A DNA stretch of 64,000 nucleotides, from positions 41,463,874-41,527,873 of the forward strand of contig JAIOJX010000003.1 of assembly GCA_022376925.1 (NCBI GenBank), written 5' to 3'. Below, piece after piece: positions 1 through 64,000 of the stretch. The stretch is from Tragulus kanchil. Taxonomy: Eukaryota; Chordata; Mammalia; Artiodactyla; Tragulidae. The number at the start of each line of letters is the position of its first letter. Within the stretch, counting starts at the first letter, position 1. The translations under genes were made by a program, and so were the position numbers. Under the pieces are notes generated by a model. It was not told the origin of the DNA, made no database searches, and saw nothing but the letters and a program-made list of their open reading frames with translations.

Positions 1-214
1 ACAGAATGACAGCCCCTAAGGAGCAGAGATCTTAGAACAGATACCCTTTGTGGAGGGATCTAAGGGTGAAACTGAAGAGAAGTCACACTTCTCCATCAAG
101 AGTGCATGAAGACTAAGGCAAAGAACAGAGTAGAAGACTGGAGGGAGCAGATAAGAGTCATCCCATGTCTTTGTACTCCACTGGGGCTGAACTTGAAATT
201 GTTTTTGTCTGGGT

Positions 215-434
215 GCATGAGTGTTAACTCGCTTCAGTAGTGCCTGACCCTTTGTAACCCTAGGGACCATAGCCCACCAGGCTCCTCTGTTCATGGGATT
301 CTTTCTCCAGGCAAGAACACTGGAATGGGTTGCCATGTCCTTCTCCAAGGGATCTTCTTAACCCAGGGCTTGAATTCACATCTCTTATGTCTATTGCATT
401 GACTGGCGGGTTCTTTACCACTAGAACCACCTGG
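215..434 (-). mobile_element. Bov-tA/Bov-A SINE
   Basis: Read on the minus strand this is the usual ruminant tRNA-derived SINE: a head ending at 434, a lysed B-box region, the block for accurate catching of the first half (around 340), and the tail ending in the degenerate 'tgtccgactc' region near 235. It is fairly diverged. An open frame of 110 codons across it is SINE sequence, not a gene. Confidence 0.85.
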
Positions 435-540
435 TTTAGTTGAAATATTGAAAGATATTATGAAAAGAAAGTCATGGTCATAGCCTTCAAATTATTGTCT
501 ATGAATTGGAGAACAGTTTTGAGTTTTAAGAGAAAATAAG

Positions 541-740
541 ATAGAGGTAGAGGGGCCATGTTGGGAACAGTCGAGCTGAAAGATTAAAGGTACATTTTGT
601 GGAGATGAGAAGATGGGTCAATACATGCTTTGGAGGTAAAATTGACAGCGATTATTGCTTGGAGATGTGGTTGGGAGAATGTGAGGGAGGGATGGAAGAC
701 AGGGAGAACTAGAGGATGACCCCCATGTTTTGGCTCCAGT
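541..740 (-). mobile_element. L2-like LINE fragment
   Basis: The purine-rich stretch with a 'ggaggtaaaattgacag' core (about 630-650) and a following 'gatgaccccca' block resembles the inverse of old L2 elements. It is strongly diverged, so the call rests on word matches from memory only. Confidence 0.45.
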
Positions 741-1373
741 CCCTGTGTGTTCATTTGTTATTGTTGTCACAACAAATCACCACAAATTTAGCAGTTTAAA
801 AAAAGAACCCATGTATTATCTCAAAGTACATCTCAGCTGAGTCCCCTGCCTAGTGTCTGGTAAGACTGGATTCCATTCTCTTCTGAAAGGTTTAAGGATG
901 AATCTGATTTTAAGCTCTTTCAGGTTGTGGGTTAAATTCAATTCCTTGAGGTTGTAGCACTGAGGCCCACATTTATTTGCACTCTGTCAACCAGGGGTTG
1001 GTCTTTGCTCCTAGAAGCAACTCTTGATTTCCTTTCCATACGTTCCAAACAGACCCCTGCCGCAACAACAGATGGAATTCCTTATACTTTGTGTCTCTCC
1101 AGCTTCCCTTTCTCTTGCATCTCTCTGCTGCATTTCTTTTCTACTTTCCTCCTCTTTAACCAGAAGACATTATTCTCTGTTTTTAAGGACTCATGGAATT
1201 GGAATGTGCCTACCATGGTAATCTAGAGTAATCTTCTCTTCTCAAGGTCCTTAAATTTAATCAGTTTTGAAGTCTTGTTTGACATATAGCTCAATATATT
1301 CACAGGTTCCACAGGCGCCTAAGGATGGGGATAGGGGTGATTTTAAGGGGACCATTCTATCTAGGCTATTAAA
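741..1373 (-). mobile_element. Old MaLR/MLT-like LTR
   Basis: The start (about 750-800) matches the pattern 'tgtcacaacaaatcaccacaaatttagcagtttaa', the inverse of the 3' end of many MaLR-type LTRs. The end (1300-1373), with 'cacaggttcca' and a G-rich block, matches the LTR start. The middle includes the 'cagaagacattattctctg' block at 1160. It is a diverged full-length or nearly full-length solo LTR. The subfamily is uncertain. Confidence 0.55.
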
Positions 1374-1756
1374 ATGCTTCTAGGACTATTTATTCTAGTC
1401 AACCTGCTCATTCCATAGATGTTGCTAATCTAAGGCCAATCAGGTGGGTCGTGGCAGAAGCTGGGTGAAAAATCCAGCCTTCCTGATTTCAAGCCCAGGT
1501 AATCCATGACCACGCTATCTAAAAGCCCCTGACTATTTCCCTCCCCCTCACCCAATTGCTCTGCATCAAATCACCTTGCTTATTTCCTTCATTGAATCCA
1601 TAAGACCCTCAAATAATATCACTAGCTTATTATTTATTGGCTGTCTTCTCTCACAAGTATTTCAGCTTCCAATTAAGATACAAATCTAAAATAGGGATTT
1701 TCGCCTGATTTGTTCACCACTGAAGCTCCAGTGTTGCAAATAGTGTTTGGTTAACA
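1374..1756. other. Unassigned stretch, possible MIR remnant
   Basis: There is no gene. About 1450-1520 (a 'gtggcagaagctggg' word followed by 'tttcaagcccagg') resembles an inverted MIR core, but it is too short and diverged to claim. Confidence 0.4.
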
Positions 1757-2068
1757 GTGAAGGTAGTGTAGGTCACCCAATCGTATCCGACTCTCTATGA
1801 CTCATGGACAAGCCATAGAATTCTCTAGGTAAGAATACTGGAGTGGGTAGCCTCTCACTTCTTCAGCAGATCTTCCCAATCTGGGGATCTAATCCAGGTC
1901 TCCCACATTGCAGGCATATTCTTTACTGTTTGAACCACAAGGAAAGCCCCAAAATACTGGAGTGGGTGGGCCACCCCTTCTCCGGGGGACCTTCCCAACC
2001 CAGGAATTGACCCAGGGTCTCCTGCATTGCAGGCAGATTCCTTACCAACTGAGTTACCAGGGAAGCCC
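1757..2068 (-). mobile_element. Bov-A2 type dimeric SINE
   Basis: On the minus strand two related head units follow each other: one ends near 1950 and the second ends at 2068 with a typical 'accagggaagccc' (the inverse of the SINE start). Two copies of the 'aatactggagtgggt' block (about 1837 and 1952) confirm the dimer. Confidence 0.88.
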
Positions 2069-3175
2069 TTGATTCAGAGTAAGCAACAATAAATGATTAT
2101 TGAATAAATATAATAAAGGAAGCATAATGCTAGTATTTGGCCTGAGTAGATGAGCCTTGAGAAAAAGAGAATTGCAGGCCAGAACTTTTTTAGTCTTTGC
2201 ATTGTTATTAAATCCAAAGCATGTTCAGTGATCCTCTATTTCTTTTGGCAAACCCTCTTGATTTCAAATATGCATTTGCAACATACTCACTCAAATGATA
2301 ATATCAACATCCAAATCAGTTGAGACTGACCGTGGTTGGATTTTCTCTTGGCTATTGAGTTGTGCATGCAAAACAGGCATTTAAACCTTCCATAGTAATA
2401 GATCTTCAGTAAGTGGTCCTATTAAAATAAATTAGAAATATTAAGGTATAATTTTGCTTTATATTAATGCATTTACCAGGGCCAGCTGGGCATTTGCTTA
2501 TGTTTGTATCTCCTACAGTGTTTTATTATAAATTTAAACTTTATTTGTCATATAAATAACACAAGGGGTCATCTTGTCCACCACTTCCCTTAATTTACAA
2601 GTATATGAAAACCATCCATAATGTCAGTTGACTAGCTTTTTATTAAATAGCCTCTAAAAACAAGGTTCCTTTTTAAAAACCCCAAATTAATCAAGTAAAT
2701 TCTCCCTAAGGTTTAGCCTTTCTTTTTTTGCTTTATTTTTAAAACACCATTGACTTAATTATTTTTCAGTGAATAGAGCAACATCAAAATAATTTATATC
2801 CTTCATTATTTTTCAGACTCCCGTGGTAGTTGAGAGCTGTAAAGTTGAGTTTTATTCACTAGGAATTTTTTTAAAAAATTGACTACACTGTCTTCTAAGT
2901 TACATCTCCTTGATGAGACCTCAAAGTGAACACAGTGTTTCAATGAAGTCCTAATTAATGGTGACTGTAGTGACTAGGTACCTTTTCCTTCCTATATATG
3001 ACGTAAGTCAAGATGCACAGCATTTTCTTTCCAATTTCTTACTCTTTTGGGATCTCCTGTGGCTTATAAACTAAGAGGGCCACCTGAAGTGAATTCTAAG
3101 TGACTTTAGGCAGGAATTAATTTAAAATAAACTCCAGAAGCATTAAAACAAGTGATGGTTGAGTCCTGTGCTGTG
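2069..3175. other. AT-rich single-copy intergenic DNA
   Basis: No open frame of interest, no recognised repeat family and no duplicated segment. This is the longest plain stretch left of the first duplication. Confidence 0.6.
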
Positions 3176-3395
3176 TGCTGTGCTAAGTCTCTTCAGTTGT
3201 GTCCAACTCTGTGTGACCCTATAAACTGTAGCCTACCAGGCTCATACGTTCCTGGGATTCCAGATGATAATACTGGAATGGGTTGCCATGCCCTCCTCTA
3301 GGGGATCTTCCAGACCCAGGGACTGGTCCATATGTCTCTTAAGTCTTCTGCATTGGCATGCAGGCTCCTTACCACTGGTGCCACCTGGGAAGCCT
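3176..3395 (-). mobile_element. Bov-tA/Bov-A SINE, boundary of duplication 1 inside it
   Basis: Full-length minus-strand copy ending in 'ccacctgggaagcc' at 3395. Duplication 1 begins at 3336 within it, so only its head (about 4438-4497) is repeated. Confidence 0.88.
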
Positions 3396-3747
3396 GGGTG
3401 ATGAGTATCTCCTTCAATATCTGATCTTGGTGGTTCATGTTTTCCTAGTGTATAGGCCATTTTTAAAAGCTCCAGGCTTAAATACAAGCTTTCTACATTT
3501 TTCAGCTGACACATTTCTGATTTTCTTTTAGTGGGTGTGCATTCAGACACAGAAACTCATTTTATCACAGAAATGTACACAGCTTCACGTAGGGCGAGAT
3601 CCTGTTACTGAGGGGCTGCTGGGAGACAGAAGGAAAGGGGCAGTGACCCTGTAGTCTGCTGATTGTGTCCCTGGAAACTCCGTGGTCTTAACGGACTTCA
3701 AGGAGTGTTTCACAAGCCAAGTTTAGATTCAAGTTGGTTTATTTAGA

Positions 3748-4366
3748 TTTTTAACATTTAAGAAAGATTGAGGTACAGTTGATTTACAATGTTGTGTTAG
3801 TTTTAGGCGAACAGCAAAGTGAGTCATATATACATGTATACACACACATATATATATTATATACATACGTACATACATGCATACACACATGGGCTTCCCT
3901 GGTGACTCAGAGAGTAAAGAATTTGCCCGCAATGCACAAAACTAAAGTTTGATCTCTAGGTCGGGAAGATCCCCTGGAGAAGAGAATGGCAACCCACTTC
4001 AGTATTTTCGCCTGAAGAATTCCATAGACAGTGGATCCTGGCAGGCTACAGTTCATGGCGTCACAAAGAGTTGGATGTAGCTGAGAAGGTAAAATAAAAG
4101 AAAAATACACATGCATACATATCTATCTATCTATCTATCTATATACATTATTTTTCAGATTCTTTTCGCATATAGGTTGTTATAAGATACTGAGTAGAGT
4201 CCCCTGTACTATAGTAGGTCCTCGGTGGTTATCAATTTTATATAGTAATCTATATATGTGTGCATATAGTAGTGTGCATATGTTAATTTCCCAACTCCAA
4301 ATTTATCCCTCACCAATACTTTCTCCTTTGGTAACCACAAGTGTTTTTTTCTTCATCTATGGTCCT
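3748..4366 (-). mobile_element. L1 3' end, interrupted by a SINE
   Basis: The inverse of a ruminant L1 3' UTR: 'gaggtacagttgatttacaatgttgtgtt' region at 3769-3798, then a CA/TA microsatellite. After the SINE come 'cagattcttttc' and 'gtcccctgtactatagtaggtcct' at about 4157-4221. Cut at 4366 by the duplication filler. Confidence 0.85.
3891..4088 (+). mobile_element. Bov-tA SINE nested in L1
   Basis: Starts with the SINE head 'gggcttccctggtgactca' and keeps the 'ggtcgggaagatcccctgga' core near 3960. It lies within the L1 microsatellite, with the word ACATGCATACA on both sides as a likely target-site duplication. Confidence 0.9.
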
Positions 4367-4437
4367 TTTGGTTTAAAAGCTTTCTATCAAATGTTTTTGT
4401 ATCTTCTATTGTGCCATATAGCTAGTGTATATATGCC

Positions 4438-4497
4438 CTCTTAAGTCTTCTGCATTGGCATGCAGGCTCCTTACCGCTGGTGCCACCTGGAAAGCCT
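4438..4497 (-). mobile_element. Truncated second copy of the 3176-3395 SINE
   Basis: Only the tRNA-related head is present; the body is cut off exactly at the duplication boundary. Two substitutions relative to the complete copy. Confidence 0.85.
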
Positions 4498-4849
4498 GGG
4501 TGATGAGTATCTCCTTCAATATCTGATCTTGGTGGTTCATGTTTTCCTAGTGTATAGGCCATTTTTAAAAGCTCCAGGCTTAAATACAAGCTTTCTACAC
4601 TTTTCAGCTGACACATTTCTGATTTTCTTTTAGTGGGTGTGCATTCAGACACAGAAACTCATTTTATCACAGAAATGTACACAGCTTCACGTAGGGCGAG
4701 ATCCTGTTACTGAGGGGCTACTGGGAGACAGAAGGAAAGGGGCAGTGATCCTGTAGTCTGCTGATGGTGTCCCTGGAAACTCCGTGGTCTTAACGGACTT
4801 CAAGGAGTGTTTCACAAGACAAGTTTAGATTCAAGTTGGTTTATTTAGA

Positions 4850-5830
4850 TTTTTAACATTTAAGAAAGATTGAGGTACAGTTGATTTACAATGTTGTGTT
4901 GGTTTTAGGCGAACAGCAAAGTGAGTCATATATACATGTATACACACACATATATATATTATATACATACATACATACATGCATACACACATAGGCTTCC
5001 CTGGTGACTCAGAGAGTAAAGAATTTGCCCGCAATGCACAAAACTAAAGTTTGATCTCTAGGTCGGGAAGATCCCCTGGAGAAGAGAATGGCAACCCACT
5101 TCAGTATTTTCTCCTGAAGAATTCTATAGACAGCGGACCCTGGCAGGCTACAGTTCATGGGGTCACAAAGAGTTGGATGTAGCTGAGAAGGTAAAATAAA
5201 AGAAAAATACACATGCATACATAACTATCTATCTATCTATATACATTATTTTTCAGATTCTTTTCTCATATAGGTTTTTATAAGATACTGAGTAGAGTCC
5301 CTTGTACTATAGTAGGTCCTCGGTGGTTATCAATTTTATATAGTAATCTATATATGTGTGCATATAGTAGTGTGCATATGTTAATTTCCCAACTCCAAAT
5401 TTATCCCTCACCAATACTTTCTCCTTTGGTAACCACAAGTTTTTTTTTTCTTCATCTATGGTCCTATTTCTGTTTTGTATATAAGTTCACTTTTTTAGAT
5501 TCCATATATAAAATCAGTATCATATGATGTTTGTCTTTATCTGGCTTACTTCACTGAGTTCGATAATCTCTAGGTCCATTTATGTTGTTGCAAATGGCAT
5601 TCTATCATTCTTTCTATGGCTGAGTATTATTCCATTATGCGTATATGTATATAGGTATGTATAGATACAATGGATTATATACACCCACACACATATAAAA
5701 TGGAATATATACCATATATATATAATAGAATATATATATCTCACATCTTCTCTATCAATTCATCTGTCAATGGACACTTAGGTTGCTTCCATGTCTTGGC
5801 TATTGTAAATAGTGTTGCAATGAAATTTCA
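4850..5830 (-). mobile_element. L1 3' end, second copy with ORF2 3' part
   Basis: Repeats the 3748-4366 element and then continues through about 5470-5830 with the inverse of the L1 ORF2 end (words such as 'ggctgagtattattccatta' near 5619 and 'ggacacttaggttgcttcc' near 5772). This copy shows the uninterrupted order, so the L1 is one insertion duplicated in part. Confidence 0.85.
4993..5190 (+). mobile_element. Bov-tA SINE nested in L1, second copy
   Basis: Same insertion as 3891-4088, same flanks, with a few substitutions (near 5112, 5124 and 5137). Confidence 0.9.
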
Positions 5831-7011
5831 GGCTCGTCTGAGGCTCTCATTCCCAGATATAGATCTTTTCCTCTTTTATCTAAGTCCAAATTTCTTTCTT
5901 ATAGCTTCACATTCCATCAAGGTGCATTGCTGCTACATGCTATTAAAGGCAATGCTTAAAAAGTAAACAATGTCAGGCTTTCCATTAGTAAACTATGGAG
6001 ATACTTCACTGATCTATATAATGGTGACTCTCTTTAGGAGTAAAGTATAGAGGAAAGGGAAATGAATATAATGCCAACAGCCACAAGGCTAGGATCCTAG
6101 CCCACTGCTGCCACTGCTGGCCTTCAGATGTCCCCTTAGCATGGATTACCACCACAGTATAAACAGATGTAAATGTTGATTCATTGTCACTTTTCATGTG
6201 GCATTAACTTAAACTTTATTTGATCTTACAATTTTTAAAAATATGAACTTATTATAATTTCTTTAATCTTTGAGTTAATCCTCTGAGAGGCAAGATGCCC
6301 TGGTTATAATAAATTTTATAGATCATTGTTGGACTCAAAATATAAAGAAATCTGTCCCTTATTATGTAAATATTCTGAATGCTCTGTACTCCATTTTTTT
6401 TTTTTTTTGGTACTCCATTTCTATAGAAGATTCTGACTCAAAAAAGACATTCAAAAGAATATGTTCATTCTTTCTCAAATTCTTACTTTTTTTTTTTTCT
6501 GGGAAGTTAGTGAAACTTTGCCTATGTTTTATATATTATTATTACTTGGAAGTTTTGGTTTTGTTCAATACTTACAGGTCACCATAACTTATGCCAAGAC
6601 TGACTTTGTTTTTAATGCATCTTCAGGGCTATGTGCCCAGATCTAGGGTTGTGCTTGTTATCAAAAATATCACTTAGGAAAACTTAATATACGATTGCTT
6701 TGTAAATAATATAATCCTCTTCAACAGCAGGTTCTTTTCTATTGGTTAGATAAAATATACACATAAAAATGCATGTGCATTCTTTTTGTACCAACACTGT
6801 GCAAGTCTTTTTAATGCATAATAAATCACAGCTCCAAACCTCCTAAGAATGTGTGTAGGGAGACAAGATTGATAAACTGATAGACACAGAAACACATCAT
6901 AGAAACCCCACAAACCACAGTTTAGCATATTACCACTTAAGTCACTATTTCTTATTGCTATACTTCCTATATCTCACAGCTTTCTCCTATGCTCTTGCCT
7001 TATTAAAAAGT
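5831..7011. other. AT-rich intergenic DNA, nothing recognised
   Basis: Contains two T runs (about 6393-6409 and 6487-6499) that could be decayed retroelement tails, but no family is identifiable. Frames of 60-98 codons here have no domain signature. Confidence 0.55.
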
Positions 7012-7260
7012 GTGAAAGCGTTGGTCACTCAGTTATGTCTCACTCTTTATGACCCTGTGGACTATAGTCCACCAGGTTTTTCTGTCCATGGGATTCTCCA
7101 GGCAAGAATACTGCAGTGGCTTGCCATGTCCTTCTCCAGGGGAGAAGAATACTAGAATGGGTTCCCATGCCTTTCTCCAGAGCATCTCCTAGATTCAGGG
7201 ATCTAACCCAGATCTCTTGCATTGCAGGCAGATTCTTTACAGTCTGAGCCACCAGGATCC
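7012..7260 (-). mobile_element. Bov-A SINE
   Basis: Minus-strand element from the 'gtgaaagcgttggtcactcag' tail (7012) to the head at 7260 ('gagccaccaggatcc'). A partial internal repeat of the 'gaatactagaatgggtt' block near 7146 suggests dimer remnants. Confidence 0.88.
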
Positions 7261-7678
7261 CTATAGCAATAGATTAAAAGCTATTGAAACCTGGAGAATT
7301 GGGCAAACAGAGAAAAATGCTTTTTACTTTAGTGGTAAAAAAAAGTTGAGACAATGTTCCTCTTTCTGAATCAATTCAGTAGTGTTTTCAAAACTGTTAA
7401 AACGTAAGATAATTAAATTATTAGAAAAGAGAGAAATACCCTGTAGAGTTATAGGAATCATCTTCCAAGGAGAATAAATATGTGTTTATATTCATTGTAT
7501 AAAAAAAAGAGAAATACTTATTTTAAATAACCGCATTAAAACAAATGACTGAAAGAGTAAGCCCTGTGTCTTAATGCTCTCTCATGAGATTCTGAAAGCT
7601 TACATGTGAAAATGAGCTGCTTTAAATGTGGAAAGGCCTGAAGAGAAAAGATTTGGGACTGGATCTTGGGAAATAGTA

Positions 7679-7885
7679 GGGCTTCCCAGGTGGCTCAGTG
7701 ATGAAAAAAAAATCTTCCTGTCAACGCAGAAGACACAAGATATGTGGGTTCAATCCTTGGGTCGGGAAGAACCCCTTGAGTAGGAATATTCTCTAATATT
7801 TTTGCCTGGAAAATTCCATGGACTGAAGAGCCTGATAGACTACAGTCTATGGGATCTGAAGAGATGGAGATAACTTAGTACACTC
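7679..7885 (+). mobile_element. Bov-tA SINE
   Basis: Head 'gggcttcccaggtggctcag' followed by an A run, a B-box-like 'gggttcaatcc' near 7747 and the 'tttttgcctggaaaattcc' block near 7799. A CA-rich microsatellite follows. Confidence 0.88.
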
Positions 7886-7917
7886 TCTCACACACACACT
7901 CACACACACACACTCGG
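7886..7917. repeat. CA-rich microsatellite
   Basis: Interrupted (CA)n/(CACT) tract. The same tract recurs at about 8920-8950 in the second copy of duplication 2. Confidence 0.85.
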
Positions 7918-8046
7918 GAAATTTCAGTTAGCTGGACTGCCTTCTGATCATCACTGGTAGGTGTAGATGGTCAAGAGATGAGAGAATGAAAGTGATGAAG
8001 GGAGAATGGAAGTGATATGGTGTCAACTAAAAAAAAAAGCGTAACT

Positions 8047-8435
8047 TAAAAGGTGAGAATTATGTTTTATTTGGAGAGTTCTCTGAAGACTTTAGCCTGG
8101 AAGACAGCCTCTCAGATAGCTCTGAAGAAGTAAGGAAGGAACTAGGATGAACAGAGATCCTGCAAGTGAAACCCAGTGGCCAGAACATCAAAAGATTACT
8201 TTTCTTTAAAGAAAATAAGACATCCTGAGAAAATGAATTTAGTGCTTTTCTACTCAAGGGAAGATACAAGGGTCTGGGCTCATTGAAGTCATTCCTTTGC
8301 CATGTTCCTTAACTATTTAGGACAAAGTATCCTGTGTTTTTCCATAATGAATCCCCTCAGGGTACAAATTCAGGATCAGCTTCAGTGGCTGCTGGCTTGA
8401 TGTCTGAGAAACTACCTTTGTTTATGGATATGACA
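8047..8435. mobile_element. Candidate artiodactyl ERV/LTR-like repeat, truncated copy
   Basis: The 'aaggtgagaattatgttttatttgg' start and the blocks 'cagcctctcagatagctctga' and 'gggctcattgaagtcattcctttg' resemble a dispersed artiodactyl LTR-like repeat I recall from other loci. It stops at the duplication junction. The exact family and orientation are not certain. Confidence 0.4.
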
Positions 8436-8711
8436 ATTTTTTCCCAAATTTCGTAAATTAAATAATTTTGGTCCCTGTAGAGTTATAGGAATCATCTTCC
8501 AAGGAGAATAAATATGTGTTTATATTCATTGTATAAAAAAAGAGAAATACTTATTTTAAATAACCGCATTAAAACAAATGACTGAAAGAGTAAGCCCTGT
8601 GTCTTAATGCTCTCTCATGAGATTCTGAAAGCTTACATGTGAAAATGAGCTGCTTTAAATGTGGAAAGGCCTGAAGAGAAAAGATTTGGGACTGGATCTT
8701 GGGAAATAGTA

Positions 8712-8919
8712 GGGCTTCCCAGGTGGCTCAGTGATGAAAAAAAAAATCTTCCTGTCAACGCAGAAGACACAAGATATGTGGGTTCAATCCTTGGGTCAGG
8801 AAGAACCCCTTGAGTAGGAATATTCTCTAATATTTTTGCCTGGAAAATTCCATGGACTGAAGAGCCTGATAGACTACAGTCTATGGGATCTGAGGAGATG
8901 GAGATAACTTAGTACACTC
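8712..8919 (+). mobile_element. Bov-tA SINE, second copy
   Basis: Duplicate of 7679-7885 with one extra A in the internal run and two substitutions. Confidence 0.88.
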
Positions 8920-9080
8920 TCTCACACACACACTCACACACACACACTCGGGAAATTTCAGTTAGCTGGACTGCCTTCTGATCATCACTGGTAGGTGTAG
9001 ATGGTCAAGAGATGAGAGAATGAAAGTGATGAAGGGAGAATGGAAGTGATATGGTGTCAACTAAAAAAAAAAGCGTAACT

Positions 9081-9700
9081 TAAAAGGTGAGAATTATGTT
9101 TTATTTGGAGAGTTCTCTGAAGACTTTAGCCTGGAAGACAGCCTCTCAGATAGCTCTGAAGAAGTAAGGAAGGAACTAGGATGAACAGAGATCCTGCAAG
9201 TGAAACCCAGTGGCCAGAACATCAAAAGATTACTTTTCTTTAAAGAAAATAAGACATCCTGAGAAAATGAATTTAGTGCTTTTCTACTCAAGGGAAGATA
9301 CAAGGGTCTGGGCTCATTGAAGTCATTCCTTTGCCATGTTCCTTAACTATTTAGGACAAAGTATCCTGTGTTTTTCCATAATGAATCCCCTCAGGGTACA
9401 AATTCAGGGTCAGCTTCAGTGGCTGCTGGCTTGATGTCTGAGAAACTACCTTTGTTTATGGATATGACAGGTGACATTTTTCATCCACAAAAGATTCTAA
9501 CACCTGGTCAATTGAGTCCTATGGGCTTCTGCACCTCGTCTGTGAACTCTTCCTATCTAAATCTGAACATATTTCCTCTGAAGGGATGTAGGAGCCCATA
9601 TAGCCCAAAATTTGTAAAGTCAACAATCCGATGAGTACAATCCATACCAGCAGCAACACTGAGAATGAATAAAAAGGACCACAGATTGTGAGGTATCAGT
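9081..9700. mobile_element. Candidate ERV/LTR-like repeat, longer copy
   Basis: Repeats 8047-8435, then continues past 9469 with sequence ending in a run around 'agcagcaacactgagaatgaata' near 9649. The reading continues smoothly from copy 2 but not from copy 1. The family assignment is weak. Confidence 0.38.
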
Positions 9701-10075
9701 ATGATCATGACTGTTACTGGGCATCGCTCATGGGGCTGTTAAGGTTATCAGATTGTGCTCTGACATGGTTTTTCATGTGGGACATACATGAATGGGTCAG
9801 TCCTCACCCATCAGGATCAGAAGTGGATCTCATATGAAAAATAAGGTTGTTCTTTCTGTCAGTCACCAGGGAGGATGACTCTCCAGATAAAGAGGACACC
9901 AGTGTCTAAGAAAGGGACTATCAAGTAGGTGAGAAAAGTCAAACTTTGGGGTTTGGGGAATCTATGACTGGGTTCCCACTAGTGGGAAATTCTCAACTTT
10001 TAGTAACTATGGCTTCTTGGATTTTAGAATAAAAATAGACCATGATTTCCTGTGATGAAGACTCTGAGAAGATTT
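9701..10075. other. Unassigned intergenic DNA
   Basis: No gene or recognised family. It may be internal sequence of the same ERV-like element, but this could not be supported from sequence alone. Confidence 0.4.
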
Positions 10076-10091
10076 TGTAGGACTTAATTTT

Positions 10092-10405
10092 TATTTATTT
10101 ATTTATTTATTTATTTTGGTGAGGGTGGAGAGGGAGGAGGGTGGGCTGGCCACTTCCACTGGTCTTTCATTTGTCTGGTTTCATCCATCTTTGTTCTTTG
10201 GCCAGTGTGGGCCTACTGTCACGGTGGCATCTGTTGTCGCAGAGCAACGGCTCTGGGCGCATGCGCTCCAGAGCTCTGGCTAGGTAATTGGACACATTGG
10301 TTCAGCCACTCCGCAGCACATGGGATCTTCCCAGGCCAGGGATCAAACCGGTGCCCCTTTCACTACAAGGCAGTGGCCTTACCCACTGGACCACCAGGGA
10401 AGCCC
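10092..10405 (-). mobile_element. GC-rich tRNA-derived SINE, long 3' form
   Basis: Minus-strand element with a TTTA-repeat tail (inverse of A-rich tail) at 10092-10115 and a head ending 'accagggaagccc' at 10405. It is bounded by perfect 16-base target-site duplications at 10076-10091 and 10406-10421 (TGTAGGACTTAATTTT). The inverse of the C-rich 3' module is at about 10118-10150. It contains the CpG-rich 'gggcgcatgcgctccagagc' block near 10256. Confidence 0.92.
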
Positions 10406-10421
10406 TGTAGGACTTAATTTT

Positions 10422-13082
10422 GCCTTTGTACATTCTATTAATAGGAGCAGGCCCTGTGTGCATCAGAAATATTTCTAAAGGGTTTCTCCTATATCTCTCA
10501 TCTCCTGCTCTCTCTCATGTACACATGGGTACTCATGTGTGCAAACAAAAATGAAAATCCTTTACTCGTTCTAGCATTTTCCAATTTTTTTTCCAGCTCT
10601 TCATTTACCCTGTCACCATTTTAACACACATCCTATAATAAGCAGCAAATGTGTTATTGGCAGAGATAACAATGTGATATCAATTTACCACCAATTTGGC
10701 CTCAGAAATCTTTCTTATCTTTTTCTTGTTTGTGTGTGTGTGAGCTCTCAGAATCTTATTACAGAGAACACAATCCTTGACCAGAGAAAATGCTTCCAGA
10801 CAAATCTGCACCTGAATATCTTTGTACTAAATGTGTCTCTTGGATTCTTCCTGGTGTCCCACATCAGTAGATCAGATGGAGATCAAAATTACATTTATCT
10901 CACATGCTGACAAGGGAGAATGTGAAGGCCAAGTTTCCAAGGGAAGAAGGGGGACAGCTTACCGCTGTTCTAAAGATAAGCACAGTGGGGTGGAAACCAG
11001 TGGCAACAGGGGATATCTGAGGATTGGAAGGGAGAGAAATCAGTTCAGATCTTCCTGCTTCAGCAGCAGATGAGCAGGGCCCCTCTGAGTCCAGTAGAAA
11101 CCCACCTCCACACTGTTTCATGGTGTGGAAGCTTGTTGGCCATTGGGGTTATAAGACTCAAAGCTTGGAGGAGGGAGCCCTAACAAGATGTCCTTTTCCT
11201 TCCTGGGTCCTCTTGCACAGGGAAGATTCACCTCTCAGCTAGGAGAGCAATTCAGTATCATGTGCTACGGTGTTAGAAGCCAGGCACTCTGTGTTTATTT
11301 CTCTTGTTTTCATTCCTTCAACCAGTGGTTATTTCACAACCAAGCCTGAATATCAGGAGTAAATGCCCAGTGAAGTGCTTCATAAACTCCACAGTCTTAT
11401 GCCCCTAGACTACTGACCCACTGTATCTCATCTTCTGAAAATCTGAGATTAAATTCTGTTTTAAACTGTGTTTATTCTTTAGGGGAAAAAAAAGGTATGG
11501 GTATGCTGGTGTTGTAATTCTTTTAGTACCTCAGAATATGACCTTATTTGGTTTCGAACAGTGAATATAATATGCCTTCTAAAGGGTTTCTCCTATATCT
11601 CTCATCTCCTGCTCTCTCTCATGTACACATGGGTACTCATGTGTGCAAACAAAAATGAAAATCCTTTACTTGTTTTAGCATTTTCCAATTTTTTTTCCAG
11701 CTCTTCATTTACCCTGTCACCATTTTAACACACATCCTATAATAAGCAGCAAATGTGTTATTGGCAGAGATAACAATGTGATATCAATTTACCACCAATT
11801 TGGCCTCAGAAATCTTTCTTATCTTTTTCTTGTTTGTGTGTGTGTGAGCTCTCAGAATCTTATTACAGAGAACACAATCCTTGACCAGAGAAAATGCTTC
11901 CAGACAAATCTGCACCTGAATATCTTTGTACTAAATGTGTCTCTTGGATTCTTCCTGGTGTCCCACATCAGTAGATCAGATGGAGATCAAAATTACATTT
12001 ATCTCACATGCTGACAAGGGAGAATGTGAAGGCCAAGTTTCCAAGGGAAGAAGGGGGACAGCTTACCGCTGTTCTAAAGATAAGCACAGTGGGGTGGAAA
12101 CCAGTGGCAACAGGGGATATCTGAGGATTGGAAGGGAGAGAAATCAGTTCAGATCTTCCTGCTTCAGCAGCAGATGAGCAGGGCCCCTCTGAGTGCAGTA
12201 GAAACCCACCTCCACACTGTTTCATGGTGTGGAAGCTTGTTGGCCACTGGGGTTATAAGACTCAAAGCTTGGAGGAGGGAGCCCTAACAAGATGTCCTTT
12301 TCCTTCCTGGGTCCTCTTGCACAGGGAAGATTCACCTCTCAGCTAGGAGAGCAATTCAGTATCATGTGCTACGGTGTTAGAAGCCAGGCACTCTGTGTTT
12401 ATTTCTCTTGTTTTCATTCCTTCAACCAGTGGTTATTTCACAACCAAGCCTGAATATCAGGAGTAAATGCCCAGTGAAGTGCTTCATAAACTCCACAGTC
12501 TTATGCCCCTAGACTACTGACCCACTGTATCTCATCTTCTGAAAATCTGAGATTAAATTCTGTTTTAAACTGTGTTTATTCTTTAGGGGAAAAAAAAGGT
12601 ATGGGTATGCTGGTGTTGTAATTCTTTTAGTACCTCAGCATATGACCTTATTTGGTTTCGAACAGTGAATATAATATGCCTTCTATATACTAGGAACTCA
12701 AATCACCTTGCTTCCATTTGCCTTCTCTTCCACTTACTCCAATGAACAAATTTACCCAGTGCTCAAAAAATAAATACCTCACTGTGATTCAAATGCCTTT
12801 CCTACAAATGAGGATAATAATAGGACTTACTTTGACTTTGTGGTGTGCTTGTATGGATAAAATAATTATATATAAAGTGTGTAGTACTGACTCAGGTTCC
12901 CTGGAGCACTTGGTTGCTGTTAGCTGGTATTATCCTTAGCTCCCAGTGGGGACAATAACTTCCATTCAGTGACATAACTATTCATCTAAGGATAAAAAAA
13001 ATGCCAAAGGGAAAAATCTAACACGTGAAACACATTAGCATTTAAATAAGTGAATGATTATTTCATTTGGTGGTTTTGTCAT
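10422..13082. other. Repeat-poor stretch containing duplication 3
   Basis: Apart from the 1.1 kb duplication and a short TG run (near 10732 and 11836), no mobile element is recognised. Frames of 70-80 codons recur in both copies only because the DNA is duplicated; they lack domains and overlap on both strands. Confidence 0.6.
10473..12684 (+). repeat. Direct duplication 3 (two 1104 bp copies, head to tail)
   Basis: Copy 1 is about 10473-11580 and copy 2 about 11577-12684. They abut exactly, sharing the 4-base word TTCT at the outer left edge, the junction and the outer right edge. Roughly five substitutions separate the copies, for example near 10566/11670 and 11542/12646. Confidence 0.97.
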
Positions 13083-13432
13083 TGTTGTTCAGTCACTAAG
13101 TCATGTCTGACTCTTTGCAACCCCAGTGACTGTAGCATGCCAGGCTTCCCTGTCCTTCACTATCTCCTGGATAACTCATGTCCATTGAATTGGTAATGTC
13201 ATCCAACCATCTCATCCTCTGTCACCCCCGTCTCCTCCTGCCGTCAATTTTTCCGAGCATCAAGATCTTTTCCGATGGTCAGGTCTTTGCATCAGCTGGC
13301 CAAAGTATTGGAGCTTCAGCTTCAGCATTAGTCCTTCCAATGAATAGTCAGGGTTGACTTTTTTTTAGGATTGACTGGTTTGATTTTCTTGCTATCCAAG
13401 GGAATCTCAAGAGTCTTCCCTAGCACCATGAT
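13083..13432 (-). mobile_element. BovB (RTE) LINE 3' end
   Basis: The inverse of the BovB 3' region: tail 'tgttgttcagtcactaagtc' at 13085, then the inverse of the sequence encoding the end of the reverse-transcriptase protein ('gccaaagtattggagcttcagcttcagc' region near 13300). Several frame-breaking changes make it non-coding. Confidence 0.85.
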
Positions 13433-13526
13433 TTATTCATTCAACCTATTCATTCAGCTAAACTTTTTTTTTTCCATGTGGAGGGGCTGAACCCAGTACA
13501 TGATGCTTATTTAAGACAAACCAGTT

Positions 13527-13845
13527 GGGCTTCCCCTGGTGGTCCAGTGGGTAAGGACACCACCTTGCAGTGCAAGGGGCGCCGGTTTGATCCCTGGCCT
13601 GGGAAGATCCCACGTGCCGTGGAGCGGCTGGACCGATGTTTCCAATTACCGAGCCGGAGCTCTGGAGCACATGCGCCCAGAGTCGGTACTCTGCAGCAAG
13701 AGAGAGGCCACTGTGATGGGAGGCCCACAGGAGCCAAAGAACAAAGACGGATGAAAATAGATAAATGAAAGACCAATAGAAGTGGCCCGCCTGCTCCCCT
13801 GCCTCCCCAACCCGACCCCCGGCCAAAAATAAAATAATAAAAAAA
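13527..13845 (+). mobile_element. GC-rich tRNA-derived SINE, long 3' form
   Basis: Head 'gggcttcccctggtggtcca', A-box TGGTCCAGTGG at 13540-13550 and B-box GGTTTGATCCC at 13583-13593. The CpG-rich body is at 13610-13700, the C-rich 3' module at about 13787-13824, and the A-rich tail follows. Imperfect flanking words (GACAAACCAG before, GATAAACTAG after) may be the target-site duplication. Confidence 0.92.
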
Positions 13846-14664
13846 GATAAACTAGGGATCCAATATTACACCTTATAGCACCTCCCCCTCCAAGTCCTGT
13901 CTATGCAATTTCACCTCATACAGAAGGAGAAGGAAAAGTTCTTGAAGTGATATATGTGGGGATCCAGGAGTTCCTTCTAATTTCTGTGGAAGTAGACTGT
14001 GCTTGTGATGATAAATTTCTCCTCAGTTTGGAACCAATAGAGCCCCAGAGGTAAAGCCCCAGTACCTAAAACAAGAGCTTCAAAATGAGATCCCAAGTTA
14101 GGTTTCAGTTATTTCTCTTAGAAAGTAACTAAAAGGCAGAGATCAACTGACATCAACCTCCAAGTAAAGTATTTTTCTTGATTCAATATTATCAAAGGCT
14201 GTGGTTCAGAAATGTTCACATTTATACTAATTTCCATAATAGAATTAAAATGGAAAAGATTAAAAATAATGTTAAATAAGGAAGCAATGGGAGAAAAGCT
14301 TCAATATATTTCATCTCAGATATGTGCATGTATCACATGTACAAATTTCCATGACTTTGAAGAAATACTCTAGAAAAAGTAAAGAAAAACTTGCTTTTGC
14401 TTCAAATAATCTAAAGACTAATCAGCACAATTGGATAATTAACTAATTTCTCCATTTTATGTTTCTATTCAGCTTAGGTTTAGGCAGGCATCAATATAGT
14501 AGGAAATCTTTCCCTATGTAAAGCAAAAAATGTTGCCCACACAATCATGAATGGGTATCATTGCCAATGGATGAAAATCCCTCACGGGCAGCACTATTTA
14601 GGTAGCTCTATCACCATGGGAATGTTAGAATGGAGAACAGAAGGCATCTTGTAAAATGCTCACA
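13846..14664. other. AT-rich intergenic DNA
   Basis: No recognised repeat or gene between the SINE and duplication 4. Confidence 0.55.
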
Positions 14665-16843
14665 TGAGGGAGTGAACCTCGCCAACGCCACTGAAAAAGA
14701 AAACATTTCCCATTCTGCTTACACAGGTCAATCGTGGACACAACAGAGTTTTATTCCTTTTTACAGTCTAAAGGCAGCTTCTGTGTTTGAGATCTTCCAT
14801 ACATCACCCAGTAACTCCAACATAGACTTTGCTTCCTCATGGAAACTTCTCCTCAGGTTACAAAGTACACGAAAACAAGAAGGAAGGTGCCAGGTGGGGG
14901 AATTCCACTCTCTAGCTGGTTCACTTGTATAATCTCAACAACAGTGACATTGATCAGATTTACTCCTATGGGAAAGTTAACAGGAGATGGAATTATTGCC
15001 CAGTGGTAAAGGCGGACTTCCACATCTCTATTTTGGGAATAAATACTCTTTAAGACATCCTTGAAGTGAATGATTAACACACAGACGGCCAAACGACAAG
15101 ATTTGCACATGTGCACAGTGAAGCTTCCCATCTTCCAGCTCAGCTTAAAGTCTCTATGTTCCAGAATGCATCTAAAAGGGCTCCCAAGTGAGGCATTTCT
15201 GGTTGATCTGAGGTTTCTGCTAGTAGTCTAAATAGAAACGGAACTTTACCATTTATCTGTATTTGTCTCAGATTTTTGTAAAAGAGCAATTTCATTGCAG
15301 CTATGAGAGCATTTGCCAGTGTATTTAATCTAAATGGGGGCAAGTTGGGTATAAAACCCTGAAAGGAAGCACATCTTACATAATTTTGCCATATGAACTT
15401 CCTTATGCATTATTTTCTTTAACAAAATTTTGTTCTGCCTAGGAACATAAGTTGAGAAGCAAGGTGACAATGACTAAGCTGAGCCTAGAAAAAATGTGAT
15501 TAGACACAATGATGCCAATTTTTAAAATAAAATTAAATGAATCTCAAGGATCTTACCCACTTCATGTGTAACTGTAATATGGATCCTTCTCCTGGCCTGA
15601 GAGAGAGTGGGGTTTCACACTGCAGGTTTTGGAGAAAGACAGCTGGAGATAGAAACTCAGGTTGTCATTCTTGATCTGTGATCATACAGTATTTAACCTC
15701 TTGGGGTATCAGTTTCTTCGTCTCTAAATCTGACAACAAATCCCCTCTACCTGAGGGAGTGAACCTCGCCAACGCCACTGAAAAAGAAAACATTTCCCAT
15801 TCTGCTTACACAGGTCAATCGTGGACACAACAGAGTTTTATTCCTTTTTACAGTCTAAAGGCAGCTTCTGTGTTTGAGATCTTCCATACATCACCCAGTA
15901 ACTCCAACATAGACTTTGCTTCCTCATGGAAACTTCTCCTCAGGTTACAAAGTACACGAAAACAAGAAGGAAGGTGCCAGGTGGGGGAATTCCACTCTCT
16001 AGCTGGTTCACTTGTATAATCTCAACAACAGTGACATTGATCAGATTTACTCCTATGGGAAAGTTAACAGGAGATGGAATTATTGCCCAGTGGTAAAGGC
16101 GGACTTCCACATCTCTATTTTGGGAATAAATACTCTTTAAGACATCCTTGAAGTGAATGATTAACACACAGACGGCCAAACGACAAGATTTGCACATGTG
16201 CACAGTGAAGCTTCCCATCTTCCAGCTCAGCTTAAAGTCTCTATGTTCCAGAATGCATCTAAAAGGGCTCCCAAGTGAGGCATTTCTGGTTGATCTGAGG
16301 TTTCTGCTAGTAGTCTAAATAGAAACGGAACTTTACCATTTATCTGTATTTGTCTCAGATTTTTGTAAAAGAGCAATTTCATTGCAGCTATGAGAGCATT
16401 TGCCAGTGTATTTAATCTAAATGGGGGCAAGTTGGGTATAAAACCCTGAAAGGAAGCACATCTTACATAATTTTGCCATATGAACTTCCTTATGCATTAT
16501 TTTCTTTAACAAAATTTTGTTCTGCCTAGGAACATAAGTTGAGAAGCAAGGTGACAATGACTAAGCTGAGCCTAGAAAAAATGTGATTAGACACAATGAT
16601 GCCAATTTTTAAAATAAAATTAAATGAATCTCAAGGATCTTACCCACTTCATGTGTAACTGTAATATGGATCCTTCTCCTGGCCTGAGAGAGAGTGGGGT
16701 TTCACACTGCAGGTTTTGGAGAAAGACAGCTGGAGATAGAAACTCAGGTTGTCATTCTTGATCTGTGATCATACAGTATTTAACCTCTTGGGGTATCAGT
16801 TTCTTCGTCTCTAAATCTGACAACAAATCACCTCTACCTGAGG
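14665..16843 (+). repeat. Direct duplication 4 (two 1087 bp copies, head to tail)
   Basis: Copy 1 is 14665-15751 and copy 2 is 15752-16838, with TGAGG shared at the left edge, junction and right edge. The only difference I saw is one C/A substitution about 12 bases from the internal junction. Confidence 0.97.
14853..15343 (-). other. Open minus-strand region of unknown nature (copy 1)
   Basis: Two adjacent minus-strand frames of 92 and 67 codons lie in different phases (15131-14853 and 15343-15140). I recognise no family. They recur unchanged at 15940-16430 because of duplication 4, so repetition is not evidence of selection. A degraded retrocopy is possible but unproven. Confidence 0.25.
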
Positions 16844-16870
16844 TTGAGAGTATTAAAAGAAATACCTGAA

Positions 16871-17178
16871 AAGTCTTCCCTGGTAACTCAGCTGGTAAAG
16901 AATATGCCTGAAATACCAGAGACGCCAGTTCGATCATTGGGTTGGGAAAATTCCCTGCAGAAGGAATAGGCTACCCACTCCAGTATTCTTGGTCTTCCCT
17001 GGTGGCTCAGAAAGTAAAGAATCCACCTGCTGTGTGGGAGACCAGGGTTTGATCCTTGGATTGGGAAGATCCCCTGGAGAAGGGAACAGCTACCCACTCC
17101 AGTATTTTTGCCTGGAGAATTCCATGGACAAGAGTAGCCTGGCTAGCTACAATCCATAGGGTCACAAAGAAGGACTTA
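16871..17178 (+). mobile_element. Bov-A2 type dimeric SINE
   Basis: Two head units start at 16873 ('gtcttccctggtaactcag') and about 16992 ('gtcttccctggtggctcag'). Each is followed by the 'cccactccagtattcttg' block, and then a single tail ends near 17178. Confidence 0.9.
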
Positions 17179-17261
17179 AGAAAGTGGCTTTCATATAGGA
17201 GATGCAAAATAAATATTAGCTTATATTATTCAAAAATAAAGGAAATAAGTCTATTGAGAAT

Positions 17262-17438
17262 GTTGAAAAGTTAGTTGCTCAGTTGTGTCCACCTGTAGCC
17301 CACCAGGCTCCTCTATCCATGGAATTCAGGCAAGAATATTGGAGTGGGAAATTATTCCTTACTCCAAGGGATATTCCCAACCCAAACATTGAATCCAGGT
17401 CTTCAGATTCTTTACCCTCTAAGCCATCAGGTAAGCCC
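17262..17438 (-). mobile_element. Bov-A SINE, diverged
   Basis: Minus-strand element with 'tagcccaccaggctcctct' near 17295 and the head ending 'atcaggtaagccc' at 17438. Internal deletions make it shorter than usual. Confidence 0.8.
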
Positions 17439-17610
17439 ATTACTGACTTTCTAATAGCAATGTGAAATGTAAGTGACATTGGGAATCTATATGTATATAT
17501 TAACTAACGATGCTGTGTGTATTTAGAATGCAGTAAATCTGGACAGATCTGTAGGATAGCAAAGGAGAACGCTTTAAGGCTGGGATGAATCCTATGAAAA
17601 GACTCATCTT

Positions 17611-17745
17611 GGGACTTCCCTGATGATCGTGGTGTTCAGACTCTGTGCTCCCAAACCAGGGGTGTGAGTTTGATCCTTGGTGGCAGAAGTAAGACTCCAC
17701 ATGCACCACAGAGCAGCCGAAAAAAATAAATAAAAATTAAAAAAA
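17611..17745 (+). mobile_element. CHR-type tRNA SINE, short form
   Basis: Begins 'gggacttccctgatgatcgt' and has a degenerate B-box 'gagtttgatcc' near 17667. It ends in an A-rich tail with AAATAAATAAA after 17720. This type is shared by ruminants and cetaceans. Confidence 0.78.
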
Positions 17746-17908
17746 TATAAAACAAAATAGCCACTGTAACAAAATGAAGATTCATCCTACGTATTAAAGA
17801 ATGACTCAAGGACACAGGGCTGATGTTGGGACTGGAGAAGGGATTGTATGAACCACTCACATCTACCCCTCAGATACATGACCTTGCTCCTAAAGAATAC
17901 TTGACCCA

Positions 17909-18240
17909 GGGCTTCCCCTGGTGGTCTGGTGGATAAGGGCACCGCCTTGCAGTGCAAGGGGCGCCGGTTTGATCCCTGGCCTGGGAAGATCCCACGTGCC
18001 CCGGAGCGGCTGGACCGATGTGTCCAATTGCCGAGCCGGAGCTCTGGCGCGCATGCGCCCAGAGCCAGCGCTCTGCGACGACAGACGCTACCGCGATGGG
18101 AGGCCCACAGGAGCCAAAAGAACAAAGACGGACGAAAATAGAGAAATGAAGGACCAATGGAAGTGGCCCACCCGCTCCCATCCCTCCCCAACCCGACCCC
18201 CGCCCAAAAAAGAAATAAATAAATAATTAAAAAAAAAAAA
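17909..18240 (+). mobile_element. GC-rich tRNA-derived SINE, long 3' form, perfect TSD
   Basis: Flanked by perfect 17-base target-site duplications at 17892-17908 and 18241-18257 (AAAGAATACTTGACCCA). A-box-like TGGTCTGGTGG at 17922-17932, B-box GGTTTGATCCC at 17966-17976, and the C-rich module at about 18168-18205. A clean A-rich tail follows. It keeps many CpGs (near 18002-18092), which suggests a young insertion. Confidence 0.95.
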
Positions 18241-18257
18241 AAAGAATACTTGACCCA

Positions 18258-19114
18258 AAGGCATGGTGTGGCAATAAAAAGGACACAAAATCAAACAAGG
18301 CAAAGTAAGTGGGAACGAATTTACTAAAATTTGGTTGAAATGTTAAGAGTGCAAAGTGGCAGCCTGGGTCCAGCAGCATTGGCAATGACAAAAGATGTGG
18401 CCAGGGACTCTGCAAGATAAGCCAGCCTTACAGAGAAATCCATGTCCTGGATGTGACGAGCTTCAGGACAGACACTGCAGACAACTGAAATGCGGCATGA
18501 TCAGTGGGCACTGGTGAGGGATTATTCTGAAGGCATCAGCAACATGACTGACGTGATCATTGGCAGTAACATCTCTATATGAAAGGATTCCTCCACAGAG
18601 ACCCTGAGCAGGAAAGAAGGAAATGATGGCTGTCAACATAGCAAAAAAGAGGAACTACTGGCTGAGGTGAAATCACCCTGGTGGTTCAGAATTGTCTATG
18701 CCAATTGCTGTCATGAACCCTAGAAAAGACACCCTCCCACCCAGGCGGATACCTGTGGTTCAACATGTGATGCTCATCCAGCAGAACTTTTGGGTGTCTG
18801 TTCCCACCAGGACCACCTTAAGGAGTCCAGGAAGACATCCTGGTTGGAAACATTTACAACAAGCAAATCCATCTAATTTTAAATATTCTCATAATGCTTT
18901 TAATTGAACTTTTCACTTAGAGCGAAAAGTTTGCAGTCCTTCAGTAAATAAGTTCCTTTGTCTCTGACCCAGGAGTCTCATGCATTTCGTCAGCATTCAT
19001 GAAATCATGGTGGGTTACATGCAAATATGATAACATCTCAAACCCTTTACAGTCCTTGATAGTGTTCAAGATCATTCCTGTTAGGGAGGCAAAAGACAAT
19101 GAGTTACCACTACA
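18258..19114. other. Unassigned DNA within duplication 5
   Basis: Not recognised as any repeat family. A plus-strand frame of 71 codons at 18692-18907 has a second version at 19772-19999 that differs at its end by an indel, which argues against coding constraint. Confidence 0.45.
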
Positions 19115-20469
19115 GATCTATTAGAATCCTAAAGTTTAACCAAAAAAAAAAAAAGAGCAAGCACTGGTAAGGTTGCAGAACAACTGAAACTGGTAGAAAT
19201 ACAAAACTGGAACAGCCACCTTGGAAAACAGTTTGCAGTTTCTTGTAGAGTTAAATACAAGTATGACCTGTTATAGCAACCCCACCCATAGGCAAGTATT
19301 AAATCTAAAAGCATCGAATCTTATAGTCACACAAAAACCTGCTCACAAATGCTAATAGCTGTTCTATTGATAATTGCCCCCAATTTTAAGTGGAACGAAT
19401 TTACTAAAATTTGGTTGAAATGTTAAGAGTGCAAAGTGGCAACCTGGGTCCAGCAGCATTGGCAATGACAAAAGATGTGGCCAGGGACTCTGCAAGATAA
19501 GCCAGCCTTACAGAGAAATCCATGTCCTGGATGTGACGAGCTTCAGGACAGACACTGCAGACAACTGAAATGCGGCATGATCAGTGGGCACTGGTGAGGG
19601 ATTATTCTGAAGGCATCAGCAACATGACTGACGTGATCATTGGCAGTAACATCTCTATATGAAAGGATTCCTCCACAGAGACCCTGAGCAGGAAAGAAGG
19701 AAATGATGGCTGTCAACATAGCAAAAAAGAGGAACTACTGGCTGAGGTGAAATCACCCTGGTGGTTCAGAATTGTCTATGCCAATTGCTGTCATGAACCC
19801 TAGAAAAGACACCCTCCCACCCAGGCGGATACCTGTGGTTCAACATGTGATGCTCATCCAGCAGAACTTTTGGGTGTCTGTTCCCACCAGGACCACCTTA
19901 AGGAGTCCAGGAAGACATCCTGGTTGGAAACATTTACAACAAGCAAATCCATCTAATTTTAAATATTCTCATAATGCTATAATTGAACTTTTCACTTAGA
20001 GCGAAAAGTTTGCAGTCCTTCAGTAAATAAGTTCCTTTGTCTCTGACCCAGGAGTCTCATGCATTTCGTCAGCATTCATGAAATCATGGTGGGTTACATG
20101 CAAATATGATAACATCTCAAACCCTTTACAGTCCTTGATAGTGTTCAAGATCATTCCTGTTAGGGAGGCAAAAGACAATGAGTTACCACTACAGATCTAT
20201 TAGAATCCTAAAGTTTAACCAAAAAAAAAAAAAGAGCAAGCACTGGTAAGGTTGCAGAACAACTGAAACTGGTAGAAATACAAAACTGGAACAGCCACCT
20301 TGGAAAACAGTTTGCAGTTTCTTGTAGAGTTAAATACAAGTATGACCTGTTATAGCAACCCCACCCATAGGCAAGTATTAAATCTAAAAGCATCGAATCT
20401 TATAGTCACACAAAAACCTGCTCACAAATGCTAATAACTGTTCTATTGATAATTGCCCCCAATTTTAAG
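18312..20469 (+). repeat. Direct duplication 5 (two ~1080 bp copies, head to tail)
   Basis: Copy 1 is about 18312-19391 and copy 2 about 19392-20469, with TAAGTGG-like homology at the junction. The L1 ORF2 3' segment at the end of copy 1 stops at the junction. The same segment in copy 2 runs on into the rest of the L1. Confidence 0.97.
19115..19391 (+). mobile_element. L1 ORF2 3' fragment, cut by duplication junction
   Basis: Diverged L1 sequence ('aactggaacagccaccttggaaaac' region near 19206, then 'cctgctcacaaatgctaatagc'). It stops at the junction at 19391, and the next part of the L1 is found only after 20469. Confidence 0.75.
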
Positions 20470-20875
20470 CAGCCCAAATGTTCTTCAGTGGCTTCAATAG
20501 ATAAAGTATGGTACATATTTATACCATGGGATACTATATGGCAATACAGAAGGAATGAACTAAAGAACACAGAACAAGTTGACTGAATCTCAAAGGCATT
20601 ACAATGAATGAAAAAAACCAAGTTTTGAAAGATTACATACTGTTTGATTCCATTTATATGCCATTCTCCCAAAGTCAAAGAACAGATCAGTGATCGACAA
20701 GGGTTAAGCATGTGGGGAAATTGTGACTACGAATGGATAAAATAAGTTTTAGGAGGATAATGAAACTGTTCTGTACCCTGACTGTGGTAGTGATTCCATG
20801 AATCTGTCTATGTGTTAAGATTCATACAATGGTACAAAACAGTTTTAGTGTATAATATTTTAAAAAAGAAAATTT
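20195..20875 (+). mobile_element. L1 ORF2 end and 3' UTR, continuous copy
   Basis: Starts as the duplicate of 19115-19391, then continues uninterrupted through 'atgttcttcagtggcttcaa' (about 20478), the 'ggtacatatttataccatggg' block and a 3' UTR to about 20875. This is the original order. Confidence 0.78.
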
Positions 20876-21082
20876 AAAAACTTCACTAAAATTCTCATCA
20901 ATGTAATCCTATCAACTCTCTCATAAGTTAAAATAAAACCAATGTATTTTTTTTTGAGAAATAATTAATGCATGGTGAAATACACAGATCTTAATTGTAC
21001 AGGCCTGCAAGTTTTGACAAACAAAACAGGTGCATAACTTCTGGCATACAACTCTAGATCTTTCTTTTGAGAAACATGCCTT

Positions 21083-21276
21083 TTTAAAAAATTTATTTTT
21101 ATTGAAATATAGTTGAATTATAATGCTAGTTACTGTTGTACAGCCAAGTGACTTATACACACACACACACATGTATATATATATATATGTATATATGTAT
21201 ATGTATATATACTCTTCTTCATTTTGGCTTATCACAGGCTACTGAATATAGTTCCTTGTTTCCTTGTGCTATTCAG
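21083..21276 (-). mobile_element. L1 3' UTR fragment with CA/TA microsatellite
   Basis: The inverse L1 3' end ('tattgaaatatagttgaattataatg', near 21099) is followed by a (CA)n-(TA)n-(GTAT)n tract at about 21157-21210 and 'gaatatagttccttg' near 21245. A small frame here that starts in a run of Ile/Tyr codons is just the microsatellite. Confidence 0.75.
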
Positions 21277-21478
21277 CATTGTAGCTTATTGCTAAAGAGT
21301 CTGCTTGCCAAGTAGGAGTCATGAGTTTGACCCCTGGGTCAGAAAAATTACCTGGAAAAGGAAATGGTAACCAACTCCAGTATTCTTGCCTGGGAAATCT
21401 TGGGGATAGAGGAGCCTGATGGGCTACAGTTCATGTGGTTGCAAAAATTCAGATGTGAGCTGGTGAGTAAACAGCAGC
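21277..21478 (+). mobile_element. Bov-tA SINE, head degenerate
   Basis: The 'gctaaagagtctgcttgcc' head remnant near 21290 and the 'ccaactccagtattcttgcctgg' block near 21371 identify it. Duplication 6 starts inside it at 21395. Confidence 0.82.
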
Positions 21479-21986
21479 AGAAGGAGTTATATAGTAGCAA
21501 CTTGCACTAATTAGAGAAACATGCCTCTTCATTGTCATTTTCTTATACTGTACGCTATGATAGCACATTTCAGTGATGTTATGATATTATCTTTTCTTCT
21601 TATTTTATATGTTTGTTCTATATACTGTATCATTTACTGAAGAGTAAAAGGCAATAACTTTCAGTTAATTCATCTGACTGGAATGAATACTTTAAGGTAG
21701 TACTTTTTCTATTTCCTCCATAATAAGACTCTACATTTTGATTATTTTTAATATTATACATACAGCCATGTTATCATAGCTTGCAGAAAGTTTCAATGGT
21801 TGCACTAAAACTTTAAGAATTCAATGGTAAGCATTGATACTATTCAACCTGCTGGAATAAAGTATAATAAAACATAATAAAAATACTTTTTTATATAAAT
21901 ACATAGTGAAAGAAAAAGCTTTATAACATTTATCTTTTTATGTACCTATGAATCTTTCAAATATACTAATAAAAATAAAGTTTTTT

Positions 21987-22242
21987 GGGCTTCCCTGGTG
22001 ATCCAGTGGGTAAAGAGTCCACCTTGCTGTGCAAGGGGCACTGGTTCAATCCCTTGCCCAGGAATATCCCACGTGCCAAGAAGCGGCTTGACCGGTGTGT
22101 CGGTTGCTAGCTGGCACTCTGGAGCACAGGCGCCCAGAGCCAGTGCTCTGCAAAAAGAGAGAACACTGCGATGGGAGGCCCACAAATGCCAGAGAATAAA
22201 GATGGATGAAAAATAAATGATGACTTAAAGGCAAAAAAAAAA
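21987..22242 (+). mobile_element. GC-rich tRNA-derived SINE, short 3' form
   Basis: Head 'gggcttccctggtgatccag' with the CpG-containing body 'aagaagcggcttgaccgg' near 22078. It ends soon after 'gatggatgaaaaataaatga' with an A run, without the C-rich module. The B-box is changed (ggttcaatccc). Confidence 0.9.
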
Positions 22243-22552
22243 AGGTCTCCCCTTAAAAAAAAATAGTTTTCTAACCAGTACAATTAAGAAAATGTACAGA
22301 AGTTTAATAACCAATAACTGTTCGCATGATATACCTAAAGCCTGACCAAAAAGAAAAAAAACAAACATCCAACTAAATGGCCAAGAGAGTCATAAGTAAA
22401 CATTGAAGCTTATTTTAGCCAGACTCAAATGAATTTATAGTCAGAGAAACAGGTAATCAAATAGCTTTAATAGAACATAAATAGCTATAATAAATTTTAT
22501 TTAAAGACGGTGAGAACTAAATAGGAGCCCATTCAAAAAGCACAACTTTTAC

Positions 22553-22629
22553 AAATCTTGGGGATAGAGGCTGAGGCTAGTTCATGTGGTTGCAAAAATT
22601 CAGATGTGAGCTGGTGAGTAAACAGCAGC
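22553..22629 (+). mobile_element. Truncated, deleted second copy of the 21277-21478 SINE
   Basis: Starts at the duplication boundary and has lost bases between 22570 and 22581 compared with copy 1. Confidence 0.82.
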
Positions 22630-23137
22630 AGAAGGAGTTATATAGTAGCAACTTGCACTAATTAGAGAAACATGCCTCTTCATTGTCATTTTCTTATACT
22701 GTACGCTATGATAGCACATTTCAGTGATGTTATGATATTATCTTTTCTTCTTATTTTATATGTTTGTTCTATATACTGTATCATTTACTGAAGAGTAAAA
22801 GGCAATAACTTTCAGTTAATTCATCTGACTGGAATGAATACTTTAAGGTAGTACTTTTTCTATTTCCTCCATAATAAGACTCTACATTTTGATTATTTTT
22901 AATATTATACATACAGCCATGTTATCATAGCTTGCAGAAAGTTTCAATGGTTGCACTAAAACTTTAAGAATTCAATGGTAAGCATTGATACTATTCAACC
23001 TGCTGGAATAAAGTATAATAAAACATAATAAAAATACTTTTTTATATAAATACATAGTGAAAGAAAAAGCTTTATAACATTTATCTTTTTATGTACCTAT
23101 GAATCTTTCAAATATACTAATAAAAATAAAGTTTTTT

Positions 23138-23393
23138 GGGCTTCCCTGGTGATCCAGTGGGTAAAGAGTCCACCTTGCTGTGCAAGGGTCACTGGTTCAA
23201 TCCCTGGCCCAGGAATATCCCACGTGCCAAGAAGCGGCTTGACCGGTGTGTCGGTTGCTAGCTGGCACTCTGGAGCACAGGCGCCCAGAGCCAGTGCTCT
23301 GCAAAAAGAGAGAACACTGCGATGGGAGGCCCACAAATGCCAGAGAATAAAGATGGATGAAAAATAAATGATGACTTAAAGGCAAAAAAAAAA
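23138..23393 (+). mobile_element. GC-rich tRNA-derived SINE, short form, second copy
   Basis: Duplicate of 21987-22242 with two substitutions (near 23189 and 23204). Confidence 0.9.
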
Positions 23394-23705
23394 AGGTCTC
23401 CCCTTAAAAAAAAATAGTTTTCTAACCAGTACAATTAAGAAAATGTACAGAAGTTTAATAACCAATAACTGTTCGCATGATATACCTAAAGCCTGACCAA
23501 AAAGAAAAAAAACAAACATCCAACTAAATGGCCAAGAGAGTCATAAGTAAACATTGAAGCTTATTTTAGCCAGACTCAAATGAATTTATAGTCAGAGAAA
23601 CAGGTAATCAAATAGCTTTAATAGAACATAAATAGCTATAATAAATTTTATTTAAAGACGGTGAGAACTAAATAGGAGCCCATTCAAAAAGCACAACTTT
23701 TACAA

Positions 23706-24635
23706 TTTTCACATTTTAACCGTGAAGAAATCTAGTGACAAGACCAAACCTGTTCTTTAACCAGTCAAGTGAGTAAAAAAATATGATCGATACTGTAAAG
23801 AGAAAATCTAACCCCAGCAATTGTGGCACTGAGAATGAGGTAATTCTTGGGTAACAAGCAGGGAATCTCTTTGATCAATGCTTTAGCACTTCCCAGCATC
23901 TAATTTAGCACTTTCTGAGATCTTGTGTTAACCTGAGCTGGTAACCTGTCTATTCACTTTATTCCAGAATCAGAATACAGGCTGAAAAAGAATGAGTGTC
24001 CCAGGGAAAACTCCTGGTAGGCATGTCCAAAGGTGCAACCTCTCCGTAGTCTACCAAGAGACTAGTATACTTCAGGCCCACTTCTGGTTTCCCATTTTTA
24101 ATTTAATATCAAAACAAAACAGTTAGACTTAAAATGGAGTCCTTCTGTACTTGAATGAGCCTGATTCAATCCAATTCTGTGAAAGGCTTTTTGAGTCTGC
24201 CCCCTCCCTCCCAGAGCCCTAGCAGCAGTTAGATGGAGTTCACCTTACCCAGTGGGGTTCTGCTTTAATAAAACTGGAAGAAGTTCCTTTATTTCAGGAA
24301 TTTATAAATAGAGCAAAAGTGGGTAGTTTGAATGACATTCTCACACAGGATCAAGTATATGGCACACTAAGCAGTTAATCTCAGTATTTAACATCTTTAA
24401 AGCAAATGACAATTCACCTTTAGGGCTGTTCTTGTTTTAACCCCCAGCCTCTTTACACAGGAATTGGTGCATAAGTGCTTAAGTAGGAATGACTAAGAGA
24501 AAAGTCTTTGTTCTGTTCCTATCCCGACCCTCTTCATATTTATCCATTCAGTTTTTATGACATGCATTAATCATCTTCTGGGGATTATATTGTTTAATTT
24601 ACCATACTGATACTTTATCGGGGTTTCCCTTTTAA
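23706..24635. other. Repeat-free unique DNA (duplicated at 24911-25841)
   Basis: No recognised element, no long frame. The copy within duplication 7 is nearly identical. Confidence 0.55.
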
Positions 24636-24752
24636 TGGCAGAGTGGTATCAGGCTCTTTCACTGCAAATAACCAAAGTTCAAAGTTCATATTCTCTGCTT
24701 GCCAACTGTGTAAAACATATAAGATAAATCTCTGCCTCAGTTTGCTTGTCTT
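24636..24752 (+). mobile_element. MIR SINE, truncated first copy
   Basis: Word pattern 'gcctcagtttgcttgtct' (about 24735-24752) is the MIR core ending. It stops at the filler; a four-base loss precedes it. Confidence 0.6.
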
Positions 24753-25841
24753 GGAAATATGCATACTTGAGCTAGCCAGCTCAAATGAATTTATAGTCAG
24801 AGAAACAGGTAATAAAAGCTTTAATAGAACATAAATAGCTATAATAAATTTTATTTAAAGACGGTGAGAACTAAATAGGAGCCCATTCAAAAAGCACAAC
24901 TTTTACAATTTTCACATTTTAACCGTGAAGAAATCTAGTGACAAGACCAAACCTGTTCTTTAACCAGTCAAGTGAGTAAAAAAATATGATCGATACTGTA
25001 AAGAGAAAATCTAACCCCAGCAATTGTGGCACTGAGAATGAGGTAATTCTTGGGTAACAAGCAGGGAATCTCTTTGATCAATGCTTTAGCACTTCCCAGC
25101 ATCTAATTTAGCACTTTCTGAGATCTTGTGTTAACCTGAGCTGGTAACCTGTCTATTCACTTTATTCCAGAATCAGAATACAGGCTGAAAAAGAATGAGT
25201 GTCCCAGGGAAAACTCCTGGTAGGCATGTCCAAAGGTGCAACCTCTCCGTAGTCTACCAAGAGACTAGTATACTTCAGGCCCACTTCTGGTTTCCCATTT
25301 TTAATTTAATATCAAAACAAAACAGTTAGACTTAAAATGGAGTCCTTCTGTACTTGAATGAGCCTGATTCAATCCAATTCTGTGAAAGGCTTTTTGAGTC
25401 TGCCCCCTCCCTCCCAGAGCCCTAGCAGCAGTTAGATGGAGTTCACCTTACCCAGTGGGGTTCTGCTTTAATAAAACTGGAAGAAGTTCCTTTATTTCAG
25501 GAATTTATAAATAGAGCAAAAGTGGGTAGTTTGAATGACATTCTCACACAGGATCAAGTATATGGCACACTAAGCAGTTAATCTCAGTATTTAACATCTT
25601 TAAAGCAAATGACAATTCACCTTTAGGGCTGTTCTTGTTTTAACCCCCAGCCTCTTTACACAGGAATTGGTGCATAAGTGCTTAAGTAGGAATGACTAAG
25701 AGAAAAGTCTTTGTTCTGTTCCTATCCCGACCCTCTTCATATTTATCCATTCAGTTTTTATGACATGCATTAATCATCTTCTGGGGATTATATTGTTTAA
25801 TTTACCATACTGATACTTTATCGGGGTTTCCCTTTTAATGG

Positions 25842-26075
25842 CAGAGTGGTATCAGGCTCTTTCACTGCAAATAACCAAAGTTCAAAGTTCATATTCTCTG
25901 CTTGCCAACTGTGTAAAACATATAAGATAAATCTCTCTGTGCCTCAGTTTGCTTGTCTATAAAATGGGAATGATAATATGTCTTATAGTTTTATCATGGG
26001 GATTAAAGGGATTGGTATGTATAAGAGGTTATAACAGACTGGTTCAGCATGGATCCTATATACATTTTAGCTGTT
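25842..26075 (+). mobile_element. MIR SINE, continuous copy
   Basis: Contains 'gtgcctcagtttgcttgtctataaaatggg' (around 25939-25968), a classical MIR core, followed by a 'tggggattaaagg' block. This version is not cut. Confidence 0.75.
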
Positions 26076-26315
26076 TATTCACCAAATGGTGAATGACATC
26101 AAGCCTATTGATAGCTAGAGGCATGGCATGGGCCCACAGAGGAAAATACGTGAAAGGAAAAGGGAAAGGGGTATGAAATAGAACTCTGTGGCTCAAGTGT
26201 TAACTCCTGTGGGATTTCTTCTCTGTGAGGAAATTCTTTTGTGGGTATAAAGAGGTTTTTGAACTCTCTTACCTCCACACATGAGAGTGTGTGTCCTTGG
26301 CGCCCAAAATAAGAC

Positions 26316-26512
26316 TGAATAGCACAGATGGTAAAGAATCTGCCTGCAATGAGGGAGACCTAAATTCAGTCCCTGGGTCAGGAAGATCCTCTGGAGAAGG
26401 GAGTGGCTACCAACTCCAGGATACTTGCCTGGAAAAGCCCATGGACAGAAGAACCTGGAGGGCTACAGTCCATGGGGTCGCAAATAGTTGGACACATCTG
26501 AGCACTTAACAC
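26316..26512 (+). mobile_element. Bov-A SINE
   Basis: 'gatggtaaagaatctgcctg' near 26328, 'gggtcaggaagatcctctgg' near 26375 and 'gagggctacagtccatgggg' near 26458. A 130-codon minus-strand frame overlaps it and reads SINE sequence. Confidence 0.88.
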
Positions 26513-29500
26513 ATACGTCCATGCATAAGATAGGTACTTAGTACATGTTTCTGGAACAAAAACTACTGATACCATGGGAGGGATATGGACCATGGGAACA
26601 ATTCTCCTATCCTTAAGCTGGCTCTCAGTTTTCTCTATCATCTGGGGAATATGAAACTCAATAGTCAAGATCAAACTAAAAGTCTGGAGAACACTTTCTG
26701 AAGTCTTGGAGGGGCAGGGGCTTGCAGGCAGGGGTGTAATTCCAGCAAGTTGTCCAAATGCGCATGTCATAAGTAGCAGTCAACACAAGACTCAGCTTGA
26801 GAGGCTGTTGACTTTCTGTGTAATTACAGCAAGTGCACCCTGGGTAGTCTATGTGATTGTAAACGGCATTTCCAACTCTGTATGGCATTAAATTAAAAAA
26901 AAAAAAAGCAGTGAAGTTATAGCCATTAGCAAAGCTGAATTGGAACTCCTAGAAAAATGTCAAGGAGATCTTAATTGTACTTTATATAATGGTCTCCTAG
27001 GCTAATAAGATATGATCTAAAACCATTAGGTATGAGAAGGTAAACATTTTAAGAGCACTTTTTTTGCCAAAAGGCTCTTCATCTCTATTTGACAACTCTC
27101 ACTCGGCCTTGAGGTAAAGCATTGCAGTGGTCTGAAAGAACAGATATTGTTTGTGACAGAGGCCGTGGGGCCCTTTAGTGTGGGAGAGTACACTGAGATA
27201 AGGTAGACGGAGCAGCACAGTCTATAAATCTGATTCTTAAGTTGCCAGTCACTGCTCCCCACCTCTCACCCTGGCAGAGGGGGCGGGCAGGTAAGCTGTA
27301 AAAGTTATTCCCCTGTCAGGTAGCATGCAGCTCCCCAATGCTGGGAAACACCCATTATTCTGACAAGCTTCAGAACACATAAATCTATTTAACCTTATAA
27401 ATGACTGAGACTCATTCTCTCAAGGTCGGAATCATGCCAACAAAGAGCCGTATATTCATGCCTCTTTTTTTTTTTTTTTTCCAATGAGCTTCTGAGCTAA
27501 GACAGTGGATCCTTGGATCTCTGTAGATATTGGGAATTTTATAGAGTCTCTGCTCTCGGTTATTGATAGAAGTTATTAGCGATCAAATAAACAGGTCAGT
27601 GTGACTCTGCCCCATGAACTCCAAAGTCTGGTCTCTTATTCCTGGCTAAAAAGCACGCTTTCCCCCTCCTTAGTTTATCTTTTTCATTGATTTCATGTTA
27701 AAATAACACAAAAAAACATTATCTACCTCTAAGATGTATGTCTTGGTGAGGGGTAGGGTCCCTTTACCTACTTGAACTCTCTCTTAACAGAAAGGACTAG
27801 TTGCCCACTATTCCTAAAGAGGAACTATGTGAAAAAAGTACCAAAAATTAATCTATGTTTGAATTTTACAACTGTGTTCAGTTAAAATGTGTTATGTGAA
27901 AATCCAATTACCAAAGCAGAACGTAAATAGTTACTCCAGTTAGAAATAGTGAGTGGTTACATTAATTTTTTTCCCTTAAAGCAGGGAATCTATAGTGGGT
28001 AAAACACTGAAGTATAGCCATTAGCAAAGCTGAATTGGAACTCCTAGAAAATGTCAAGGAGATCTTAATTGTACTTTATATAATGGTCTCCTAGGCTAAT
28101 AAGATATGATCTAAAACCATTAGGTATGAGAAGGTAAACATTTTAAGAGCACTTTTTTTGCCAAAAGGCTCTTCATCTCTATTTGACAACTCTCACTCGG
28201 CCTTGAGGTAAAGCATTGCAGTGGTCTGAAAGAACAGATATTGTTTGTGACAGAGGCCGTGGGGCCCTTTAGTGTGGGAGAGTACACTGAGATAAGGTAG
28301 ACGGAGCAGCACAGTCTATAAATCTGATTCTTAAGTTGCCAGTCACTGCTCCCCACCTCTCACCCTGGCAGAGGGGGCGGGCAGGTAAGCTGTAAAAGTT
28401 ATTCCCCTGTCAGGTAGCATGCAGCTCCCCAATGCTGGGAAACACCCATTATTCTGACAAGCTTCAGAACACATAAATCTATTTAACCTTATAAATGACT
28501 GAGACTCATTCTCTCAAGGTCGGAATCATGCCAACAAAGAGCCGTATATTCATGCCTCTTTTTTTTTTTTTTTTCCAATGAGCTTCTGAGCTAAGACAGT
28601 GGATCCTTGGATCTCTGTAGATATTGGGAATTTTATAGAGTCTCTGCTCTCGGTTATTGATAGAAGTTATTAGCGATCAAATAAACAGGTCAGTGTGACT
28701 CTGCCCCATGAACTCCAAAGTCTGGTCTCTTATTCCTGGCTAAAAAGCACGCTTTCCCCCTCCTTAGTTTATCTTTTTCATTGATTTCATGTTAAAATAA
28801 CACAAAAAAACATTATCTACCTCTAAGATGTATGTCTTGGTGAGGGGTAGGGTCCCTTTACCTACTTGAACTCTCTCTTAACAGAAAGGACTAGTTGCCC
28901 ACTATTCCTAAAGAGGGAACTATGTGAAAAAAAGTACCAAAAATTAATCTATGTTTGAATTTTACAACTGTGTTCAGTTAAAATGTGTTATGTGAAAATC
29001 CAATTACCAAAGCAGAACGTAAATAGTTACTCCAGTTAGAAATAGTGAGTGGTTACAATTTGCAATTTGGTTCTGTTTGTAAACCCAGCTTAGAAATCAT
29101 TGTTCAGACATGTGGGTTTTAGTTTCAGGTTGTCTCAATCTTGTATACGTTCTGGCAAACAATGTAATGCTTCTTTATACCTTTCTTTCTCTGTTTGTCC
29201 AGGGGAGAGCATAACCACTAAGTGAAATTTGTACAGTGCTTTGGCACACCTGCACAAATTGTGCCATTTCAAATAGATATTAAGATGGCATTTGTTTAAT
29301 CCAGTACAAAAACAGAATAATACTTTCCTTAACGCTGGTTGGGTCATGTTTACTAGAGTGTGTTTGTTTCATTAAACATTAGCCATTCGGGATTAGATGT
29401 TACATGAAACGGCCTACTTTTGTCAAATACATTTATGAACCCCTGAGGTAAACAAAGTTAAACAAGGCCTTGTTATGAGACTTCTCAGAGCCTTTAATAT

Positions 29501-30056
29501 GCTAATGAGTGTTATGACTCTCCTACATGGGTATAGCACATGGTATGTTCCAAATTTATGTAACAACAGCATTTAGGGGGAGAGAACTTTTCTTCTGGAG
29601 CCCAAGGGAAGCTTTTGTGACATGTCTGACACAAGAAAGAGCACCATTTATAGGTGCAATTCAAAAATTTTTAAAGAGGAAGTACAGTGTTGAAAAGCAC
29701 ATCTATCTTTTCAATATTATAATAGAAGCTGGCTTAGTTGACATGCATTTAACTTAGAATGGCTTATCATTGACTCTAAAAAGTTTACTAGTTGAAACAT
29801 ATTGAATTGTTGGTTTTGAGGGTCAAAAGAAATTATGAACATCAGCATTTTTATGTATATCTACCTAATATCAGTGACCCTGGTAGATTGAACCATGGAG
29901 CTAGTGGACTAAATTCTAATATGTCTGCAGATTTCTGCTGTTGCAAGTTGAATTATATATTGACCAGAATCAACTATGTTTGTCCCTAAACATTTTATGA
30001 TAGTTGTGTTTATTCTTATAATTGCATAATTAAATTATATTATGTAAACCCTTAGA
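26513..30056. other. Repeat-poor region, possible conserved noncoding DNA
   Basis: Apart from duplication 8, the left part of duplication 9 and T runs (about 27464-27480 and 28559-28574), I recognise no retroelement. That is unusual against the density around it. Words such as 'cctttaatatgctaatgag' near 29491 resemble homeodomain/POU-type sites, but this is only suggestive. Confidence 0.4.
26913..29057 (+). repeat. Direct duplication 8 (two ~1.05 kb copies, ~45 bp filler)
   Basis: Copy 1 is about 26913-27961 and copy 2 about 28008-29057, offset 1095. The filler is about 27962-28007. Two single-base deletions lie in the first 45 bases of copy 2. The duplicated DNA contains no repeat family I recognise. 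Confidence 0.97.
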
Positions 30057-30266
30057 GGGCTTTCCTGATGGCTCAATGGTAAAGAACCTGCCTGCCAGCG
30101 CAGGAGATGTGGGTTTGATCCTTGGATAGGGAAGATCCCCTGGTGGAGGAAGTGGAAACCAACTCCAGTATTCTTGCTAGGAAAACCCCACGAACAGAGT
30201 AGCTGGCAGGCCACAGTCCATGGGGTCTCAAAAGTGTTGGACACAACTTAGCAACTAAACAACAAC
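30057..30266 (+). mobile_element. Bov-tA SINE
   Basis: 'gggctttcctgatggctcaatgg' head, B-box 'gggtttgatccttgg' near 30110, core 'gggaagatcccctgg' near 30129 and tail 'ttggacacaacttagcaac'. Confidence 0.92.
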
Positions 30267-31231
30267 ACAACAATAGAATATAAATATGAATATAAAAAAT
30301 TTGGTGAATTCTATGCAAACTAGATTGAATGCTTTGTCAATACTCATGATGAAATTTAAAAACTGCTTTTAACTGAGGCATTGTTGAGGTATTCTAAAAG
30401 ATTGGTGCTGGAAAATCTTAAAATTGTAGACATCAGCACTGTGTATTTTTTTTTGCCATTTTTTAAATTTTACTTTTTTGCTTTTACAGAGTTCTGTTGT
30501 TTATAGATATGTATAATCTCAGATTAGTCCTCAGTATTTAAAGTGATTTTTAATTATCACTCTACATTGAAGAAACTGAAACTGGAAATGTTGCATATGT
30601 TACAAATGTGATTTATGGTTAGAAAGAATCAGAATTCTTATCAGGGAACCGATACTCAAAGCAGAGACTTTGATCCAATGTCAAAAGATTGATGATCATA
30701 GAGAGGCTATATCCAAATATTTTAATAACTGGTATGGTTTTGACAGTGACCAGGGAGAGAACTTTTCTTCAGGAGCCCAAGGGAAGCTTTTGTGACATGT
30801 TTGACACAAGAAAGAACACCATTTATAGGTGCAATTCAAAAATTTTTAAAGAGGAAGTACAGTGTTGAAAAGCACATCTATCTTTTCAATATTATAATAG
30901 AAGCTGGCTTAGTTGACATGCATTTAACTTAGAATGGCTTATCATTGACTCTAGAAAGTTTACTAGTTGAAACATATTGAATTGTTGGTTTTGAGGGTCA
31001 AAAGAAATTATGAACATCAGCATTTTTATGTATATCTACCTAATATCAGTGACCCTGGTAGATTGAACCATGGAGCTAGTGGACTAAATTCTAATATGTC
31101 TGCAGATTTCTGCTGTTGCAAGTTGAATTATATATTGACCAGAATCAACTATGTTTGTCCCTAAACATTTTATGATAGTTGTGTTTATTCTTATAATTGC
31201 ATAATTAAATTATATTATGTAAACCCTTAGA

Positions 31232-31441
31232 GGGCTTTCCTGATGGCTCAATGGTAAAGAACCTGCCTGCCAGCGCAGGAGATGTGGGTTTGATCCTTGG
31301 ATAGGGAAGATCCCCTGGTGGAGGAAGTGGAAACCAACTCCAGTATTCTTGCTAGGAAAACCCCACGAACAGAGTAGCTGGCAGGCCACAGTCCATGGGG
31401 TCTCAAAAGTGTTGGACACAACTTAGCAACTAAACAACAAC
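31232..31441 (+). mobile_element. Bov-tA SINE, second copy
   Basis: Duplicate of 30057-30266; no difference noticed. Confidence 0.92.
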
Positions 31442-31927
31442 ACAACAATAGAATATAAATATGAATATAAAAAATTTGGTGAATTCTATGCAAACTAGAT
31501 TGAATGCTTTGTCAATACTCATGATGAAATTTAAAAACTGCTTTTAACTGAGGCATTGTTGAGGTATTCTAAAAGATTGGTGCTGGAAAATCTTAAAATT
31601 GTAGACATCAGCACTGTGTATTTTTTTTTGCCATTTTTTTAATTTTACTTTTTTGCTTTTACAGAGTTCTGTTGTTTATAGATATGTATAATCTCAGATT
31701 AGTCCTCAGTATTTAAAGTGATTTTTAATTATCACTCTACATTGAAGAAACTGAAACTGGAAATGTTGCATATGTTACAAATGTGATTTATGGTTAGAAA
31801 GAATCAGAATTCTTATCAGGGAACCGATACTCAAAGCAGAGACTTTGATCCAATGTCAAAAGATTGATGATCATAGAGAGGCTATATCCAAATATTTTAA
31901 TAACTGGTATGGTTTTGACAGTGACCA

Positions 31928-32997
31928 ATCAGAATAGATGCCTGTCACATCAGAAAGGAATCTCAAACTTAAACAATTACACATGCCGGCTGAATGTCAG
32001 CTGTGCCTACAAATGTTTTAGGTTAAAATATAACGTTTTGATAGCTTACATCATTTTAAAACAATTTCTTGTTTTAGACCAGTATTTTGATTATCCAGTC
32101 AAATGTTACTCCTGGTCAACTCTGAGAAGCCTTCTCTTGAACTACTCCTCCTATTGACCCTAAGAGGAACTAGTCTAATACAAGGTACTTTCCATATTCT
32201 TTTAATGATCAAGAACTGAGGCAAATCAGGTTGGTTCCTGGAAGAAGTAGGTGGAAGATTAGAAATCAGAATTTGATGACAGAAATAGTTTCCTTGTACT
32301 CAATCACTAGGTGAAAGAAAATGATCAGAAAAAGGGGGAAAAGAAAAGAAAAAAAAAGAGTTGGAATCAGGATTCCAGGTTTGGACAGAACAATCAGAAT
32401 ATTCGCTGCCAGAGGCAGTTTCTGTCACAGGTGACGTACTCAGTTCTAGGAAACAACTGGGAAAACACTGAACTGAATAAGTGACTTCTTGGTGTCCCTC
32501 ACATTCTAATCACGGCTAATTCACATCAGTGAATGGAGGCTGTCCAGCTACCTTTCAGGTCACTATCTTACAGCATCTTAACCAGTAGAATATGAGGCTC
32601 AGAAATCAGAATTAAATCCAGACACACAGAAGAAAAATACCACAACAAACTCTGTCAGTTGCCAAAAACATAAGAAGGTCTATCCACAGCTGTCAGGCTT
32701 TAATTCATTGGAAATAATATAGTTGAGAGAAATTCCAGTGCTCTTTGAAGCTGCAAAGTAAGTGTAAAATAATGATTTTGTTAAATAAAAAATATTATGG
32801 TTATGCCAGGGCTTTATTTTTCTTAAATTTCACTACTTTGAAATCCATCATATCTTCTTTTGAAATATTAGTTACTGTTGATCTGTGTTTGGGGAAAGTC
32901 TGTGAGTTAGAAGCAGGTCTAACCATCTGTAAGTGGCTACTGGCATTGTCGCCTAGTTCCTCACTGAGTGTTGGGATCATCTGTGGATTTTAGACAA
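31928..32997. other. Unique intergenic DNA
   Basis: No recognised repeat and no credible gene. A purine-rich tract (about 32330-32362) is the only low-complexity part. Confidence 0.55.
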
Positions 32998-33125
32998 GTT
33001 CTGGTGCCGGTGGGCCACTCTCAGAGATTCTGAGTCAGGTGGTCTGTGATGCGGCTGAGGTACCAGATTTTAAAAGCTTCCCACCTCAAGTGTTGTCCAT
33101 GGACCAGCTGTGTTCTCATGACCTG
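32998..33125. mobile_element. MER5-like hAT DNA transposon remnant
   Basis: The phrase 'ctcagagattctgagtcaggtggtctg' (about 33019-33045), followed by 'ttttaaaagcttccca', has the character of MER5A-type non-autonomous hAT elements. It is short and diverged. Confidence 0.45.
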
Positions 33126-33668
33126 GGAACCTAATACTAACTTTAAAGGATAAGAAGATGCTTAGAGTATCCATTTCTGGGGGAATTTGTGCACTCTTTT
33201 TAAGAAATCAGATTTCTGGGAATAATCTAAGATGACCACTTACCTTTAAGCACCAACAGTTAACTGAGGTTTGGGATCCTTTCCAGTGCTTTTGTTTCTC
33301 ATCAGAATTTAAAATAGCCAGCCACAGAAATAAAGTTTGTGGTTAGGGACCCAAGAACCTCTTGTAGAAATGATTGACACAAACACGTCTAAACATTTTT
33401 TTCTACTCATATGCCATTTTTCTGGCTGTGTTTCACAAAAAGAGCAAGAAGCACAATTCTAGGATAGCTATTCTTACACAGTCGTGGAGGTAGCAAAAAT
33501 CAGAGAACAGCTCTGGCTAGGAACACTTCTGTGCAGTACAGGTCTTAGATAGCATGGGAGTAGCTTCTCACATGGGTGTCAATATTGTACCCCAAATCTA
33601 CAATAAAAAAGAATTCTACTGTAGCCTTTATTTATTCTAGTAGTTCAAGTACATATGCATCAGCTCAT

Positions 33669-33885
33669 GGCTTCCCAGGTGGCACTAGTGGTAAGGAACC
33701 TACCTGTAGGAGACGTAAGAGATGTGAGTTTGATCCCTGGGTCAGGAAGATCCCCTGGAGGAGGGCATGGCAATTTCTGGAGTGGAGCTCTTGCCTAGAG
33801 AATCCCAAGGACAGAAGAATCTGGCGGACTACAGTCCATGGGGTCACAAAGAATCAGAAATGACAGAAATGACTTAGCACACACA
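33669..33885 (+). mobile_element. Bov-tA SINE
   Basis: Head 'ggcttcccaggtggcactag', B-box 'gagtttgatccctgg', core 'gtcaggaagatcccctggagg' and tail 'atgacttagcacacacagac'. A 95-codon frame through it is not a gene. Confidence 0.92.
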
Positions 33886-33940
33886 GACACACATGGCCAT
33901 TATCATGGATTTAGAAAGGAATTTATTTTGATTTTGTTTT

Positions 33941-34350
33941 AGTTTGCTAGGGCTGCCATAACTAAATAGTACAAGTGTGGTGACAACAGGAATTTATTGT
34001 TTCATAATTCTGGAGACCAGAAATCTACAAACAAAACTGTTAGCAGGGTCATGTTCTCTCTGAAGGCTCTGGGTAAAGACCCTCCTGTCTCTTCCTAGCT
34101 TCTGGTAGTGGCTGGTAACTGGCCATCCTTGGCCTTTCTGGTCTGTGGAGGCACTGTTCCAATCTTTCTGTGTGTCTTCATGTTGTCTTCCCTCTGTGTC
34201 TTTTCTTTTAAGAACATCAGTCATGTCAGATGAAGGGCCCAGTGTACTTCAGTATGACCTCATCTTAGCTAATTACATCAGCAACTATCTGTTTCCAAAT
34301 AAACTCACATACTGAGGTCCTGGGAAGGACATAAATATGAAGGGGTACTA
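33941..34350 (-). mobile_element. MaLR (MLT1-like) LTR
   Basis: The inverse pattern 'agtttgctagggctgccataac' at 33941, 'ttctggagaccagaaatctac' near 34009, and 'atgacctcatcttagctaatta' near 34254 fit a MaLR-type LTR read backwards. Diverged, solo. Confidence 0.65.
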
Positions 34351-34730
34351 TTCAATTAGTGCTATTTTTATTTTATAGGCCAGCCACAGAAATAAAGTTT
34401 GTGGTTAGGGACCCAAGAACCTCTTGTAGAAATGATTGACACAAACACGTCTAAACATTTTTTTCTACTCATATGCCATTTTTCTGGCTGTGTTTCACAA
34501 AAAGAGCAAGAAGCACAATTCTAGGATAGCTATTCTTACACAGTCGTGGAGGTAGCAAAAATCAGAGAACAGCTCTGGCTAGGAACACTTCTGTGCAGTA
34601 CAGGTCTTAGATAGCATGGGAGTAGCTTCTCACATGGGTGTCAATATTGTACCCCAAATCTACAATAAAAAAGAATTCTACTGTAGCCTTTATTTATTCT
34701 AGTAGTTCAAGTACATATGCATCAGCTCAT

Positions 34731-34947
34731 GGCTTCCCAGGTGGCACTAGTGGTAAGGAACCTACCTGTAGGAGACGTAAGAGATGTGAGTTTGATCCCT
34801 GGGTCAGGAAGATCCCCTGGAGGAGGGCATGGCAATTTCTGGAGTGGAGCTCTTGCCTAGAGAATCCCAAGGACAGAAGAATCTGGCGGACTACAGTCCA
34901 TGGGGTCACAAAGAATCAGAAATGACAGAAATGACTTAGCACACACA
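34731..34947 (+). mobile_element. Bov-tA SINE, second copy
   Basis: Duplicate of 33669-33885, identical as far as seen. Confidence 0.92.
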
Positions 34948-35002
34948 GACACACATGGCCATTATCATGGATTTAGAAAGGAATTTATTTTGATTTTGTT
35001 TT

Positions 35003-35412
35003 AGTTTGCTAGGGCTGCCATAACTAAATAGTACAAGTGTGGTGACAACAGGAATTTATTGTTTCATAATTCTGGAGACCAGAAATCTACAAACAAAACT
35101 GTTAGCAGGGTCATGTTCTCTCTGAAGGCTCTGGGTAAAGACCCTCCTGTCTCTTCCTAGCTTCTGGTAGTGGCTGGTAACTGGCCATCCTTGGCCTTTC
35201 TGGTCTGTGGAGGCACTGTTCCAATCTTTCTGTGTGTCTTCATGTTGTCTTCCCTCTGTGTCTTTTCTTTTAAGAACATCAGTCATGTCAGATGAAGGGC
35301 CCAGTGTACTTCAGTATGACCTCATCTTAGCTAATTACATCAGCAACTATCTGTTTCCAAATAAACTCACATACTGAGGTCCTGGGAAGGACATAAATAT
35401 GAAGGGGTACTA
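35003..35412 (-). mobile_element. MaLR (MLT1-like) LTR, second copy
   Basis: Duplicate of 33941-34350 at constant offset 1062. Confidence 0.65.
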
Positions 35413-35440
35413 TTCAATTAGTGCTATTTTTATTTTTAAA

Positions 35441-35557
35441 ATATTTTGGTAATGCCCTGTGACATGTGGGATCTTAATTTCCCAACCAGGGATTGAACCC
35501 ACACCCTTTGCTTTGGAAGTGCAGAATCTTAACCACTGGACCACCAAGGAAGTCCCA
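35441..35557 (-). mobile_element. CHR-type tRNA SINE, short form
   Basis: Minus-strand: 'gtgggatcttaatttcccaa', the inverse B-box 'gggattgaaccc' near 35490 and the head inverse 'ccactggaccaccaaggaagtccc' at its end. Confidence 0.8.
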
Positions 35558-36167
35558 ACTTTTTTGGTTATTTTTAAGTTTCATAATTTATTACTGTATT
35601 TCTCCTTTCATCCTGTCTTGCATTCTCTTCCATTCCTATTGATGACAATATTTGATTATATATTATATATGTCTTTCTCCCCTTCCACTTTTTTTCTTTA
35701 GATAAATATGCATCCTGGAAGATGCAATATTATTAAATAATAGCAATGGAGCTTTAAAGTGGAAATAATGGAATTTTGTTATAAACTTTGTTCTGTTTCA
35801 TATTTATTTGCCCATTATTTTATTTTTGTGATCTTCCAAGTTGCTATATCCATTTAGTTAATTTCTTCTCATCAACCCATATTCCAGCATCATCAAATGC
35901 CCTGGTAAGCATCTAGAGCTTTCCTGATAGACAACTAGGTTACTTCCAACCCTTTGCTGCCACAAACCATTATATATTGTAAGCATCTGTCTCATCCACA
36001 TCTCCTGTGAATTTAAGCAGAACTTTCTAGGATATATACCAGAAGCAGGATTCCCCTGCTCTATTAGCATTAATATTAGCATATTTAACTTCACTGAATT
36101 CTACAGAGTGCTGGGCAAAATGGAAGCACCATCCTACAGTCTACAAAATAGATTGCTAGTAGGAACC

Positions 36168-36630
36168 TGCAGTATATAACACAGGGAGTTCAGCTCCAGG
36201 CTCTGTGGTGACCTAGAGGGTGGGATGGGGAGGTGGGATGGAGGTTCAAGAAGTGGTGGAGAGGTTCCCTGGTGGTCCAGTGGGTAGAGAGTTCACCTTG
36301 CAGTGCAGTGGGCACCTGTTTGATCCCTAGCCGGGAGGATCCCACGTACCATGGAGTGACTGGTCCGGTGTGTCCAAGTATGAGCCAGTGCTTTGAAACA
36401 CATGCGCCCAGAGCCGGTGCTCTGCAATGAGAGAGGCCACTGCAATGGGAGGCCCATACTTGCCAGAAGAATAAAAGATGGATGAAAATAAATATATAAA
36501 AATAAAAGAGGCATGATGCAGGGGAAAGAAGTAGGGGATATATATACATACACATGGCTGGCTCACTTTGTTGTACAGCAGAAACTGACACAATACTGTA
36601 AAGCAGTTACACCCCAACTGTAAAAAGAGG
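36168..36630 (+). mobile_element. L1 3' end split by a GC-rich SINE
   Basis: Left piece (about 36168-36261) has 'ataacacagggagttcagct'. Right piece (about 36511-36630) has 'ggggatatatatacatacacatggctgg' and 'ttacaccccaactgtaaaaag'. Both are in L1 3' UTR order, interrupted by the SINE at 36262-36510. Confidence 0.82.
36262..36510 (+). mobile_element. GC-rich tRNA-derived SINE, short 3' form, nested
   Basis: Head 'aggttccctggtggtccagtgggta', B-box 'tgtttgatccc', 'ggtccggtgtgtccaagta' and 'acatgcgcccagagccggtg' blocks. It ends after 'gatggatgaaaataaatata' without the C-rich module. Confidence 0.9.
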
Positions 36631-36834
36631 GGTTTCCCCAGTGGCTCAGATGGTAAAGAATCTGCCTACAGTGCAGAAGACCCAGGTCCGATGCCTGGGT
36701 GGGAAGGATCTCCTGGCGAAGGAAATGGTTACCCACTCCAGCATTCTTGCTTGGAGAATTCCATGGACAGAGGAGCCTGGCAGACAGGCTACACTCCATG
36801 GGACTTCAAAGAGTCAGACATGACTGAGCAACTG
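36631..36834 (+). mobile_element. Bov-tA SINE
   Basis: Head 'ggtttccccagtggctcagatgg' follows the L1 tail directly. Core and tail ('gagtcagacatgactgagcaac') intact. Confidence 0.92.
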
Positions 36835-37314
36835 TTAAAAAGAGAGTGAGAATTTGTGTGATCCTGGAAGATGCAATATTATTAAATAATAGCAATGAAG
36901 CTTTAAAGTGGAAATAATGGAATTTTGTTATAAACTTTGTTCTGTTTCATATTTATTTGCCCATTATTTTATTTTGTGACTTCCAAGTTGCTATATCCAT
37001 TTAGTTAATTTCTTCTCATCAACCCATATTCCAGCATCATCAAATGCCCTGGTAAGCATCTAGAGCTTTCCTGATAGACAACTAGGTTACTTCCAACCCT
37101 TTGCTGCCACAAACCATTATATATTGTAAGCATCTGTCTCATCCACATCTCCTGTGAATTTAAGCAGAACTTTCTAGGATATATACCAGAAGCAGGATTC
37201 CCCTGCTCTATTAGCATTAATATTAGCATATTTAACTTCACTGAATTCTACAGAGTGCTGGGCAAAATGGAAGCACCATCCTACAGTCTACAAAATAGAT
37301 TGCTAGTAGGAACC

Positions 37315-37777
37315 TGCAGTATATAACACAGGGAGTTCAGCTCCAGGCTCTGTGGTGACCTAGAGGGTGGGATGGGGAGGTGGGATGGAGGTTCAAGAAG
37401 TGGTGGAGAGGTTCCCTGGTGGTCCAGTGGGTAGAGAGTTCACCTTGCAGTGCAGTGGGCACCTGTTTGATCCCTAGCCGGGAGGATCCCACGTACCATG
37501 GAGTGACTGGTCCGGTGTGTCCAAGTATGAGCCAGTGCTTTGAAACACATGCGCCCAGAGCCGGTGCTCTGCAATGAGAGAGGCCACTGCAATGGGAGGC
37601 CCATACTTGCCAGAAGAATAAAAGATGGATGAAAATAAATATATAAAAATAAAAGAGGCATGATGCAGGGGAAAGAAGTAGGGGATATATATACATACAC
37701 ATGGCTGGCTCACTTTGTTGTACAGCAGAAACTGACACAATACTGTAAAGCAGTTACACCCCAACTGTAAAAAGAGG
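37315..37777 (+). mobile_element. L1 3' end split by a SINE, second copy
   Basis: Duplicate of 36168-36630 at an offset of 1147. Confidence 0.82.
37409..37657 (+). mobile_element. GC-rich tRNA-derived SINE, nested, second copy
   Basis: Duplicate of 36262-36510 with no difference noticed. Confidence 0.9.
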
Positions 37778-37983
37778 GGTTTCCCCAGTGGCTCAGATGG
37801 TAAAGAATCTGCCTACAGTGCAGAAGACCCAGGTCCGATGCCTGGGTGGGAAGGATCTCCTGGCGAAGGAAATGGTTACCCACTCCAGCATTCTTGCTTG
37901 GAGAATTCCATGGACAGAGGAGCCTGGCAGACAGGCTACACTCCATGGGACTTCAAAGAGTCAGACATGACTGAGCAACTGTT
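37778..37983 (+). mobile_element. Bov-tA SINE, second copy
   Basis: Duplicate of 36631-36834. Its tail is repeated a third time at 39032-39066 because duplications 11 and 12 overlap here. Confidence 0.92.
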
Positions 37984-38094
37984 AAAAAAGAGAGAGTGAG
38001 AATTTGTGTGCTCTTTCTTACTTGTCCATCTGATTGTGAAGATCAGTATCTCACAGTTGTTGAACCTACAATCCTTCAGTTACTAGTCACTCTA

Positions 38095-38483
38095 CATTCC
38101 TTTCTCCTAGGTGCAGGTTTATATTCTCTGTGCATTTTTCTATGGGATAGTTTGCATTTCTCTTGCTAATTTTCAGGAACTTCTTACTCTACATATAATC
38201 CCCTCTTCCCTTTTCAGGTGTCTTTGGCTCCCTATTCACTTTGCCTATAGACTTCCTCCTTGAGCAGAAATTTTTAATTTTGATGTAACCAAATCCACCA
38301 GCTTTCCTTTTGGTTTGGTCTTTGAGATCTTCTTTTCAAAACATCCTTCCCATTCTCCCACCTACTGTTGTAAGAATTTTCTTATACATTTAGTACCTTC
38401 AGGTTTGAGTTTTCTATTCACATTTTTATATTTATAGTTGCGTTTGATTTAAACTATTTAAAATTCTTCAGTGATTTTCATGT
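38095..38483 (-). mobile_element. Old L1 (L1M-like) fragment
   Basis: Inverse L1 words 'aatttttaattttgatgtaacc' and 'gatcttcttttcaaaacatccttccc' near 38270-38350 resemble old L1 3' regions. Duplicated at about 39181-39569. Confidence 0.55.
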
Positions 38484-39020
38484 TGTTCAGAATGAAGTTC
38501 AAAACCCTTCTTATAGTGTATGAGGTTCTTTTGAAAATTCCCAGAATTTTCTAGCTCATCTCTCAGTGCTTTTCAGCTCTTCTCATCTTAATTAGCTGAA
38601 TTGCCCCACATACCTCTAAGATTGCTACACATTCTCTAACCCTCTGGACTTTGCATGTGTTTTTCCCTTGGCCTGGCATACTCTCACTACAGCTTTACAT
38701 AACTGATTCCCACTAATCCCTAAAGGCTGGACTCAGACAACCCCTCCTTCAAGAAGTCTTCCTAGACTCTAAGACTGGATTAACCAACACTCTGTGTGCC
38801 AATCATCTCTAGTCATATTATAATTCTTACTGCTCATATTATATCACCCTAAAATGTAACTGGATACCTGTCTGTCTCTACCACTAGTTATAAGCAATTT
38901 GGGAGAATAGATGGGGTCTTCGTCATCTGCGGACTTACATGGACTTATGTCCTCAATGCCTAACCTATTGCTTGGCACATAGAAGGAATTAACAAATAAT
39001 TATGGAAAGAGAGAATGCAT
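38484..39020 (+). mobile_element. L2 LINE 3' end
   Basis: Contains 'gaatgaagttcaaaacccttct' (38489), a 'ccttcaagaagtcttcctaga' block (38748) and the terminal 'cctattgcttggcacatagaagg' (38963-38985), the order expected of an L2 3' end. Cut by the filler at 39023. Confidence 0.75.
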
Positions 39021-39031
39021 AACCATCTGAT

Positions 39032-39068
39032 TGGGACTTCAAAGAGTCAGACATGACTGAGCAACTGT
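39032..39068 (+). mobile_element. Bov-tA tail, third partial copy
   Basis: Only the last ~35 bases of the SINE, starting at the boundary of duplication 12. Confidence 0.85.
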
Positions 39069-39569
39069 TAAAAAAGAGAGAGTGAGAATTTGTGTGCTCT
39101 TTCTTACTTGTCCATCTGATTGTGAAGATCAGTATCTCACAGTTGTTGAACCTACAATCCTTCAGTTACTAGTCACTCTACATTCCTTTCTCCTAGGTGC
39201 AGGTTTATATTCTCTGTGCATTTTTCTATGGGATAGTTTGCATTTCTCTTGCTAATTTTCAGGAACTTCTTACTCTACATATAATCCCCTCTTCCCTTTT
39301 CAGGTGTCTTTGGCTCCCTATTCACTTTGCCTATAGACTTCCTCCTTGAGCAGAAATTTTTAATTTTGATGTAACCAAATCCACCAGCTTTCCTTTTGGT
39401 TTGGTCTTTGAGATCTTCTTTTCAAAACATCCTTCCCATTCTCCCACCTACTGTTGTAAGAATTTTCTTATACATTTAGTACCTTCAGGTTTGAGTTTTC
39501 TATTCACATTTTTATATTTATAGTTGCGTTTGATTTAAACTATTTAAAATTCTTCAGTGATTTTCATGT

Positions 39570-40106
39570 TGTTCAGAATGAAGTTCAAAACCCTTCTTAT
39601 AGTGTATGAGGTTCTTTTGAAAATTCCCAGAATTTTCTAGCTCATCTCTCAGTGCTTTTCAGCTCTTCTCATCTTAATTAGCTGAATTGCCCCACATACC
39701 TCTAAGATTGCTACACATTCTCTAACCCTCTGGACTTTGCATGTGTTTTTCCCTTGGCCTGGCATACTCTCACTACAGCTTTACATAACTGATTCCCACT
39801 AATCCCTAAGGGCTGGACTCAGACAACCCCTCCTTCAAGAAGTCTTCCTAGACTCTAAGACTGGATTAACCAACACTCTGTGTGCCAATCATCTCTAGTC
39901 ATATTATAATTCTTACTGCTCATATTATATCACCCTAAAATGTAACTGGATACCTGTCTGTCTCTACCACTAGTTATAAGCAATTTGGGAGAATAGATGG
40001 GGTCTTCGTCATCTGCGGACTTACATGGACTTATGTCCTCAATGCCTAACCTATTGCTTGGCACATAGAAGGAATTAACAAATAATTATGGAAAGAGAGA
40101 ATGCAT
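39570..40106 (+). mobile_element. L2 LINE 3' end, second copy
   Basis: Duplicate of 38484-39020 with one A/G difference near 39810. Confidence 0.75.
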
Positions 40107-40339
40107 AATTTAATGAGTCAGAAATTTTGACCCTTACTTCATTTATAGACAGAACCACATTCTTACTTTAGAGTATTTTCATGGGGAGATGAACATTTGC
40201 TTTAAGTCATTTTTGCTGGTATAATGAGTATATTCCTTAAGGCTCTTAAGTAATTCTCCATTTTCCTACCTCAGCACTTCTTGGTTCCTAGTGCATTGCC
40301 ACTTTACCAAGAACCATACAAGAGGTACATTCTTCCAGC

Positions 40340-40607
40340 TATAGAATCCAAAGTCCTAGGGATGTAATCTACAGCATGGTGACTATAGATAATAATATCA
40401 TGTTCAATATTTGCTAAGAGAGTAGATCTTAAAAGTTCACATTATAAGAAAAAAATTGTAACTCTCTGTGGTGATGGATGTGAATGAAATTTATTGTAGT
40501 AATCATTTGGTAGTGAACACAAATACTGAATCATTATGTTGTGCACTGAAACTATTAATAATATAATGTTATATGTCTGCTATATCTCAATGAAAAAAAC
40601 AACTGTT
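40340..40607 (+). mobile_element. L1 3' UTR end
   Basis: 'gggatgtaatctacagcatggtgactata' region near 40360, 'gagagtagatcttaaaagttc' near 40419, 'ggtgatggatgtgaatgaaa' near 40471 and a terminal 'atatctcaatgaaaaaaac'. This is a typical mammalian L1 3' UTR. Confidence 0.82.
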
Positions 40608-40847
40608 GAGTTTCTGCCATATGTAGAAAAATGTTTCTTCCTAACTGTGAATGCTTGACCTCTTAGGGGTCTCACTGCCCTAAGAGAAAAGAAATATTGA
40701 CACTAAAATTAATTCTGAGCATTCAGGAAGAGAAGGTGAAAACCCCACCTCCAAAAGGGAGTGAGAAAAGTAGGTGGATATAGAGGAAATAAGTAGTCAA
40801 CTGCCAACACTTCCTTCTTGAGTCTTAAATCTTGCAGAGTGTACTAA

Positions 40848-41045
40848 TCTATACTAATTAGCCCCAAACTTGGTGACTGAAAACAATAAACATTTTTCTA
40901 TGAGTTAGGAATCTAGGCCCTCCTTTACTGGGTTCTGTAGCTCCAGGCCTCTCATAAGAGATGTCAAGATGTTGACTTGAAATACCTGAAGGTTCAACTG
41001 AGAGGGGATCCAATTTCAGGCTAACATACATGGTTGTTGTAGGAA
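40848..41045 (-). mobile_element. Old MaLR-like LTR fragment
   Basis: 'taattagccccaaacttggtgactgaaaacaataaacattttt' (40856-40898) and 'tcaactgagaggggatcca' (40995) resemble inverse MaLR LTR sequence. A 108-codon minus frame nearby has no domain. Confidence 0.5.
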
Positions 41046-41058
41046 GTAAGGGATTTGT

Positions 41059-41088
41059 AGTGTGTGTGTGTGTGTGCATGTGTGTGAA
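41059..41088. repeat. TG microsatellite
   Basis: (TG)n with one CA interruption. Confidence 0.9.
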
Positions 41089-42100
41089 GGCTGTCATATT
41101 AACTAGGAAAGTCAAAGTAAGCCTCGTTGAGAAGATGAGACTTAGCAAAGACATAAAGGAGATGAGAGAGTTAGTCAAGGACATATCTTGGGAAATGCCT
41201 ATTTAGGCAGAAAAACAGCTAAGGCTTAATGACAGGAGTCATTATGAATGTATATATTTAATTTTATATATTTATATAAATATATATTAAGACATGAGTC
41301 ATTAATATACATGCTTATGCGTGTATGTTTGCTTATATATGTTTGTGTGTGTTTATGCAGCCAATGAACATGCTCTAGGCCACAAACAATCATGATTTAT
41401 TTGGTCTAATGTTAAGAATAACAGTATAGACTGATATATTAATACAAGGTGTTCTGTAAGATAAACATGGAGCAGCAAATCTTTCTATAGTCTCAGTAAC
41501 AACAATATGGTTTAGAATATAGAACTGTGTATTTCAATGAAGAATAATATGGACTAGGATACTAACCTTAGATGGAAATGTCTTAGAATATGCTAGGTAA
41601 GTCTTTTACCTTAGAATATGCCAGGTAAGTCATTAACCAACAAAACTTGGAACCTTAGTGGCTTATTAAAAAATAAAAAAATCTTCATAAAAAAAGATGC
41701 TTCCATTTCACAAGGACAGGTTCCTTCAAATAATGGCTCAGCAGTGGAGGCAGTTTCTATTTTATGACTCTGCCATCTAGATATGGAGCTCCAAGGAACT
41801 TTCCAGAGCAGATGAAAGCAAAATACTTGGAAAACTCATAGTCTTTTAATCCTTTGCTGTGAAAGTGACTCCTATAACTTAAGCTTTAGCTCATTGGCCA
41901 GAACTAGTCAAATGTTCCAACTTAACCACCAGAGTCTTTCTGGTGCTCAGAATAAGGAAAAGGCACAGGCTTAGGGAAAATAGCATTGTCTCTGATTCAG
42001 AAGAGAGCAAGTCAGACTGTATTTGTATCACTGATGGGTAGGTTAACCTTAAGTCTTGAATGAAACTCTTTCTAACCAGATTTCAAGAAATAGGTTTTGG
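41089..42100. other. AT-rich intergenic DNA, one weak LTR-like patch
   Basis: About 41255-41290 is an A/T tract. About 41640-41950 has LTR-like words ('cttggaaccttagtggctta'), too weak to name. No gene. Confidence 0.45.
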
Positions 42101-42477
42101 TAATAAAGCATGAGGTTTTTTATTACTTTGTTTTGTTATCTAACTTTTCAGGTTTCTTAGTTCTTCCCCCTCTATTTCTAATGACGTCTTCTGTTCATCA
42201 ATGGGTTATTTTCCCTCTTCCCAAAGGTGCTGAGCACATAATCCACAATTAACAAATATGCAAACTTAATGAATGAAGGGACAAAAATTTTTAAACTCAA
42301 TCAATTCTGATACTTGTTAAGTTTTATTAAAGACTTAATTAGGAAAAAGATAAGAGAATAAATGAGTAGAAAGTTCCACTAATAACTGACAATTCATCCA
42401 TCTTTCATCCTCCTTCAAAGTAGCCCATAATTAAGGGTTGATGATGTCATCATCTATAATTATACCTCGATTTGTAT

Positions 42478-42660
42478 CTCATTTCAACTTTGCAAGGCAT
42501 GCTACATCTATTATCTCACTGTATCCTCACACCTGCAAAGACAGTAAAGCAAGCATTATCCCCATTTTGCAGATTAGGAAGTTAAATTGTAGCAATGTTA
42601 AGTGAACTGCCTAAATTCCATGATGAGGCCTGATACTGTCACTAGAACCCTATGCTTCCC
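42478..42660 (-). mobile_element. MIR-like SINE
   Basis: 'attatccccattttgcagattaggaa' (42555-42580) is the inverse MIR core, followed by a 'gaactgcctaaattcc' block. Second copy at about 43595-43777. Confidence 0.65.
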
Positions 42661-42784
42661 CACTAGAACATAGGGATGTCTGCAAAAGGTGATCCACAGA
42701 GGCAAGAAAGAGGCTCCTTTTAAACCTTCAACACAGAAAAATCCAAGTTGGCCATAACAATCTCATAAGAGCATAGTTCTTCCA

Positions 42785-43206
42785 GTAGTCATGTACGTAT
42801 GTGAGAGTTGGACTGTAGAAAAGGCTGAGTGCTAAAGAACTAATGCCTTTGAACTGTGGTATAAAAGAAGGCTCTTGAGAGTCCCTTAGATGGCAAGGAG
42901 ATCAAACCAGTCAATTCCATAAGAAATCAATCCTGAATGTTAATTGGAAGAACTGATGCTGAAGCTGAAGCTCCAATACTTTGGCCACCTGATTCCAAGA
43001 GCCAACTCATTGGAAAAGACCCTGATGCTGGACAAGATTGAGGGCAAAAGATAAGGGGATAACAGAGGATGAGATGGTTGAATGGCATCACTGATTCAAT
43101 GGACATGAGTTTGAGCAAGCTCTGGTATATTGTGAAGGACAGGGGAGCCTGGTGTGCTGCAGTCCATGGGGTCACAAAAAGTTGGACATGACTGAACAGC
43201 AGGAGC
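42785..43206 (+). mobile_element. BovB (RTE) LINE 3' end
   Basis: Plus-strand BovB tail. Positions 42944-43040 translate in parts to the well-known BovB reverse-transcriptase C-terminus (EELMLKLKLQYFGHL). It is followed by 'ggatgagatggttgaatggcatcactgattcaatggacatgag' and the 3' end 'ggacatgactgaacagc'. Frame breaks make it a pseudogene fragment. Confidence 0.88.
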
Positions 43207-43594
43207 TTGTTTTGTTTTAATAAAGCATGAGGTTTTTTATTACTTTGTTTTGTTATCTAACTTTTCAGGTTTCTTAGTTCTTCCCCCTCTATTTCTAATG
43301 ACGTCTTCTGTTCATCAATGGGTTATTTTCCCTCTTCCCAAAGGTGCTGAGCACATAATCCACAATTAACAAATATGCAAACTTAATGAATGAAGGGACA
43401 AAAATTTTTAAACTCAATCAATTCTGATACTTGTTAAGTTTTATTAAAGACTTAATTAGGAAAAAGATAAGAGAATAAATGAGTAGAAAGTTCCACTAAT
43501 AACTGACAATTCATCCATCTTTCATCCTCCTTCAAAGTAGCCCATAATTAAGGGTTGATGATGTCATCATCTATAATTATACCTCGATTTGTAT

Positions 43595-43777
43595 CTCATT
43601 TCAACTTTGCAAGGCATGCTACATCTATTATCTCACTGTATCCTCACACCTGCAAAGACAGTAAAGCAAGCATTATCCCCATTTTGCAGATTAGGAAGTT
43701 AAATTGTAGCAATGTTAAGTGAACTGCCTAAATTCCATGATGAGGCCTGATACTGTCACTAGAACCCTATGCTTCCC
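43595..43777 (-). mobile_element. MIR-like SINE, second copy
   Basis: Duplicate of 42478-42660 at offset 1117. Confidence 0.65.
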
Positions 43778-43901
43778 CACTAGAACATAGGGATGTCTGC
43801 AAAAGGTGATCCACAGAGGCAAGAAAGAGGCTCCTTTTAAACCTTCAACACAGAAAAATCCAAGTTGGCCATAACAATCTCATAAGAGCATAGTTCTTCC
43901 A

Positions 43902-44323
43902 GTAGTCATGTACGTATGTGAGAGTTGGACTGTAGAAAAGGCTGAGTGCTAAAGAACTAATGCCTTTGAACTGTGGTATAAAAGAAGGCTCTTGAGAGTC
44001 CCTTAGATGGCAAGGAGATCAAACCAGTCAATTCCATAAGAAATCAATCCTGAATGTTAATTGGAAGAACTGATGCTGAAGCTGAAGCTCCAATACTTTG
44101 GCCACCTGATTCCAAGAGCCAACTCATTGGAAAAGACCCTGATGCTGGACAAGATTGAGGGCAAAAGATAAGGGGATAACAGAGGATGAGATGGTTGAAT
44201 GGCATCACTGATTCAATGGACATGAGTTTGAGCAAGCTCTGGTATATTGTGAAGGACAGGGGAGCCTGGTGTGCTGCAGTCCATGGGGTCACAAAAAGTT
44301 GGACATGACTGAACAGCAGGAGC
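43902..44323 (+). mobile_element. BovB (RTE) LINE 3' end, second copy
   Basis: Duplicate of 42785-43206. Confidence 0.88.
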
Positions 44324-44518
44324 ATAATTTTTAAAAATCTCATTCCAGTGCATGCCACTCTCTAAACTACTCTGGAAGTGAGTGAAATATAAGCTTTAGG
44401 AAAGTTTTCCTGTGAAAGACCAGACAGTGAATGTTTTAGGCTTTGCAGTCATATGCTCTTTCTGTTTCATATTCTTCTTGGTTATGTTTTACAGTCTAGT
44501 TTAATTTTTCTAACAAAT

Positions 44519-44690
44519 ACTTCTTTATTTGGCTGTTCTGGGTCTCAGTTGTGGTATACAGGATCTTCAGTTGAGGCATGTGAATTCTTAGTGTATCATG
44601 AGGAACTGAGTTCCCTGACCAGGGCTCAAACCTGGCCTCCCTTCATTGGGAGCAAAGAGACATGAGTCACTGGACCACCATGGACATCTC
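44519..44690 (-). mobile_element. CHR-type tRNA SINE
   Basis: Minus-strand: 'ggctgttctgggtctcagttg' start and 'ctgagttccctgaccagggctcaaacc' with inverse B-box near 44620. The head inverse is 'cactggaccaccatggacatc'. Confidence 0.8.
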
Positions 44691-45062
44691 CTTTATTCTG
44701 GTTTTAAGATGTAAATATTCTCTTAATTCACAGACTCCTGACAAATAGGCCATGGGATTTGTCCCGCAGGTCAAAGGACGCTATTTTTCTGCAGAAGGTT
44801 GACAGTGACTGGTCAGCTGACTGCTACAGTGTAGACTTGCCATTGTTGCCTGGGGTGACCTTCTGGGAAGTTCTCTTTATACCACAAACTACACCCTTTC
44901 AGATGAAACTTTAGATAAGAATTTTTTGCCCTGTCAGATGACATGCAATGTGTCCCTTCTGGAGCATGGCCAGGTCTGTGACTTGGCTTTGCAAACTGAG
45001 TTTTGCACCCCAGTCACAGTTGGAGGGGCATTGGATGCTCACTTTCTTTTATAGAGTATTGA
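44691..45062. other. Unassigned intergenic DNA
   Basis: Nothing recognised; duplicated at about 45835-46206. Confidence 0.5.
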
Positions 45063-45185
45063 ACTTCTCCATGGAGAAGGAAATGACAACCCACTCCAGT
45101 GTTCTTGCCTGAAGAATCCAGGAACAGAAGAGCCTATGGGGCTACAGTCAATAGGACTGCCAAGGGTTGGACATAACTGATTAAC
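45063..45185 (+). mobile_element. Bov-A SINE, 5'-truncated
   Basis: Only the second half: 'ggagaaggaaatgacaaccc', 'actccagtgttcttgcctg', 'ggttggacataactgatta'. Confidence 0.85.
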
Positions 45186-45582
45186 ATGCACACACAAATA
45201 TAACATTTTGTACAGAGAGCCACAGGAGCATGGAAAGAATCTCAATTCTTCATGGGGAAGAAACAGGGAAGGTGCCAGAAAGAAAGTGAGGTCTGAGTTG
45301 AGTAGGAGAGAGAATGAGAAAAGTGATTGAGACAAAGGGAATAGTATATATACAGAAGTAGGACAGAGGGTGATGAGATTGAAAGTTAGTCAGAGCATAA
45401 TGTTACTCGCACATGTTGTGTCTGGGAGGAATGGATGGTAGGCAGGTAAAATGTAGAAATGTGCTGGAATCTATTCCATGTTCCAGCGAAAAGTTTGCTC
45501 ATCCTGGAGGCAATGGCCATGGTGCAAACCAGTGGCACCACAAGATGCATGGTTTTGAAAGGAGTCTTAAGCTGTGATGTGG
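45186..45582 (-). mobile_element. L2-like LINE fragment, cut at junction
   Basis: Purine-rich sequence with inverse-L2 character ('ggcaatggccatggtgcaaac' near 45511) breaks off at 45582 and continues only after 46726. Confidence 0.45.
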
Positions 45583-45662
45583 TTTTAGGCTTTGCAGTCA
45601 TATGCTCTTTCTGTTTCATATTCTTCTTGGTTATGTTATCTAGTTTAATTTTTCTAACAAAT

Positions 45663-45834
45663 ACTTCTTTATTTGGCTGTTCTGGGTCTCAGTTGTGGTA
45701 TACAGGATCTTCAGTTGAGGCATGTGAATTCTTAGTGTATCATGAGGAACTGAGTTCCCTGACCAGGGCTCAAACCTGGCCTCCCTTCATTGGGAGCAAA
45801 GAGACATGAGTCACTGGACCACCATGGACATCTC
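45663..45834 (-). mobile_element. CHR-type tRNA SINE, second copy
   Basis: Duplicate of 44519-44690 at offset 1144. Confidence 0.8.
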
Positions 45835-46206
45835 CTTTATTCTGGTTTTAAGATGTAAATATTCTCTTAATTCACAGACTCCTGACAAATAGGCCATGGG
45901 ATTTGTCCCGCAGGTCAAAGGACGCTATTTTTCTGCAGAAGGTTGACAGTGACTGGTCAGCTGACTGCTACAGTGTAGACTTGCCATTGTTGCCTGGGGT
46001 GACCTTCTGGGAAGTTCTCTTTATACCACAAACTACACCCTTTCAGATGAAACTTTAGATAAGAATTTTTTGCCCTGTCAGATGACATGCAATGTGTCCC
46101 TTCTGGAGCATGGCCAGGTCTGTGACTTGGCTTTGCAAACTGAGTTTTGCACCCCAGTCACAGTTGGAGGGGCATTGGATGCTCACTTTCTTTTATAGAG
46201 TATTGA

Positions 46207-46329
46207 ACTTCTCCATGGAGAAGGAAATGACAACCCACTCCAGTGTTCTTGCCTGAAGAATCCAGGAACAGAAGAGCCTATGGGGCTACAGTCAATAGGA
46301 CTGCCAAGGGTTGGACATAACTGATTAAC
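46207..46329 (+). mobile_element. Bov-A SINE, 5'-truncated, second copy
   Basis: Duplicate of 45063-45185. Confidence 0.85.
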
Positions 46330-47242
46330 ATGCACACACAAATATAACATTTTGTACAGAGAGCCACAGGAGCATGGAAAGAATCTCAATTCTTCATGGG
46401 GAAGAAACAGGGAAGGTGCCAGAAAGAAAGTGAGGTCTGAGTTGAGTAGGAGAGAGAATGAGAAAAGTGATTGAGACAAAGGGAATAGTATATATACAGA
46501 AGTAGGACAGAGGGTGATGAGATTGAAAGTTAGTCAGAGCATAATGTTACTCGCACATGTTGTGTCTGGGAGGAATGGATGGTAGGCAGGTAAAATGTAG
46601 AAATGTGCTGGAATCTATTCCATGTTCCAGCGAAAAGTTTGCTCATCCTGGAGGCAATGGCCATGGTGCAAACCAGTGGCACCACAAGATGCATGGTTTT
46701 GAAAGGAGTCTTAAGCTGTGATGTGGCAGCTGAACTGATGAAATCTAAGTCTGCAGTAGGAAGTAATTACAGTGATCCAGCTAAAGTTGCTCCATATCAG
46801 AGTTATGGCAATAACTGAGGGAGTGGCAAAAGGGAACCTGTTCAAGAAGTGATTAAAAAGCCATAGCACTTGGTGACTGATTATGAATGTGAAATAGGGA
46901 AACACCAAGCATGGTCTCCAGGTTAATGGCTTGGAAATTGGAAACCGATGCTGTAGCCCAAACACTGGCAACACTGAGAGGAGTGAGGAAGTGAGGAAGA
47001 AATTAGAAGGCTGGATGATTCATTCTGTTTTAGACATGCCAGATCTGAAAATCCTTTGGGATGTGCAAGCAAAGATGCTCAATATACAGTAGGAAAAACT
47101 GGTGTGAGGGTCAGTGATAGTGACCTGGCTGGAGTATTTGGGAAATATCAGTAACTAGTCATTGACTGAGGCCATAGGTTTAGATGTGATTGTCCAAGGA
47201 GAATTTGGAACTTGAGAAATAAACAGGAATAAATAAACAGCA
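46330..47242 (-). mobile_element. L2-like LINE fragment, continuous copy
   Basis: Continues the same L2-like reading through 'cattctgttttagacatgcc' (47022) and 'taggtttagatgtgattgtccaaggagaa' (47176-47204). It is old and diverged. Identification rests on several ordered word matches. Confidence 0.5.
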
Positions 47243-47372
47243 AATAAACCAACTCAATGGACATAAACTTGAGCAAGCTCCAAGAGATAGTGAAGGACAA
47301 GGAAATCTGATGTGCTGCAGTCCATGGGGTCACAGAGTGGGACATGACTGAGCAACTGAACAACAGCAGTAC
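47243..47372 (+). mobile_element. BovB 3' terminal fragment
   Basis: 'caactcaatggacataaacttgagcaagctcc' (47250-47281), 'gctgcagtccatggggtcac' and 'gggacatgactgagcaactg' are the last ~125 bases of BovB. Confidence 0.85.
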
Positions 47373-48364
47373 ATTAATGAATGGACTTGGAACTATTCTT
47401 TGAAATAATTAATCACTCTATATTTAATTGCTGTACCTCAGAGATAATAGATTCATAGATAAAAGAATCAATAGATTCGTAATAGAAGCTAAAAGAACTC
47501 CGTATCCTCAACCAACATCCCTTCTATCCATCCTCTGCAAGAAGCTCATTACCTTAAAAACACTCTTGTCCTTTTACTGAATAAATCTATTTCTCAGAGG
47601 CCTTATCAGAATTTTCTGTTTTTATGTCCTGGGGGCCTCTTCACAGCCCTGAACAGTTCACAGAACTTTCCATTTTGCATGCAGGCAGACCTTACACAAA
47701 ACCTCTGTCACCAGCTACTCTTTTCTGGGATCTTCCCATCAGTCTTGCCCTGGAGTTTGAAGAGCAAGACTCCATATCCTTGACTTTGCTTCAGTTGCTC
47801 TTTTCAACTGTTACCACATAGGCCCTTTGTGATTTCAAGGGTTTGGGAATCCTTCTGCTAATGACAAAAAAATAAACAAGATGAGAGGAAAAAGCAACAA
47901 TAAGCACTGGGAATTTTCAAAGCTTCATAAGTCTCACAATTAAGAGCTTCGGTTCATGCGTGAGGTATGAAGTGGACCTCATCCTTCTATGCCTTTGTTG
48001 GGACCCACTAAGTCACTTCTTTTATATCTCGTTCTCCTGATCCAATGTTCTCATATTCTTCATGACCTTTCTACCAGGAAGACTAAAGGTAGCATCAAGA
48101 TAGGTTTAAAGGCTTCTCTGAGAACACATAGGGTAAGTGACCCAATTCCATTGACCTTAATGCTCAAAGAAATGATCACCTATGTGTATTACCTCATAGC
48201 TGTTTCCCACATAGAGCTGAAACACAGCTCCTAATTCTAAAATACAAATATTTTCTGTCATCAGTTTAATCTCATTTGTTAATGCAACAATCTTAGATTC
48301 TTCTGTAGATCTACAAACCAGAGTAGGACAAAGGACAGAAGTCTGAAAGTTGGTATGAAAGTTG
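47373..48364. other. Unique DNA within duplication 15
   Basis: No recognised element. Frames of 65 and 81 codons lack domains and are simply repeated at 48762 and 49127. Confidence 0.5.
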
Positions 48365-48380
48365 CATCGAAAAAAAAAGC

Positions 48381-48510
48381 AATAAACCAACTCAATGGAC
48401 ATAAACTTGAGCAAGCTCCAAGAGATAGTGAAGGACAAGGAAATCTGATGTGCTGCAGTCCATGGGGTCACAGAGTGGGACATGACTGAGCAACTGAACA
48501 ACAGCAGTAC
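48381..48510 (+). mobile_element. BovB 3' terminal fragment, second copy
   Basis: Duplicate of 47243-47372. Confidence 0.85.
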
Positions 48511-49542
48511 ATTAATGAATGGACTTGGAACTATTCTTTGAAATAATTAATCACTCTATATTTAATTGCTATACCTCAGAGATAATAGATTCATAGATAA
48601 AAGAATCAATAGATTCGTAATAGAAGCTAAAAGAACTCCGTATCCTCAACCAACATCCCTTCTATCCATCCTCTGCAAGAAGCTCATTACCTTAAAAACA
48701 CTCTTGTCCTTTTACTGAATAAATCTATTTATCAGAGGCCTTATCAGAATTTTCTGTTTTTATGTCCTGGGGGCCTCTTCACAGCCCTGAACAGTTCACA
48801 GAACTTTCCATTTTGCATGCAGGCAGACCTTACACAAAACCTCTGTCACCAGCTACTCTTTTCTGGGATCTTCCCATCAGTCTTGCCCTGGAGTTTGAAG
48901 AGCAAGACTCCATATCCTTGACTTTGCTTCAGTTGCTCTTTTCAACTGTTACCACATAGGCCCTTTGTGATTTCAAGGGTTTGGGAATCCTTCTGCTAAT
49001 GACAAAAAAATAAACAAGATGAGAGGAAAAAGCAACAATAAGCACTGGGAATTTTCAAAGCTTCATAAGTCTCACAATTAAGAGCTTCGGTTCATGCGTG
49101 AGGTATGAAGTGGACCTCATCCTTCTATGCCTTTGTTGGGACCCACTAAGTCACTTCTTTTATATCTCGTTCTCCTGATCCAATGTTCTCATATTCTTCA
49201 TGACCTTTCTACCAGGAAGACTAAAGGTAGCATCAAGATAGGTTTAAAGGCTTCTCTGAGAACACATAGGGTAAGTGACCCAATTCCATTGACCTTAATG
49301 CTCAAAGAAATGATCACCTATGTGTATTACCTCATAGCTGTTTCCCACATAGAGCTGAAACACAGCTCCTAATTCTAAAATACAAATATTTTCTGTCATC
49401 AGTTTAATCTCATTTGTTAATGCAACAATCTTAGATTCTTCTGTAGATCTACAAACCAGAGTAGGACAAAGGACAGAAGTCTGAAAGTTGGTATGAAAGT
49501 TGACTATATTTTCCATGTTGTGTCCATCTACAAATGTTTTTT

Positions 49543-49829
49543 GTGGGTTTTTTTTTAGCGTATTTTTTTTTTGGCCACTTCTATTGGTCTCTCATTTATC
49601 TATTTGCATACATTTTTGTTCTCTGGCCTGTGCGGGCCTCCTATCACAGTGGCCTCGCTCATTGCAGGACACCAGCTCTGGGCGCATGCGCTCCAGAGCT
49701 CCAGCTTTTTAGTAGGACACATGGGTCCAGCCCCTCCTTGGAATGTGGGATCTTCCCAGACCAGGGATTGAACCAGCACCCCTTGCACTGCAAGGTGGTG
49801 TCCTTACCCACTGGACAATCAGGGAAGCC
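49543..49829 (-). mobile_element. GC-rich tRNA-derived SINE, intermediate 3' form
   Basis: Minus-strand element with a T-rich start (inverse A tail) leading directly into 'ggccacttctattggtct', so the C-rich module is absent. Head inverse is 'ccactggacaatcagggaagccc'. Nearly perfect 15-base target-site duplications lie at 49528-49542 and 49830-49844 (one mismatch). Confidence 0.92.
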
Positions 49830-49977
49830 CTACTAATGTTTTTTAAGGCAAGTCATTGAAAAGTCGTTACCTCATGATTCAGTTTTCATTTAATTGTTCT
49901 GGTCATGAAGTATTGTGAGAAATACTTTGTTGAAATTCAGATACATTATGATCAGTGGACTGCATGATGTTTACAAG

Positions 49978-50228
49978 GATGATGTGATGGAATCTGAAGG
50001 CAGATCTGCTGGTTTTGAATCCTGACTCTCGGATTTTCTAGCTTTGAGACCTTGTGCTAATTACTTGGTAACTTGTGCTAGTAACTTGGTAACTGTGCCT
50101 CAGCTTTCTTATTTATAAAGTGAGGATATTATTAAGATCTCATGGAATTTTCTCATACAGTTTTCATGAAGATTAGATGAAAATAATGAACATAAAGTAG
50201 CAAGTATCCAATTAATGTTAGGCAAAAT
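49978..50228 (+). mobile_element. MIR SINE, copy 1 of 3
   Basis: 'ggttttgaatcctgactctcgg' near 50012 and 'gtgcctcagctttcttatttataaagtgagg' near 50095 form the MIR core. Its 3' end is shortened next to the junction. Confidence 0.8.
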
Positions 50229-50652
50229 ACTAACTCTCAGGTGGGGCAGAGGAAAATATTGAATAAATTTTTGCAATGACCTCTCCTGATCCAATGTTCT
50301 CATATTCTTCATGACCTTTCTACCAGGAAGACTAAAGGTAGCATCAAGATAGGTTTAAAGGCTTCTCTGAGAACACATAGGGTAAGTGACCCAATTCCAT
50401 TGACCTTAATGCTCAAAGAAATGATCACCTATGTGTATTACCTCATAGCTGTTTCCACATAGAGCTGAAACACAGCTCCTAATTCTAAAATACAAATATT
50501 TTCTGTCATCAGTTTAATCTCATTTGTTAATGCAACAATCTTAGATTCTTCTGTAGATCTACAAACCAGAGTAGGACAAAGGACAGAAGTCTGAAAGTTG
50601 GTATGAAAGTTGACTATATTTTCCATGTTGTGTCCATCTACAAATGTTTTTT

Positions 50653-50939
50653 GTGGGTTTTTTTTTAGCGTATTTTTTTTTTGGCCACTTCTATTGGTCT
50701 CTCATTTATCTATTTGCATACATTTTTGTTCTCTGGCCTGTGCGGGCCTCCTATCACAGTGGCCTCGCTCATTGCAGGACACCAGCTCTGGGCGCATGCG
50801 CTCCAGAGCTCCAGCTTGTTAGTAGGACACATGGGTCCAGCCCCTCCTTGGAATGTGGGATCTTCCCAGACCAGGGATTGAACCAGCACCCCTTGCACTG
50901 CAAGGTGGTGTCCTTACCCACTGGACAATCAGGGAAGCC
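50653..50939 (-). mobile_element. GC-rich tRNA-derived SINE, second copy
   Basis: Duplicate of 49543-49829 including both target-site duplications. One substitution (near 50818). Confidence 0.92.
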
Positions 50940-51086
50940 CTACTAATGTTTTTTAAGGCAAGTCATTGAAAAGTCGTTACCTCATGATTCAGTTTTCATT
51001 TAATTGTTCTGGTCATGAAGTATTGTGAGAAATACTTTGTTGAAATTCAGATACATTATGATCAGTGGACTGCATGATGTTTACAA

Positions 51087-51330
51087 GGATGATGTGATGG
51101 AATCTGAAGGCAGATCTGCTGGTTTTGAATCCTGACTCTCGGATTTTCTAGCTTTGAGACCTTGTGCTAATTACTTGGTAACTTGTGCTAGTAACTTGGT
51201 AACTGTGCCTCAGCTTTCTTATTTATAAAGTGAGGATATTATTAAGATCTCATGGAATTTTCTCATACAGTTTTCATGAAGATTAGATGAAAATAATGAA
51301 CATAAAGTAGCAAGTATCCAATTAATGTTA
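51087..51330 (+). mobile_element. MIR SINE, copy 2 of 3
   Basis: Same insertion as 49978-50228, intact 3' end. Confidence 0.8.
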
Positions 51331-51550
51331 GGTTTTTAAAATTCAAAATACTAACTCTCAGGTGGGGCAGAGGGAAAATATTGAATAATCAAAATCTTTA
51401 TGCAGGTGATGGGGACAGAGAATATACTTGCGGAAAATGTTCCAGTTGATTCTAACACACTATTTTTCCATCATGGTGAAGAATCAGTGGCATTTAGTTT
51501 TCCTCCTTTCAGCTATTTTGTCATTAAAATGAAAAGAAATCTGACAATTT

Positions 51551-51822
51551 GTTATGGTCTGAATTATATCCCACAAACTTCATTTGCTGAAGTTTTAATC
51601 CACCAGTGCCTTAAAACATGACTGTATTTGGACATGGGATCTTACAGAGGTAATTAAGTTAAAATGAGGTAATTAAAGTGGACCTTAATTCAGTATGATG
51701 GGTATCTGTAGAAGAAGAGGAAATTTGAACACAGACAAGTATAGAGGATGGATCATACGAAGACACAAAGATAGGACAGTTACCCATTAGCCAAAGAGAG
51801 AGGTCTCAGAAGAAACTGACTC
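51551..51822 (+). mobile_element. MaLR (MLT1-like) LTR, left part, first copy
   Basis: 'ttatggtctgaattatatccca' at 51552 is a typical MaLR start. 'ggaggtaattaa' type blocks and 'gaagacacaaagataggac' follow. It is interrupted by a SINE at 51823, and no right part follows in this copy. Confidence 0.7.
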
Positions 51823-52068
51823 TAGGCTTCCCTGGTGGTCCAGTGGGTAAAGACACCGCCTTGCAGTACAAGGGACACAGGTTTGATTCCTGGCCTGGGA
51901 AGGTCCCATGTGCGGCAGAGCAGCTGGACCGATGTGTCCAACTACCGAGCCAGCACTCTGGAGCGCGTGCTCTGCAACGAGAGGCCACTGCAATGGGAGG
52001 TCCACACAGGCCAAAGAACAAAGATGAAAATAAATGAAATACCAATAGAAGTGGCCAAAAAAAAAATA
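51823..52068 (+). mobile_element. GC-rich tRNA-derived SINE, intermediate form, deleted copy
   Basis: Inserted in the MaLR LTR. Compared with the copy at 52922 it lacks about 19 bases around 51965 and has extra substitutions toward the junction. Confidence 0.9.
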
Positions 52069-52185
52069 AGAAAAAGAATGTTTTGATTCAGTTTTCATTT
52101 AATTGTTCTGGTCATGAAGTATTGTGAGAAATACTTTGTTGAAATTCAGATACATTATGATCAGTGGACTGCATGATGTTTACAA

Positions 52186-52428
52186 GGATGATGTGATGGA
52201 ATCTGAAGGCAGATCTGCTGGTTTTGAATCCTGACTCTCGGATTTTCTAGCTTTGAGACCTTGTGCTAATTACTTGGTAACTTGTGCTAGTAACTTGGTA
52301 ACTGTGCCTCAGCTTTCTTATTTATAAAGTGAGGATATTATTAAGATCTCATGGAATTTTCTCATACAGTTTTCATGAAGATTAGATGAAAATAATGAAC
52401 ATAAAGTAGCAAGTATCCAATTAATGTT
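52186..52428 (+). mobile_element. MIR SINE, copy 3 of 3
   Basis: Same insertion again, produced by overlap of duplications 16 and 17. Confidence 0.8.
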
Positions 52429-52649
52429 AGGTTTTTAAAATTCAAAATACTAACTCTCAGGTGGGGCAGAGGGAAAATATTGAATAATCAAAATCTTTAT
52501 GCAGGTGATGGGGACAGAGAATATACTTGCGGAAAATGTTCCAGTTGATTCTAACACACTATTTTTCCATCATGGTGAAGAATCAGTGGCATTTAGTTTT
52601 CCTCCTTTCAGCTATTTTGTCATTAAAATGAAAAGAAATCTGACAATTT

Positions 52650-53330
52650 GTTATGGTCTGAATTATATCCCACAAACTTCATTTGCTGAAGTTTTAATCC
52701 ACCAGTGCCTTAAAACATGACTGTATTTGGACATGGGATCTTACAGAGGTAATTAAGTTAAAATGAGGTAATTAAAGTGGACCTTAATTCAGTATGATGG
52801 GTATCTGTAGAAGAAGAGGAAATTTGAACACAGACAAGTATAGAGGATGGATCATACGAAGACACAAAGATAGGACAGTTACCCATTAGCCAAAGAGAGA
52901 GGTCTCAGAAGAAACTGACTCTAGGCTTCCCTGGTGGTCCAGTGGGTAAAGACACCGCCTTGCAGTACAAGGGACACAGGTTTGATTCCTGGCCTGGGAA
53001 GGTCCCATGTGCGGCAGAGCAGCTGGACCGATGTGTCCAACTACCGAGCCAGCACTCTGGAGCGCATGTGCCCAAAGCCAGTGCTCTGCGATGAGAGAGG
53101 CCACTGCAATGGGAGGCCCACACAGGCCAAAGAACAAAGATGGAAATAAATGAAAGACCAATAGAAGTGGCCAAAAAAAAAATAAATAAGAAAAAGAAAT
53201 CAACTCTGCTAATACCTTGATTTCAGATCTGTAGTCTCTAGGACTGTGTGAGAATAAATTCTTGTTGCTGATTTATCACCCAGTACTTATGGTACTTTGT
53301 TATGGCAACCTTAACAAACTAATCCATACT
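52650..53330 (+). mobile_element. MaLR (MLT1-like) LTR, complete copy split by a SINE
   Basis: Left part 52650-52921. Right part about 53196-53330 has 'ctaggactgtgtgagaataaattcttgttgctg' and 'ttatggcaaccttaacaaact', the expected LTR end with an AATAAA-like signal. The SINE lies between. Confidence 0.75.
52922..53195 (+). mobile_element. GC-rich tRNA-derived SINE, intermediate form
   Basis: Full version: head 'aggcttccctggtggtccagtggg', B-box 'ggtttgattcc', 'gcgcatgtgcccaaagccag' block, ending 'atagaagtggcc' plus an A-rich tail. Flanks 'agaaactgactct' and 'agaaatcaactct' look like a decayed target-site duplication. Confidence 0.92.
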
Positions 53331-53641
53331 CTAATAGAGACATCAATTTCATTCTGAGACTAGGGCATTTAAAAAAAAATGTTACATGCAATCAACATTT
53401 TTTATGGATGCTTCCAGAAATATTTTATGTACATTCATCTAGATCCTTTCTTCTCTCTCCTCCTTTTACCCAAATAGTAACATCACATCAGTTCCATCCT
53501 ATACTATTACACTTTCTTTATCAGAATGCCAGTTTCCTTGCTGGGAATTTCCCTTCCTCGTCAAGTCATCTCCCCAACTAAATTCTCTGAAATGGGAATC
53601 AGAAGTTTCTTTTCTCTTAGTTTTAAACATTTATCCTTTAG

Positions 53642-53980
53642 AGGCTTCCCCAGTGGCTCAATGGCAGAGAATCCACCTGCCAATGCAGGAGGTATGGGTC
53701 CGATCTCCGATCCAGAAGATCTCACATGCCACAGAGTAACTAAGCCTGTGCTCCTCAACCTCTGAGCCTGTGCTCTAGAGTCTGGGGGCTAAAACTATTG
53801 AGCCCATGTGCCATAACCACTGAGTGCTGTAGAACCAGTGCTCTGCAGCAAGATAATCCACTGCAATGAGAAGCCCATGCACCACAACTAGAGAGTAGCC
53901 CTGACTCTTGGCAGCTAGAGAAAAACCCAGCAGCTGTGAAGACCTAGCACAGTCAAAAATAAATAAATAAAAATTTTAAA
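53642..53980 (+). mobile_element. CHR-type tRNA SINE, long form
   Basis: Head 'aggcttccccagtggctcaa', the repeated 'gagcctgtgct' and 'caccacaactagagagtagcc' modules, and an (AAAT)n tail. This is the long artiodactyl tRNA SINE. Confidence 0.88.
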
Positions 53981-54186
53981 ATGTTACAAATGATTCTTTA
54001 ATAGTCTATAGTACATACATAACTTAGCATAGTATGGTGGCAAAGTGCTTTCCCCTCTAACCTTCCATGGAAGAGAAGAAATTGCCATCCTTGGTAGCAG
54101 TAAACACCTTTTCATTCTTGCAGACTAAGTGTAAGCTGTGGTTTCCCTAGAGATTGTGTGGCTTTTTTTCCCACATTTTCTTTCTT

Positions 54187-54256
54187 TTATTTATTTATTT
54201 TTAAACTTTGTGTTTTGTATTGGAATATAACCGATTAACAAACAATGTTGTCCTCA
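54187..54256 (-). mobile_element. L1 3' terminal fragment
   Basis: 'tgttttgtattggaatataaccgattaac' (54210-54238) is the inverse of the L1 end. Duplicate at about 55326-55395. Confidence 0.75.
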
Positions 54257-54257
54257 T

Positions 54258-54490
54258 TAGAGGTAATATGGTGCAATGGAAGAAGTCATGCTTTGGAATC
54301 AACCAGACCTAAGACCTGGCTCAGCAGCTCTTAAACAGACTGGACTCTGACCAAGTTCCTGACTTCACCTCACTGAGTCTCTGCTTCCACACTGAAAAGT
54401 GAGACTAATTAATGACTACCTCATAATGTATTTAGAGTGCCTGGTATATCATACTTGCTTCATAGGTATTGATCTCTTTTATTCTAATAC
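54258..54490 (+). mobile_element. MIR SINE
   Basis: 'agaggtaatatggtgcaatggaagaag' start, 'ccaagttcctgacttcacctcactgagtctctgcttcc' core and 'gagtgcctggtata' end. Duplicate at about 55397-55629. Confidence 0.8.
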
Positions 54491-54781
54491 TATTTGGCAT
54501 GCATTACATTTATATTTTCTCATTCTTCTTTTTTATAGTATTCATTGAGCAAATTCCAAATTATCAATAAATGTGTCTTGTTTATCTATTGTTTTGGGGC
54601 CTGAGTGAGATGGTATATTTATAGGAGGTAAATATATGCCTCCCTTGCTACAGAGGAATTTTAACTTAAATGAGGTTCCTTGCTGGGAATTTCCTTCCTC
54701 GTCAAGTCATCTCCCCAACTAAATTCTCTGAAATGGGAATCAGAAGTTTCTTTTCTCTTAGTTTTAAACATTTATCCTTTA

Positions 54782-55120
54782 GAGGCTTCCCCAGTGGCTC
54801 AATGGCAGAGAATCCACCTGCCAATGCAGGAGGTATGGGTCCGATCTCCGATCCAGAAGATCTCACATGCCACAGAGTAACTAAGCCTGTGCTCCTCAAC
54901 CTCTGAGCCTGTGCTCTAGAGTCTGGGGGCTAAAACTATTGAGCCCATGTGCCATAACCACTGAGTGCTGTAGAACCAGTGCTCTGCAGCAAGATAATCC
55001 ACTGCAATGAGAAGCCCATGCACCACAACTAGAGAGTAGCCCTGACTCTTGGCAGCTAGAGAAAAACCCAGCAGCTGTGAAGACCTAGCACAGTCAAAAA
55101 TAAATAAATAAAAATTTTAA
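54782..55120 (+). mobile_element. CHR-type tRNA SINE, long form, second copy
   Basis: Duplicate of 53642-53980. Confidence 0.88.
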
Positions 55121-55396
55121 AATGTTACAAATGATTCTTTAATAGTCTATAGTACATACATAACTTAGCATAGTATGGTGGCAAAGTGCTTTCCCCTCTA
55201 ACCTTCCATGGAAGAGAAGAAATTGCCATCCTTGGTAGCAGTAAACACCTTTTCATTCTTGCAGACTAAGTGTAAGCTGTGGTTTGCCTAGAGATTGTGT
55301 GGCTTTTTTTCCCAGATTTTCTTTCTTTTATTTATTTATTTTTAAACTTTGTGTTTTGTATTGGAATATAACCGATTAACAAACAATGTTGTCCTC

Positions 55397-55629
55397 ATTA
55401 GAGGTAATATGGTGCAATGGAAGAAGTCATGCTTTGGAATCAACCAGACCTAAGACCTGGCTCAGCAGCTCTTAAACAGACTGGACTCTGACCAAGTTCC
55501 TGACTTCACCTCACTGAGTCTCTGCTTCCACACTGAAAAGTGAGACTAATTAATGACTACCTCATAATGTATTTAGAGTGCCTGGTATATCATACTTGCT
55601 TCATAGGTATTGATCTCTTTTATTCTAAT
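55397..55629 (+). mobile_element. MIR SINE, second copy
   Basis: Duplicate of 54258-54490. Confidence 0.8.
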
Positions 55630-55811
55630 ACTATTTGGCATGCATTACATTTATATTTTCTCATTCTTCTTTTTTATAGTATTCATTGAGCAAATTCCAA
55701 ATTATCAATAAATGTGTTGTTTATCTATTGTTTTGGGGCCTGAGTGAGATGGTATATTTATAGGAGGTAAATATATGCCTCCCTTGCTACAGAGGAATTT
55801 TAACTTAAATG

Positions 55812-55878
55812 AGGTTCTCTGGTGACTCAGTGGTAAAGAACCCACCTGGGATGCAGAAGATGTAGAAGACCCCAGGTA
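55812..55878 (+). mobile_element. Bov-tA head fragment
   Basis: 'ctctggtgactcagtggtaaagaaccc' then 'agaccccaggt'; only the tRNA-derived head is present. Confidence 0.7.
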
Positions 55879-57289
55879 TTATAATATCTAGGGCTGTTAT
55901 TCCAAAATGGTGAATAGCTTAATATTTGGAGGAGAAGATGATACATAGAAAATCAATGCAACAAAAATGACAATTCCTACTTATGTTTATTCTATTTTTC
56001 TTAAATGAGGGGTACACTCTAAAGACTTGATGTACTGGAACAAAGTTCATTTTCTTTCAGGAGGAACTTAAACTTCACTTTATTCTACTGTATAAAATGT
56101 ACAAAAGTGCCTATGATACAACTTAAATTTGGAGACTTGCTCTTTCTTACTTGAATTCAAAGTAGTACATACAAGATATAATTAGACTAAGAGTTAATGG
56201 AAACTCATTTCTTGTTGATACAGCTACATTTCTGTAAATTCTTTCTCATCATTGAAGTTATTTGTCCAGGGTATTAAAAAATACAATACAGCTGATGACT
56301 AAGATAGTGCTTACTAAAACAAGAACCAAATAAACCTGCCTTGACCACATTTATGAGTTCATGCAATTGAACAATACTGCATGAAACTTGGAATACAATA
56401 GCCCAAATCTCTGAATATAGTGGGATAATCAAGCTAGAGAATTTATTGTGGGGGTGATTAAAAATTGCATCAGCGAAATAATGATCCACCTTTTAATTAC
56501 TTTCCTTTGTAGTAAGCTGAGATCAATATCAATTATCTGTTTTATTCAAGTTCCTTTGTTTTTCCTCCTTAAAGAAGCCATTATGTGACTATGCAAGTAC
56601 CAGCACTAAAGGAAACTCCGAATTATTTGGCAGGAAATGTAGAGAGTCTGATAACAGTGACACACATTTGGTCTCTGCAAAGAAAGGCTTGTGCCGTGGT
56701 GAAAACTTCACAGATCATTCAGTGTAAGAGCCCTAATAAGATCATCATTTTAGCCTAATGTTTACTGACATCCTATAAAATCATAATGAACATATGAAAA
56801 AGGAAAAATTTGAGATCATACACGAATTGGTGTTTATTAATTGAATTTTAGAGTGTCCCTTTGGGTGCAGTTATCCAGTAGAGTAGCTTAATTAGTTGCC
56901 ACTTTTCATCTTTCTTTGGCTTCTCATTGTTGGTGCCAAGTGTTATTGCTATTATTGTTGTTTTATTTTTTGCCAAGGAAAATGAGGAAATTGATATTAG
57001 CTTCTTAAAAAAAAAGGATGCTCCAGAAGCAAACCAGAGTTCTTATCCCATGCCAAGTTGGAAGGAACATATGGATGTGAAAGAAAACATCATTTCAGGG
57101 TGGCCTGTGCTGAGGGCACATTGTAATCTGCTAGGGACGTTGCACCTGGTTCCCAACACTGGTGCCACAGACAAATAAAACCTCATACTTCACTCGGGTG
57201 TGGCACCAGACCAAGACAGTCCTCCTTGCAATTAGATTCCTCTCAATGGGAAAATTGTACATGACTTGACGGAGAGTCCAGAAACAGTC
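55879..57289. other. Repeat-poor unique DNA
   Basis: No recognised element over 1.4 kb. About 56560-56890 is mixed-composition sequence with homeodomain-like TTAATTAG words near 56888. An 83-codon frame at 56927-57178 begins with a hydrophobic stretch but has no recognisable domain, splice context or promoter. Confidence 0.45.
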
Positions 57290-57665
57290 TTGTTGTTGTT
57301 CAGTTGCTAAGTCATGTCTATTTGGGACCCCATGGACTGCAGCAAACCAGGCTTCCCTGTCCTTCACTATCTACCTAAGTTTGCATAAATTTATGCCCAT
57401 TGAGTCGATGATGTCATCCAACCTTCTCATCCTCGGTAGACCCCTTCTCCTCCTGCCCTTAATCTTTCCCAACATTAGGGTCTTTTCCAATGAGTCAGCA
57501 CTTTGCATCAGGTGGCCAAAGTCTTGGTGCTTCAGCTTCAGCATCAGTCCTTCCAATGAACATTCAAGGTTAGTTTCCTTTAGGATTGACGGGTTAGGTC
57601 TTGCTGTCCAAGGGACTCTCAGAGTCTTCTCCAACACCATAGTTCAAAAGCATCTGTTCATTTTA
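57290..57665 (-). mobile_element. BovB (RTE) LINE 3' end
   Basis: Minus-strand BovB. An 89-codon frame (57640-57371) still reads as the BovB reverse-transcriptase C-terminus (SLEGLMLKLK and SLEKTLMLGKIKGRRRRG are visible). Truncated at its 5' side and lacking the catalytic region, so not functional. Confidence 0.9.
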
Positions 57666-57934
57666 ATGAGCTCATGGACATAATCCCCCCCTTGTGGTGG
57701 GAGGACAAGTGTCACAGACCTTTTATTAAGGAACTGTGTCTCTCGGCTGGAGTTGGGGGTTGGGTGGGCAGAGGCTCTGTCACCCACATGGTGAAGTGAC
57801 TATGAAAAGGCTTCTGCTGCCATACCGTTGGGTAGAGTTATCCTGTCTCATCCCAGCCAGTGGTAAATTCACTCAGGGAATTTCTCTTGTGATTTCGTGA
57901 CCTCACATTTTTCAATCCATTAAGTAGGTAGTGT

Positions 57935-58150
57935 AGTAACTAATGAAGACCATGGGCTGGAGGGGCAGGCAGTTTGGGTTTGAGTCCTGATTTTGATGCT
58001 TTTTCTGTTCCCCAGTGTCCTCATCAGTGTCTTTCTCTTTATGTTGTTATGAAGACTAAATAAGATAATTCTACCCAAAGTGGTAGAATGCTAATGGGTA
58101 TATAGTAAGTGCTCAGTTAATATAGGTATTATTACTGGTATTGGCATATA
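57935..58150 (+). mobile_element. MIR SINE
   Basis: 'gggtttgagtcctgattttgatgc' near 57977 and 'gaagactaaataagataattc' near 58050, ending 'agtaagtgctcagttaatata'. Duplication 19 starts inside it. Confidence 0.8.
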
Positions 58151-58205
58151 ACTGTGGAGTCTTGCTCCAAGGTCACAGAAGCAGAGCCCAGAACCAAGGT
58201 CAGCT

Positions 58206-58515
58206 CTGAAAATGACTGGACCTTTAATAGTCATTGCCAAAGCCCACCCCCATCATCAACAGCAGGCTTCCTAACCCCAAACTAGGCAAAAATGCCCACC
58301 CCAGGAATCACCCTATAGTTCCCTAACCAACCATGTAATGCCAACCTTCTGGCAGGATTTTTCTTTGTCTTAAGGCTATAAAAATTGGCTACTCATCCAT
58401 GAAAACTGTCAACTCTCCCTGGCCTGTCAGGAGGTGTTGACCTGCTGTGCTTGCAGTGACCGTATTATCTCTGCTCTTTGTTCTTAATAAACTCACTCCT
58501 TTCTGCAATACTCTA
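58206..58515 (+). mobile_element. Candidate solo retroviral LTR
   Basis: A C/A-rich segment with a TATA box (TATAAAA at 58377-58383) is followed by a pyrimidine-rich R-like region and a polyadenylation signal (AATAAA at 58486-58491), 109 bases apart. That order and spacing resemble class I endogenous retrovirus LTRs. No internal retroviral genes follow. The exact ends and target-site duplication are not clear. Confidence 0.45.
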
Positions 58516-59194
58516 TGTCTGGAAATTATTTTCTAACCTATGCACAGACTACCTCAACAATAATGACTCTAAAATCATGTTTCACATAAATGTTCAGAAA
58601 ATGAACATTTGTGAATGGTCCAGAATTATACAGGAAGTTCTTTTTTATCAAAACTTGTATCAATATTACTTGGATTCTTATAAAAATGTACTCATGGAAC
58701 TTCCTAAGACTACTATAGTAAAAAAATGTAATCTCTGATGATAATTTTGCGGTGTCTCAAGATAGTATTTTGAACATGATTGATGATTATGAAGAACTGA
58801 AAAAAAGGTATGGAAATTTGGAATCAATCATACATTGATATAAGTAGTCCCTTGAAGATTTTAAAAAATGTAATATTATCTTTTGTGAGTTTCTCCCCCA
58901 TATAATTTGCCTTTAAAAACAGAAAACAAGATATGAATCAAAATTGGATGGTTTGAGTTAGCTGGTTATAACTAATTGAAATTTCACTGTATTTCTCAGA
59001 TGAGTCATACTTTCGTACATCCTTCACATCCTTTTTCTATGGCTTTTAAGTACATTTCTCAAAGCCTGAATTTGAAGGTATTCTTGCCTGTGTATAAACT
59101 TCTGTATAAAAGATGGATGCTTATATGGCATAGCCAAGGTATATGTATTCAGAAATTTAAACACTTCATTTGATAAGCAAGAAAGAATAAAAAT
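58516..59194. other. AT-rich DNA within duplication 19
   Basis: No recognised family. An 86-codon frame starting inside the LTR (58478-58738) ends without any domain. Confidence 0.5.
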
Positions 59195-59262
59195 AAAGTG
59201 GTAGAATGCTAATGGTATATAGTAAGTGCTCAGTTAATATAGGTATTATTACTGGTATTGGC
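59195..59262 (+). mobile_element. MIR 3' part, second copy
   Basis: Only the terminal ~65 bases, beginning at the junction of duplication 19. Confidence 0.75.
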
Positions 59263-59322
59263 ATATAACTGTGGAGTCTTGCTCCAAGGTCACAGAAGCA
59301 GAGCCCAGAACCAAGGTCAGCT

Positions 59323-59632
59323 CTGAAAATGACTGGACCTTTAATAGTCATTGCCAAAGCCCACCCCCATCATCAACAGCAGGCTTCCTAACCCCAAACT
59401 AGGCAAAAATGCCCACCCCAGGAATCACCCTATAGTTCCCTAACCAACCATGTAATGCCAACCTTCTGGCAGGATTTTTCTTTGTCTTAAGGCTATAAAA
59501 ATTGGCTACTCATCCATGAAAACTGTCAACTCTCCCTGGCCTGTCAGGAGGTGTTGACCTGCTGTGCTTGCAGTGACCGTATTATCTCTGCTCTTTGTTC
59601 TTAATAAACTCACTCCTTTCTGCAATACTCTA
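59323..59632 (+). mobile_element. Candidate solo retroviral LTR, second copy
   Basis: Duplicate at an offset of 1117, with the same TATA box (about 59494) and AATAAA (about 59603). Confidence 0.45.
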
Positions 59633-60314
59633 TGTCTGGAAATTATTTTCTAACCTATGCACAGACTACCTCAACAATAATGACTCTAAAATCATGTTTC
59701 ACATAAATGTTCAGAAAATGAACATTTGTGAATGGTCCAGAATTATACAGGAAGTTCTTTTTTATCAAAACTTGTATCAATATTACTTGGATTCTTATAA
59801 AAATGTACTCATGGAACTTCCTAAGACTACTATAGTAAAAAAATGTAATCTCTGATGATAATTTTGCGGTGTCTCAAGATAGTATTTTGAACATGATTGA
59901 TGATTATGAAGAACTGAAAAAAAGGTATGGAAATTTGGAATCAATCATACATTGATATAAGTAGTCCCTTGAAGATTTTAAAAAATGTAATATTATCTTT
60001 TGTGAGTTTCTCCCCCATATAATTTGCCTTTAAAAACAGAAAACAAGATATGAATCAAAATTGGATGGTTTGAGTTAGCTGGTTATAACTAATTGAAATT
60101 TCACTGTATTTCTCAGATGAGTCATACTTTCGTACATCCTTCACATCCTTTTTCTATGGCTTTTAAGTACATTTCTCAAAGCCTGAATTTGAAGGTATTC
60201 TTGCCTGTGTATAAACTTCTGTATAAAAGATGGATGCTTATATGGCATAGCCAAGGTATATGTATTCAGAAATTTAAACACTTCATTTGATAAGCAAGAA
60301 AGAATAAAAATAAA

Positions 60315-60707
60315 TAAGTTAAAATTTCAATCTAAAAGCTTGAAATGCTTCAATAAAATAAATCCAAAGAAAGGAGAGGAATAGAATTCGTAAATGTAAA
60401 AGCCGAAAATAGTAAGTTAGAAAGAACTAGTAAATAATACGATCAGTTTCACTGAAACGTACACGCAATGTCTGGTTATTTTAATCAAGAAAAACTAGGA
60501 AACTCATAAGTACAGAGCATTGTAAGAAAGAGGATATAACCATAGACATAGGAAGCTAAACATTATAAAAAAACATTATTCACCATTCTTGGCTAATCTA
60601 TCTGAAAAACTTGATTATCCCCGGAAATATATACATTTTTTAAAATAGAAGCAGGGACAAATAAAAACAGCAACTGAGGAACAAATAACCACACACACAC
60701 ACAATCA
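60315..60707. other. AT-rich intergenic DNA
   Basis: Nothing recognised apart from a short CA run near 60690-60703. Confidence 0.55.
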
Positions 60708-61020
60708 ACAGCACTTCCCTGGTGATACAGTAGGTAAGAATCCATCTGCCAATGCAGGGGACGTGAGTTCAGTCCCTGCTCTGGGAAGATTCCACATGCC
60801 TCAGAGCAACTAAGCAACTAACCGCAACTAAGCAACTAACCACAACTAGCCAGCCCATGCACCTAGAGTCTGTGCTCTGAAACAGAAGAGGCCACTGCAG
60901 TGAGAAGAGCCATTGTACCACGCTAGACAGTAGCTCCTGCTGTCCTCAACTAGGGAAGGTCTGCGCAGCAATGAAGACCCAGTGCAACCAAAAATAAAAT
61001 TAAAAATAAATAAATAAATA
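60708..61020 (+). mobile_element. CHR-type tRNA SINE, long form
   Basis: Head 'cacttccctggtgatacagtagg', a short tandem repeat of 'aactaagcaactaaccgcaact' type near 60807-60848, the 'tagacagtagctcctgctg' module and an (AAAT)n tail to 61020. Confidence 0.85.
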
Positions 61021-61311
61021 ATCAAGAAAGTTGTCAAAGAATCATTCCTTTTGCTATACTACTTCCTCATAGGTGATACGATAAATTTCTGTAAAATCTT
61101 TCTAGTATAAATTACAGTTAGCTATACTAATGAAGCTGTTACAGAGCACATAAAAGTATGGACATATAGTTCATTCATTATGTGCAACTAGCATAACCTG
61201 ACAAAGATAGCAAACAGAAATAAGATTATAGAATACAAAGTTACATTGTTTTCTGAGTTCCAAATGCTTGGAATGTAAGTAGTATGGGATTACATTCTCT
61301 TTAATTAAACC

Positions 61312-61347
61312 ATATATATAGATATAGATATAGATATAGATATTGAT
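61312..61347. repeat. (TAGATA)n microsatellite
   Basis: About five units of a TAGATA repeat preceded by a TA run. Confidence 0.9.
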
Positions 61348-61470
61348 TTATTGCATTTGGGATGTTTTAGTTGCCCCATGTGGAAGCTAGTTCCCTGGGT
61401 AGGGATTGAACCTGAGCCCCTTGTACTGGTCACATGGAATCTTAGCCACAGGTCCACCAAAGAAGTGCTA
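61348..61470 (-). mobile_element. CHR-type tRNA SINE, short form
   Basis: Minus-strand: 'gctagttccctgggtagggattgaacc' near 61387 and head inverse 'ccacaggtccaccaaagaagtgc'. The microsatellite is probably its expanded tail. Confidence 0.78.
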
Positions 61471-62561
61471 AGAATCAGACAATTTTGAACAAATATATGA
61501 ACTTGTTTTTAACGTTGCTTTGTTGAATAGTTCAGCTGCTCCTCCCTTTTTGATGCACATACACGCATTAAAGGGGTAGATTGCATCTAGATAATGAAAA
61601 TCCCTGAGAAATCTCATTCTGCAAAATGCATTCTCCACTGAAAGACATTTTATTTTTCTCAAGCAAGCACATGACCTTAGGATATATTCCCTTCTTTGTT
61701 CAGTCTGGCAGTTTCCCAAGACCAAACTGCCCCACCAAGTTTTAACATTAGCCCGAGATACTCATTAGCTCCCTTCTATCAGCGTTTTTCTCTTCACTGG
61801 TGCAGCCCTTTTTCCTTCCCTGCCTGTGGAATTCTACAGTAGTTTCATTTCCTGTCTTTAGGAAAGCATAGACTTCACAGTGGCTTTTGCCTATGTATTT
61901 TACTTCTCATTAAAGACTCAAGTGTCTAAAGTTACCAGAGTAAAGGAAAACGCAAATTCTCTCCTCATTTTCCTCCACATTCTCGCCCACTATTTTGCCA
62001 TCTACTTGAACTATCTGGGCCAGAGGGTCCCTTTCTGTTTTCAATGGATCCTAAATATGTCTTTCTGTCTATTTAGGTCTAAAACTTGCCCTTCTTCACC
62101 TTCTAACAGTACTTCATATTCTTGTTACCATATATAAGCAGCATAGATGAGCAATACTCTCAATTTCTCACTTGAATATTAAGAAGTCAAAAATCAATAG
62201 ATGTCATTTGATTGGATCAAGTAAATATTTATTCTACATGAAATTCTTTGCTGCAAATGGAAAGATAAAAAGGAACTTGCATGACAAATGGCTGAATTTT
62301 CTTTGTTTCTCTTTTTAAAAAGGATCTTGCTAGAGAATATTAGGTCACAGGCTATGAAAGTTACTATCCCTGAAGTTTAAAAAGCCAATATAATCAAAGA
62401 CTCCAATCATTCGAAGATCCAAGCACTGTAGTCCAAAGGGCTGCCTTTTCCAGTTTCTTTATTTTTCATAAAAAACATGCTCAGAGATTTCCTTTACTAA
62501 AGAGTCTCTGAAAGAGAAATAAAGAAATCTTCCAAATTTGATTTGTTCCTTTGCTTACCCT
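61471..62561. other. Unique intergenic DNA
   Basis: No recognised repeat. Two 85-codon frames on opposite strands (61468-61725 minus, 61880-62137 plus) have no domain and no coding-like context. Confidence 0.5.
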
Positions 62562-62750
62562 GTGATTGCGTGCATGCTCAGTCATGTCCAACTCTTTGTG
62601 ATCCCATGAACTATAGCCCACTAGGCTTCTCTGTCCATTGGATTTCCCAGGCAAGAATGCTGGAGTGGGTCGCCATTTCTTCTGCCAGGGAGCCTTTCTG
62701 ACACAGAGATCAAACCCGAGTATCCTGTGTATTCTGTGATTAAAGCACTC
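62562..62750 (-). mobile_element. Bov-A SINE
   Basis: Minus-strand: tail 'gcatgctcagtcatgtccaactctttgtg', 'caggcaagaatgctggagtggg' and head inverse near 62735. Confidence 0.88.
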
Positions 62751-63494
62751 CAAAAGGGGCATTGCTCTTGTTCCTAGATTTCTTCTTAAGGCATGTTGTC
62801 ATTATAAAATGAATCTATTGTGCCAAAAGATATTAAGTTAAGAAAAAAAAAGAGTGAGACTTTGGGAGATTTGCCAAGTGGTTAGACTTGCCAGTGGTTA
62901 GCAAAAGTACAACTGTGCTTAGTGTGAACGTGCCAGCTTCTTATATAGTTAAAGCTTGAAAAATATGTATTTGAAAAATGAGTTTGGGGGTATGGCTAAC
63001 TTAACAAAAAATGTGTGTCAATTCTGTAATTGAAGAGTTGTGGTTACACCTAAGAAAAAAGATCAGAGACACAGACAAATTTCATACATATTTAAACCTT
63101 AGAAATCAAAATATGACCCAATATAATAACTGAACACTCCACTCTTATATGCTGGGTTTTTTTTGTAACTTTGGGGGCTTGGAAATTGGGGAGATTGCTG
63201 CTCTTTGGCTGTGTTTCAGGAGTGATACTGCTAAAAAAAACTCCTTTCTCAGGCGCCAGTCCTGTTCAAAATAAGCCCTTCAGACTCAACGGTTTTCCAG
63301 TTTGTTCTCAAATGAAGAAGAAAAGGTCTGTTAGCTGAAGTTCTGTTGATTTTAATATAAGGTTACAAGAACAGCCATTTCCCACTCACCACCTTATATT
63401 TATGCTGCACTCTTTCCCTGGGGCTACTCTCAAGGCTGAGAAGCTGCGTGCAGAGTCTCTGTGTTGACACAAGCTCTAACTTGGAGATTCTGAG
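62751..63494. other. Unique AT-rich DNA between SINE and junction 20
   Basis: No recognised repeat or gene. Confidence 0.55.
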
Positions 63495-63684
63495 GAAGTT
63501 TAAAAAGCCAATATAATCAAAGACTCCAATCATTCGAAGATCCAAGCACTGTAGTCCAAAGGGCTGCCTTTTCCAGTTTCTTTATTTTTCATAAAAAACA
63601 TGCTCAGAGATTTCCTTTACTAAAGAGTCTCTGAAAGAGAAATAAAGAAATCTTCCAAATTTGATTTGTTCCTTTGCTTACCCT

Positions 63685-63873
63685 GTGATTGCGTGCATGC
63701 TCAGTCATGTCCAACTCTTTGTGATCCCATGAACTATAGCCCACTAGGCTTCTCTGTCCATTGGATTTCCCAGGCAAGAATGCTGGAGTGGGTCGCCATT
63801 TCTTCTGCCAGGGAGCCTTTCTGACACAGAGATCAAACCCGAGTATCCTGTGTATTCTGTGATTAAAGCACTC
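63685..63873 (-). mobile_element. Bov-A SINE, second copy
   Basis: Duplicate of 62562-62750 at offset 1123. Confidence 0.88.
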
Positions 63874-64000
63874 CAAAAGGGGCATTGCTCTTGTTCCTAG
63901 ATTTCTTCTTAAGGCATGTTGTCATTATAAAATGAATCTATTGTGCCAAAAGATATTAAGTTAAGAAAAAAAAAGAGTGAGACTTTGGGAGATTTGCCAA

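Follow-up and report, generated by a model that had tools for sequence, protein, structure and literature searches.

Sequence left unmerged is known to create false local duplications in genome assemblies, that of cattle included, according to the portions of two reports drawn on here (PMC9516828, PMC2796684). The assembler wtdbg2, as presented in excerpts of its descriptions, uses 1024-bp read segments as vertices (PMC7506008, PMC10989838), and its second program, wtpoa-cns, computes a consensus for contigs consisting of overlapping read sequences (in an excerpt of PMC12037172). We analysed a window of 64,000 nucleotides from one contig of Tragulus kanchil, in which about 1.1 kb of the local sequence is repeated every two to four thousand letters. 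Judged from its letters, these duplications would be an assembly artefact and not biology, with a probability of about 95% that covers unmerged pieces from any program.

Duplication pattern of the window

Self-comparison revealed 20 direct tandem pairs, of which 19 were complete and one was truncated by the window end, its second copy stopping after 506 bp (Table 1). An earlier sequence-only reading had listed 20 pairs, never inverted, with offsets of 1034-1205 bases; all 20 were recovered with starts at most 12 bases away, every one was direct, and the measured offsets were 1034-1206 bp (mean 1117, SD 39, n=20). Its claim that no segment exceeds two copies except between overlapping neighbours also held: three-fold stretches occurred only where neighbouring pairs share sequence (332 and 404 bp, with 65 and 139 bp by coordinates). 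Pair 1 had the lowest identity between copies, 97.4%, the remaining pairs reaching 98.0-100%, and the second copies made up about 35% of the window.

Table 1. Coordinates of the 20 tandem pairs and features of their joints.
Pair	Span	Strand	First copy	Second copy	Extra bases between	Identity	Offset	Remark
1	3330..5469	+	3330-4369	4431-5469	61	97.4%	1101	
2	7439..9469	+	7439-8435	8473-9469	37	99.5%	1034	
3	10473..12685	+	10473-11581	11577-12685		99.5%	1104	joint shares 5 bases
4	14659..16843	+	14659-15756	15745-16843		99.7%	1086	
5	18306..20469	+	18306-19390	19387-20469		99.5%	1081	
6	21395..23705	+	21395-22554	22553-23705		99.2%	1158	
7	23567..25958	+	23567-24751	24773-25958	21	99.4%	1206	139 bp overlap with pair 6
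8	26904..29057	+	26904-27961	28001-29057	39	99.4%	1097	
9	29578..31927	+	29578-30752	30753-31927		99.6%	1175	
10	33314..35436	+	33314-34374	34375-35436		99.9%	1061	
11	35712..38010	+	35712-36860	36861-38010		99.5%	1149	
12	37946..40108	+	37946-39022	39032-40108	9	99.9%	1086	65 bp overlap with pair 11
13	42101..44323	+	42101-43206	43218-44323	11	100% over 1106 bp	1117	
14	44433..46726	+	44433-45582	45582-46726		99.6%	1149	
15	47231..49502	+	47231-48364	48370-49502	5	99.6%	1139	
16	49171..51388	+	49171-50266	50282-51388	15	98.7%	1111	332 bp overlap with pair 15 (triple copy)
17	50985..53185	+	50985-52069	52084-53185	14	98.0%	1099	404 bp overlap with pair 16 (triple copy)
18	53531..55817	+	53531-54678	54673-55817		99.5%	1142	
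19	58077..60314	+	58077-59197	59195-60314		99.9%	1118	
20	62372..64000	+	62372-62877	63495-64000		100% over 506 bp	1123	second copy window-truncated

Chance was excluded as a cause by the 19 complete matches of about 1 kb, with 97-100% identity and nearly one spacing. The other matches listed by the self-comparison (300 bp or more) were 80-89% identical and lay in both orientations, as expected for interspersed repeats, which were rejected as the cause on these grounds. The repeat content makes a ruminant origin of the sequence plausible. Tandem arrays were likewise rejected, all arrays found within the period limit of 500 being short.

Of the 27 open frames in the window that reach at least 110 aa, 10 were scanned against Pfam and gave no match, and the window had no Rfam match at the gathering score. 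No coding exon usable for a reading-frame test of the duplication emerged. ARAGORN found one tRNA-Cys-like element, present in both copies of pair 11.

Distribution of differences between the copies

Differences between copies clustered towards either end of a shared segment. Taking the outer 65 bp of each shared segment as its end zone, we counted 38 events in 2340 end bases and 29 in 17654 middle bases of pairs 2-19, a density of 1.62% against 0.16%, or about ten-fold. The copy that was odd could be judged against another relative within the window for 33 of the 91 differences. In the start zone, the first copy was favoured in 9 of 9 differences; at the segment end, the second copy was favoured in 4 of 5, the other being a tie. 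The odd copy was thus the one on the junction side in 13 of 14 judgeable start- and end-zone differences, with 1 tie, and at all 6 pair-ends concerned. The 19 judged middle differences were divided, 11 favouring the first copy, 7 the second and 1 tied. The second copy of pair 6 carried three small deletions in its first 35 bases, and 16-22 groups of related matches elsewhere in the window agreed with the first copy and none with the second.

The two long triple stretches showed a similar tendency. The sole difference in the stretch of pairs 15/16 lay in the copy starting a piece, both differences in that of pairs 16/17 lay in the copy ending a piece, and the copy inside a piece was odd in 0 of 3. 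This is weak evidence, since piece ends account for two of the three copies and chance alone would give such a result with a probability of about 0.3; the same three sites were also counted in the window-wide polarity test.

With the differences gathered near the segment ends and the odd copy on the junction side, the pieces appear to have been built separately and then pasted end to end. The contig would be a chain of separate consensus pieces of 1.8-4.5 kb each, adjacent ones having about 1.1 kb in common at their ends. A step meant to align the shared ends and retain one copy, a software step that we infer, would have failed, and the pieces would have been written consecutively, leaving each shared end present twice. 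The collapsed window would be about 42 kb with a single copy at these sites, corresponding to a 1.5-fold inflation.

Sequence at the junctions

Between the copies, 5-61 extra bases were present at 9 of 19 junctions. In eight of the 19 junctions (9 or more extra bases), anchored alignment of these bases to the flanks was no better than at random places (p 0.09-1.0 for the right flank, 0.17-1.0 for the left). We therefore do not claim them as a noisy run-on of the flanking pieces, given that flank alignment yielded no significant match. At five of the 19 joints the copies shared at least 3 bases (P 0.006 in a binomial comparison with random joints). Pairs 4 and 18 entered this comparison as 12 and 6 bases, from mismatch-tolerant alignments set against an exact-match null, and the P values obtained at 4 and at 5 bases are consequently too favourable and were not relied on. 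By eye, the exact shared stretches were 5 bases in pair 4 and 3 in pair 18, so that the count remains 5 of 19.

The sequence-only reading had proposed unmerged overlaps between contigs. This proposal gained support from the piled-up end differences, the junction-side odd copy, the extra bases at the junctions and the fact that all 19 complete pieces were affected. Its other suggestion, a new class of local duplication, appears to be without support in the letters of the window.

Piece geometry and the candidate assembler

The 19 complete pieces measured 1788-4525 bp (CV 27%, with the end of one piece estimated), while the overlap lengths were near constant, with 20 of 20 within 1034-1206 bp (mean 1117 bp, CV 3.5%). 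The window contained no longer piece, and hence no visible instance of a successful join, and 19 of 19 complete pieces were affected. Ordinary contig overlaps would vary widely, and here about 1.1 kb was fixed between pieces of 1.8-4.5 kb. For this reason the pieces bear a closer resemblance to consensus units within the layout of a single assembler, which refines the contig-overlap reading. The near-constant overlap with varying piece length suggests an assembler whose vertices have a fixed size near 1 kb.

The best-fitting program is wtdbg2, whose edge-by-edge consensus would have been left unjoined; this attribution is somewhat more likely than not. In wtdbg2 the consensus is made edge by edge, with option values of 256 for node overlap and 1500 for join length, and by its design spacings are expected to be quantised by 256-bp bins. 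All 20 offsets agreed with a shared length near 1024 bp once bin uncertainty is allowed for. A toy geometry with a 1024-bp vertex and bin jitter, run in 36 settings under assumed depth and scale, gave mean values between 931 and 1305 bp; some settings reach 1117 and others miss it, so the result is compatible with wtdbg2 and not a sharp test. Piece lengths and spacings showed no 256-bp periodicity (p 0.52 and 0.61), on which read-length errors could have acted as a blur. In addition, the overlap between one shared segment and the next reaches 404 bp, more than the node overlap of 256. Two other designs were considered and rejected: polishing chunks with a fixed overlap conflict with the varying length of the pieces, and exact long-k de Bruijn overlaps with the varying overlap length and the disagreeing ends.

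The main competitor to wtdbg2, and to that attribution only, is also an artefact. In an assembly made by another program, short overlapping contigs might have been joined without Ns by a scaffolder or gap-filler, either with their ends left unmerged or with both ends locally extended. The same pattern of errors at piece ends would be expected, and the overlaps of 3-5 bases at some joints fit end-joining or gap-closing on a spurious overlap. However, with ordinary overlaps varying widely, the constant size of all 20 overlaps would need a separate reason, and we regard this route as the less likely of the two.

Divergence within the segments

The middles of the segments bear on whether both haplotypes of each overlap were kept as unmerged alleles. 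The middle density in pairs 2-19, which included 19 substitutions (10 transitions and 9 transversions), lies in the range of ordinary heterozygosity. Pair 1 carried SNP-like differences over its full length, which ragged ends leave unaccounted for in the sequence. Against this, pairs 13 and 20 showed zero differences (pair 20 over the 506 bp seen), and a single difference was counted in each of pairs 10, 12 and 19. With no or single differences in these five pairs, divergence was not the cause of the failed merging, and retained alleles do not explain the fixed size either. We consider this explanation quite improbable; allele sampling may be an addition to the artefact of unmerged pieces, not its cause.

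Least credible, and in our estimate scarcely worth a hundredth of the weight, are real tandem duplications, in which a mutational process of the lineage would have produced recent, nearly identical copies of about 1.1 kb at some 20 sites of the 64 kb, microhomology- or polymerase-theta-type end joining being one candidate. End joining can yield mixed micro-overlaps and insertions at joints, and both were seen here, at five and nine of the 19 joints, respectively. Such copies would accumulate differences evenly on either copy regardless of the junction, whereas the density and polarity tests found the crowding at the ends and the odd copy on the junction side. The presence of only two copies, never inverted and of one size class, the near identity of the middles in all complete pairs except pair 1, and the large share of the window taken up by second copies also argue against this origin.

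Implications and comparison with known systems

The duplications have no biological importance, and their value is a warning. If the whole assembly resembles the window, it is inflated to a similar extent, its gene models would contain false exon duplications, and surveys of tandem or segmental duplications would be badly misled. The signature for screening is an easy one: direct repeats of about 1.1 kb, spaced 2-4 kb apart and with error-bearing joints.

Normal wtdbg2 output is not known to keep the shared part twice, and the literature searched offered no published description of this exact failure. The likeness to the fuzzy Bruijn graph of wtdbg2, as excerpted, lies in the 1024-bp vertices and in the use of a second program that turns overlapping read sequences into a consensus (PMC7506008, PMC10989838, PMC12037172); the window differs in showing no direct trace of 256-bp bins. 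The false duplications described in the portion of PMC9516828 drawn on here also consist of neighbouring copies on one scaffold, sometimes linked by sequence without read support and with an excess of erroneous k-mers compared with correct regions. The window likewise has adjacent high-identity copies on one contig (19 complete pairs and one cut), and the end-zone excess and junction-side odd copy indicate, from the letters, erroneous sequence at the copy boundary. That account stresses heterozygosity and assembly gaps, whereas the window has no run of N, a near-constant size and every complete piece affected, 19 of 19 (PMC9516828). In the Btau_4.0 cattle assembly, according to the part of PMC2796684 drawn on here, high-identity local duplications were similarly judged to be alleles left unmerged through local assembly errors. 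Those duplications, from an older assembly, exceeded 5 kb or measured at least 20 kb, whereas the window presents regular pairs of about 1.1 kb.

Tandem pairs and units in the window

Self-comparison of the window recovered all 20 direct tandem pairs claimed in the sequence-only reading, with starts no more than 12 bases from those it gave. Nineteen pairs are complete, and pair 20 (numbering runs left to right) is truncated by the end of the window. The start-to-start offsets of the 20 pairs were 1034-1206 bp (mean 1117, SD 39), and the copies were 97.4% identical in pair 1 and 98.0-100% identical in the remaining pairs. The claim that no segment exceeds two copies except where neighbours overlap also held; triple copies were confined to stretches common to adjacent pairs, two of them long (332 and 404 bp) and two shorter by coordinates (65 and 139 bp). 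Other listed self-matches of at least 300 bp had 80-89% identity and lay in either orientation, the pattern that interspersed repeats would give. Translations of these repeats resemble what we take to be common ruminant SINE sequence, and the repeat content of the window is presumably ruminant. The series of pairs is far beyond chance.

Coordinates of features in the window
Feature	Coordinates	Remarks
tRNA-Cys (anticodon aca)	36634-36707; 37781-37854	ARAGORN; one in each copy of pair 11; probably a SINE or tRNA pseudogene
Interspersed repeats, 80-89% alike	13527-13841; 17909-18223; 10088-10407; others	Both orientations; self-comparison
Pairs with joints on short shared stretches (3-5 bases)	10473-12685; 14659-16843; 18306-20469	Examples
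Pair 1	3330-5469	About 2.6% divergence

Nineteen complete units, stretches that each have about 1.1 kb in common with their successor, were chained across the window (1788-4525 bp, mean 3102, the last unit's end being estimated). Their length varied with a CV of 27%, against 3.5% for the overlaps. As the longest unit is 4.5 kb, a successful merge is nowhere visible in the window. Between the copies, 5-61 extra bases were present at 9 of 19 junctions, and at the other 10 the copies abutted or overlapped by a few bases. At the 8 of 19 junctions tested, the extra bases gave no significant match to the flanks. At least 3 bases were shared at 5 of 19 joints, compared with 6.4% for random joints (P 0.006); this excess of 3-5-base joints may indicate that short, spurious overlaps between ends were accepted when the units were joined.

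Distribution and polarity of the differences

Differences between the copies were ten-fold denser at the ends of the shared segment than in its middle: across pairs 2-19, 38 fell within the 65 bp at either end (2340 bases in all) and 29 within the remaining 17654 bases (0.16%). Pair 1, with 18 of its 24 events in the middle, was left out of this count. The rate in the middle is about what ordinary heterozygosity and residual consensus errors would together produce. Pair 1 stands apart from the other complete pairs in that SNP-like changes run over its full length; it may combine two divergent haplotypes, or a paralogue may be involved.

For each difference, we examined whether other relatives in the window matched the first (left) or second copy better. 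The arbiters were interspersed repeats or likely third copies from overlapping pairs; those within duplicated segments may count double. Of the 91 differences that the 19 complete pairs contain, 33 had a decidable polarity. The first copy was favoured at 9 of 9 sites in the start zone, and the second at 4 of 5 in the end zone, with one tie. Whichever zone was considered, it was the copy deep within a unit that was favoured and the one at the junction that was not. Because the sites cluster, pair-ends are the fairer unit of count, and 6 of 6 agree (start of pairs 1, 6 and 7; end of pairs 11, 16 and 17), with pairs 7 and 11 decided by a single relative each, and pair 16 by a single relative at one site, its other site being tied. 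The 19 middle sites gave 11 for the first copy (7 in pair 1, where 7 of 9 judged middle differences did so), 7 for the second (4 of them some 70-105 bp short of the end of the segment in pair 17) and one tie. The within-unit copy was never odd in the two long triplicated stretches (3 of 3 differences), a weak indication because two of the three copies sit at unit ends, and one whose sites overlap the polarity test (one middle site, one end site and the tie). Since mutation after duplication is blind to junction position, this polarity would fit consensus pieces with poor ends, not real duplications that mutated later.

Origin of the duplications

The sequence evidence supports an assembly artefact: the pairs are present in the sequence as noted but do not reflect a genuine genomic feature. 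Unmerged overlaps, as originally proposed, are borne out by the error-rich ends and the odd copy on the junction side. Units would have been built separately, each with error-rich ends, and then output in order with the common part left in place. With such an artefact, 64 kb of assembly would stand for only about 42 kb of real locus (41.7 kb if the whole pair 20 offset is subtracted; ~42.3 kb allowing for its cut second copy).

The shared segment was always slightly above 1024 bp, which suggests wtdbg2 as the responsible program. Passages in the literature describe its graph vertices as 1024-bp read segments (PMC7506008, PMC10989838) and assign the consensus step to a second program working on overlapping read sequences (PMC12037172). 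If consensus were made for each edge between two vertices, with neighbouring edges sharing a vertex, a failed join would leave every vertex twice. In a toy geometry, the observed sizes were reached in some of 36 settings and missed in others. Counting against this program, the spacings lacked a 256-bp periodicity, and the overlap between adjacent shared segments reached 404 bp, beyond the wtdbg2 default. A different pipeline that left contigs unmerged, which would be a variant of the same artefact, is a less likely but plausible source.

Allelic differences may contribute to the mismatches, but they cannot be why the copies were not merged, because pairs 13 and 20 (the latter over 506 bp) are identical and pairs 10, 12 and 19 differ once each. 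Real tandem duplication is extremely improbable, needing 20 recent two-copy events of equal size within 64 kb and leaving the polarity without a reason.

Read as an assembly artefact, the series has low biological interest and serves as a warning on assembly quality. A search of the open-licence literature, as far as its texts were accessible, returned no description of a regular ~1.1 kb series. Errors of this kind are nonetheless already known: the relevant passages report falsely duplicated copies separated by sequence that is erroneous or lacks support (PMC9516828), and a cattle assembly in which alleles had been left unmerged (PMC2796684).
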